Shown: positions 1-33,747 of the stretch, one piece after another
Position numbering within the stretch: the stretch's first letter is position 1
How the letters are laid out: every line of letters starts with the position of its first letter
From: Candidatus Uhrbacteria bacterium
GTDB lineage: Bacteria; Patescibacteriota; Patescibacteriia; UBA9934; GWF2-40-263
Direction of reading: 5' to 3'
Assembly (NCBI GenBank): GCA_013204385.1
Contig: JABMNY010000043.1
Coordinates: 1-33,747 of the forward strand
Length of the DNA: 33,747 nt
Notes under the pieces: model-generated
Databases searched by the model: none
What the model was told of the DNA's origin: nothing
What the model saw: the letters and a program-made list of their open reading frames with translations, nothing else
Translations under genes and position numbers: made by a program

Positions 1-80
1 ACGGACTTGAACTCAATGGTCTCTCAGATCGAGATGCTCTTCACCCCCAAGCGACAGAACGTATCTTTATGAAAAAATAA
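1..80 (+). CDS. C-terminal end of an unidentified upstream gene (partial)
   Basis: An open frame enters from the left edge in frame 3 and stops at a TAA at 78-80, one base before the ATG of the RimK-like gene. The visible tail (about 25 residues, including SDRDALHPQATERI) reads like a normal protein C-terminus. The one-base spacing suggests an operon with the ligase. The other two frames stop early (frame 2 near 8) or end without close coupling. I do not recognise the family from so short a piece. Confidence 0.45.
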   Translation, partial: GLELNGLSDRDALHPQATERIFMKK

Positions 81-81
81 T

Positions 82-960
82 ATGAATATCGGCATACTCA
101 TTTTCTCAGAACCCCCAGAAGAAATCCCAACGGGAGCAGATCGTTTCGAAGAAGCCGCAGAACTCCGCGGACATAAAGCGATCAAAATATATGAACCCTA
201 TCTCTCATTTGTTGAGGGACAGATTTTGCATCATGGGGAACCACTTCCAGAACTCGATATCATCATCTCGCGACCAAACTTTGTCGAAGAGCCAAGTTTG
301 CGTACCTATGCCGTCCAAATTCTTGAGAACGCTGGGTATAAAATTCTCAATGGTCGTAACGGATTTACCTGGGCCAAGAATAAGCTTACTCAGCATGTCT
401 TGTTTGAAAAGCATAATATCCCCTGCCCACGCTGGGGTATTGCACGCAAACCAGCTGACGCGATCGCAATCGCAAAACAAATTGGATTTCCTTCGATCAT
501 CAAAGTGGCGTTCGGTACTCATGGCAAAGGCGTGTTCTACGCACCCAACGAAGAAACACTTCGTCCGATTGTCGACTACCTCGCCGTTCGAGATCGCAAC
601 CCACTCATTATTGAAGAATTCATCGAGGAAGCAAAAAATAGCGACTTAAGAGTCTATGTCGTAAATGGAAAGGTTGTTGCTGCAATGGAACGCAAGGCAC
701 TTACCGGAGAAATACGTGCAAATACCTCTATCGGCGGAACGGGCTATCAAGTAGAGCTCACAGAGGAAGAAACGGCTCTCGCTCTGCGTACAACAGACGT
801 ATTTGATCTCAACATCGCAGGCGTCGACATTATTCGCTCCAAACGCGGTCCGCTCCTCCTTGAAATCAATGGGAACCCTGGATTCAAAGAACTCGAACGC
901 GTCACCGGCCTCGATATTGCTGGCATCATCATCGACTACGCAATCGAACAAGCTTCATAA
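82..960 (+). CDS. RimK-family ATP-grasp ligase (alpha-L-glutamate ligase-like)
   Basis: Predicted cytosolic ATP-dependent carboxylate-amine ligase. RimK relatives add glutamate or other amino acids to a protein or small-molecule carboxylate. The 292 residues show the family order: an N-terminal Rossmann-like domain (1-95), a start of the ATP-grasp near KNKLTQHVLFEKHNIPCPRW (99-118), the ATP loop GTHGKGV (145-151) after K141, DLRVYVVNGK near 188-197, and the Mg-binding EINGNPG (261-267; E261, N263 and N265). The end, ERVTGLDIA, is typical of RimK. Length is normal (RimK is about 300). The start at 82 lies one base after the preceding stop and has no SD; translation is probably coupled. The substrate cannot be told from sequence. 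It could be RimK proper, a LysX/MptN/CofF-like enzyme, or a ligase for another substrate. Confidence 0.85.
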   Translation: MNIGILIFSEPPEEIPTGADRFEEAAELRGHKAIKIYEPYLSFVEGQILHHGEPLPELDIIISRPNFVEEPSLRTYAVQILENAGYKILNGRNGFTWAKNKLTQHVLFEKHNIPCPRWGIARKPADAIAIAKQIGFPSIIKVAFGTHGKGVFYAPNEETLRPIVDYLAVRDRNPLIIEEFIEEAKNSDLRVYVVNGKVVAAMERKALTGEIRANTSIGGTGYQVELTEEETALALRTTDVFDLNIAGVDIIRSKRGPLLLEINGNPGFKELERVTGLDIAGIIIDYAIEQAS

Positions 961-961
961 A

Positions 962-995
962 CAAAAAAACACCCTCCAATTGGAGGGTGTTTTTT
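962..995. terminator. Bidirectional intrinsic terminator
   Basis: A perfect 11-bp palindrome, ACACCCTCCAA/TTGGAGGGTGT (969-990), is flanked by an A-run on the left and a T-run on the right. It can therefore end transcription of the ligase (plus) and of the VOC gene (minus), which converge here. Confidence 0.85.
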
Positions 996-996
996 A

Positions 997-1353
997 TTAA
1001 CTATTCCCAAAAACCGCTTCGATGTTATTCCCATCTGGATCTAGGACGAACGCTCCAAAATAACGCTCATGATATTCGGGTCTCGGACCTGGTTTCCCAT
1101 TATCCGTTCCACCCGCATCCATCGCCGCATCAAAAAATACTTGAACCTCTTTTTCACTCTTCGCTGAAAAAGCAACATGCACTTTTGACACATGTTCTTC
1201 TTGAGCAATCCAAAATTCAGGACGAGTAACTCCATATCCCACATATCCCTCCCCTTCATAAAGACAGTGCATGCCAAGTGGCGCAAGCGCTTGATCATAA
1301 AAAGCCTTTGACTGCACAAGATTTGAAACACTCATTGTCATGTGATCGATCAT
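997..1353 (-). CDS. VOC-superfamily (glyoxalase/bleomycin-resistance fold) protein
   Basis: Small 118-residue protein of the vicinal oxygen chelate fold, probably a cytosolic metal-dependent enzyme or resistance protein. It opens with IDHMTMSVSNLVQSKAFYDQ, the first beta-alpha module with a metal-ligand-like His at position 4. KVHVAFSAKS follows in the middle with a second His, and the protein ends with DPDGNNIEAVF, where the Glu is the usual last ligand. Length is that of a single-domain VOC protein. It starts 3 bp after the EamA stop, so it is co-transcribed with that transporter. No SD is seen. The substrate is not predictable; these proteins include glyoxalase I-like, fosfomycin- and bleomycin-type members. 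Confidence 0.85.
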   Translation of the reverse strand: MIDHMTMSVSNLVQSKAFYDQALAPLGMHCLYEGEGYVGYGVTRPEFWIAQEEHVSKVHVAFSAKSEKEVQVFFDAAMDAGGTDNGKPGPRPEYHERYFGAFVLDPDGNNIEAVFGNS

Positions 1354-1356
1354 AGA

Positions 1357-2205
1357 TTATTTGAGAAGAATTAATGAGATAATTGTCGCCACGAGTGCAC
1401 CAACTTTCTTTTTATCCATATGTTCTCGAAATATCAAAACAGAGAGAAAAACAACAATCACGGTTGAGAAAGAATTGATCAAGAAAACCATCGAGAGATT
1501 TCCAGAGAGCGCATGAACATAGAAGAACAAATTTCCGAACATAAAAATTCCTCCAAGTAACCCCAACCATTCAACGTGTCGTTTTCGATGTGCTTGACCA
1601 TTCGTTCTTTTGTAAAACAAATACGCAAACGGAGTTCCAATTGCAAACGCAAAAAACGTGTACAAACTTACATCAAGATGAAGAACAGTAATCATCTTCG
1701 ACATCACTGTTGCAAGAAGTGCTGCAAGAACACTTACTCCTGTGAGCAACAACCCTTTGGACAAATTCTTCTGACGAAGTCTTTCTCCATTATTAATCAA
1801 AAAAACTGGAGCAAGAAGTCCAATAAAAATTCCAATCACCTGCGTTCCAGTTAAGACATCTGAGAAAAATAAAATCCCGACCGGAATTGTAAGAATCGAC
1901 GCGGCTACTTTATAGATTGGGAAAAAGATTGCTGAATCAATCACTTTTAATGCATCCACCCGTGTCATACTCACAACCAAATAGGCCAATGCATCAATAC
2001 ACGCAATAAACACGATCAACACAATTCGAGAGGTATCTGGTTGAACACTCATCGCATACACACCAGAGAGAATCGCCGCACTGAGCGAGCTGTACACATA
2101 TACCAAAGCTGAATGATGCTGATAATGTGCCGAGACACGCGTCGTAAACGAGTACAATCCCGCAAAAACCGCCGACGCAAGCGCGTATAAAAACCAAGAT
2201 TCCAT
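1357..2205 (-). CDS. EamA/DMT-family permease
   Basis: Integral membrane protein of about 282 residues with roughly ten hydrophobic helices in two repeated halves, typical of drug/metabolite transporters. Each half begins with a helix of the EamA type (ESWFLYALASAVFAGLYSF; then KGLLLTGVSVLAALLATVMS). The C-terminus, IISLILLK, is the usual short polar end. The frame is open to an ATG at 2241, but I place the start at 2205. An extended -10 sequence, TGCTAGAAT, sits 8 nt upstream of this ATG and would overlap the longer reading frame, and DMT proteins start just before the first helix. An ATG at 2223 is the other option. It is followed by the VOC gene in one operon. The exported or imported compound is unknown. 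Confidence 0.85.
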   Translation of the reverse strand: MESWFLYALASAVFAGLYSFTTRVSAHYQHHSALVYVYSSLSAAILSGVYAMSVQPDTSRIVLIVFIACIDALAYLVVSMTRVDALKVIDSAIFFPIYKVAASILTIPVGILFFSDVLTGTQVIGIFIGLLAPVFLINNGERLRQKNLSKGLLLTGVSVLAALLATVMSKMITVLHLDVSLYTFFAFAIGTPFAYLFYKRTNGQAHRKRHVEWLGLLGGIFMFGNLFFYVHALSGNLSMVFLINSFSTVIVVFLSVLIFREHMDKKKVGALVATIISLILLK

Positions 2206-2213
2206 AGAACCGC

Positions 2214-2222
2214 ATTCTAGCA
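2214..2222 (-). promoter_or_regulatory. Extended -10 promoter, probably leaderless, for the EamA gene
   Basis: On the minus strand TGC-TAGAAT is followed by 8 nt and then the ATG at 2205. No good -35 hexamer is seen at the right distance. The transcription start would fall at or just before the start codon. Part of a recurring arrangement in this window. Confidence 0.45.
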
Positions 2223-2256
2223 TGAGCCAATGCCCCCTCACAGAGCATCAATATCA

Positions 2257-2265
2257 TGATAAACT
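2257..2265 (+). promoter_or_regulatory. Possible extended -10 for the FAD-linked oxidase gene
   Basis: TGA-TAAACT lies 6 nt before the ATG at 2272, in the short divergent region. It resembles the other putative leaderless starts but has a weaker match and a shorter gap. Confidence 0.3.
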
Positions 2266-2271
2266 TTATGC

Positions 2272-3924
2272 ATGAAAAATGATGCGCTCACTCAAATAAC
2301 AACACTCGGGATCGAAACCTCTATCGACTCGAAAGATCTTAATCTTGCAAGTCGCGATGCAAGTTTGTTTCATGTTGAACCGGAAGCCATTGTCTCTCCT
2401 AAATCTGAAGAGATTAGTCAGATCATCAAAGTCATCTCAGAAAAGAAATCTTCCCAACCAACTCTATCGCTCACTGCTCGTGCTGCGGGAACAGATATGA
2501 GCGGAGGTCCGCTTACAGAATCTATTGTCATGAACATGACAAAACACTTCACAAAGATTCTGTCAGTCAATCCTGAAACCAAATCAGCAATCACCGAACC
2601 TGGTGTATTTTATCGTGATTTTGAGAAGAAAACCCTTGAGCATAACCTGATTGTCCCAAGTTACCCCGCCAGTCGTGAACTTTGTACAGTCGGTGGGATG
2701 GTGGCAAACAATTCTGGAGGTGAGAAAACGCTCGCGTATGGAAAAACTGAGCGATACGTGAACGCGCTTCGAATTGTTCTTTCAGATGGGAGTATCTGCA
2801 CCATGGAAAAACTCTCAAGAACCGAACTGGCTCAAAAGAAGGAACTTCACACGCTCGAGGGAAAAATCTATCGAGACATAGACACACTGATCCAGAAAAA
2901 TCTCTCATTGATTCAATATGTGAAGCCTGATGTGACCAAAAACTCTGCGGGATATGGACTTTGGAATGTCTATGATCCAACAGATCGATCATTTGATCTT
3001 GCGCAACTGATCGTAGGATCTCAGGGAACGCTTGGAATGATTACGCAAATTGAATTCTCACTCATCCACCCGAAACCTCACGCACGCATGCTTGTCGTTT
3101 TGCTCCCTGACATGAAACGGGTCGCAGAAGTCGCAGGGATGATTTTGAAACACAAACCGGAAAGTTTCGAATCCTACGATGACCACACCCTTGCTGTCGC
3201 AATGAAGGTTCTTCCTGATCTCATTAAAAAAATGAAGGGGAACATTCTTAAACTTGCCTTTCAGTTTCTTCCAGAAGCCTGGATGGCTCTCACAGGCGGA
3301 CTTCCTAAGCTTGTACTCATCGCAGAATTCACAGCAGATTCAGAGGAAGAAGCACAAAAAATGGCAGAATCCGCACGAAAAGATGTTGCAAAGATGGGAA
3401 TCAAATGTCGCACAACACATTCAGAAGCAGAAGGACAAAAATATTGGACGATCCGTCGAGAAAGTTTTTCCCTTTTACGCAAACACATCAAAGAGCTTCG
3501 CACTGCGCCGTTTATTGATGACTTTGTTGTGCATCCAAATCAACTATCAGATTTTCTCCCAGAGTTGTACGAGATTCTGAATCCTTACAAACTCGTCCTC
3601 ACCGTTGCAGGGCATGTAGGCGACGCGAACTTTCACATCATCCCATTAATGGACACAAAAAAACCTGAAACACGTCAGATCATCGAAGAACTTTCACAAA
3701 AAGTATATGATCTCGTTTTGCGCTATCACGGATCAATCACCGGTGAACACAATGACGGTCTCATCCGTACACCATTTCTTGAACAGATGTATGGCAAAGA
3801 AATGACCACCCTCTTTGCTCAAGTCAAAAACATCTTCGACCCTCAAAACATCTTCAACCCAGGTAAAAAGGTAAACGGTGACTTTGGATATGCGATGGAT
3901 CATCTGGATGTAGGTCGTTCATAA
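2272..3924 (+). CDS. FAD-linked oxidase, GlcD / D-lactate dehydrogenase type
   Basis: Flavoprotein of 550 residues that should oxidise a 2-hydroxy acid such as D-lactate or glycolate, passing electrons to the membrane or another acceptor. The FAD_binding_4 (PCMH) domain spans about 40-200: TARAAGTDMSGGP at 68-80, then PSYPASRELCTVGGMVANNS at 129-148, which holds the FAD pyrophosphate-binding glycines. The FAD-oxidase C domain spans about 265-535, with the metal/substrate motif GHVGDANFH (447-455), GEHNDG (491-496) and the closing FDPQNIFNPGKK. No Fe-S cysteine motifs are present, so it is the flavin subunit only. Length is close to GlcD (about 500) and the longer LDH-D proteins. It is divergent from the EamA gene and has no SD. 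The exact substrate is not resolved. Confidence 0.85.
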   Translation: MKNDALTQITTLGIETSIDSKDLNLASRDASLFHVEPEAIVSPKSEEISQIIKVISEKKSSQPTLSLTARAAGTDMSGGPLTESIVMNMTKHFTKILSVNPETKSAITEPGVFYRDFEKKTLEHNLIVPSYPASRELCTVGGMVANNSGGEKTLAYGKTERYVNALRIVLSDGSICTMEKLSRTELAQKKELHTLEGKIYRDIDTLIQKNLSLIQYVKPDVTKNSAGYGLWNVYDPTDRSFDLAQLIVGSQGTLGMITQIEFSLIHPKPHARMLVVLLPDMKRVAEVAGMILKHKPESFESYDDHTLAVAMKVLPDLIKKMKGNILKLAFQFLPEAWMALTGGLPKLVLIAEFTADSEEEAQKMAESARKDVAKMGIKCRTTHSEAEGQKYWTIRRESFSLLRKHIKELRTAPFIDDFVVHPNQLSDFLPELYEILNPYKLVLTVAGHVGDANFHIIPLMDTKKPETRQIIEELSQKVYDLVLRYHGSITGEHNDGLIRTPFLEQMYGKEMTTLFAQVKNIFDPQNIFNPGKKVNGDFGYAMDHLDVGRS

Positions 3925-3951
3925 AGCTTTAAAACCATCAAAAGAGGATGA

Positions 3952-3980
3952 TTGACGACATTCATAACGCATGCTAATAT
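3952..3980 (+). promoter_or_regulatory. Strong sigma-70-type promoter upstream of the tRNA-Gln leader
   Basis: TTGACG (3952-3957), a 17-nt spacer and TAATAT (3975-3980). The predicted transcription start is near 3987. The next stable product is tRNA-Gln at 4228, so the transcript has a leader of about 240 nt. Confidence 0.65.
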
Positions 3981-3986
3981 TTTGTC

Positions 3987-4227
3987 GCAAAAAGGGAAAA
4001 GTTTTGACCATTCACTTCAAAAAAATCACAGCTAAGCGTAAAGTTTACTTTTTTAACTACGCTCGCTCATTCCCGAATACTTCGTGTCCGGCTCGCTCAC
4101 TCGGTAAAAACCAACCCTATCGGGTTGCACGCTTCCACTGCGCCTTTTTTAAATGAGTAAACTCAGTTTAAAATAGCCCCAGCGTAAGCGTGCCAAACGT
4201 TCCGTTTGGCTTTTACGCTCATTCCGC
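3987..4227 (+). other. Structured leader region between promoter and tRNA-Gln
   Basis: About 240 nt without a convincing gene. Two hairpins share the sequence AGCGTA at their base. One is at 4035-4063 (AGCGTA...TACGCT). The other is at 4181-4219 (GCCAAACG/CGTTTGGC with a 3-nt loop, then AGCGTAA/TTACGCT outside). A smaller hairpin, CAACCC/GGGTTG, lies near 4112-4127. The word GCTCGCTCA occurs twice, at 4061 and 4091, 30 bp apart. A 61-codon open frame (3971-4156) crosses the region but looks like chance. It may be only a processed tRNA precursor, or a small structured RNA. Confidence 0.4.
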
Positions 4228-4301
4228 TCCCGGATCGTCTAACGGCAGGACGACTGGTTCTGGTCCAGTTAATCGGGGTTCGAATCCCTGTCCGGGAACC
4301 A
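4228..4301 (+). tRNA. tRNA-Gln (anticodon CUG), CCA encoded
   Basis: The cloverleaf can be drawn by hand. The acceptor stem is TCCCGGA (4228-4234) with TCCGGGA (4291-4297). The anticodon stem ACTGG/CCAGT (4253-4257, 4265-4269) encloses the loop TTCTGGT with anticodon CTG at 4260-4262. The T arm contains GGTTCGAATCC. Discriminator A is at 4298 and a genome-encoded CCA at 4299-4301. A terminator follows at once. It decodes CAG glutamine codons. Confidence 0.95.
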
Positions 4302-4302
4302 A

Positions 4303-4339
4303 GAAAAAACTGATGTTACCGCATCAGTTTTTTCTTTTC
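4303..4339 (+). terminator. Intrinsic terminator after tRNA-Gln
   Basis: CTGATG (4310-4315) and CATCAG (4322-4327) form the stem. It is extended by an A-run pairing with the following T-run, and the tail is TTTTTTCTTTTCTT. It begins directly after the CCA end. Confidence 0.85.
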
Positions 4340-4354
4340 TTCAATTATTATTTC

Positions 4355-4383
4355 TTGACAATTATACACTTAATTGGTAGTTT
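4355..4383 (+). promoter_or_regulatory. Promoter of the small-gene cassette
   Basis: A perfect -35 TTGACA (4355-4360), a 17-nt spacer and a weaker -10, TAGTTT (4378-4383). It lies just downstream of the tRNA terminator. The leader to the first start codon would be about 125 nt and contains a large hairpin. Confidence 0.5.
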
Positions 4384-4444
4384 ACTCTCTATTCTTTTCA
4401 AGATTGGCCACTTCCTGAGCCTTCAATCCAGGAGAAATAAGGAC

Positions 4445-4500
4445 ATCCCTTGTTCCCATCTGATCATTCAGATGGTTTGAACAAGGGATTTTCTTTTTCC
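4445..4500 (+). terminator. Large leader hairpin with U-rich tail (possible attenuator)
   Basis: An 11-bp stem (ATCCCTTGTTC 4445-4455 with GAACAAGGGAT 4479-4489) is capped by an 8-bp stem (CCATCTGA 4456-4463 with TCAGATGG 4468-4475), a TCAT loop and a 3-nt bulge. TTTCTTTTT follows. It lies between the putative promoter and the first small gene, so it could be an attenuator rather than the end of a gene. A leftover terminator is the plain alternative. Confidence 0.65.
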
Positions 4501-4515
4501 CTAAAGGAAGGATGT

Positions 4516-4881
4516 TTGAGCACTTCACAACAAGCAAAAGTACTTCTGATCACGAACCTTAACCCTGTCAAAAATAGGATGCCCATGCACCCATGGGGAG
4601 TAATTTTTGACCCCATGGAATCAGAGTGTCTCGATCGTTTGATGAAGGGCTATAGGGACTTGGTTGATCAAGCGACTATCGAGTCGGATATCCTGCCTGT
4701 TGGTCAGAGGGATTGGACATTGATGGTTCATATCATCTACGCAGGCAGCACTCCTGAAATTCGCGCACGCGTCACTCAAGTCCAGATCGCAATCGCTGTT
4801 GATCTTCAGAGAAGAGGAGCTGAGGTCGAGCGCTCAAAGAGTAGTAACCCACAACGAGACAGAATCCGGATTCAAACCTGA
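4516..4881 (+). CDS. Unknown 121-residue protein, first gene of the small-gene cassette
   Basis: I do not recognise this protein. The start chosen is TTG at 4516, because AAGGAAGG lies a few bases upstream. The upstream part of the open frame runs through the leader hairpin and is unlikely to be translated. The product is soluble, with no signal peptide. It begins with STSQQAKVLLITNLNPVK, has a central segment QRDWTLMVHIIYAGSTPEIR, and ends in a basic tail rich in Arg and Ser. The alternation of beta-like (KVLLITNL, WTLMVHIIY) and helical segments suggests a small alpha/beta fold. Base composition differs from the adjacent housekeeping genes and more tiny genes with SDs follow, which points to an acquired cassette. 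Confidence 0.55.
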   Translation: MSTSQQAKVLLITNLNPVKNRMPMHPWGVIFDPMESECLDRLMKGYRDLVDQATIESDILPVGQRDWTLMVHIIYAGSTPEIRARVTQVQIAIAVDLQRRGAEVERSKSSNPQRDRIRIQT

Positions 4882-4919
4882 CTTGCGTGAGATGATGACA
4901 AACCCTTGGGGAGCGTGCT

Positions 4920-5003
4920 ATGCACTGGATCTTTTTTGCAATAGCCAGTCTGATTGGTCTAGGTCTCAGTATGTCTGCTATTCAACTCACCGGCAAAAGC
5001 TAG
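4920..5003 (+). CDS. Tiny membrane peptide (27 residues)
   Basis: ATG at 4920 is preceded by GGGGAG at a 9-base spacing. The product is almost a single transmembrane helix (MHWIFFAIASLIGLGLSMSA) with a short polar tail ending in GKS. The stop TAG at 5001-5003 overlaps the SD of the next small gene, AGGAGG, which suggests coupling. Too short for family assignment. It resembles small membrane peptides, including toxin-like ones, only in general form. A competing frame from 4892 to 5104 covers the same bases but has an unlikely composition. Confidence 0.4.
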   Translation: MHWIFFAIASLIGLGLSMSAIQLTGKS

Positions 5004-5011
5004 GAGGAAAC

Positions 5012-5104
5012 GTGTGCGGAGCCGATAATTTTCACACGGTACTGGTGACGAATACTCCGCGAGAATACGTTGTTCCACCACAAGTAGTAAGTATCCTCGT
5101 ATAG
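5012..5104 (+). CDS. Small peptide with a strong SD and GTG start (30 residues)
   Basis: GTG at 5012 follows a near-perfect SD (AGGAGGAAAC). The encoded 30-residue peptide starts MCGADNFHTVLVTN and ends PPQVVSILV. No domain is recognised. The SD overlaps the stop of the tiny membrane peptide before it. The frame is open further upstream (to 4799), but those starts lack an SD. Confidence rests on the ribosome-binding site and the clustered arrangement only. Confidence 0.35.
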   Translation: MCGADNFHTVLVTNTPREYVVPPQVVSILV

Positions 5105-5134
5105 ATCTGACCTGAGAGCAAAAAGAAGGTGAAG

Positions 5135-5344
5135 ATGATTGACCTCATTATCTCTCAATGGCACTCACTCTCATGGTTGAATCGCGCCCATTGCGCTTAC
5201 GCAGGATCTATTCTGTGCGGTGTTGCCCTGATCGGGTCACTGACCATGAACATCGGAGGTCCATTGCTTGGCATGAGTCTGATGGCACTCATGTTCTGTA
5301 GTCTCTGTGCCTGCGGACACTCTCTGACACACAACGAAAAATAG
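5135..5344 (+). CDS. Small two-helix membrane protein, unknown
   Basis: A 69-residue protein with two hydrophobic helices, about 20-38 (HCAYAGSILCGVALIGSL) and 42-62 (GGPLLGMSLMALMFCSLCA), and a short polar C-terminus, HSLTHNEK. ATG at 5135 is preferred over GTG at 5129 because AGAAGG ends 5 nt before the ATG. It is the last clear member of the small-gene cassette. Function unknown; it would sit in the cytoplasmic membrane. Confidence 0.5.
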   Translation: MIDLIISQWHSLSWLNRAHCAYAGSILCGVALIGSLTMNIGGPLLGMSLMALMFCSLCACGHSLTHNEK

Positions 5345-5492
5345 GTGAACCTGAACGCTATTAGAGAGCTAATGTCATGAACGCCTTCTCCGAACTCCTC
5401 ATCACAGACAGGTGAAAGACCCAACCCCGCGTCAGTATCCCACGATCCTAAGAAGAGAACTAAACCAAAAAGTAGACCAACGGCCTACTTGA
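5345..5492 (+). other. Chain of three overlapping micro-ORFs after the membrane protein
   Basis: GTG at 5345 abuts the preceding TAG and encodes 11 residues ending in TGA at 5378-5380. That stop overlaps an ATG at 5377 (12 residues, TGA at 5413-5415), whose stop overlaps a GTG at 5412 (26 residues, VKDPTPRQYPTILRRELNQK..., TGA at 5490-5492). The chain ends just before the terminator. Such overlaps suit translational coupling but can arise by chance, and none has a good SD. No further gene is seen up to 5555. Confidence 0.25.
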
Positions 5493-5493
5493 C

Positions 5494-5525
5494 CCCTTGA
5501 TACGACATCAAGGGTTTTATTTTTG
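5494..5525 (+). terminator. Terminator closing the small-gene cassette
   Basis: CCCTTGAT (5494-5501), a 5-nt loop and ATCAAGGG (5507-5514), followed by TTTTATTTTT. It acts on the plus strand. The other side has no T-run, so it does not serve dnaX. Confidence 0.8.
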
Positions 5526-5554
5526 CTCAGAGAGAAGAGCAAATGTCTCACCTT

Positions 5555-7114
5555 TTACACCAAACTCCCCCCAAACTCCTGAATAAGACCTTGCACAGCC
5601 TCATCCTGTTCTGGTTTTTTTGTTTGAACGGCTCTCACACGTAAACGTTTTCCCAGCACTTGTTCAAATATCCCTTCGATCAATCGACTGTTTTTTTCCT
5701 GATTGACTGTTTGAACATAGATATCATATTCAAACCCAAGCTCCACATATTCCCCTTCTACGCTATTCACCTCACAGGATCGCATCATCATTGGGAGCGA
5801 GGCATTACATGTCTTAATCTGTTCATACACTTGGGGCCACTTAGCCATGACTTCCTCAAGTCCGATCACTGGAACAGTATCAAACACTTTTTCAACTTCT
5901 GTAATATTTTCTGGAATTTCGATCGTTCCAACTAATTCAGAAATATTAGCATCGGGCACAAAAGGAACAGGATCAGGAATTTTCTCTTCGACACGACTTG
6001 AAACAACCCCCTGCTTCTTACCAGGAGGAGCCTGGTCCGGTTTCGCCGGAAAATCCTCAGAAGGATGTATTTTTGACTTATCCTGAACTCCACAAATCTT
6101 TACGATTACTAGTTCCACAGGAAGTTGAGGGATATTCTCCCCCCGAATTGCTCTATCTGCTTGTAGGAGCTCCTCTATAGCCTGCTGCAAGAATGAAATA
6201 GAAAACCCTTCGTCTTTACCCGATACAGCCATGAGAAGCCGATCTCGTAACCAGGAAATCACATCTGAAACAAAGTGTCGGAGGTCAACCCCTTGTTCAA
6301 GATAGGTATTGAGTTGCGTAATCGCCTCACCCGCCTGATGTGCATGTAATGTTTTTGAAAATGTTTCTATGAGAAGCGTTTGGGTGATTGGTAAAACAAG
6401 ACTAGCCTGTTCCAGTGTAATTTCTTTTTCCCCAAGAGCCAGAACCTGTCCAAGAAGACTCTCTGCGTCACGCGCACATCCTCCACTATGTCGTGCAATT
6501 TCTTGTAGGACATCAACATCAACCTTCACCCCTTCTGCCTCTACAATTCCCTGCATGCGAGCAACAAGCTCACTCGTGGCAATCCGTTTGAAATCGAATC
6601 GTTGACAACGACTAATAATCGTTTCAGGAACCTTATGGATTTCCGTTGTTGCCAAAACGAACATGGCATGATCAGGTGGCTCTTCTAACGTCTTTAAAAG
6701 AGCATTAAACGCAGATGTTGAAAGCATGTGTACCTCATCAATGATGTACACCTTTTTTTTCAAAATATTTGGAGCAAACCGAACAGAATCAATAACGGTC
6801 TCGCGCACATTCTCCACTCCCGTATGAGAAGCCGCATCGATTTCATACACATCAAGCGCCTGACCAGACGCGATGCTCACACACGCTGAACATGCATTAC
6901 ACGGCTCATTTTCTTTTACAGATTCACAATTCGCCAACTTGGCAATCAGCCGAGCGGTCGTTGTCTTTCCAACTCCTCGTGGACCTGTAAACAAATAAGC
7001 ATGGGCAAGAGATCCAGAAGCGAATTGGTTCTGCAGTGTGCGAACCACATGTTCCTGCCCGCTCACCTCCTTAAATGTAGATGGTCGATAAACGCGATAA
7101 ATCGCCTGTGCCAT
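5555..7114 (-). CDS. dnaX: DNA polymerase III subunit gamma/tau
   Basis: Clamp-loader ATPase that drives opening and placing of the beta clamp at the replication fork. In the 519 residues one sees the N-terminal motif YRVYRPSTFKEVSGQEHVV, Walker A GPRGVGKT (44-51), four zinc cysteines (C63, C72, C75, C78), Walker B VYIIDEVH (122-129), LSTSAFNALLKTLEEPP, and the SRC sensor/arginine-finger motif (168-170). The variable linker after about residue 330 is Pro/Lys-rich and leads to a small folded C-terminal domain. Residues about 354-365 are encoded by a palindromic repeat that also occurs in uvrB. It is last in the cysS-to-dnaX run, 3 bp after the preceding gene, without an SD. No programmed frameshift site is evident at the usual place. 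Confidence 0.96.
   Translation of the reverse strand: MAQAIYRVYRPSTFKEVSGQEHVVRTLQNQFASGSLAHAYLFTGPRGVGKTTTARLIAKLANCESVKENEPCNACSACVSIASGQALDVYEIDAASHTGVENVRETVIDSVRFAPNILKKKVYIIDEVHMLSTSAFNALLKTLEEPPDHAMFVLATTEIHKVPETIISRCQRFDFKRIATSELVARMQGIVEAEGVKVDVDVLQEIARHSGGCARDAESLLGQVLALGEKEITLEQASLVLPITQTLLIETFSKTLHAHQAGEAITQLNTYLEQGVDLRHFVSDVISWLRDRLLMAVSGKDEGFSISFLQQAIEELLQADRAIRGENIPQLPVELVIVKICGVQDKSKIHPSEDFPAKPDQAPPGKKQGVVSSRVEEKIPDPVPFVPDANISELVGTIEIPENITEVEKVFDTVPVIGLEEVMAKWPQVYEQIKTCNASLPMMMRSCEVNSVEGEYVELGFEYDIYVQTVNQEKNSRLIEGIFEQVLGKRLRVRAVQTKKPEQDEAVQGLIQEFGGSLV
6021..6053 (-). repeat. Palindromic repeat element, copy in dnaX
   Basis: 33 bp with two adjacent hairpins: CCAGG-AGGAG-CCTGG, then CCGG...CCGG. 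It matches the uvrB copy (26738-26770) at 29 of 33 positions by direct comparison. It lies in the linker of the clamp loader and is read in a different frame from the uvrB copy. Confidence 0.7.
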
Positions 7115-7117
7115 AGT

Positions 7118-7726
7118 CTAAGTATTCAAATGTTCAATAGCTGCCCAGACAGAATCCCCTCCAGATGGAGTCAAAATAGAAACCTCATCTCCGGCAATCC
7201 CTTTAAAATAGGAAACGCTTGCTGAAAGTACTTTATACACGTCCTCACCACAGACAACAACAGGCTCTTGTGTGGATGAATCGATTGACAATCGTCCTGT
7301 GAGACGACATCGATCAACAGGCCCAATTTGCTTAAATAAATACCCTCCATCTGGCTTGATGATCAGTTTCATCATGTCCCCTTCGACCAATTTCGATTTG
7401 GAAGCATAATTCTGAGGGATCGCATACCGAACCCCATCTGCGCCAACCATTCCCTGACCATCAAATACCCCTTCAACCATTCTCGCTCCGCTCCGAGCCT
7501 CCAAATCAGCTTCTGCCGTCTTTTTTTGCATCACAAAATCGACAAGATTACGCGTTGCCTTCGCTGTATCCCCTTCCTCGAGAAGTTGAATAACATGCGT
7601 CAAACTATCCCGCGTTTGTTTGAGCATCTGTAGTGCCAGACGATTACGCGCATCGCCCTGTTCGCGAACATGCGCATGTGTCTCAACATCTGGCTCTGCT
7701 TCAAAATCGAATGTGTCTTCTTCCAT
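7118..7726 (-). CDS. Conserved-looking unknown protein between the coupling ATPase and dnaX
   Basis: A 202-residue soluble protein with no signal peptide or membrane segment. The N-terminus is acidic (EEDTFDFEAEPDVE). A helical stretch follows, about 25-75 (LALQMLKQTRDSLTHVIQLL). The second half is beta-rich and glycine-rich: ARMVEGVFDGQGMVGADG, then ASKSKLVEGDMMKLIIKPDG and EVSILTPSGG. This resembles a small beta-barrel or OB-like domain that could bind nucleic acid, but that is inference. It is 10 bp after the VirD4-like gene and 3 bp before dnaX, with no SD, so it belongs to the same operon. The position suggests a link with DNA handling. I do not know a named family. Confidence 0.8.
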   Translation of the reverse strand: MEEDTFDFEAEPDVETHAHVREQGDARNRLALQMLKQTRDSLTHVIQLLEEGDTAKATRNLVDFVMQKKTAEADLEARSGARMVEGVFDGQGMVGADGVRYAIPQNYASKSKLVEGDMMKLIIKPDGGYLFKQIGPVDRCRLTGRLSIDSSTQEPVVVCGEDVYKVLSASVSYFKGIAGDEVSILTPSGGDSVWAAIEHLNT

Positions 7727-7736
7727 ATCAATCTAC

Positions 7737-10295
7737 TTAAAATTCACTTGCTTCTGGGAGTGCAGGAACTGCACCCGCTGTTTTTGAGACGGTTGTCCGC
7801 TCTGCAATATCTGCTTCAACAATAGAACGATCACGACCATATTTAAGGCGGGATAACTCCTTAATCGCATTCGCAAGTTCTCGATCCCCATTTCCAATCA
7901 CATTGATATTCATAGTGAATGGTTTGAGCTGTGAGTTGTCCGCTACCATTTTTACGTACCAGGTGTACTTATCTGAATTGATCAAATCGTATGGAGTGAA
8001 TTCTGGAGCAAAAATCTTTTGAAATATTTCTGAGTCTTCTGGTCCAATTCGAGCCACAAACATCGTCCCCACGTTTCCAAACACAGCCTCTTTAATTTTT
8101 GTATCTCCATTTTTCACTAACTGCCCAACGTATTGGTGAGCAATAATCAAGTTCAATCGATATTTACGCGCCTCAGACAAAATAGTCGCAATGGAATCAG
8201 TAATAAAGTTTTGAAACTCATCGATGTACAAATAAAAGTCATGTCGCTGATCCTCTGGAATGTCCGCACGTGTAAGTGCAGCCATCTGTAGCTTTGACAC
8301 AATAACGAGTCCAAGAAGTTCTGCGTTCACATCTCCTGTTTTTCCTTTTGAAAGGTTCACCAGAAGAATCTTCTTGTTGTCCATTATTTCTCGGAAATTG
8401 AAGCTCGATCTACTCTGACCGATGATATTGCGCATCATTTCATTCTCCACGAATCGACCTACTTTTGACACCAAGTACCCCATCATTTCAGACTTATGGT
8501 AATCACTCGTGTTATCGATTTCATCCTCCCAAAAACTCCGAACGACTGGATCTTTGAGTTTGGCACGCCACATGTTTTGGAATTTCTGATCCGTCACCAT
8601 ACGAGGAATCTCCGCAATGGTTCCAGGGTTTTCTGAGTCTGACATGAGTGTCAGCATAAAGTTTCGCATTTGATGTTCAAACATTGGTCCAATCATTTCT
8701 GGTGGAAACAATTTGTAGAAAATTCCAATCATTTCCTGCACCGCAAAGTCCTTCATGCCCTCATTCGGAGCCTCAAGCATGTTCAGACCCATTGGTCGTT
8801 CAAGATCTGATGGATTAAACACAATCACATCATCAATACGATTTTTTGGAATGTTTCCGAGCACTTGCTCCACCAGATCTCCGTGCGGCTCTACCACCGC
8901 AACTCCATGACCTGCTTTTATATCTTCAATAATATATCTGGCCATTGTCTGAGATTTACCAGAACCAGATTTTCCAATCAAATACATGTGACGTGTTCGG
9001 TCAGCACTCTTCATCCAAACAGGCGTCTTTACCCCTCGAAAGGTGTTGTATCCAAGTTCAATATCCCCTTCTTCAGGACCAGGAACTCCAGATGGCGCTG
9101 GACCTTTGCGAGCTCCAAGCCATAAAATATTTGGGGTCTCTGTCCACGGCAGAGGTAAATGCCAAAGACTCGCCATTTCCTCGGCGTTCATGGTTATTGT
9201 ATTTTGTTCATGAAACCCACGGTAAATAAAATTTCGAATGATCTTCTTTTTATTTCGTGGCACTACTTTGACAAACGAATTCCCGTATTCATAAATGTTG
9301 TACTGAGCAAATGCATTTAACATGTTTTGCAGAAGTGTCTGGGCATTTGTCGAAGATTCAGAACAAGCAATTAAGCGAATACACACATCCATTCCTGCCT
9401 TACTTGCTTTTGTCTGGAGGCCTTTCACAATCTGATCTTCTAGCGGAGAAAGACGATACTCCTTTTCAGGTTCTGATTTTTGAGTCGCACCGAACCCCAA
9501 AAGCTCTGACCAATTTGATTTCCCCTTTTTCTTTCCCTTCATGGCCTCTTCAAGTTTCATTCCCTGTTGCATGTGCGAGGCAATCTTGATGCCTTTTTTG
9601 CGCCATTTTGCATGAGACGAACGCACAAGAAATTGAAATGCGGCCCCATCTCCCTCAGGGATTTTTGAAAGAACGTTTGTGATTGCATTCAGCGGATCTT
9701 TATCAAGTTCTGTGTAGGTTTTAATCGGAAATGCATTTTCCCTTCGGTATACCAAATGAGCCCCCAAAATGACACTATTTGCCTTGAAGATATTGTAATC
9801 TTCGACTTCCTCGGTATACGCATCTGGATAGGCAGCTGACAACTGTTGTTCAATAAAATCTCGCAATTCAAATGGAGCCGTGACAATAAACTTGATCAGC
9901 TTTTTCTCCAACACAATCTCGAACGAAAACTCATCGCGACGGCCATGCATCCATGCCATGAACCCACGTTCTGCAACCAATCCTCCAACTGATGAAAAAA
10001 AAGACTCAGCCGCAGAAATTCCTTCTTGCACCTGGTCTTTTGACGGTCCTCGTTCACTATCAGATTCATGACGAAACTTTGGAAGCGTTACCAAAAACGT
10101 GACGCGCCGAAATGTTGCTTGTTTGGCAAGCGAGATACGACGCAAGAAAAATCTAATCGTATAGAGAATCGCGAAAACAACCCCTAACAGGGCAAGTCCC
10201 CATAACGCGATTGTTGCAAAAAAAAGATCTCCCTGTACCGTCGCTTGTACGGGCTGTGGGTCTACTTGAAGTCCAAATTGAAAGAGATACATCAC
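7737..10295 (-). CDS. VirD4/TraD-like membrane-anchored P-loop ATPase
   Basis: An 852-residue ATPase of the type IV coupling protein/HerA group, which pumps DNA or protein through a membrane channel. There is one N-terminal membrane helix (about 24-50), then a long domain of about 370 residues. The motor follows, with Walker A GKSGSGKS (near 440-448), VVEPHGDLVEQVLG just after, Walker B YLYIDEFQNF (near 687-696), and a later EARKYRLNLIIAHQ segment of the TraG/VirD4 type. No relaxase, VirB4 or pilus gene is nearby, so a mating function is not supported by context. CPR genomes often carry this gene alone or near pilus genes, and a role in DNA uptake or secretion is inference. Its start overlaps the preceding gene's stop by 4 bp (10292-10295). 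Confidence 0.85.
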   Translation of the reverse strand: MMYLFQFGLQVDPQPVQATVQGDLFFATIALWGLALLGVVFAILYTIRFFLRRISLAKQATFRRVTFLVTLPKFRHESDSERGPSKDQVQEGISAAESFFSSVGGLVAERGFMAWMHGRRDEFSFEIVLEKKLIKFIVTAPFELRDFIEQQLSAAYPDAYTEEVEDYNIFKANSVILGAHLVYRRENAFPIKTYTELDKDPLNAITNVLSKIPEGDGAAFQFLVRSSHAKWRKKGIKIASHMQQGMKLEEAMKGKKKGKSNWSELLGFGATQKSEPEKEYRLSPLEDQIVKGLQTKASKAGMDVCIRLIACSESSTNAQTLLQNMLNAFAQYNIYEYGNSFVKVVPRNKKKIIRNFIYRGFHEQNTITMNAEEMASLWHLPLPWTETPNILWLGARKGPAPSGVPGPEEGDIELGYNTFRGVKTPVWMKSADRTRHMYLIGKSGSGKSQTMARYIIEDIKAGHGVAVVEPHGDLVEQVLGNIPKNRIDDVIVFNPSDLERPMGLNMLEAPNEGMKDFAVQEMIGIFYKLFPPEMIGPMFEHQMRNFMLTLMSDSENPGTIAEIPRMVTDQKFQNMWRAKLKDPVVRSFWEDEIDNTSDYHKSEMMGYLVSKVGRFVENEMMRNIIGQSRSSFNFREIMDNKKILLVNLSKGKTGDVNAELLGLVIVSKLQMAALTRADIPEDQRHDFYLYIDEFQNFITDSIATILSEARKYRLNLIIAHQYVGQLVKNGDTKIKEAVFGNVGTMFVARIGPEDSEIFQKIFAPEFTPYDLINSDKYTWYVKMVADNSQLKPFTMNINVIGNGDRELANAIKELSRLKYGRDRSIVEADIAERTTVSKTAGAVPALPEASEF

Positions 10296-10855
10296 ACGTT
10301 TTCGTTTTGTTTTCGTTTTTCTTCTTCTGTGACAAACAGAATTTTGTCTGTTTTTATCTTTGCTTCTTGCTCGAGAAAAAATTTATTCACTCCTGGGACG
10401 ATTTGCAACCAAGATCGAATGAGTCCAAAAATTTTCTTTGCGTTCACTTTTGCAGATCCAACAAGGACTCGGATCCGAGAACGAGTCTCTTCTCCTTTTT
10501 CACGAAACTCCGCCTGTTTATCCGCAGGCATTGCAACATACAGTTCTTTCAGGTCCTCTTCAAGAATGTCCTCAATCTCTTCCTCTAATCGGTCTGTTTC
10601 CTTTTTCTGAACAGCAACCGGTATTGACGTGGCTGTTAATAACGCATCCGAAGGAACTTCACCCACCCCTGATGGCTCCGAGTCAGATTGTTCACTCGTC
10701 TCTGAACCTGATTGTTCTACAGATACTTCGGGAGAAACAGATGTCTCTGGAGTTGGTTCTGAATTTAAAGGAATCTCTTTTGACTCTGCATTCAAAATAA
10801 CAGACTCCTGCTTCCCAGAAGATTCCAGATCAATTGGACGAATATCTTTTACCAT
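10292..10855 (-). CDS. Acidic, low-complexity unknown protein coupled to the VirD4-like gene
   Basis: About 187 residues. The first half is a disordered Ser/Glu/Pro-rich stretch (TPETSVSPEVSVEQSGSETS...). The second half is helical and charged, with KKETDRLEEEIEDILEEDLK predicted as coiled coil, then a less charged segment (KKIFGLIRSWLQIVPGVNKF) that could be amphipathic, and a basic tail. The frame is open from GTG at 10861, but I choose ATG at 10855: a TGG-TAGAAT extended -10 ends 9 nt before this ATG, so the mRNA would start at about the codon itself. The 4-bp overlap with the ATPase gene implies translational coupling and perhaps a direct partnership. Family unknown. Confidence 0.75.
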   Translation of the reverse strand: MVKDIRPIDLESSGKQESVILNAESKEIPLNSEPTPETSVSPEVSVEQSGSETSEQSDSEPSGVGEVPSDALLTATSIPVAVQKKETDRLEEEIEDILEEDLKELYVAMPADKQAEFREKGEETRSRIRVLVGSAKVNAKKIFGLIRSWLQIVPGVNKFFLEQEAKIKTDKILFVTEEEKRKQNENV

Positions 10856-10864
10856 AGCCACTTC

Positions 10865-10873
10865 ATTCTACCA
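10865..10873 (-). promoter_or_regulatory. Extended -10 promoter, probably leaderless
   Basis: TGG-TAGAAT on the minus strand, with 9 nt to the ATG at 10855 and no clear -35. It would start the transcript of the acidic protein, VirD4-like ATPase, unknown and dnaX genes, downstream of cysS. Confidence 0.45.
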
Positions 10874-10907
10874 TAAAGAAGAAAAAGTGCGCTCCATCCT
10901 AACTCCA

Positions 10908-12278
10908 CTACAACAGTTTAATAACAGGTCCATCTTCCGTATCTTCCACCTGGAACCCCTGTTCTTGAATCTGTACTCTTAGAACATCAGATCGGTCCCA
11001 ATTCTTATCGATTCTTGCTTGTTCGCGTTCATTCACTAACAGCTGAACATTTGAAGGAATAAGGAGAGGCTTCCCTAAAAATGTATCAAGCCTGAGTCCC
11101 AAAACTCGATCCATCCACAAAAGCGTTCTTGATTTTGCAGATGTCTCAATATCTGCGTCAACTAATTTCCATACAACAGCAAGTGCTTGCGAGGTATTCA
11201 AATCATCATTTAAGGCTTCGAGAAATGCATCTTCTAATTCAGCACATTGCCCTTCTGGAGCATCCCACTCTCGAATAATTTCTTGAAGCTTATGAAGAGC
11301 ATTCTGTGCGGATTCTAGTGCTTCAAACGTAAAATTAAGTTTTGATCGATAATGACCTCCTAAAACAAAATAGCGGAACGCAAGCGGATCAAAACCTTTT
11401 TCCTCAAGTTGATCGACCGTAAAGAGATTTCCAAGTGACTTACTCATCTTTCCATGATCGATCGTTAAAAACTCATTGTGCATCCAGGTATTTGCTTCCA
11501 AAACCCCTTCCGCCCCCATGGTCTGCGCAATTTCATTTTCATGATGCACCGCAATATGATCCACTCCACCTGTATGGATATCAAAGGGAACTTCAAGATA
11601 CTTCATGCTCATTGCAGAACACTCAATATGCCACCCAGGAAACCCTGTCCCCCACGGTGACTCCCATTCCATGTCACGATCATTCTCGCTCCCAGAAAAC
11701 TTCCAGAGCGCAAAATCTGTGGCGGCTTGCTTTTCCCCTATCTCCACACGCGCACCTGATTTCTTGTCCTCTAACTTTTGCCCAGACAACCTTCCATAAT
11801 CAGCAAGTTTCGATGTGTCAAAATAGACTCCGTCAGTTGTTTTATAGGCAAAACCATTTTTCTCAATTGATTGAATCATTTCGATTTGTTCTGCAATATG
11901 ATCCGTAGCCTTTGGATAAAGATTTGCTGATTTGATATTCAGCGCCATGAGATCTTTCATGAACGCGCGTGTATAAAACTCCGCAATCTCATACGAAGTC
12001 TTCCCCTCTCGCTTCATCGCGACAATCATTTTATCTTCTCCATCGTCTGTGTCTCCCGTGAGATGTCCCACATCCGTAATATTCATCACTTGTTTAACCT
12101 CATATCCGTTTAATTCTAATGTTCTACGCAAGACATCCGCAAACAAAAAACTACGCATATTGCCTATATGGGCAAACCAATAAACCGTCGGACCGCAACT
12201 ATACATCCCAACCTTTCCTTCATAAATAGGGCTAAAGTCCTCCTTTTGACGTGTAAGCGTATTATAGAGTCGAATCAT
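10908..12278 (-). CDS. cysS: Cysteinyl-tRNA synthetase
   Basis: Class I aminoacyl-tRNA synthetase charging tRNA-Cys. The 456 residues have the normal CysRS length and order. YSCGPTVY starts the catalytic fold, with zinc ligand C28. HIGN at 37-40 is the HIGH signature. FPGWHIECSAMSMKYL and HHENEIAQ supply the other Zn-site residues (Cys, His, Glu). KMSKS lies in HGKMSKSLGN near 277. The C-terminal anticodon-binding helical bundle follows and ends VEDTEDGPVIKLL. The start is well supported because an extended -10 lies 9 nt upstream. There is no SD. It is the first gene of the minus-strand run that leads through the VirD4-like ATPase to dnaX. Confidence 0.97.
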   Translation of the reverse strand: MIRLYNTLTRQKEDFSPIYEGKVGMYSCGPTVYWFAHIGNMRSFLFADVLRRTLELNGYEVKQVMNITDVGHLTGDTDDGEDKMIVAMKREGKTSYEIAEFYTRAFMKDLMALNIKSANLYPKATDHIAEQIEMIQSIEKNGFAYKTTDGVYFDTSKLADYGRLSGQKLEDKKSGARVEIGEKQAATDFALWKFSGSENDRDMEWESPWGTGFPGWHIECSAMSMKYLEVPFDIHTGGVDHIAVHHENEIAQTMGAEGVLEANTWMHNEFLTIDHGKMSKSLGNLFTVDQLEEKGFDPLAFRYFVLGGHYRSKLNFTFEALESAQNALHKLQEIIREWDAPEGQCAELEDAFLEALNDDLNTSQALAVVWKLVDADIETSAKSRTLLWMDRVLGLRLDTFLGKPLLIPSNVQLLVNEREQARIDKNWDRSDVLRVQIQEQGFQVEDTEDGPVIKLL

Positions 12279-12287
12279 ATTAAGACG

Positions 12288-12296
12288 AGTATAGCA
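12288..12296 (-). promoter_or_regulatory. Extended -10 promoter of cysS, probably leaderless
   Basis: TGC-TATACT on the minus strand, 9 nt before the ATG of cysS. No convincing -35. The start point would be about 12279-12281, leaving no room for an SD. Confidence 0.5.
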
Positions 12297-12336
12297 TAAT
12301 AATGGTAAAATTCTTTACAGCTTTATCAAAAAAATT

Positions 12337-13566
12337 ATGTTGAAAAGAAGAGGAGAATCTCCTACTCAAGAACGAAGATCTCACAGGGAACTGAAAGAAG
12401 ATCAAGATATTCTCTCTATACGAACCATTCTTCTCTCGAACGGACAAGAGATGAGTTTTTATCACAATGAATCAATGGATCCCGTGGAATCTGCATGGGA
12501 ACCATCAGATTTTCCTATAGTATTCCAAGAAATTATTCGCGAGCGAGAGTCGGCAATGAAAAATTTTTATTCTCTCAAAGAGACTGTCACAACTCCTGAA
12601 TGGAAAGCCAATCTATTTCGTTTTCTCAGTGACTATCTTGAACATGAAGGGAGCTCACTTCTCGAATCTCTTTCGATTGTTGATATTCATCAACTCTCAC
12701 CCTCACAAATAATCAAATTATCCACAAAACTTGTAACTGGTTTGATGAAATACGATCGCGCCTCCTTAGAATCAGGAGAATCACAAAAACCACCCACCCG
12801 AGAAGACAACATGTCTATCTTAGAAATTCTGACGGAAGGCAGAGTACATATGGGTACCAGTGAGGACTGGGAAGGAAACGGTGTCTGCCGAAATTATGCT
12901 GCGGCAGAGTACGGCGTCTTTGAAGCGCTCAAAACTGCCCAAGAACAAGGAAGTCAGATTGAGCAGATGGTATGCCTTGTTGTTGTTGGAACAGAACATC
13001 TCCCAATGGAAGTGGAGAAGGTTGCGCAACCAGAGACAACACATGCCTGGAACATCTTTCTTTTGACCCCACAACAAGGAGAGGTTCATGTATCCATTAT
13101 TGATCCAACATGGACAGCGACAGAAGAGTCTCACAAATCAAATCCCCAAAGACAATCCGATTATACATTTCAAAGAATGGAAGGTTTTATCTTTACGCTT
13201 GGATCCGCAGTTGAAAAAGTTGATCGAGAATCTTGGAAAGCGGTTAGCGTCTTCTACAAAAGTATGCTCGAAAAATATTCTGGTAGATCTGCCCCAGAGG
13301 CTCAAGCAAAGCGGAATTACTATGTCTACCGCTTCCTGCTTCTTGTCGAGAATATAATTGATCTTTCTGATCAGCGACCAGGAATACAAGAGTTAAAGGA
13401 TCAGATTCGTTCTGAATACACAACCCTCCTTAGCTCCGCTGACACGATCGTCTCAAAACCTCTAGGACCACGACTACGTATACTCGCCGCCAAAGAACAG
13501 GACGACCTACTCATGTCTGCACTGAAAAAATTTGGAAATTCAAAAGCACACAAAAACCAGCCATAA
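12337..13566 (+). CDS. Unknown protein with a transglutaminase-like catalytic core
   Basis: A 409-residue soluble protein without signal peptide. The first 150 residues are charged and mostly helical. The central part looks like a transglutaminase/protease-type thiol fold: C184 at the start of a helix (NGVCRNYAAAEYGVFEAL), H236 in THAWNIFLL, and D256 in SIIDPTW. This Cys-His-Asp order and spacing, with HAWN and DPTW, is the family hallmark. The remaining ~150 residues are helical. No peptidoglycan-binding or membrane segment is present, so the substrate is probably intracellular; cross-linking, peptidase or a non-enzymatic role all remain possible. The assignment is from motifs only. It stands alone between divergent cysS and convergent terminator hairpins. 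Confidence 0.8.
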   Translation: MLKRRGESPTQERRSHRELKEDQDILSIRTILLSNGQEMSFYHNESMDPVESAWEPSDFPIVFQEIIRERESAMKNFYSLKETVTTPEWKANLFRFLSDYLEHEGSSLLESLSIVDIHQLSPSQIIKLSTKLVTGLMKYDRASLESGESQKPPTREDNMSILEILTEGRVHMGTSEDWEGNGVCRNYAAAEYGVFEALKTAQEQGSQIEQMVCLVVVGTEHLPMEVEKVAQPETTHAWNIFLLTPQQGEVHVSIIDPTWTATEESHKSNPQRQSDYTFQRMEGFIFTLGSAVEKVDRESWKAVSVFYKSMLEKYSGRSAPEAQAKRNYYVYRFLLLVENIIDLSDQRPGIQELKDQIRSEYTTLLSSADTIVSKPLGPRLRILAAKEQDDLLMSALKKFGNSKAHKNQP

Positions 13567-13579
13567 ACGGCTGGTTTTT
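13552..13579. terminator. Bidirectional terminator overlapping the stop of the transglutaminase-like gene
   Basis: AAAAACCAGCC (13552-13562), a 6-nt loop containing the stop codon region and GGCTGGTTTTT (13569-13579). It serves both converging genes. Confidence 0.85.
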
Positions 13580-13595
13580 CAGGATCGAATACATT

Positions 13596-14339
13596 CTATG
13601 ATTGGTGTGAAGTTCTACTTCCGTGTTTGAGCATTTTAGGCATGCGTGGCTCAAGTTCATCCCAAAGGATTACATGATCCGCATCAATTTCCGCAAAATA
13701 GTCTTCTGAGTCTAGATTGACTTCTCCTTTTGTATGAATTTTGTCACCAACAGAAATTACTGATTCATCCGTCTCTACTCCATCCTCATTAATGATTGTT
13801 TCTTCATCATAAGAAACAAGAATGTATTGCACGTCTTCTCCTTCCTCAAGAGGACGAAGAGACTTCACGAGAATAGTGTTCGCATCGGCATCAATTTTTA
13901 CTACCTCTCCTAGATGGAAAAATGGCTTATGCATTGAATGATCTATGATCACTCTTGCTTCGAGTGTCATCGCATCAAAATCGATTTTTCCAACAGCAAA
14001 TGCAATTTCACCTACTTCGAAAGAATCAATTGTGACTTCTTCGCTCTCTTCCACAAATTTTGTGTCAGTAGAATATTGAATCTGAATTGAAGCTCCCTCT
14101 GTTACTCCCGTATTTTCGGTTCGTACTTTAGAAACTCGCTCAATCGTTCCTCCGATCGTTCCCGTCCCATCTCCATTATCTAAAATAGAGACGATCTCAA
14201 ATGCGATTGCTGGAGGTCGATCGGTTGAATGAAGTACTTCATTCTCATGAGCAAATGCCGAAGCCGAAGGAACAAGCACCATGGACGCAAGCGCAAAGAG
14301 TGCTATAGGCATCCGAAACGTTTTTAAGATATTTGACAT
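13596..14339 (-). CDS. Secreted DUF5666-like protein of the ECF operon
   Basis: 247 residues. A signal peptide covers residues 1-30, with a hydrophobic core IALFALASMVLVPSASAFA and cleavage after AFA. The mature part is a chain of beta-strand modules with the pattern 'G.I..ID....T..V...' (EIAFAVGKIDFDAMTLEARV; LGEVVKIDADANTILVKSL; VGDKIHTKGEVN), as in DUF5666 small-barrel repeats. It ends in a short basic tail. It lies 12 bp after the DUF5667 gene and is the last of a sigma/anti-sigma-like/secreted trio, so it probably responds to, or is controlled by, the same envelope signal. No enzymatic residues are evident. The DUF number is from pattern memory, not from a search. Confidence 0.75.
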   Translation of the reverse strand: MSNILKTFRMPIALFALASMVLVPSASAFAHENEVLHSTDRPPAIAFEIVSILDNGDGTGTIGGTIERVSKVRTENTGVTEGASIQIQYSTDTKFVEESEEVTIDSFEVGEIAFAVGKIDFDAMTLEARVIIDHSMHKPFFHLGEVVKIDADANTILVKSLRPLEEGEDVQYILVSYDEETIINEDGVETDESVISVGDKIHTKGEVNLDSEDYFAEIDADHVILWDELEPRMPKMLKHGSRTSHQS

Positions 14340-14351
14340 ACTCGATGTATT

Positions 14352-15017
14352 TTATTGTCCATTGAGCGAGTCGTTCGCGCGACGACTTTTTTCAAATAGA
14401 CGCGTGAATTCTTCTTCGGAAAGCTGATGACCTTCGATGCGCTTTCGAAGTGGCTCAAGCTCTCCACTCTCCTCCTCTGAATCTAATACACGAGAAGAGA
14501 GTTCAAGGTAACGTGCGCGTTGCATAGAAAGAGATTCAATGACCCCTTCTCGCGCCTCTTGGTCAATCACTCCGTCTTCCAATGCTTGTATCGTATGCTC
14601 AAATTGGTCTGCGGCTGCATCCAGTGAGAAAGGTACGCTATTAGGGTGGTTTGGAAGGAAGTGTTCTCCTTCTTGTAATCGACGTCTCATCATGTTGGCA
14701 TGAAATTCTGCCCGTGACTCTGGTGATCGATGAAAACCTTGTTGCAGTGTTTCCATTCCATTCTTCACAAAATACAACGGATGACCATTCGTCACCTCTG
14801 GACTCTCATAGGCATACACACCTGTCCCCATGGTAAAAATCAACACGAACGAGGCTAATCCCACCATCGCAAATCGATATGTAAGAGACTTAGGTCTTGG
14901 ACACCCATACGTTTGGTCATACGCAACGGACAGCTCTGACAGTAACCGAGTCCGAAAAACCGTAGATGGAGTAATCCTACGTTTTGCTTTATTTAATTGT
15001 CGTTTGAGGAAAAACAT
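14352..15017 (-). CDS. DUF5667-type single-pass membrane protein, possible anti-sigma factor
   Basis: 221 residues. A basic N-terminal cytoplasmic part of about 45 residues (FLKRQLNKAKRRITPSTVFR) precedes one membrane helix (about 48-68, FAMVGLASFVLIFTMGTGV). The extracytoplasmic part begins YESPEVTNGHPLYFVKNGME, typical of DUF5667, followed by long helices rich in Arg and Glu. Its first 25 bases overlap the ECF sigma gene, so the two are coupled, as sigma/anti-sigma pairs often are. No classic zinc anti-sigma (HxxxCxxC) motif is present, so the anti-sigma role is inference from position and topology. Confidence 0.75.
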   Translation of the reverse strand: MFFLKRQLNKAKRRITPSTVFRTRLLSELSVAYDQTYGCPRPKSLTYRFAMVGLASFVLIFTMGTGVYAYESPEVTNGHPLYFVKNGMETLQQGFHRSPESRAEFHANMMRRRLQEGEHFLPNHPNSVPFSLDAAADQFEHTIQALEDGVIDQEAREGVIESLSMQRARYLELSSRVLDSEEESGELEPLRKRIEGHQLSEEEFTRLFEKSRRANDSLNGQ

Positions 15018-15490
15018 AATTTGAGTTTTTTCATGGCACGATGGGTGGCGACTTTTAATGCATCCGTCGTCTTTTCAAGAATGTGCGCCATTTCTTTATA
15101 CGAGTACCCCTCGAGGTACTTCATGGTTACGAGACGTCGTTCATTTTTGGGAAGCGTCTCTAGCGCTGCATACAGTTTCATATCTTCTTCATGGCGCTCA
15201 AACACCTTTCTTCCATCATCTCCCACAAGAGAAAAAGCGACATCTTCAAGATCGACATTCTGTTTTTGGTCACGGAAATAATTGGCAAGATGATTATGAG
15301 CGATTCTATAAATCCAAGCCGATTGTGAAATGGTTGGATCGTATTTATGAAAGTGTTTCAGAGCCTTCATAAAAATCTCTGAAACCAAATCCTCTGTGAC
15401 CGTTTCATTTCGCCCAACACGAAAAAAGACGTATCTGTAGATACGATCTATATTTACCTTATAAAATTGTTCAAACGCGTGTTTATCCAT
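14993..15490 (-). CDS. ECF-type RNA polymerase sigma-70 factor
   Basis: A 165-residue alternative sigma factor of the extracytoplasmic function group. Region 2 covers about 5-75: EQFYKVNIDRIYRYVFFRVG, DLVSEIFMKALKHF with the -10 recognition helix, and SQSAWIYRIAHNHLANYFRD. Region 4 covers about 105-158: LPKNERRLVTMKYLEGYSYK, then the helix-turn-helix KEMAHILEKTTDALKVATHR that reads the -35. The linker is short and acidic, and there is no region 1 or 3. It is followed by an overlapping DUF5667 membrane protein and a secreted DUF5666 protein, which suggests envelope sensing. An ATTATG/CATAAT box 9 nt before the ATG hints at a leaderless start. Confidence 0.93.
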   Translation of the reverse strand: MDKHAFEQFYKVNIDRIYRYVFFRVGRNETVTEDLVSEIFMKALKHFHKYDPTISQSAWIYRIAHNHLANYFRDQKQNVDLEDVAFSLVGDDGRKVFERHEEDMKLYAALETLPKNERRLVTMKYLEGYSYKEMAHILEKTTDALKVATHRAMKKLKLCFSSNDN

Positions 15491-15499
15491 GCGCCAGCT

Positions 15500-15505
15500 A
15501 TTATG
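15500..15505 (-). promoter_or_regulatory. Possible -10 box of the ECF sigma gene
   Basis: CATAAT on the minus strand with a 9-nt gap to the ATG at 15490, the same geometry as the cysS promoter. No -35 and no TGn extension, so evidence is weak. Confidence 0.3.
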
Positions 15506-15567
15506 CTCTATCTCTCATACCCATCCATCTATGAAACGTAACGAAAAGACGCGCTTTTGCAGAGGAC

Positions 15568-16125
15568 TCAGTCGTCTTTGTCGCCTGCGCCAAATACCGC
15601 CATCGCGAGAACTGGCAGTGTCACCCATGCAGCTTTTGCAATATCCCCCATAAAAATGGCCTGTGTGATAGGTGAAAGCACACTCGCTAAATCCGCCGGA
15701 AAGAATGAGAGTGTTACGCTTATTAACAAACCAACGTGCAAAAATGAATAGATCATCACCTGCCAAAACTTTCCTTGTTTTGAGCCATTATGACTAAATG
15801 CATTAATAAGAGCAGAGTGGGAAAGAAAGAAAAAAAGCAGAATAAACACCCCTAAGAAAAACGAGATACGTAGAGCGAAGGTGTCATTCACTGAAATCCC
15901 TGCTTTGAACTCTGTTAAGAACGGCATCTGATTCACAATCGCAAGGGCCATGTAAATAGACACAAGAATCACAATGATCCGATCTCTCCCTAAAGAAATT
16001 CCATAAATGAGCGATGCAACAACAAAGAACAGGATGATAAACAAATCCCATGATGGCTGAAGCCAATTTACATTATTCACCGCCGCCAAGACGGTTTCTT
16101 GATCAAAAATCGCAGTTTGAATCAT
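15568..16125 (-). CDS. Unknown multi-pass membrane protein
   Basis: 185 residues with about five hydrophobic helices: WDLFIILFFVVASLIYGISL, IIVILVSIYMALAIVNQM, ISFFLGVFILLFFFLSHSAL, VMIYSFLHVGLLISVTLSFF and AAWVTLPVLAMAVFG. A short extracellular-like N-terminus and an acidic C-terminus (GAGDKDD) flank them. No transporter or enzyme signature is visible. The start codon abuts one arm of a long inverted repeat (16126-16260), which puts its promoter inside or beyond that element. It ends shortly before the ECF sigma gene on the same strand (gap of about 77 bp), so read-through is possible. Confidence 0.8.
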   Translation of the reverse strand: MIQTAIFDQETVLAAVNNVNWLQPSWDLFIILFFVVASLIYGISLGRDRIIVILVSIYMALAIVNQMPFLTEFKAGISVNDTFALRISFFLGVFILLFFFLSHSALINAFSHNGSKQGKFWQVMIYSFLHVGLLISVTLSFFPADLASVLSPITQAIFMGDIAKAAWVTLPVLAMAVFGAGDKDD

Positions 16126-16260
16126 ACTCAGTAAAACAACTTCGAATTGGGTTCACTTAAGTACACCCAATGGAGGCTGAAAAATTCTATAGACTACTGA
16201 GAGGATAAAATCTTTTCTTGTTCATGACAAAAAGATTGTCGAAGTAGTTTTACTGAGCAT
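16126..16260. repeat. Inverted-repeat element (MITE-like or large hairpin)
   Basis: The left arm ACTCAGTAAAACAACTTCGA (16126-16145) is the near-perfect reverse complement of the right arm TCGAAGTAGTTTTACTGAGC (16239-16258), with two mismatches in 20. Just inside the left arm is a second palindrome, ATTGGGT...ACCCAAT (16146-16171). No gene is coded inside. The arms lie exactly between the membrane-protein start codon and a region upstream of the lipoprotein terminator. Confidence 0.55.
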
Positions 16261-16378
16261 ATCCTCCTAGATATAGAAGTAGTATATCACGTTGGAGAAA
16301 AAATAAGGTAAAAGAAACACCCCACCGACAGCAAGCCACCAGTGAGGTGAATCTTGCCGTAGGCGGGGTCAGCGCGGG
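16261..16378. other. Intergenic stretch holding a terminator for the lipoprotein gene
   Basis: No gene is seen. The right part holds a hairpin, ACCCC (16319-16323) with GGGGT (16365-16369), and inside it GCAAG (16331-16335) with CTTGC (16353-16357). On the minus strand a T-rich tract (TTTCTTTTACC...) follows, so it probably ends the lipoprotein transcript. Confidence 0.5.
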
Positions 16379-16864
16379 CTAGTTGAGGTTGTAGGGACCG
16401 AGGGAGCTCGGGTTGGGGTACTCGTCGCGCGAGCTGTAGATGTAGACCCAGAGATCCTCGAAACAATCATCTGCCTCTCCACCAATCTTGTTGCTATCAC
16501 CCCATGGGTTGCAGTAGACAACTGGCGCGGCCTGCGGATCAATCGCGACAGCAGGCAAACCGTAGCGAGGTGTGACTGAAGCATCACAGTAAACTTCAAT
16601 CAATTCGTCCGCCCCACCGTAGAGTTTGACCGCTCGGCTGGGGTCAGAGACGTCTTCGTAGTACGAAGCACTCCAGCTTGCCCCCCCATCATCGGAAGTC
16701 TGGAAACTGCAATACCCGGTCTGGATCTCGACCCAGGCGGCCCGCGGTCCAGTGTAGTTGGTGGGGTCGTTGCTGTTGTTGCTGTTGCCAGCATCAACAG
16801 ACTCAACCTCCATGGGTTGACAGCCAACGGTCAACAAAGAGAGAAGTATATAAGACAAACGCAT
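16379..16864 (-). CDS. Putative lipoprotein with one Asp-box-like motif
   Basis: The start at 16864 (161 residues) is chosen because GGAG lies 7 bases upstream and the product then begins with a normal lipoprotein signal, MRLSYILLSLLTVGC (lipobox LTVGC, C15). The 30 residues upstream in the same frame overlap the promoter and are not credible. The mature part has an Asn/Ser-rich linker (NSNNSNDPTN) and four further cysteines (YCSF, YCDA, YCNP, DCFED), probably forming two disulfides, and contains SDDGGASW, an Asp-box-like motif. The gene is more GC-rich than its neighbours and has its own TTGACA promoter and terminator. No family is recognised; a small secreted domain exposed on the surface is likely. 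Confidence 0.7.
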   Translation of the reverse strand: MRLSYILLSLLTVGCQPMEVESVDAGNSNNSNDPTNYTGPRAAWVEIQTGYCSFQTSDDGGASWSASYYEDVSDPSRAVKLYGGADELIEVYCDASVTPRYGLPAVAIDPQAAPVVYCNPWGDSNKIGGEADDCFEDLWVYIYSSRDEYPNPSSLGPYNLN

Positions 16865-16901
16865 TTGGGACTCCATACAATAACAAGTGCAGGAAAATCG
16901 C

Positions 16902-16925
16902 AACTTGCTGTCATGATGACAAGTT
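16902..16925 (-). promoter_or_regulatory. Dyad at the lipoprotein transcription start (possible operator or 5' hairpin)
   Basis: On the minus strand AACTTG...CAAGTT encloses TGTCA/TGACA with a central 3-nt loop. It overlaps the predicted start point (about 16919), so it could be an operator or a hairpin at the 5' end of the mRNA. Confidence 0.4.
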
Positions 16926-16954
16926 AATCTACCACAAAAACACCACATTGTCAA
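16926..16954 (-). promoter_or_regulatory. Promoter of the lipoprotein gene
   Basis: TTGACA (16949-16954), a 17-nt spacer and TAGATT (16926-16931) on the minus strand. The leader is about 55 nt and holds a dyad and the SD. Confidence 0.7.
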
Positions 16955-16975
16955 TGGTTTATGATAGATAGATAC

Positions 16976-17003
16976 AAAAAATAGCCTTAATCGGCTATTT
17001 TTT
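16976..17003. terminator. Terminator after the ftsL-like gene
   Basis: AAAAAATAGCC (16976-16986) and GGCTATTTTTT (16993-17003) with a 6-nt loop. T-runs occur on both strands. It ends the mraZ-rsmH-ftsL transcript only 22 bp before the lipoprotein promoter. Confidence 0.85.
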
Positions 17004-17030
17004 CAGAACTGAGCTTTGATGGTTTTTACG

Positions 17031-17396
17031 CTACTGAGCCATCGCAAATGTTGGTTTTGTGCCGTCGATGTAATTTGGCATTTCTGCTTTGATGAACCCA
17101 AGCATTTGTACAGACTCTGCAACATCGTTGAGAGACTGTGCCTTTCGTGTTTCAAGTTCTAAATTCTGATTCAAGAGCGAAAGTTCGTGAACCTGTGTTT
17201 CAAGATCTCGAATCTCATATCCCTTGGAGATTGTTGCGTTCACTTGAACGATATAAGACACCACTAGGAGTCCAAGAATAGCCAAAGAAATGATATTGAG
17301 AGCAACCACATGATCACGCACCCACGTTCGAATCGAAATACGATTTGAAACATGAACGGGCGAAAACGCAGCGGATTGTATTGCAACTGTGGACAT
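17031..17396 (-). CDS. ftsL: FtsL-like cell-division protein
   Basis: A 121-residue bitopic membrane protein. A short basic cytoplasmic part of about 30 residues is followed by one membrane helix (about 33-52, NIISLAILGLLVVSYIVQVN) and a coiled coil (GYEIRDLETQVHELSLLNQN, then LELETRKAQSLNDVAESVQM). This is the plan of FtsL/FtsB-type division proteins, which bridge the divisome to the cell-wall synthases. Sequence in this family is poorly conserved, so the call depends on the position directly after rsmH, where ftsL normally lies. The expected next genes (ftsI, mur genes) are missing; a terminator follows instead. No SD is seen. Confidence 0.75.
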   Translation of the reverse strand: MSTVAIQSAAFSPVHVSNRISIRTWVRDHVVALNIISLAILGLLVVSYIVQVNATISKGYEIRDLETQVHELSLLNQNLELETRKAQSLNDVAESVQMLGFIKAEMPNYIDGTKPTFAMAQ

Positions 17397-17440
17397 AGAT
17401 AGACAGTGGGGTGTCTATAACGATCTCAGTGAGATCCTCC

Positions 17441-18310
17441 TTAATTAAGACGTTCTGCCACACGCAATTTTGCACTTCGAGAACGAGGGTTCTCTAACTG
17501 CTCTTCACGTGAGGCAACAACAGGACGCTTCGTGACTACCTTGAGGGCCGGGGTCCCTTTGAAAAATTGTTTGATAATTCGGTCCTCAAGGGAGTGGAAG
17601 CTCAAAATGGCCAATCGACCACCGGGAGTCAGTAAGTTCACACAAATTGGGAGTGCACGCTCTAATTCGCCAAATTCATCGTTCACAGCGATTCTCAAGG
17701 CTTGAAACACTTGTGTTGCGGGATGCGTCTTGCCATGTTGATGCTTAAGTCCAGCAATCAAATTAGCAAGTTCCCCTGTACGAACAATTGGAGTTTCAGC
17801 TCGAGATGTCACGATTAACTGAGCGATTGGACGTGCGTCCTTTTCTTCACCATACAGTCTAAAAATGCGCGCTAATTCGTCTACTGACCACTCATTCACA
17901 ATCACCTCTGCGGTGAGCGTTTGAGTGCGGTCATAGCGCATGTCGAGCGGTCCATCGGACCGAAAGGAGAACCCACGTTCCGGATCATCCACATGAACTG
18001 AGGAAAATCCAAGATCTAAAAGTATTCCATTGACTTGCGTAAAACCGTACGTTTCAGCGTGTTTATCCATGTTGGCGTAGCTGTCGCATACGAGCGTCAC
18101 AGCATCACCGAATCCAGAAAGGCGTTCGCGCGCACGTTCAAGATTGGCTGCATCACGATCGATGCCTAGGAGACGGCCGCCAGGAAGGACATGTGACAAT
18201 AGGGTCGTCGCATGCCCTCCCAGCCCCACAGTGCCGTCTATCAATAGATGACTCGGCTCCGGTTTGAGATAGTTGCTTACCTCAGTAAGAAGGACAGGTT
18301 TGTGTTCCAT
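17441..18310 (-). CDS. rsmH: 16S rRNA (cytosine-1402-N4)-methyltransferase RsmH
   Basis: SAM-dependent methyltransferase that modifies C1402 of 16S rRNA, formerly MraW. The start is set at 18310 (289 residues), as MEHKPVLLTEVSNYL is the family N-terminus and GAAGGAGG lies 8 nt upstream; the frame extends to 18355 but that part is not family-like. The SAM motif is DGTVGLGGHA (near 24-33), followed by LGIDRDAANLERA and GILLDLGFSSVHVDDPERGF, then RSDGPLDMRYD, and near the end GGRLAILSFHSLEDRIIKQF. Length is normal (about 300). It is the second gene of a short dcw operon and is the only clearly core gene here with a strong SD. Confidence 0.96.
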   Translation of the reverse strand: MEHKPVLLTEVSNYLKPEPSHLLIDGTVGLGGHATTLLSHVLPGGRLLGIDRDAANLERARERLSGFGDAVTLVCDSYANMDKHAETYGFTQVNGILLDLGFSSVHVDDPERGFSFRSDGPLDMRYDRTQTLTAEVIVNEWSVDELARIFRLYGEEKDARPIAQLIVTSRAETPIVRTGELANLIAGLKHQHGKTHPATQVFQALRIAVNDEFGELERALPICVNLLTPGGRLAILSFHSLEDRIIKQFFKGTPALKVVTKRPVVASREEQLENPRSRSAKLRVAERLN

Positions 18311-18414
18311 AAATATGGCCTCCTTCTTATTAGTTGCCGAAGATTGAGGTTCCATTCAGGGAAAAAGGTTCAATTAAACCCCACATGGAACTTCAAACTT
18401 CGACATCCAATGAA

Positions 18415-18846
18415 TTAGATTCCGAGTTCTCCTAACTTTTCCGCGACCGCATCTGCATCGCTTTCGACCTTTTTCTTATATGACTCCCATTTCTCTTCAT
18501 CCCAAATCTCGAGCCGATCATACAGACCAGCGATCACAGACATTTTCTTCAACCCTGCGTACTGACGCAGATACTCTGGGAGGACAACTCTTCCCTGTTT
18601 GTCTAACTCCACGTCCATTGCACCCGCAAGCATGAGTCGGGCGAAGGCGCGTGAATTAGATTGCCCCAGGGGCAAACTCGCAAGCTTTTGCGCAAGCTTA
18701 CCCCACTCCTCCTTGGGGAACAGGAATAGAGATGAATCTAATCCTCGTGTGACAACGGCACCCTTTACAAGACTTTTGCGAAACTTTGAGGGAATCGCAA
18801 GACGTCCTTTGTCATCAATCGCATGTTTATACTCGCCTATAAACAT
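18415..18846 (-). CDS. mraZ: MraZ, DNA-binding regulator of the dcw cluster
   Basis: 143 residues made of two SpoVT/AbrB-like half-barrels. The first is FIGEYKHAIDDKGRLAIPSK (about 2-21), with the DNA-contacting KFRKSL. The second is DVELDKQGRVVLPEYLRQYA (about 78-97). The segment IAGLYDRLEIWDEEKWESYK closes the family pattern. MraZ binds GTGG-type direct repeats upstream of its own gene and represses the cell-division/cell-wall operon in E. coli. Here eight candidate boxes lie upstream (18915-18989). The gene is followed by rsmH and an ftsL-like gene. It lacks an SD, and its start is the family-typical MFIGEY. Confidence 0.96.
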   Translation of the reverse strand: MFIGEYKHAIDDKGRLAIPSKFRKSLVKGAVVTRGLDSSLFLFPKEEWGKLAQKLASLPLGQSNSRAFARLMLAGAMDVELDKQGRVVLPEYLRQYAGLKKMSVIAGLYDRLEIWDEEKWESYKKKVESDADAVAEKLGELGI

Positions 18847-18914
18847 AATGGGCCGTATCTCAAGTGGGAATTAAATAAAAGTGAGCACCGCTGAAAATCA
18901 TTTCTCAGCAATCC

Positions 18915-18989
18915 CCACTTTTCTCCACCTGCAACCATTCTATTCCACCAATTACCACTGGTCAACCAAACTTACCCACACCCACCCAA
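18915..18989 (-). promoter_or_regulatory. MraZ operator: eight boxes in 10-bp phase
   Basis: On the plus strand CCAC or a near match occurs at 18915, 18925, 18935 (CCAT), 18945 and 18955, each exactly 10 bp apart. After an 11-bp step three more follow at 18966 (CCAA), 18976 (CCAC) and 18986 (CCAA). On the coding strand these are GTGG boxes, the known MraZ target type. They end about 70 bp before mraZ and also lie just upstream of the divergent methyltransferase gene. Confidence 0.75.
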
Positions 18990-19022
18990 ACCCAATCTCC
19001 ATTTTTGAGTTAAAAAATGGGA

Positions 19023-19028
19023 TACAAT
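19023..19028 (+). promoter_or_regulatory. Possible -10 box of the methyltransferase gene
   Basis: TACAAT, 9 nt before the ATG at 19038, no good -35. Same geometry as cysS. It would overlap the longer ATG at 19017, favouring the later start. Confidence 0.35.
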
Positions 19029-19037
19029 TTATTTACT

Positions 19038-19589
19038 ATGAATACTTCCTTTTTTATACTCATTCTTTTGCTCACATTTTCTATTATCGCCTCGATTGCC
19101 TCCTTGACCCTTCTCATCCATCTTCTTTTTCCGATTCTTGCCGGTGGAGGACCTTATGTCCCCTCAAGTTTAGAGGAGGTTCAGATAATGATTCAACTCG
19201 CTGAAATCACTGATAGGGACCATGTCGCAGACCTTGGTTCAGGTGACGGACGAGTCGTCATCGCCGCAGCACAAGCTGGGGCGCGACACTGTGTGGGATA
19301 CGAGATCTATCCATCACTTGTAAGAACCGCATACAAAAATATTGCAGAACACAATCTTGGAGACCGTGTGCACATTAAAAAGCAATCGATGTGGGATGCG
19401 GATCTCTCGGGTATATCTGTCGTCTTCCTCTTTCAAATCCCCTATGCCCTCGATCGCATAAAAAAACTCCTTGAGATTCAACTGCCACCTGGAACAAGAA
19501 TCATCTCAAACAGTTTCAAAATACCCGGCTGGGAACCGAATATAACGAAAGGAACAATTCATCTCTATACAATAAAAGACGCTTCATAG
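19038..19589 (+). CDS. Membrane-anchored class I SAM-dependent methyltransferase
   Basis: 183 residues from ATG 19038. An N-terminal membrane helix (about 4-30, FFILILLLTFSIIASIASLT) continues into a short loop with GGGPYVPSS. The methyltransferase core has motif I, HVADLGSGDGRVVIAAAQ (about 61-78), then CVGYEIYPSLV (motif II, Glu binding the ribose). IFQIPYAL-like text (VVFLFQIPYALDRIKKLL) and GTRIISNSFKIPGW follow. Small Fkbm-like or RMT-like proteins of this plan occur in many bacteria, but the substrate is unknown. The earlier ATG at 19017 would place the -10 box inside the coding region. It is divergent from mraZ across the MraZ boxes, so MraZ may influence it. Confidence 0.85.
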   Translation: MNTSFFILILLLTFSIIASIASLTLLIHLLFPILAGGGPYVPSSLEEVQIMIQLAEITDRDHVADLGSGDGRVVIAAAQAGARHCVGYEIYPSLVRTAYKNIAEHNLGDRVHIKKQSMWDADLSGISVVFLFQIPYALDRIKKLLEIQLPPGTRIISNSFKIPGWEPNITKGTIHLYTIKDAS

Positions 19590-19597
19590 CGTCTTTT
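19574..19597. terminator. Bidirectional terminator
   Basis: AAAAGACGC (19574-19582), a 6-nt loop and GCGTCTTTT (19589-19597). The stem includes the last codons of the methyltransferase gene and separates it from the converging small membrane protein. Confidence 0.8.
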
Positions 19598-19626
19598 ATG
19601 TTTGTTTAATTTCATCGATACCGAAC

Positions 19627-19875
19627 CTATCTCAATATCTGTGCCATTGCGATTAATGCAATCGCGCTCCAGATCACATTTAATACGGCTGGTTGATAGT
19701 TCTTATCAGCAATCGCATCAATAATGATTCCAATACCCCCAAAAAAGTTCAGCAACTGATATTCAATAGATACAGGCTCAAGATATCCAAAACTCAACAG
19801 CCCATACGCCAATAAAATGAGTAAAACACCGATCCATCCAGCAATTTCTGTCAGATTCTCTAGTTGTGCATTCAT
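19627..19875 (-). CDS. CBU_0592-type small membrane protein
   Basis: 82 residues with three short hydrophobic helices: IAGWIGVLLILLAYGLLSFG, LLNFFGGIGIIIDAIADK and AVLNVIWSAIALIAMAQIL. The pattern 'AYxLLSFGYLEPxSxxYQLLNxxGG...YQPAxLNxIW' is that of the CBU_0592 family, whose function is unknown. It starts 7 bp after the uvrC stop and so is transcribed with uvrC. No SD is visible. Confidence 0.8.
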   Translation of the reverse strand: MNAQLENLTEIAGWIGVLLILLAYGLLSFGYLEPVSIEYQLLNFFGGIGIIIDAIADKNYQPAVLNVIWSAIALIAMAQILR

Positions 19876-19882
19876 ATAAAGT

Positions 19883-21211
19883 TTAGTTCTTTTTTGGAAT
19901 AAGACTCTTCGCTCTCACCGTGCGATGATATTTTACCGCAAAACGATGCGCTTCGTCTCGAGCTTTTTGAAACAGTTCCTTTCCGCGAGTTGCAGCACGC
20001 ACAAGCTCGGCATTATTTCGATCAAGCACAAGTCGATCCTGTTTGCGATCAAACCCTTTTGCCAACCCCACGATGGGAACAATCATCCTAAATTCATCCA
20101 ACACATCTTGAACACGATGAACTTGTGGCTTCCCTCCATCAATCACCATCACCTCAGGCAACGGCCAAGATGCAGGATACATCTGTGCACGCTTGAGGCG
20201 ACGTCGTATCACCTCTTCCATCATCGCCACATCATTTGGTCCTTCTACAGATTTAATCTTGAACTTTCGATACTTTTCCTTTGTTGGTAACCCATCTTCA
20301 AACACCACCATCGAACCCACAGCACTTGTTCCAGAAATGTTACTAATGTCGTACGCCTCAATTCTCCCTTCAAGATTAATGGCGCCCGTTGCGATCTCTT
20401 CAGAAAATGGAAGATCGTGGTCTTCTCTGGAAAGAAGCGCAATATCTTGGATATGTGCAAGCGCCCGCAGACGTCGTTGATACTCAGACGCATCTTCAAA
20501 CCGTAATTCTGTTGACGCACGCTTCATCTGTGTTTCAAGAGAGCGTTCAAGTCTCCCCTTTTTTCCTTCAAAAAAGTAAATGAATTGCCGAATATATTTT
20601 TTATACTCCGTTTGAGAGATTTTGCCTGAGCAGACTCCCGGACATTTCCCAATCTGAGAATTAAAACACCCCTTTGTACGCCCCGTAACTTCTGGAGGCT
20701 GACATACACTCCAAGGAATAATCTTTCGAATGAGTTCAAGTGCGATCTTCAGAGATCGACTGCTTGTGTACGGTCCAAATACGCGCAAAAATTTTTTCTT
20801 TGCAACGCCTGTGAGCGTTACTTGAAATGGGTTCACTCCCATCTGTTGTAATTCACGACCTCGCATCAAAATCGGACGAGGGAATGGTTCATTTGTTACG
20901 ACAAGATAGAGAAATGTTTTATCATCACGCTGAAGAATATTATACTTTGGCTTTAACGCTTTGATCTTATTGGCTTCCAAGACAAGAGCTTCAATCACGG
21001 TCGGTGTTTGGATATAGTCAATGAGCGCAATTTGAGAAACCATTTCTTCAATCCGTCTGTCATGCGCCTTTGTAAAATAGGATCCTACTCTGCGAGTCAA
21101 AGAAGTGGCCTTTCCCACATATAAAAGGAAACCGTTTTTATCATAATAGAGATACACCCCTGGAGCATCTGGAAGCTGTTGATGTTTTACCTTGATTTTT
21201 GTAGGGATCAT
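19883..21211 (-). CDS. uvrC: Excinuclease ABC subunit C, C-terminally shortened
   Basis: UvrC makes both incisions in nucleotide excision repair. Of the 442 residues, the GIY-YIG domain is intact (GVYLYY 18-23, LYVGKA 30-35). Four cysteines (C170, C182, C190, C194) match the Fe-S or metal cluster. The UVR motif spans about 225-258 and binds UvrB. The RNase H-like domain begins EAYDISNISGTSAVGS (D288), with MVIDGGKPQVH (D358) and RDEAHRFAVKYHR (H422). It stops at RAKSLIPKKN. Usual UvrC proteins (about 600) continue with a segment carrying the last catalytic Asp and the (HhH)2 domain; both are absent here. No frameshifted remainder follows, since the next gene begins 7 bp later. 3' incision should work; 5' incision is in doubt. 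Confidence 0.9.
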   Translation of the reverse strand: MIPTKIKVKHQQLPDAPGVYLYYDKNGFLLYVGKATSLTRRVGSYFTKAHDRRIEEMVSQIALIDYIQTPTVIEALVLEANKIKALKPKYNILQRDDKTFLYLVVTNEPFPRPILMRGRELQQMGVNPFQVTLTGVAKKKFLRVFGPYTSSRSLKIALELIRKIIPWSVCQPPEVTGRTKGCFNSQIGKCPGVCSGKISQTEYKKYIRQFIYFFEGKKGRLERSLETQMKRASTELRFEDASEYQRRLRALAHIQDIALLSREDHDLPFSEEIATGAINLEGRIEAYDISNISGTSAVGSMVVFEDGLPTKEKYRKFKIKSVEGPNDVAMMEEVIRRRLKRAQMYPASWPLPEVMVIDGGKPQVHRVQDVLDEFRMIVPIVGLAKGFDRKQDRLVLDRNNAELVRAATRGKELFQKARDEAHRFAVKYHRTVRAKSLIPKKN

Positions 21212-21252
21212 AAGGTAGGCTTCTGGAAGGATTTGTTCTTAACTTTGTCACT

Positions 21253-21720
21253 ATGAAGTCTTTATTTTTTCTCTCTTTAGCGCTCATACTCACGGGTGCA
21301 GGATGCACTTCTGATCCAAGCTTACTTGATATAAGTGATTTGAGTGTCACAACCTCCTCTGGATCAACAATCACACAAAAGATTGATACGAATTCAGCAA
21401 CAACCACAGAAGATGGAGTCGTTGTGACAGAAATTATGCTTGGAGATCCAGCGGACGTGGAACTCGATATGGAAAGTGGGAACTTCTTTTTCTCCCCAAG
21501 CGAAATCACTGTTTCTCAAGGAGATACCGTTGCCATCACATTCACAAAAAACTCAGGCACGCATACGTTTGTCATCGATGAACTGAACGCAAAGTTCGAA
21601 ATTGCAGAAGGTGAAACATATTACTTTACCGTCCCTGAAGAAGCAGGATCATACGCATTCTACTGTGATATCGGCTCACATCGATCATTCGGCATGGAAG
21701 GCACACTCATTGTAAAATAA
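21253..21720 (+). CDS. Cupredoxin-domain lipoprotein
   Basis: 155 residues. A lipoprotein signal ends at C18 (lipobox LTGAGC), followed by a Ser/Thr-rich linker of about 45 residues and a C-terminal cupredoxin domain (about 75-155). Copper ligands are in place: H104 (SGTHTFVID), C138 (FYCDIG), H143 and M148, the type I blue-copper set His-Cys-His-Met. The protein should sit on the outer face of the membrane and carry one copper ion, either as an electron carrier or a copper store. The window also has a copper ATPase (31942 onward), though not adjacent. Convergent with the M23 lipoprotein. No SD. Confidence 0.88.
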   Translation: MKSLFFLSLALILTGAGCTSDPSLLDISDLSVTTSSGSTITQKIDTNSATTTEDGVVVTEIMLGDPADVELDMESGNFFFSPSEITVSQGDTVAITFTKNSGTHTFVIDELNAKFEIAEGETYYFTVPEEAGSYAFYCDIGSHRSFGMEGTLIVK

Positions 21721-21725
21721 GCATT

Positions 21726-21759
21726 AAAACGGGGCAGAATGGAACTTCCCCGTTTTTTT
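21726..21759. terminator. Bidirectional terminator
   Basis: AACGGGG...CCCCGTT stem (21728-21734, 21748-21754) with A- and T-runs outside, between the converging cupredoxin and M23 genes. Confidence 0.8.
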
Positions 21760-21760
21760 A

Positions 21761-22828
21761 TTACTCCTCAATACTATCTAGCAAAGCGTCATAAACCTGT
21801 CTATCAACCTCTGGATTCACCGCAATAACGTAATAACGGGTATATCCCTCTTCAAATCGAAAATCTATCACAACATGACGTTCGTTTCGCCACTGAGGTT
21901 GATCCACAAAATCTGACACCCCAGTATTCTTTTCAATATCATATCTTCGAGCCTCCAGACTTGCTTCAGTTACGAGGAGCTCTTCTGTGGAATAAAGTTT
22001 CACGGTAGACAGCGTCAGAAATTCACTGGCATCAAAATATCGAATAAGCACCTGTGAACGCTGTCTCGCTGCCCCCGGCCCATAGACGGTGTAGATATTC
22101 AGCGACTTAATGGAGGGAATATATTCGATATCCCATCCTTCTGGGAGTGTGAACTCCCATGGGAAGATCTCCTCACCTTGTCCATACTGTAACTCTGATG
22201 CCCTTCTAGATGTCCTCCATGTTTTATTTCCAAGTTCATCAATTGGATTTAGCCAATTATTCATCGCGTCTGGATCTGTTTCATATCCATTCAATCGAAC
22301 AGCACTCCCCTCATACATCGCAAAATGAAGATGTTCTCGTTCCCCATCTGTTTCACTTCCTTCTTCACCTAAAACCCCTATCTGCTCACCACTCTCCAAA
22401 ACAACCCCAACGGCTGGGATTGAGGCTGGATCAAGATGTCCGTAAATCGCACTCACGGTACGTCCTTCCAGCTCATGTGCGACCACAACCACTCCTCCAT
22501 ACCCAGAAACACGACCACTGTAGATCACTTCACCATCGACAATGGCATACACAGGTGTATCGGCAGGAGCCTCCAAATCTATTCCTGTGTGATAGCCTGA
22601 AAATCGATCCTCGAAATACTCCCCAAACCCCTTGTAGATGAGTTCGCCTTCAATTGGAAGATCTTCAGCCGTTTTCTGATCTGGAATTTTTTCACCTCCA
22701 CTCTCGCTTTCCGAACGTACTTCATTCTGCACAGCATCTTGATTTGTTCCTTGAGAATACTCCCCTAACGAACATCCAGCTCCTGTTAATAGAAGCACGA
22801 GACTCATGAGAACAAGATATTTTGTCAT
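21761..22828 (-). CDS. M23 (LytM-type) metallopeptidase lipoprotein
   Basis: 355 residues, exported and lipid-anchored: the signal ends in LLTGAGC (C19). A linker rich in Glu, Ser and Gln follows. The M23 domain covers about 60-190 with the zinc residues H80 and D84 (HTGIDLEA), H131 (IYGHLD) and the HLH pair (H166, H168; EHLHFAMYEG). M23 enzymes cut peptidoglycan cross-bridges, and all zinc ligands are present, so it is probably active. The remaining ~160 residues form an extra beta-rich domain of unknown function with no peptidoglycan-binding signature. Its start lies one base after the uvrA stop, so it is carried on the uvrB-uvrA transcript, an odd pairing of repair and cell-wall genes. Confidence 0.9.
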   Translation of the reverse strand: MTKYLVLMSLVLLLTGAGCSLGEYSQGTNQDAVQNEVRSESESGGEKIPDQKTAEDLPIEGELIYKGFGEYFEDRFSGYHTGIDLEAPADTPVYAIVDGEVIYSGRVSGYGGVVVVAHELEGRTVSAIYGHLDPASIPAVGVVLESGEQIGVLGEEGSETDGEREHLHFAMYEGSAVRLNGYETDPDAMNNWLNPIDELGNKTWRTSRRASELQYGQGEEIFPWEFTLPEGWDIEYIPSIKSLNIYTVYGPGAARQRSQVLIRYFDASEFLTLSTVKLYSTEELLVTEASLEARRYDIEKNTGVSDFVDQPQWRNERHVVIDFRFEEGYTRYYVIAVNPEVDRQVYDALLDSIEE

Positions 22829-22829
22829 A

Positions 22830-25361
22830 TTATTTTTTTAACACACGTTTCAAATACTGACCTGTATAACTCGCTCCATGGCGTGCAATATCCTCAGGGG
22901 TTCCTGCAATGACAACCTCTCCTCCTAAATCTCCTCCCTCGGGACCCAAATCAATCAACCAATCTGCCGTTTTGATTACATCAAGATTGTGTTCGATCAC
23001 TACAACCGTGTTTCCCTTATCAACTAATTCATGCAACACCTGGAGCAACTTCTTTACATCCTCAAAGTGAAGACCTGTCGTTGGTTCATCAAGAAGATAG
23101 AGCGTCTTTCCTGTCTGACGTTTTGCAAGCTCCGTCGAAAGTTTCACACGCTGAGCCTCTCCTCCTGAGAGCGTTGGAGCAGGTTGACCAAGCTTCACGT
23201 ATCCTAGCCCCACGCGTTTCAAGGTTTCAAGACGGTCAGAGACTGGTGGAACATCCTTAAAGAACTCTGCCGCTTCCTCAACCTCCATTTCAAGAATCTG
23301 AAAAATATTCTTTTCTTTATAGAGAATCTCCAATGTTTCACGATCAAAACGTTTCCCTTTACAAACATCGCAAGTGACATAGACCGTTGGGAGAAAATGC
23401 ATTTCAATCGCAATCATTCCGTGTCCTTCGCAATTCTCACAGCGTCCACCCGGTCGATTAAAACTGAACCGCCCTTTTTTGTACCCCCGATAGCGCGCCT
23501 CTGATGTTTCTGTGAAGATATCTCGAACAGGACCCCAGATACCTGTATAGGTCGCTGGGTTTGATCGAGAGGTTCGCCCAATCGCCCCTTGATCAATCAA
23601 AATCGTCTTGTCCAAATATTCCACACCAAGAATGGCTTTATGTATCCCGGGTGTTTGTTTTCCTCCATTCAGTTTCTTTGAAACTGCTTTGTACATGGTT
23701 TCATACGCCAAGGTTGATTTCCCTGATCCAGAAACGCCTGTCACACAGACAAACCGTCGTAGTGGAATTTCGACATCAATATTTTTCAGGTTGTTTGATG
23801 AGGCTCCCTTAATTTTGAGCACATCCTTTCCTGGGGCTCGACGATCTGTTGGAATCTCAATTTTTTTATCTCCTCTCAAATACGCAGCGGTAAGCGAGTT
23901 TGGATCTTTTATCGCAACCGATGTTTCTGCAGCAACGATGACATGTCCCCCATTTACTCCGGCACCTGGTCCAATCTCGACCATAAAGTCGGAAGCGAGC
24001 ATCGTGTCTTCATCGTGTTCCACCACAATCACAGTATTCCCAATATCCCGAAGATCCTCAAGCGTCTCGATCAGACGGTCATTGTCTCTTTGGTGCAATC
24101 CAATGGTTGGTTCATCCAACACATACATCGCCCCCACCAAACGAGATCCTACTTGAGACGCAAGTCGAATGCGTTGAGCTTCACCACCTGACAAGGTTCC
24201 TGCCATCCGGTTGAGTGTCAGATAATGTAATCCAACGTCGAGCATGAATTTTAGGCGGTTTTGAACTTCCTTTAAAATAGAACCTGCAATCTGCGTATCC
24301 TTTTCACTTAAAGAAAGATTCGTGAAAAAATCTACTGCATCTGCAATCGACATTGCCGAGACTTCCACAATCGAAATTCCCTTCTCATTTTTTGCTTTCC
24401 CAGGTCTTGGCAACCAAACAAAGAGTGCCTCCTCTCGAAGCCTAGCTCCCGAGCATTTTCCGCACAGCTCCTCAGAATACAGTTCTGCTGTTCCGAGTCC
24501 TGTACATTCTGGACATGCTCCATAGGGAGAGTTGAATGAGAACAACCGAGGTTCAATTTCAGGAAACGAGAAGCCATCTTTTGGACAACTGAACTTTGAA
24601 GACATAAGTTGTTCAGTCTCATCTGGATAGATGATATTTGCAACATCTTCACCACGATCAACGGCAATTTCAAGCGCATCTGCCAATCGCTGGCGAGCAT
24701 CCTTCTCGTTTGTCTTAAACGAAGCTACCGGAATGGTGTCAACGACGATTTCAATCACATGCGCCTTGTATCTAGCGAGCTTGATCTGTTCATCCAAGCG
24801 ATGTTCCTTTCCATCAATTCGGACACGGGCGAATCCTGAATTATAAAGATCGTACAGCAATTGGTAATACTCTCCCTTTCGTCCTTTCACAACAGGCGCA
24901 AGCACTTTTACAGAACCCTTTTCACCGGTGATGTGCGTAAGAACCATGTCGACCATTTCTTCGTTCGTCAGCTTCTGGATTTTCTCCCCACAGGTCACGC
25001 AATGAGGTTGGGCAACACGCGCATAAAGCACGCGAAGATAATCGTAAATTTCAGTGATGGTTGCAACCGTAGATCGGGGGTTACTTCCATGCGCTTTTTG
25101 ATCAATTGAAATAGCAGGAGATAGTCCTTCAATCTCATCAACGTCTGGCTTTTCCATTTGTCCTAAGAACTGTCTCGCGTATGCAGACAATGATTCGACA
25201 TACCGTCTCTGCCCTTCGGCAAAGATGGTATCAAACGCCAAACTCGACTTTCCTGATCCAGAGACACCCGTAAAACAAATGAGTTTATTGCGAGGTAGCT
25301 CAAGACTAATATTCTTTAAATTATGCTCTCGTGCCCCTTTGATGATTATTTTATCTTGCAT
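22830..25361 (-). CDS. uvrA: Excinuclease ABC subunit A
   Basis: Damage-sensing ABC ATPase of nucleotide excision repair. Two P-loops (GVSGSGKSSLAFDT near 32-45 and GVSGSGKSTLAYET), two signature motifs (LSGGEAQRIRL, LSGGEAQRVKL) and two Walker B segments (LDEPTIGLHQRD, LDEPTTGLHFED) are intact. The C-terminal zinc finger CENC...CDVC is complete. In the first zinc module the family CxxC is C259-P-K-D262, so one cysteine is replaced by Asp, while the following CPEC is kept. At 843 residues it is shorter than the usual ~940, mostly from the insertion domains. It starts 2 bp after the uvrB stop and ends 1 bp before the M23 gene, so the three form an operon. No SD. Confidence 0.97.
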   Translation of the reverse strand: MQDKIIIKGAREHNLKNISLELPRNKLICFTGVSGSGKSSLAFDTIFAEGQRRYVESLSAYARQFLGQMEKPDVDEIEGLSPAISIDQKAHGSNPRSTVATITEIYDYLRVLYARVAQPHCVTCGEKIQKLTNEEMVDMVLTHITGEKGSVKVLAPVVKGRKGEYYQLLYDLYNSGFARVRIDGKEHRLDEQIKLARYKAHVIEIVVDTIPVASFKTNEKDARQRLADALEIAVDRGEDVANIIYPDETEQLMSSKFSCPKDGFSFPEIEPRLFSFNSPYGACPECTGLGTAELYSEELCGKCSGARLREEALFVWLPRPGKAKNEKGISIVEVSAMSIADAVDFFTNLSLSEKDTQIAGSILKEVQNRLKFMLDVGLHYLTLNRMAGTLSGGEAQRIRLASQVGSRLVGAMYVLDEPTIGLHQRDNDRLIETLEDLRDIGNTVIVVEHDEDTMLASDFMVEIGPGAGVNGGHVIVAAETSVAIKDPNSLTAAYLRGDKKIEIPTDRRAPGKDVLKIKGASSNNLKNIDVEIPLRRFVCVTGVSGSGKSTLAYETMYKAVSKKLNGGKQTPGIHKAILGVEYLDKTILIDQGAIGRTSRSNPATYTGIWGPVRDIFTETSEARYRGYKKGRFSFNRPGGRCENCEGHGMIAIEMHFLPTVYVTCDVCKGKRFDRETLEILYKEKNIFQILEMEVEEAAEFFKDVPPVSDRLETLKRVGLGYVKLGQPAPTLSGGEAQRVKLSTELAKRQTGKTLYLLDEPTTGLHFEDVKKLLQVLHELVDKGNTVVVIEHNLDVIKTADWLIDLGPEGGDLGGEVVIAGTPEDIARHGASYTGQYLKRVLKK

Positions 25362-25363
25362 AG

Positions 25364-27406
25364 CTATTTTTTCTTCTTTGACTCTTTTCCCTTAAGTTCC
25401 TTACTCAATAACAGAATTTCATCACGTAATAGAGCAGCTGTTTCAAAATCGAGTTTCTTTGCCGCTTCCTTCATGTCGTACTCTTTTTCTTTAATGACTT
25501 GCTCGATCTCATGAGGTTCAGCTGTCATTTCTAGCTTGAGAATTTCTGCGACAGAATCCTTCTCTCCCCCAAGCATCGCGCGAATATCTTTGATCTCCTT
25601 TTGAATCGACTGAGGAGTAATGCCGTGCTTCTTATTGTGTGCCACTTGAATCTTACGACGTCTCGTTGTTTCTTTAAGCGCACGCTCAAGCGATCCTGTC
25701 ATCTTATCGGCATACACGATGACCTCTCCATCGATGTTTCGAGCCGCGCGACCAATCGTTTGAATAATGGCGGTTTCTGAGCGCAAAAATCCTTCTTTAT
25801 CCGCATCGAGAATAGCCACTAATGTGACCTCTGGAAGATCCAGTCCTTCGCGGAGTAAGTTCACTCCCACAACGACGTCATACATTCCCTTTCGCAAATC
25901 TGAAAGAATGGTAATGCGATCAAGTGTCTGTACATCAGAGTGAAGATACTGCACCTTAATCCCCTTCTCAAGCAAAAACTCTGTAAGGTCTTCCGCCATC
26001 TTTTTTGTAAGGGTCGTCACAAGAGCCCGACCCTTTTTTGCGACACGTATTTCAATCTCCCGAATCAGATCCTCTACTTGTCCAGGATAATCCCCATCTT
26101 CTGTCACTGGACGCATGGTTACCTCTGGATCCACAAGCCCGGTCGGACGAATAATCTGCTCAATGATCTTTGACGACTTTTCGAGTTCATACTTACCTGG
26201 CGTCGCACTGACAAACACCATCTGCTTCATACGCTCAACAAACTCATCAAACTTGAGGGGTCGGTTATCCTTCGCACTTGGGAGTCTAAATCCATGCTCA
26301 ATCAATGTCCCCTTTCGAGCCTGATCTCCGTTATACATCCCCCCAACCTGAGGAATAGTCACATGCGACTCATCAATAATTGTCATGAAGTCATCTGGAA
26401 AATAGTCGATGAGGGAGTAGGGAGGTTGTCCTGGTTCTCGTCCATCAAAGTGTCGAGAATAGTTCTCGATCCCATTGCAGTAGCCAATATTCTCAATCAT
26501 CTCTAAATCAAACCGTGTCCGACGAGAAAGACGTTCTGCCTCTAAGACTTTTCCTTCTATATCAAACTGTGCCAATCGCTCTTTCAAGTCACGTTTAATT
26601 TCCTTTACAGCACCATCTTGCCTTGATGGAGATACAACGTAATGTTTTGCTGGAAAGATCCAAATATCCTCTGGACGACTTAAAAACTTTCGTGTGATCG
26701 GATCAAGGGCTTGCAAATCAATAATGCGCTCATCTTCCCCGGCGGAGCCGGGTCCGGCTTCGCCGGAAAAAATCATGCGGTACACGATCTCTTCATTCAT
26801 TGGCATCACTTCGACAATGTCTCCACGCGCTCTGAAATGCCCTCGTGTAATATCTGCGTTTGTCCGTTCAAACTGCATCGCTGTTAGGCGATGCAAAAGT
26901 TCATTACGTTCCAAGCCTCCACGTTTCTCGATATGCAAAACGGTATCCTTATACTCATCCGGACTTCCAAGCGCGTAAATACAAGACACACTCGCCACAA
27001 TAATGACATCGCGTCGAGTTAAGAGCGCCTGCGTTGCAGAATGTCGAAGTCGATCAATTTCCTCATTAATCTGGGATTCTTTTTCAATATACGTATCTGT
27101 CCGAGGCATGTAGGCCTCAGGTTGATAATAATCGTAGTAACTCACAAAATACTCAACTGCATTGTTTGGGAAAAACTCACGGAACTCATTACAAAGCTGT
27201 GCCGCAAGCGTCTTGTTATGCGCAATCACAAGAGTTGGTTTTTGGGTATTCACAATCACATTCGCCATCGTGAATGTTTTTCCTGAACCCGTCACACCCA
27301 AAAGCGTCTGATACTCCTCACCCGCATTGATTCCTTTTGTGAGTTCCTCAATGGCCTTCGGTTGATCTCCGGCTGGTTTATATTCTGAATGTAGTTCAAA
27401 TTTCAT
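25364..27406 (-). CDS. uvrB: Excinuclease ABC subunit B
   Basis: DNA helicase-like subunit that verifies damage and recruits UvrC. From the preferred start (27406; 680 residues, typical) it begins [20 protein letters not shown]. Walker A is GVTGSGKT, the damage-probing beta-hairpin [17 protein letters not shown] is near 90-110, and DESH and QTIGRAARN are the Walker B and motif VI. A C-terminal UVR motif ([17 protein letters not shown]) is present. A Gly/Ala-rich insert, [11 protein letters not shown] (near 211-222), interrupts a region that usually continues directly from FxG to DERI; it is encoded by a palindromic repeat. The frame is open to an ATG at 27427, seven codons upstream, which remains possible. 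Confidence 0.97.
26738..26770 (-). repeat. Palindromic repeat element, copy in uvrB
   Basis: 33 bp with two hairpins side by side: CCCGGC-GGA-GCCGGG and CCGGC-TTC-GCCGG. 29 of 33 bases equal the dnaX copy (6021-6053). It is inserted in frame and encodes the Gly/Ala-rich insert of UvrB. Confidence 0.75.
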
Positions 27407-27471
27407 AGATAACGCATAATCCCCCATGAACCGGAGTTCAAGGGGGTGGGATCTGTGTATTCACAAGACAA

Positions 27472-27499
27472 AGCGTAGCACGAGACTGAAAAAAAGCAA
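27472..27499 (-). promoter_or_regulatory. Candidate promoter of the uvrB-uvrA-M23 operon
   Basis: TTGCTT (27494-27499), a 16-nt spacer and TGC-TACGCT (-10 27472-27477) on the minus strand. The match is moderate. The leader to the uvrB start would be about 60 nt. No LexA-like palindrome was recognised nearby. Confidence 0.35.
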
Positions 27500-27530
27500 G
27501 AAAAGTGAACTTGCCCTGAATCTTTGTATT

Positions 27531-27556
27531 AAAAAACTCCGATACAAGGATCGGAG
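27531..27556 (-). terminator. Terminator after the pentapeptide-like gene
   Basis: CTCCGAT (27537-27543) and ATCGGAG (27550-27556), loop of 6, T-run on the minus strand (27531-27536). Confidence 0.8.
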
Positions 27557-27574
27557 CCGTGAGAGGAGATGTGC

Positions 27575-27871
27575 TCAGCTTGTGCAGTCGGTGAATGTGC
27601 AGTCTGAGAAGCGAGCACCCTTCGCTTCTAAACCACGAATGTCGCAGTTCTTGAAGGTGCATCCCATGAAACTTGTCTCGTACGCATTTTCAACACGCAA
27701 ATCGCATACCGTGAAGGTACAATCGAGGAAGTGACACAACTGAATGTCTGCCCCCTCATAGACACCTTCATCGAAGACACAGTCGTCATATGACCCCGAC
27801 TTCATGCGGGCACCACGTGCTTCTTCCTTGTGATAGGTCACACCAGATCCAACTCGTTCTTTTAGACTCAT
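27575..27871 (-). CDS. Pentapeptide-repeat-like small protein
   Basis: 98 residues from ATG 27871, which has AAGGA 8 bases upstream; the longer open frame overlaps the CinA/NadD gene and is not used. After a charged N-terminus (about 1-30) the rest follows a five-residue rhythm with Cys, Phe or Leu at the centre: DCVFDEG, ADIQLCHFLDCTFTVCDLRV, then SFMGCTFKNCDIRGLEAKGA and RFSDCTFTDC. This is a right-handed quadrilateral beta-helix pattern. The many cysteines are unusual but line up in the repeat. Proteins of this type can mimic DNA or bind partners; no role is known here. It is 22 bp after the CinA/NadD fusion gene and shares its transcript. Confidence 0.7.
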   Translation of the reverse strand: MSLKERVGSGVTYHKEEARGARMKSGSYDDCVFDEGVYEGADIQLCHFLDCTFTVCDLRVENAYETSFMGCTFKNCDIRGLEAKGARFSDCTFTDCTS

Positions 27872-27893
27872 TGACTTGTCCTTTGCTTGAAGC

Positions 27894-29120
27894 TTACCGC
27901 GCTTGCTGTGCGCGGATGGTTGTAGAAGAGATGTCCCAGCGCGCGGAGACACCTTCGAAGAGGTGCGCGTAGCGCGGAGGCATGTCCAGATCATCACGCA
28001 TGATGAAACGCCCCGACACTTCATCGACACGCCCCATGACAATGAAACTCGATCCCAGATCAGCAAGCTCCTCGAGCATCCGTCGACGTCCTTCATCTCC
28101 ACCGTAGTAGCGAGGATTGAGGATGCTTCGTGCCGCATCAGCACCGACAAGCACCTGCACTCCAGGGAGCAAGCGAGCCTTCTCCACATAGAGCCCACTC
28201 GCGGGCAGGAACAAAACTGGATGACGCCACGCAAAGGCGACAAGTCGACGTCGCAATTCTTCTTCTGGAAGCGGGGCAACAGCCTTGTCTGGATGCTGCT
28301 GCGAGATCTGGAAGATCACACGCTTCCCAGTCATCCCCTCGATCATCCGCGCCATTTCAACATGCGCAAAGCTCAGAGGGTTGAACGAACCTGGAAACAG
28401 AACGACCTCTTTTGGATCCAAATCACTTAAAGTTGTCGTACTGTCGTTTGGCCAGAACACCTTGTTGAAGAGATCCGTGTGACCAATGGAGACTGGATAT
28501 GGCTTAAGAACCCAACCTTCCATCTGCGTTTCTGTCTGCGAAGACTGAAGCGCACCAGGAACCTGAATCTGATCAACGCCAGTCGCCCACAGAATCATGT
28601 TGAGCGCGACGAGATCCACCAGAATCCCCTGCTCTTCCCGGTGCCTCCGGGTTGCCGACGGGTCATCCAAGACCGAACCTTCCATCTTTGGGAGCGTGAA
28701 ACTCACCTGGTGAATGCCGTGCCTATCCTTGATCACCACATGCGCCCGATCATCCCCACGTCGATCACGTCCCGTCGTAATGGCGCCCGTGATCCCAACA
28801 CCAATGACTGGTCGGCTGGCGACACCTTCCTGAGACACCACCTTGAATGCCTCTTCGTAGGCATGAGCAGCCAGATAAATGGCCTGCTCGAGACTAGCAA
28901 AACTCTCATCACCATCATGCCCCAACAGGTTCATTTGGACACGGCGGTGATACGGAAGTCCGAAGTGAAGAATGGTTGCAGAGCTTCCTGGCATCCGCCA
29001 GAGATCGAAGAGAAGATGTCCGCAGACACCTGTCTCATTGATCCAGACCATGTGAGGTCCATTATGAAGAACAGCAACGCGCTCCTCGATACCCTGAATG
29101 AGTGATTCGTACAATGTCAT
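27894..29120 (-). CDS. CinA-like domain fused to a NadD/NMN-type adenylyltransferase domain
   Basis: 408 residues with two domains of pyridine-nucleotide metabolism. The N-terminal half (about 70-185) resembles the CinA C-terminal amidohydrolase, which removes the amide of NMN: GVGITGAITTGRDRRGDDRA (107-126), then RRHREEQGILVDLVALNMIL. The C-terminal half (about 237-408) is a nucleotidyltransferase: LFPGSFNPLSFAHVEMA (241-257), where the first His of the usual (T/H)xGH motif is Ser, and the closing ISSTTIRA (near 397-404). Together they could turn NMN into NaMN and then NaAD. Start chosen at ATG 29120, with AGAAGG close upstream. The gene has a clear TTGACA promoter. The substituted His and the weak CinA match leave function uncertain. 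Confidence 0.75.
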   Translation of the reverse strand: MTLYESLIQGIEERVAVLHNGPHMVWINETGVCGHLLFDLWRMPGSSATILHFGLPYHRRVQMNLLGHDGDESFASLEQAIYLAAHAYEEAFKVVSQEGVASRPVIGVGITGAITTGRDRRGDDRAHVVIKDRHGIHQVSFTLPKMEGSVLDDPSATRRHREEQGILVDLVALNMILWATGVDQIQVPGALQSSQTETQMEGWVLKPYPVSIGHTDLFNKVFWPNDSTTTLSDLDPKEVVLFPGSFNPLSFAHVEMARMIEGMTGKRVIFQISQQHPDKAVAPLPEEELRRRLVAFAWRHPVLFLPASGLYVEKARLLPGVQVLVGADAARSILNPRYYGGDEGRRRMLEELADLGSSFIVMGRVDEVSGRFIMRDDLDMPPRYAHLFEGVSARWDISSTTIRAQQAR

Positions 29121-29145
29121 TATCCTTCTGGTTGTAGAAGATCTA

Positions 29146-29166
29146 TCGCAAACACGTCGTCTGCGA
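29146..29166 (-). promoter_or_regulatory. Dyad in the 5' leader of the CinA/NadD gene
   Basis: TCGCA/TGCGA arms enclose an AC-GT step near the centre. It lies just downstream of the predicted start point (about 29167) and upstream of the SD. Confidence 0.35.
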
Positions 29167-29173
29167 ACGAAAG

Positions 29174-29202
29174 AGTATGTCTGAAATCTTGCTCTTTGTC
29201 AA
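29174..29202 (-). promoter_or_regulatory. Promoter of the CinA/NadD gene
   Basis: TTGACA (29197-29202), a 17-nt spacer and CATACT (29174-29179) on the minus strand, immediately after the terminator of the preceding gene. Confidence 0.7.
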
Positions 29203-29203
29203 T

Positions 29204-29240
29204 AAAAAAACCCTTCTTTTGCAAGTTATGCATTGAAGGG
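29204..29240 (-). terminator. Terminator after the unknown 165-residue gene
   Basis: CCCTTC (29211-29216) and GAAGGG (29235-29240) with inner TGCA/TGCA, then a T-run on the minus strand (29204-29210). Confidence 0.75.
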
Positions 29241-29299
29241 GAGATCACCATTTAACTGGTGTACTGATTGTTTTCAGAAGACGACGTTGTCGATACCCC

Positions 29300-29797
29300 T
29301 CACATTGTCACCGTCTGGAGTGTCCGCTCGAACGCAGCCTCAGCCTCAGGCAGAGGATCGATGGACCACATCTCACGTTTCCCGTGCGGAAAGTGTTCGG
29401 CCATGAGCTTGACCAGCTTGTGGTGGACCTGGTCGATCTGACCTTCTTGATAGCGACCACCTCGGCGCCAGCGCTTGGCAACCCAGGGAGCGATCAGTCG
29501 GAGATCTCGTGCTTCACGATCTTTGTAATAGAAGAGATCCTTTTCACCGCGCATACTGACCATCAAGGCCAACACTGCGGTCACGTAAGGTCCTTCCTTG
29601 TGAAGCACCTCTGCTTTGACCAGCTTTGCGATGACGGGTTGGATCCCCTTCACCTCATGACCGGACTGGAATACGACCTCCGCCGCAGCCCGCATGATTC
29701 CACTCAAATGAGGCTCGATACGCGGCCAAGTAGCGCTGAAGGGAAGCCAGGAAGAACTCCTACAACTCCCAAGGAAACGACGCTGCGCTTCTGACAT
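29300..29797 (-). CDS. Unknown 165-residue protein in the GC-rich block
   Basis: I do not recognise the family. The start is ATG 29797, with AAAGGA 6 bases upstream. The open frame continues to 29962, but those 55 codons run through the terminator and promoter and should not be translated. The product is soluble and mainly helical: AAAEVVFQSGHEVKGIQPVI, VTAVLALMVSMRGEKDLFYY, and a basic stretch, APWVAKRWRRGGRYQEGQID. It has many His, Arg and Trp residues but no metal or nucleotide motif I can name. Monocistronic, with its own promoter and terminator. Composition matches the flanking CDF and CinA/NadD genes, not the core genes. Confidence 0.65.
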   Translation of the reverse strand: MSEAQRRFLGSCRSSSWLPFSATWPRIEPHLSGIMRAAAEVVFQSGHEVKGIQPVIAKLVKAEVLHKEGPYVTAVLALMVSMRGEKDLFYYKDREARDLRLIAPWVAKRWRRGGRYQEGQIDQVHHKLVKLMAEHFPHGKREMWSIDPLPEAEAAFERTLQTVTM

Positions 29798-29840
29798 GTA
29801 CGTCCTTTGCCCAACGGGGAAGGTTTGCTGAGCGTCCAGA

Positions 29841-29869
29841 CTGTAATAACTTTTTTTGTTCTCGTCAAT
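29841..29869 (-). promoter_or_regulatory. Promoter of the unknown 165-residue gene
   Basis: TTGACG (29864-29869), a 17-nt spacer and TACAGT (29841-29846) on the minus strand, right after the CDF terminator. Leader about 37 nt. Confidence 0.65.
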
Positions 29870-29870
29870 A

Positions 29871-29905
29871 AAAAAGCTCCCCAGACGCAAATGCATTGGA
29901 GAGCG
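29871..29905 (-). terminator. Terminator after the CDF transporter gene
   Basis: GCTCCCC (29877-29883) with GGAGAGC (29899-29905), one mismatch, followed on the minus strand by a six-T run. Confidence 0.7.
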
Positions 29906-29924
29906 AGATATTCCGTCTTCTTCC

Positions 29925-31133
29925 TCAAAGACCGTAAACAGCCAGTTGGTCCGAGGGACCATTCACTACTCTGATCGGAAAGGTTGATGCCGTTTGATCA
30001 CAGGTCGAGCTGAAAAGGATCGACTCAACGACGCGTTTCTTCACGAGAAGCTCGCCAAGATGCTTTATGCGCTCATCCAAATCCTGATCCGGAATCTGGT
30101 GATTTGTTGCGCGAGTCACCCCGCCGTATTCCACGTCACAGACGATGACATGCGTCGCATCCTTAATGCAGGTCGCGACTCGTGGCAGATCGTCAATGTA
30201 GTGAATGAGCACTGCCCGACGATGGAAATCACTTGGAGGCGAGTCGAATCGGATAAAGAACTCCCCGTCTTCGAACTCTTGCTCACGCAGATACCTGGCG
30301 ATGTGAACAGCCACAGCCTCCTTCATGAGGCGAGTCACTCTGGGCTGTGCTTGCGAAAGTACCTTCAGAATGAGGATGACCTTATTACCCGTACGAAAAG
30401 TCTTGATCTGCGCGACACGTTCGATGCCGTACATATTCGAGACAATGTTCCGAATAGCCTCGTCATGCTCCGGTCCGATCGTGCGTTGCAGAAGTGCACC
30501 CATACCTCGAGAGAAAATCTCCCCGCCGGTCTTCACCATCAAACCTGCAACGATAAGCGCGAAGGGGTACTCGATCCACGGTGCATCGAAGAGATACTCT
30601 CCGCACACCCCCACGAACGTGGCGAGTTCGATACGGCCGTCTGAGGCCGTCTCTTCCCCGTCTGCAACAAGAGCCTCGTGACCGGTTGCCTTGCCAACTC
30701 GGATCTGGTACCGGGACACAAACAAAGACACGAGTGCGGATCCACCCGTCACACCCAGGACCCACGGGGCCATCTGTGAAGACAGGATGAGTGTCGCATG
30801 ACCATCTTTGATGTGTGCGAGACCAACGAGAGCAAACCAGGCAATCTTGATGGACATCAGAGCAAGAAACACACCGACCACAACCGAGAAGATACTCTCG
30901 ATGTTACGGCGTCCAAGCGGATAGGAGTCCGATGCCGGAAGTCTGGAGAACCAGATGGTTGCAATGACGACACAGGCCTCGAAAATGTCGGACGCGTTAT
31001 GCCACCCATCACCTTCGATCATGGGACTGTGAATCATCTGACCGATCGTGAGCTTGGCCGCGACTTTCGCCACGTACATGCACAACACGACCACCATGAC
31101 CCCGTAGGGGGAAGCAAAGATCTTGCGAATCAT
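29925..31133 (-). CDS. Cation diffusion facilitator (CDF) with a C-terminal extension
   Basis: 402 residues. The membrane part (about 1-215) has the metal-site helices of CDF exporters: D42-G-W-H45-N-A-S-D49 in TM2 (after SPMIEG) and D158-G-E-E161-T-A-S-D165 in TM5. The first has His-xxx-Asp; the second has Glu in place of the usual His, which differs from Zn (YiiP) and Mn types. YPLGRRNIESI links TM2 and TM3. A cytoplasmic ferredoxin-like domain follows (about 220-300). The last 100 residues (HYIDDLPRVATCIKDATHVI...) resemble a NifX/NifB-type domain seen in some CDFs. Start with AAGGAGG 7 nt upstream, inside the last codons of the USP-like gene; the two form an operon. Metal not predictable. 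Confidence 0.85.
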   Translation of the reverse strand: MIRKIFASPYGVMVVVLCMYVAKVAAKLTIGQMIHSPMIEGDGWHNASDIFEACVVIATIWFSRLPASDSYPLGRRNIESIFSVVVGVFLALMSIKIAWFALVGLAHIKDGHATLILSSQMAPWVLGVTGGSALVSLFVSRYQIRVGKATGHEALVADGEETASDGRIELATFVGVCGEYLFDAPWIEYPFALIVAGLMVKTGGEIFSRGMGALLQRTIGPEHDEAIRNIVSNMYGIERVAQIKTFRTGNKVILILKVLSQAQPRVTRLMKEAVAVHIARYLREQEFEDGEFFIRFDSPPSDFHRRAVLIHYIDDLPRVATCIKDATHVIVCDVEYGGVTRATNHQIPDQDLDERIKHLGELLVKKRVVESILFSSTCDQTASTFPIRVVNGPSDQLAVYGL

Positions 31134-31135
31134 GA

Positions 31136-31798
31136 TCAGTCCTCCTTACGGACAATGAGAAGCGGAATACGCGTGTACAGAGCCATCTGATCCACATACG
31201 AGCCAGTAGTCACCTCATCACCGCGAGCCATCACAATGAGACTGACCTTGTTGAGTAGTGCAAAGGAGATGATCCCATCAGGAACGGTGGGTGCAGCGAT
31301 TTGAACCCCGTATCGAAATTGCAGTTCCTTCCCGACAGCGATACGACGGAGGTTTGTGGCCATCTCATTCACCTCTTCATCAATATGCGCCCAGACGTCC
31401 TCGCTCTCCGTTGAAGGATCACGCCAGGTCGTGTGGTAGAAGAGGAGTTGAACACCCAAATGTCTCGCTCGAAAGTGTTCCGCGACTTGTATGGCTAGAC
31501 GCACCGCTTGAAGACAGGACTCCCCGCTCCCAAACGGAACAAGGATGACCATGTTATCGACGTGGTCTTTGCTTATAGCAGGAATCCTCTTGAGCTGTGT
31601 AGCTCCTCCTGGAAGCAGAACGTGAATATCACGACGCGTCGGCAGTTGATCAGCTACGAACAGAGTTTGTGAATTGACCTGAACTGTTTCCACCCTGGTG
31701 GGACAAACGATATTCACTTCACCGAAGCGACGTGCCATTTGAACGAGTCCATCCCCCACCGATCCGTACAGGTTGGGAACAAGGATTCTCTCGAACAT
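31136..31798 (-). CDS. Universal-stress-protein-like protein
   Basis: 220 residues from ATG 31798, with GGAGG 5-6 nt upstream (an ATG four codons earlier overlaps this SD). It begins FERILVPNLYGSVGDGLVQM, the beta1/alpha1 of a USP fold. After a variable middle (about 30-75) come VILVPFGSGESCLQAVRLAI and a basic-to-hydrophobic beta strand (LGVQLLFYHTT), then LNKVSLIVMARGDEVTTGS and a final strand (RIPLLIVRKED). The usual ATP-binding GxxGxxxxGS(x) is not complete; only a GDEVTTGS relative is seen. Function probably in stress response or signalling. The TGA stop at 31136-31138 is in the SD of the CDF gene, so the two are translationally linked. Confidence 0.7.
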   Translation of the reverse strand: MFERILVPNLYGSVGDGLVQMARRFGEVNIVCPTRVETVQVNSQTLFVADQLPTRRDIHVLLPGGATQLKRIPAISKDHVDNMVILVPFGSGESCLQAVRLAIQVAEHFRARHLGVQLLFYHTTWRDPSTESEDVWAHIDEEVNEMATNLRRIAVGKELQFRYGVQIAAPTVPDGIISFALLNKVSLIVMARGDEVTTGSYVDQMALYTRIPLLIVRKED

Positions 31799-31822
31799 GG
31801 GTTCCTCCATTGTTTAGAACGT

Positions 31823-31851
31823 CTTTGAAACCAGAAGATTCTGGACCAAAG
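31823..31851 (-). promoter_or_regulatory. Dyad in the 5' leader of the USP-like gene
   Basis: CCAGAA-GA-TTCTGG (31831-31844) is a perfect 6-bp palindrome, with CTTTG/CAAAG arms outside (31823-31827, 31847-31851). It follows the start point (about 31853) and precedes the SD, so it could be an operator or an mRNA hairpin. Confidence 0.5.
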
Positions 31852-31859
31852 GACTTGAA

Positions 31860-31888
31860 ATAATGCTCGAAACCATCTGTTTTGTCAA
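31860..31888 (-). promoter_or_regulatory. Promoter of the USP-CDF operon
   Basis: TTGACA (31883-31888), a 17-nt spacer and CATTAT (31860-31865) on the minus strand. It begins 4 bases after the terminator hairpin of copA. Confidence 0.7.
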
Positions 31889-31892
31889 TATT

Positions 31893-31925
31893 AAAGACGA
31901 GACCCTCAGGCCTCGTCTTTTTCTT
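31893..31925. terminator. Terminator after copA
   Basis: AAAGACGAG (31893-31901) and CTCGTCTTT (31912-31920), loop of 10. The T-run is strong on the plus strand and weaker (TTTAAT) on the minus strand, the direction of copA. Confidence 0.7.
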
Positions 31926-31941
31926 TTATCTAGAAGACTCT

Positions 31942-33747
31942 TTAAATTTTTGCTCGACGTATTCTCAGCGAGTTCAGCACGACTGAAATACTTGAGAATG
32001 CCATTGCTCCTGACGCGATCATTGGGTTTAAAAGTCCGAACGCTGCAAGCGGAATCGCCGCAATATTATAGAAGAATGCCCAAAATAAATTCTGTCGAAT
32101 CCCTCGATAGGTCGCCGTTGCGAGTTTGAGTCCAGATACGACTTTTTCTGGACCTCCTCCCACCAACACAATCTGACCTGCCTCGATCGCCACATCTGTT
32201 CCCGTCCCCATCGCGATTCCAAGATCAGCCTGAGTAAGCGCAGGAGCATCGTTGATTCCATCTCCCACAAAGGCAACCTTCTTTCCTTTGGCTTGAAGCG
32301 CTTTCACGACATCAAGCTTTGTTCCAGGCATGACCTCTGCTTCTACCTGATCAATTCCGAGTTGTTGAGCGATGGCTTCAGCTGTTCGACGATTGTCTCC
32401 GGTGACCATCATCACTTCTCGTCCCATACGTTTAAGCTCAGCCACAGCCGACTTTGCGGTTTCTTTTGGAGCATCCGCAATCGCCAGTGTCCCGACTAAT
32501 TTTCCATCAATCTGAGCCAAAACGACAGTCTTCCCCTCTTCTTGCCATGTTTCGATCGAAGACCCAAGTGAGCCGATCGGATCACTTAAGTTCATGTGCG
32601 AGGCAGAACCAATCTCTACCTTTTTTCCTTGAACCATTCCCTCAATTCCTTTTCCGGTAATCGATGTTACTTGCTCTGCAGACGTGAGCTTGAGACCAAG
32701 GTCTGTTGCATAACGAACGATTGCAGATGCAAGCGGATGTTCTGATGAGGATTCTAAAGACGCAACATACACAAGTGCATCATTCGAAAGATCTGTATTC
32801 GTGACAGATGGTCGTCCTTCTGTCAGCGTACCTGTTTTGTCGAACAACACGATATCGATATGACGATTACGCTCGAGTGCCTCTCCGCTCTTAATCAAGA
32901 TTCCTTCTTTTGCTCCACGTCCTGTTCCAACCAAAATGGCTGTAGGCGTAGCAAGTCCGAGCGCACACGGACAGGCAATCACGAGCACAGCCACCGCTGG
33001 GATAAATGACGCATTCACGTCCCCTGTCATCACGTACCATACAACAAATGTGGCTGCCGCGATTAAGATCACAATCGGGACAAAGATTCCAGAAATCTTA
33101 TCGACAAGTTTTTGAATCGGAGCTTTTTCTTGCTGAGCCTGTTCAACCATTTTAACAATCTGAGCCAGTACCGTGTTTCCAGACAAGGCTTTTACCTTAA
33201 TTGTAAGCGCTCCTTGCTGATTCACCGTTGCACCAAACACATCGTCCCCCTCTTTCTTAGTAACCGCCATACTCTCCCCTGTGAGCATCGATTCATCCAG
33301 GTTGGACGATCCTTTTACAATCATTCCATCAAGCGGAATCTTCTCCCCTGGCTTTACGAGCACCTGATCCCCAAGTTTTAAGGATTCCACAGGAACATCT
33401 TGTGTCGATCCGTCTTCTGTCACCAAATGAGCCATCTTTGCACCAAGCTCCATGAGACGAGAGATGGCTTCACTTGCTCGACCCTTTGCCCGCGCTTCAA
33501 AATAGCGTCCAAGAAGAATGAAGCCCGTGATGAGTGCTGCTGTTTCAAAATAGATGTGTCCACCGAGAAATATCTGCCACCAACTAAAAAGAAGGGCGCT
33601 TCCGGTTCCCATTGTAATGAGGGTATCCATGTTTGCTTTCCCGCGCTTCAGTTGCTTTGCGGTCGTTTTGTGAAATTCCATTCCAGGTCCAAGAACCACA
33701 ATCGTCGCAAGAACAGCTTGCACCCATGGCCAAAGTCCCAGCATGGC
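31942..33747 (-). CDS. copA: Copper-transporting P-type ATPase, N-terminus outside the window
   Basis: P1B-type ATPase that exports Cu(I) from the cytoplasm. Visible from the middle of the membrane domain: CPC in [17 protein letters not shown] (copper site), ESMLTGES in the actuator domain, [11 protein letters not shown] with the phosphorylated Asp, [10 protein letters not shown] (HP motif, nucleotide-binding), [14 protein letters not shown] and [11 protein letters not shown] (hinge). [14 protein letters not shown] and [17 protein letters not shown] end the protein, typical of CopA. The frame stays open to the window edge, so the heavy-metal-binding N-terminal part lies to the right, and the ATG at 33744 is internal. 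Terminator directly after. Neighbouring CDF and USP genes hint at a metal/stress locus. Confidence 0.95.

Follow-up and report, generated by a model that had tools for sequence, protein, structure and literature searches.

A very small palindromic element, in all likelihood mobile, inserted in protein and RNA genes of Patescibacteria

Main finding

Two near-identical palindromic segments that interrupt dnaX and uvrB in a Candidatus Uhrbacteria genome are, with high confidence, two copies of one very small, non-autonomous piece of mobile DNA found in Patescibacteria; we infer its mobility from the distribution of its copies. The analysed DNA (hereafter the window) is the whole stretch of 33,747 nucleotides of contig JABMNY010000043.1 (assembly GCA_013204385.1, positions 1-33,747, forward strand). 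A previous sequence-only reading of the window had suggested a small mobile element, and this suggestion stands: the element is multicopy, it is present in many relatives and its orthologous sites are empty.

The two copies and the anatomy of the element

The reported agreement at 29 of 33 bases between positions 6021-6053 (dnaX) and 26738-26770 (uvrB) was reproduced by recounting, with mismatches at positions 3, 6, 13 and 21 of the segments. Among direct 33-base pairs with a common 10-mer this was the top-scoring one in the window, and the best pairs found in 20 dinucleotide shuffles of the window reached 23-25 identities (vs 29 in the real sequence). The window contains the second hairpin two times, against an average of 0.06 after shuffling. 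The unit itself, taken at first to be 33 bp long, had to be shortened to 30 bp (6021-6050 in dnaX and 26738-26767 in uvrB), since the empty sites assign the trailing AAA to the flank.

The decayed dnaX copy (6021..6050, read on the minus strand as PAKPDQAPPG; covariance model score 28.2 bits, E 3.6e-4) lies in the gene for the clamp-loader tau/gamma subunit (5555..7114, minus strand; Pfam DNA_pol3_delta2, with DnaX_C slightly below the cut-off). The intact copy (26738..26767, also read on the minus strand; 51.7 bits, E 3.8e-10) lies in the gene for excinuclease subunit B (25364..27427, minus strand; Pfam UvrB, UvrB_inter and UVR, together with PDB UvrB matches), at a place where the family had been said to have no insert and where, indeed, the best-matching UvrB of known structure has none. 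The genes read their copies in different phases, as previously noted: the uvrB copy begins at a codon boundary and the dnaX copy at a third codon base.

The element consists of two abutting 15-nt hairpins (each with a 6-bp stem and a 3-nt loop), follows in the source lineage the consensus (Y)CCGGC-RNA-GCCGG(R) then (Y)CCGGC-TNY-GCCGG(R), and is nearly identical to its own reverse complement. The C-to-A and G-to-T changes at base pair 3 of the first stem are compensatory, just as the sequence-only reading had it, and preserve the pairing; the dnaX copy is nevertheless imperfect (A.G at base pair 6 of the first stem and T.G at base pair 6 of the second). The proposal that both copies fold into two adjacent hairpins holds for the family but not for every molecule, since the uvrB copy alone, on the plus strand, folds best as one long hairpin. 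As a conserved form the single long hairpin was rejected (88.6% paired cells vs 99.1% for the double one, within a structural scan that required 11 of 12 Watson-Crick pairs and so inflates pairing and covariation). The core stems differ between the two hairpins in 36 of 151 copies, which can thus fold fully only as a double hairpin.

Copies in the source genome and empty sites in relatives

A covariance model recovered nine clear copies in the 1.05-Mb source genome (G000), and the expectation of further copies was thereby borne out: two are in dnaK, one each in uvrB, dnaX, aspS and the tmRNA gene, and three outside clear genes. In the tmRNA gene, the Rfam model RF00023 aligns on both sides of the copy (contig C22 of G000, positions 7053-7081), and the RNA is longer by 25 nt than that of G001 and by 28 nt than that of G003, in an alignment comprising 4 of 11 tmRNAs (the script missed the 3' end of the other seven).

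Orthologue alignments, which covered the three protein genes uvrB, aspS and dnaX and, in part, tmRNA, revealed close relatives whose versions of the three protein genes are shorter by exactly 10 codons. Of the 29 further uvrB loci compared, 28 lack the segment (empty site TTT/GAA in G003 and G004), and the one from G005 contains a decayed copy at the identical position. As G000 and G005 carry the element in uvrB and their sister genomes G003 and G004 do not, this single nucleotide position must have changed at least twice. All five aspS orthologues with more than 50% identity lack it (empty site AAA/GAT). At both genes the insertions are flush, exactly 30 bp long and devoid of target duplication, and the same holds for dnaX on the basis of one close orthologue (G003, shorter by exactly 10 codons). 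Possible further insertions in four uvrB genes whose tblastn alignments split near residue 443 (G002, G019, G024 and G053) were considered and set aside: a scan for at least 10 of 12 pairs gave two hits, with loops and stems unlike those of the element.

Conserved structure and phylogenetic spread

In 800,645 bases, the geometry of two 6-bp stems with 3-nt loops and no gap gave 119 exact matches (a figure in which a copy shared by overlapping loci counts more than once, and which draws on many loci fetched by pattern), whereas a single dinucleotide shuffle gave none; with 6- or 7-bp stems in any other geometry there were 0-2 matches. Since a sequence pattern or the model served to select many of the loci, the copy statistics do not describe a random sample. 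Pairing is conserved while the stem sequence varies from copy to copy: double-sided changes are seen at 8 of the 12 base pairs, although on one of the five measures of covariation (further pair types) 72 of 500 shuffles attained the observed value.

Among the genomes of 90 relatives, 56 had covariance model matches (E<=0.01), as had 34 of 192 sampled across the phylum (E<=1e-4); each of these totals includes the source genome. The exact CCGGC-type motif was encountered in 23 assemblies in a scan of 84,980 species that was confined to this stem type, and all 20 assemblies with informative titles were Patescibacteria. Spread by known viral contigs was rejected, as IMG/VR held no exact match to the same motif. 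The model had no match at E<=1 in a 100-kb E. coli control.

Chance, or the separate rise of low-complexity Gly/Ala linkers in two proteins, can practically be dismissed. It is true that palindromic codons rich in GC specify Gly, Ala and Ser; the identity, however, persists across different phases, copies also reside in tmRNA, partial tRNA copies and non-genic DNA, which makes an independent origin as linkers unlikely, and neither the shuffles nor the 100 kb of E. coli supplied chance matches.

We regard it as very improbable that the element is a non-mobile DNA or RNA structure under selection (a regulatory hairpin, terminator or uptake signal). The preservation of structure despite sequence variation would suit such a role, as would the recurrence of palindromes in the partial tRNA copies that precede the start codons of GIY-YIG frames; against it stand the empty orthologous sites of congeners and the copies situated within coding sequence and tmRNA. 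Uptake signals have densities far above the roughly nine copies per Mb seen here, and were rejected for that reason. A known Rfam RNA was likewise rejected, no family falling on the element at the gathering threshold in the five sources scanned.

Target rule and reading phase

Insertion sites obey a measurable rule: G was never found two bases before the element (-2), either among 206 flanks or among the 84 of a second set, and by the same rule C is absent two bases after it (+2), while T/A at -2/+2, G at -6 and C at +6 are favoured. Roughly half of the copies (53 of 109) lie inside open reading frames of at least 160 codons, and phase 0 prevails in these long frames (46 of 53; 18 of 25 in a second set), encoding a flexible Gly/Ser/Ala linker of ten residues in either orientation. 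With a length divisible by three and this linker as the product of its most frequent phase, the element can be tolerated in conserved proteins. In other genomes, outside the empty-site checks, it was also seen in L6, Tgt, LepA, a NifS/IscS-type desulfurase, AspRS and at a second UvrB site.

Comparison with known elements

Rickettsia palindromic elements, reportedly the subject of work by Ogata, Claverie and colleagues, had been invoked by the sequence-only reading; the likeness holds for behaviour and fails for length and anatomy. They are repeated palindromes of 105-146 bp with long stem-loops, fused in frame and tolerated in conserved protein genes, and also occurring in tmRNA and RNase P RNA (PMC2229807). 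Our element resembles them in its in-frame insertion in conserved protein genes (uvrB, dnaX and aspS, with empty sites in relatives, and dnaK) and in a stable RNA gene (tmRNA), but differs in being 30 bp long, in consisting of two 15-nt hairpins whose geometry is fixed, in its phylum and in also occupying partial copies of tRNAs that are linked with GIY-YIG genes. Given the differences in length and anatomy we do not class it as a Rickettsia palindromic element; no assembly titled Rickettsia had the exact CCGGC-type motif in the 84,980-species scan.

Double-hairpin elements of Allomyces mitochondria are said to have been described by Paquin, Laforest and Lang in 2000. According to PMC2800124 these are inserted in genes too, are retained in transcripts and are thought to be mobile, and they lack the flanking duplications that DNA transposition leaves. 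Two consecutive hairpins and the missing target duplication (uvrB, aspS) are shared with our element, whereas its strict 6/3/6 + 6/3/6 geometry and ten-codon length set it apart from these organellar, fungal elements (compared by description). In behaviour the element works like Rickettsia palindromic elements; in its size and its flush insertion it brings to mind the mitochondrial double hairpins.

REPs are small repeated palindromes that an enzyme acting in trans disperses. The same is stated of MITEs in PMC10969869, where they are larger, normally intergenic and accompanied by target duplications in the younger ones. No transposon sharing the ends of the 30-bp element came to notice at the loci inspected. 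From REP/BIME and MITEs the element is distinguished by its intragenic location, by the lack of target duplication (which, in the comparison with MITEs, is to be read knowing that duplications can fade with age) and by the inconstant presence of a Y1 transposase. A REP-like element moved by a Y1 (RAYT/IS200-type) transposase is in our estimate improbable. Hairpins and missing target duplications are compatible with Y1 chemistry, and Y1_Tnp matches were recorded in 45 of 68 genomes, G000 among them; yet five genomes with covariance model matches (G051, G027, G034, G048 and G054; assemblies 91-100% complete) have no Y1_Tnp match, the 100% complete G051 having 23 model matches with both strands counted, and Y1/RAYT was accordingly rejected as a constant partner. 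The many copies in long reading frames also speak against it, REPs being extragenic.

Partial tRNA copies and GIY-YIG genes

Small GIY-YIG reading frames (PF01541) lie at tRNA genes, with the intact tRNA downstream; one example, at L034:1540-1782, encodes 81 aa. The partial tRNA copies upstream of these endonuclease genes carry palindromes, often the 30-bp element. At loci L032 and L169 two copies flank GIY-YIG frames, the linkage running through the tRNA copies.

A sharper form of the mobile-element explanation, not opposed to it, is that the element is inserted by or with tRNA-invading GIY-YIG endonucleases, which would cut tRNA-like targets that are then sealed with ready-made hairpins, the remaining copies being off-target products of the same route. 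We offer this tentatively and consider it rather unlikely, and it is with the same reserve that we name tRNA-invading GIY-YIG enzymes as the best candidate helper. Of ten GIY-YIG frames located directly upstream of an intact tRNA, at loci not chosen for an element, nine were preceded by a palindrome-interrupted partial tRNA copy (one of the nine, L156, is weak and was judged by eye only). Such an interrupted copy (L154) comes even from G062, a genome without a covariance model match, the target rule is the same at tRNA-linked sites (n=22) as elsewhere, all 58 genomes searched, including the source genome, have GIY-YIG matches, and a GIY-YIG frame lies within 300 nt of 14 of 103 copies. Nonetheless, the other 89 have none within that distance, and the element, unlike GIY-YIG homing endonuclease genes, is non-coding by itself. 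The element was found at 7 of all 54 frames examined and at none of the 30 best-per-genome loci, for which reason GIY-YIG genes in general were rejected as its neighbours. Among the six GIY-YIG matches of G000, the four listed do not adjoin any copy, and G011, G013, G062 and G063 have four to five such matches each and no covariance model match.

More doubtful still, though worth stating, is a candidate mobile system made up of GIY-YIG genes whose upstream tRNA copy is palindrome-plugged, the 30-bp plug also escaping genome-wide under the same target rule and being read as protein linkers. The open-licence literature held nothing on palindromes inserted in tRNA genes of the candidate phyla radiation, and no paper on palindromic elements in Patescibacteria (a corpus without preprints and with few subscription papers, so that an earlier description is possible).

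Proposed life cycle and significance

For the mobile element that we favour, a candidate trans-acting nuclease or recombinase may place the hairpin DNA at cut targets. The element would then stay in transcripts, and both tmRNA and partial tRNA copies can tolerate it as one more stem-loop; its copies would decay after insertion. Presumably it is in the main a passenger, either selfish or neutral. The question of mobility becomes testable through the strict geometry of the element, its empty sites and its measurable target rule, and through the candidate nuclease that sometimes adjoins it.

Coding palindromes are reportedly present in the mitochondria of Nematomorpha. Intragenic palindromic elements were already known from Rickettsia, Wolbachia and organelles, and are now extended to another phylum and to a much smaller unit. 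If the plug reading of the GIY-YIG loci is true, palindrome insertion would be the footprint of endonuclease action, and this would explain a spread without transposase, perhaps also that of Rickettsia palindromic elements and mitochondrial double hairpins. In these small genomes, essential genes (AspRS, UvrB, DnaK) acquire linkers from apparently selfish DNA.

Copies of the element in the genome

The segments of dnaX and uvrB agree at 29 of 33 bases, as a sequence-only reading had counted, and form the top direct pair within the window among pairs sharing a 10-mer, whereas the best pair in 20 dinucleotide shuffles reached 23-25 matches. Two occurrences of the second hairpin were counted in the window, where shuffled sequence gave 0.06 on average. 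The repeated element claimed by that reading stands, but its unit is 30 bp (6021-6050 in dnaX and 26738-26767 in uvrB), the final three of the quoted bases being flank; the reading of both genes bears out that they carry it in different phases (reading frames relative to the element start). By searching the whole genome (G000; 1.05 Mb, 48 contigs, the window being C35) with a covariance model trained on 38 distinct elements, a step that the sequence-only reading had proposed for finding further copies, we recovered nine clear ones. With gene limits taken from ORF lists, two lie in dnaK (C26:5799 and C26:5868), one just 3' of it (C26:5997), one upstream of tmRNA (C22:6645), one within it (C22:7053), one each in uvrB (C35:26738), aspS (C1:20413) and dnaX (C35:6021; decayed, 28 bits), and one has no clear gene around it (C32:10921); this count leaves out two weak partial matches (C15:2141 and C26:8412). 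In a 100-kb E. coli control the model had no matches at E<=1. The hairpin at C26:8412-8431 (L021) is a single one resembling a half-element, either a partial or a chance copy, and the ORF around it reads, by eye, like a DnaJ Gly/Phe-rich region.

Anatomy of the double hairpin

Among the geometries scanned, a stem of 6, a loop of 3 and a gap of 0, occurring twice, stood out with 119 exact matches in 800,645 bases of loci (copies in overlapping loci being counted more than once), and one shuffle of these bases gave zero matches; two 5-bp-stem geometries score alike because they capture the same elements. After duplicate removal, 114 matches had at least 11 of 12 Watson-Crick pairs, 109 of them with loops NNA and TNN; stem variants comprised CCGGC, CAGGC, CCGCC, CAGCC and CCCGC. 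The triloops GNA and ANA are, we presume, reminiscent of very stable DNA mini-hairpins. In an alignment of 38 sequences, 99.1% of cells were paired as a double hairpin (vs 88.6% as one long hairpin), changes on both sides were present at 8 of 12 base pairs, and four of five covariation measures lay above every one of 500 shuffles (for the fifth, further pair types, 72 of the 500 matched or exceeded the observed value); since the scan preselected paired copies, these pairing and covariation figures are upper bounds. Core stems differed between the first and the second hairpin in 17 of 109 copies, and in 19 of 42 from a second set (42 copies with 84 flanks, from 40 stretches that model matches had picked out in other genomes), and full folding of such copies is therefore possible only as the double hairpin.

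Empty sites in orthologues

Orthologue comparison, likewise suggested by the sequence-only reading, yielded uvrB, aspS and dnaX genes without the segment, and its statement that the UvrB family normally has no insert here agrees with the best UvrB of known structure. The 10 residues at the element site are absent from uvrB in 28 of 29 other fetched loci, and at the DNA level TTT|GAA in the relatives G003 and G004 corresponds to TTT[30 bp]GAA in G000; uvrB of G002, read separately, is also without the element. A further relative, G005, carries a 30-bp copy, now decayed, at exactly the nucleotide where G000 has its own. Because the UvrB tree pairs each carrier with a non-carrier (G000 with G003, 99/98; G005 with G004, 100/100), at least two changes are needed: either the element was gained twice at one nucleotide, or it was lost in events that restored the site exactly. 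In uvrB of G002, G024, G053 and G019 (L200-L203), tblastn first splits the genes near residue 443, which suggests small in-frame insertions other than the 30-bp element.

Exactly 10 codons are absent from aspS in G003, G002, G001, G011 and G047, and from dnaX in its closest orthologue, G003, on which that empty site rests (the linker of other orthologues being too variable to judge). The tmRNA of G000 measures 421 nt, compared with 396 in G001 and 393 in G003, and its extra segment sits just 3' of the last pseudoknot in an alignment of 4 of 11 tmRNAs (seven were left out, their 3' end not having been located).

Distribution, coding context and target rule

The exact motif was found in 71 stretches of 23 assemblies among 84,980 species; 20 of these assemblies are titled Uhrbacteria, Kerfeldbacteria, Parcubacteria, Doudnabacteria, Microgenomatus or Patescibacteria, and three just 'bacterium'. 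A scan of IMG/VR gave no exact motif. At E<=0.01 the model had matches in 56 of 90 relatives' genomes, and at E<=1e-4 in 34 of 192 genomes sampled across the phylum, own genome counted in both; per-genome match counts cover both strands and a capped number of scored candidates, which makes copy numbers approximate.

Taking the longest open frame as the gene at each copy, 53 of 109 copies lie within ORFs of at least 160 codons, compared with 73% for 30-mers drawn at random from those loci; long ORFs are thus somewhat avoided. Phase 0 is used by 46 of these 53 (reading mostly (S/P)GxAG(S/P)GxAG) and by 18 of 25 long-ORF copies in the second set (mostly SAxGGSAxGG). Other host proteins, by NCBIfam names, are L6, Tgt, a ClpA/B-type ATPase (fragment), transketolase, LepA, AspRS, UvrB at a second site and a NifS/IscS-type desulfurase; the empty-site comparisons covered uvrB, aspS and dnaX of G000 and, partly, its tmRNA.

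Across 103 non-redundant sites, none has G at -2 or C at +2, and this exclusion holds separately for 47 coding, 34 other and 22 tRNA-linked sites. Favoured are T at -2 (70), A at +2 (61), G at -6 (44) and C at +6 (45). The second set kept the exclusion in 84 of 84 flanks, but at -6 its preference for G was weaker (24 of 84) and A was more frequent (32). Positions ±1 and ±2 show a depletion of pairing across the junction; the two excluded bases (G at -2, C at +2) have the potential to pair with the invariant element bases C17 and G14.

Association with tRNA genes and GIY-YIG ORFs

A GIY-YIG ORF (endonuclease family PF01541) lies at most 300 nt from 14 of the 103 copies, in the arrangement 5' tRNA-gene part with element, GIY-YIG ORF of ~80 aa, intact tRNA. 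The element interrupts the partial tRNA (copies of tRNA-Glu, -Gln or -Asn, one bearing three palindromes, L073) in the D region (GGTTAG|GAC and similar) or the anticodon loop (CAGGTTTT|CATCC). Small tRNA-linked GIY-YIG genes with the 5' tRNA part duplicated and thus an intact tRNA behind the ORF, palindromes interrupting the upstream partial copy, were observed at the fetched loci L032, L034, L035, L037, L040, L042, L068, L073, L098, L104, L122, L154, L155, L161, L163, L165, L166, L167 and L169 (L156 weak). We then took the ten GIY-YIG ORFs directly 5' of an intact tRNA at loci not picked for the element (L122, L154, L155 with two, L156, L161, L163, L165, L167 and L169), leaving out L166 and L168 as picked for a nearby element. 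A palindrome-interrupted partial tRNA copy precedes nine of the ten, that at L156 being weak and recognised by eye; L155 supplies the exception, its second ORF having none upstream. Some interrupting palindromes differ from the element, e.g. at L154 (from G062, in which the model finds no copy). Two counts speak against a general link between element and GIY-YIG genes: none of the 30 best-per-genome GIY-YIG loci, and 7 of the 54 ORFs examined in all, had the element within 300 nt, and 89 of 103 copies were without a GIY-YIG ORF within that distance.

A group I intron (RF00028; 83 and 89.5 bits) is present in a tRNA-Asn-like gene (so identified by eye; ARAGORN gives Thr with intron) adjoining the GIY-YIG gene at L165:1140-1463 and at L169:1357-1588. 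At L046:1501-1637 a tandem 109-nt unit (partial tRNA-Glu plus element) lies 5' of an intact tRNA-Glu, with no GIY-YIG ORF detected. Two relatives have GIY-YIG matches ~120 nt from the tmRNA gene (G054:C8:28732-28944 and G057:C3:2290-2499); G000 has two element copies, one in tmRNA and one just upstream of it.

Mode of spread and known analogues

The element is multicopy, inserted flush at three genes, follows a target rule, keeps its pairing and is biased in phase. We reason that an enzyme acting in trans would insert preformed hairpin DNA. A Y1 transposase does not constantly accompany the element; the foremost candidate for a mobilising enzyme, still a tentative one, is the GIY-YIG nuclease. 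By behaviour and form, rather than by proven kinship, the element may be likened to two known systems: to Rickettsia palindromic elements, with which it shares its behaviour, including insertion in tmRNA, although these are 105-146 bp long (PMC2229807) and ours 30 bp, and to the Allomyces double-hairpin elements, which resemble it in their double hairpin and absent target duplication (PMC2800124). For its hosts, the element would be a selfish or neutral passenger.

Follow-up and report, generated by a model that had tools for sequence, protein, structure and literature searches.

A putative MraZ operator across the mraZ promoter of Candidatus Uhrbacteria, whose last box forms one arm of a conserved leader RNA hairpin and candidate terminator

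The control of cell division by MraZ has so far been studied in few culturable bacteria, and the locus described here belongs to a family of uncultured bacteria with small genomes. The window, i.e., the whole stretch of 33,747 nucleotides of Candidatus Uhrbacteria DNA that was analysed, is one part of a genome of 1.05 Mb assembled in 48 contigs. Upstream of mraZ, it carries a long run of CCAC-type tetramers, and this run raises a question at each of its ends. Toward the divergent gene, how many of the tetramers belong to an operator of MraZ? An original prediction had counted eight boxes in strict 10-bp phase, conceivably enough to wrap an MraZ ring completely, and had proposed the divergent methyltransferase gene as a member of the regulon. 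Toward mraZ, what is the role of the inverted repeat into which the last box runs?

The gene adjacent to the boxes encodes MraZ. Its product matches PF02381 (E=2.5e-39) and TIGR00242 (142 bits, for a cut-off of 98), its predicted fold resembles the solved MraZ structures (Z 18-20), and the segments D11..R15 and D82..R86 are unchanged across 31 sequences. The closest matches are Candidatus Uhrbacteria proteins, with 94% identity to record PFEU01000016. The gene mraW and an ftsL-like gene follow in the dcw order (Table 1). Past mraZ-mraW-ftsL, the usual dcw genes do not continue; the minus-strand region 13596-17396 instead holds proteins for which NCBIfam has no match, together with an ECF sigma factor (14993-15490), the end of which is overlapped by a putative membrane-anchored partner.

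Table 1. Coordinates of the features at the mraZ locus, as positions in the window.
Feature	Position	Strand	Remarks
FtsL-like gene	17031-17396		After mraW in dcw order; below the curated cut-off
mraW/rsmH	17441-18355		After mraZ in dcw order
mraZ	18415..18846	-	143 aa; first dcw cluster gene, presumed repressor
U-rich tail	18871..18880	-	UUUUAUUUAA; with the hairpin, predicted intrinsic terminator
Leader RNA hairpin	18877..18922	-	5′ arm AAAAGTGGGGA, containing box 18918-18915; 3′ arm TGCTCACTTTT
Core operator (putative), four RTGG boxes	18915..18948 (18948-18945, 18938-18935, 18928-18925, 18918-18915)	-	GTGG ATGG GTGG GTGG in exact 10-bp register; on the plus strand CCAC 18915, CCAC 18925, CCAT 18935, CCAC 18945
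-10 element	18937..18942	-	TAGAAT; 17 bp after the -35; ends on the AT of the ATGG box
Fifth, weaker box	18955..18958	-	In register; GTGG here (plus strand CCAC), GTGT in most relatives
-35 element	18960..18965	-	TTGACC, between boxes 5 and 6; TTGAC in 33/33
Sixth box-like tetramer	18966..18969	-	TTGG (plus strand CCAA); abuts the -35; weak
Distal box	18976..18979	-	GTGG (plus strand CCAC); family-conserved; offset -30 mostly, -31 in the window's clade
Eighth box-like tetramer	18986..18989	-	TTGG (plus strand CCAA); TGG in 6/32 sequences, window included
Methyltransferase-like gene	19017-19589	+	Divergent from mraZ; weak methyltransferase profile matches

All eight tetramers of the original prediction are present where it had placed them. 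On the mraZ strand, and by increasing coordinate, they read GTGG/GTGG/ATGG/GTGG/GTGG, then TTGG/GTGG/TTGG. The strict 10-bp phase holds inside each half (five boxes from 18955 to 18915, then three boxes) and is lost across the halves, because boxes 5 and 6 are 11 bp apart. Neither five boxes in strict phase nor eight boxes with one slip appeared in any of 5000 dinucleotide shuffles of the intergenic region (0/5000 in both cases), while the distal trio alone is weaker: shuffling its TGG-rich stretch yields as many in about 0.9% of cases. The window also holds additional out-of-phase TGGs that had been omitted from the earlier count, for instance at 18982 and 18992.

The mraZ promoter carries a series of direct repeats of the GTG(G/T) type, at least three or four of them and one every 10 bp, and within this genome the strict four-box series is specific to the locus. 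The pattern RTGG-N6-RTGG-N6-RTGG-N6-RTGG has one site in the 1.05-Mb genome, upstream of mraZ. Across 43 genomes of the family, the exact four-box pattern marks mraZ almost alone, it is found there in nearly every genome that holds the region, and a reversed control pattern gave 0 matches. The only other matches were one repeat-like site in genome G012 (contig 36) and, in genome G026, tandem copies of GTGGTTAAGG adjacent to mraZ. A wider MraZ regulon was rejected, since no second conserved four-box site was found among these 43 genomes. We also compared 33 mraZ upstream regions, window included, in a gap-free alignment on the core, and each of the four proximal positions is RTGG in 33/33. With mraZ directly downstream, four boxes unchanged in 33 sequences and an array unique to mraZ, the comparison argues that the series is an MraZ operator, as had been predicted.

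This putative operator lies on the promoter itself. The -35 and -10 elements together have 10/12 consensus matches, and the -10 takes the form TA.AAT, TATAGT or TATGAT in 33/33 sequences. From the spacing only, the mraZ start site is predicted at about 18930, so that the boxes, which span approximately -50 to +16, overlap both promoter elements as well as this start. The AT of the -10 belongs also to the second core box, and this double use would account for an ATGG between two GTGG neighbours. With its boxes in this place, bound MraZ would directly exclude the polymerase from the mraZ promoter.

At the other end of the core, the last box runs into an inverted repeat. The bases of this promoter-distal core box (AAAGTGGGGA) make up the 5′ arm of a hairpin, and behind the hairpin comes UUUUAUUU (18871-18922 on the minus strand, hairpin included). 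In the 33 family leaders, the 5′ arm starts at the GTGGGG of the last box and a U-rich tract lies past the 3′ arm. The fold has a z of -7.5; in one leader (L066), folding of a longer stretch prefers another pairing, and the score of the hairpin by itself is strong. Among 26 aligned leaders, 94.6% of the cells are paired, and double changes occupy 50 cells against a shuffled mean of 15.4 (0/500 shuffles), with a covariation score of 0.41 against 0.19. Sliding the partners by 1-3 columns destroys this signal. The inner seven pairs are paired at 6.7 positions on average, compared with 4.8 when the arms are swapped between sequences. Moreover, the wobble cells comprise 83 G-U and only 2 A-C, hence, by this comparative evidence, selection is acting on the RNA of the mraZ strand; a hairpin that would function as a DNA dyad or as an antisense structure is disfavoured by the same asymmetry. 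In the lower stem, a near-invariant G-G mismatch (18913/18886, alignment columns 10 and 43) stands beside an invariant G-U pair throughout the family, in place of full complementarity, and it is replaced by a GGA/GAA internal loop in two divergent leaders (L060 and L067).

The distribution of the hairpin was determined with a covariance model, R1, searched in the 43 family genomes. R1 has a match in the mraZ leader in 35 of them, representing 19/19 genera of the family, and each of these genomes has a single strong one. Of the other eight genomes, two carry a divergent version (G041 and G042, leaders L067 and L060), two reach a contig edge in this region (G029 and G005) and four have no mraZ in the assembly. 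Nothing convincing was found in 30 other genomes of the order, where a weak pair in one genome (G065) had an E of 0.02, nor in a sample of 144 genomes of the class. The modelled hairpin is thus limited to this family, and most other sampled Patescibacteria have no comparable one. By eye, a comparable hairpin sits on the last box in five further leaders, an anecdotal set in which the idea recurs. By covariance model, neither the window nor ten relatives match a known RNA family, be it the mraW RNA motif (RF01746) or another Rfam entry, and the only hits, to two plant/animal miRNA models, are far below the gathering scores. The leader hairpin is a previously undescribed and strongly conserved RNA element.

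What could such an element do? A U-tract comes directly after the stem. The terminator discriminant, calculated with a standard formula, reaches +11.1 in the window and is positive in 27/33 leaders, the 6 others being below the cut-off, and in 0/330 shuffled controls. A stable hairpin with covariation of its RNA structure is immediately followed by a U-rich tract, and this tract is kept in all 33 leaders, including four that have lost the A-U part of the stem (L059, L069, L072 and L075). Many of the other terminator-like matches in the window sit at gene ends; one of them, built much like the leader hairpin, comes after the methyltransferase gene. Upstream of the hairpin, we found no antiterminator arm and there is no room for a classical one.

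We consider it probable, with room left for doubt, that the locus is under two layers of control, MraZ blocking initiation and a leader attenuator limiting elongation; in this mechanism, termination is what we infer from the hairpin and its U-tract. The MraZ made from the first gene would bind, at its own promoter, the 10-bp-spaced RTGG run that overlaps this promoter from the -35 through the -10 to the start site, and would block RNA polymerase, i.e., a negative autoregulation. The four proximal boxes would be the essential core, and the weak fifth box and the distal box would extend the contact over the -35 region. The transcripts that are started would carry a short leader, the first strong structure of which would be the hairpin with its U-tract. 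This intrinsic terminator, or attenuator, located about 55 nt into the transcript, would let only part of the transcripts pass to mraZ and to the genes behind, and this read-through may in turn be regulated. Ten bases (AAAGTGGGGA) would then be used twice, as an MraZ box in the DNA and as the 5′ arm of the terminator in the RNA.

A bolder proposal, which we put forward tentatively and hold for somewhat doubtful, is that of a new regulatory RNA. One hairpin-terminator, from about +10 to +55, would control elongation into the dcw cluster throughout this family of Patescibacteria, with a 5′ arm doubly coded as an MraZ box. Its read-through may depend on a signal from the cell; alternatively, the short RNA that is released (about 55 nt) may function in trans, in the way suggested for UpsM of Rhodobacter sphaeroides.

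The main rival to the two-layer control accepts the MraZ operator and takes the hairpin for a stabiliser at the 5′ end of a long mRNA, blocking 5′-dependent decay, and not for a terminator. The location of the hairpin speaks for it. Indeed, it lies no more than some 8 nt away from the predicted 5′ end, and its position is fixed to the promoter and not to the start codon, the distance from the core to the ATG being mostly 87-127 nt and extending to 154 and 242 in L066 and L070; the lack of a visible antiterminator would also suit it. However, a stabiliser requires no U-tract, whereas the U-rich tract is kept in 33/33 leaders even where pairing is lost, and we regard this explanation as unlikely.

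Between the predicted terminator and the mraZ ATG, at 18862-18872 (plus-strand coordinates), CCAC occurs on the mraZ strand in 18/33 family leaders when about 7 are expected, and GTGG occurs in this part of the leader in 0/33. This CCAC is an inverted box, complementary to the AGGUGG at the 5′ end of the transcript, and it could close the leader RNA or act as an inverted MraZ site.

At the distal end of the array, the relatives give partial support to more than four boxes, and to fewer than the eight of the original prediction. The fifth position is RTG[GT] in 28/33 sequences, mostly as GTGT. The sixth, which overlaps the -35 (GTGTTGAC), resembles a box in roughly half of the alignment (RTG[GT] in 14/32 at the in-phase offset of -20, TGG in 5/32 at -21); in the relatives, it is often a GTGT in strict register, overlapping TTGAC. 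Farther upstream, a distal RTGG is present in 29/32, at an offset of -30 in 17 and of -31 in 12. Since the -31 offsets cluster on the MraZ tree, window included, and the Magasanikbacteria outgroup is at -30, the extra base between the two halves is best read as a derived insertion of one base in the clade of the window, in an array that would ancestrally have been in register. As the weak fifth, the -35-overlapping and the distal positions are box-like in relatives, the family pattern appears to comprise about seven positions (i.e., the four of the core, the weak fifth, the one overlapping the -35 and the distal RTGG). On the contrary, the tetramer at 18986 is GTAC in the nearest relative (L041) and is not TGG in 26/32, and it is probably not a conserved box. 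In other words, the four proximal boxes and their spacing are conserved among relatives, together with a weak fifth and a distal box, and the full set of eight in one register is not.

These data bear on the proposal that eight boxes bind all eight subunits of the MraZ ring, in a complete wrap, and control the divergent methyltransferase gene as well. The window does contain eight box-like tetramers with one slip, beyond what shuffling produces, and in a Falkowbacteria mraZ promoter (L105) eight positions, of which three are weak, keep the strict register. However, box 8 is gone in most sequences, the one-base shift of boxes 6-8 is confined to the clade of the window, and the solved MraZ complex (PDB 9sz7) has four boxes. 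The conservation data and this four-box complex, for the same predicted MraZ fold, argue for a four-box core with auxiliary sites over a wrap by eight subunits, which we judge very improbable. As for the methyltransferase gene, it adjoins mraZ in this genome only, and in 0/80 relatives. Its homologues in the same genus (48-49% identical) are located elsewhere and not at mraZ, a second copy (50% identical) exists within the same genome, and the 11 homologue loci examined have no box arrays. It thus probably lies outside the MraZ system, and its proposed place in the regulon was abandoned. The weakest rival, a DNA element in which MraZ would also bind an inverted box in the 3′ arm without any functional RNA structure, can point to the box-like AAAAGTGAGCA that this arm presents on the plus strand, but the arm has no GTGG, the inner stem varies freely in sequence and yet pairs, and nearly all wobble cells are of the G-U type when read on the mraZ strand, which leaves this explanation hardly credible.

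Other promoters in the comparison present their own variations. The Falkowbacteria promoter L105 reads GTGG GTGT GTGT GTGG ATGG TAGG GTGG GTGG in strict 10-bp register and is a better natural case of eight sites than the window, with GTGT, GTGT and TAGG as its weak positions. In five leaders (L050, L051, L053, L058 and L065), a DnaA-box-like TTATCCACA precedes the distal MraZ box by a few bases, and an input of DnaA to the dcw promoter is possible there. In nine leaders from other Patescibacteria, the MraZ boxes are followed by repeats such as GTGGGGATAA ... TGGGGATAAC or GTGGATAAC, which resemble MraZ boxes and DnaA boxes alike.

If true, the two-layer control would mean that control of initiation and attenuation share one sequence, the MraZ box being also the 5′ arm of the hairpin. 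The putative operator covers the whole promoter, and the candidate leader terminator would add a second checkpoint, at the RNA level, for cell-division genes. The family alignment also constitutes a ready set of test sequences on how the MraZ ring reads its boxes, including natural one-base shifts in phase between the distal and the proximal boxes.

How does this arrangement compare with known systems? In E. coli, the dcw cluster is repressed by the MraZ that it encodes (PMC8475190, PMC7761207). E. coli (mraZ1p / Pmra) and Burkholderia cenocepacia have, like the family described here, GTGG-type direct repeats every 10 bp before mraZ, about four boxes in number, and share the autorepression of the dcw cluster, which for our organism would follow by inference (PMC7761207); the E. 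coli sequence itself reads GTGG GTGG GTGG GGGG at 10-bp spacing before mraZ. The boxes of these two species are located downstream of the -10 and over the start site (PMC7761207), whereas the Uhrbacteria series extends through the -10 and the -35, and unlike theirs it is followed by a terminator-like hairpin of which the last box is an arm. The Mollicutes consensus AAAGTG[T/G], as quoted in PMC8475190, allows the T form, and this box core, with its GTGT variant, corresponds to the weak boxes found here. The same source reports for Mycoplasma genitalium a single site per genome, at mraZ, as in our case (PMC8475190). By its entry title, PDB 9sz7 is a cryo-EM structure of MraZ with DNA from Mycoplasma genitalium on a four-box promoter, compared with about seven conserved positions and a leader hairpin here.

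On the RNA side, the mraW RNA motif (RF01746), reported before mraW in Corynebacterium glutamicum (PMC3890552), is likewise a leader RNA, conserved and placed where the dcw region begins, and differs in that the window and ten relatives do not match it. A precedent is UpsM of Rhodobacter sphaeroides, where an intrinsic terminator in the mraZ 5′ leader, as predicted here, releases this sRNA and only about 1/100 transcripts read through (PMC5089854). UpsM measures 206 nt in a leader of 268 nt with several structured regions (PMC5089854), whereas the Uhrbacteria leader has one hairpin, which ends about 55 nt from the predicted start and is fused to the putative MraZ operator, in an unrelated phylum.
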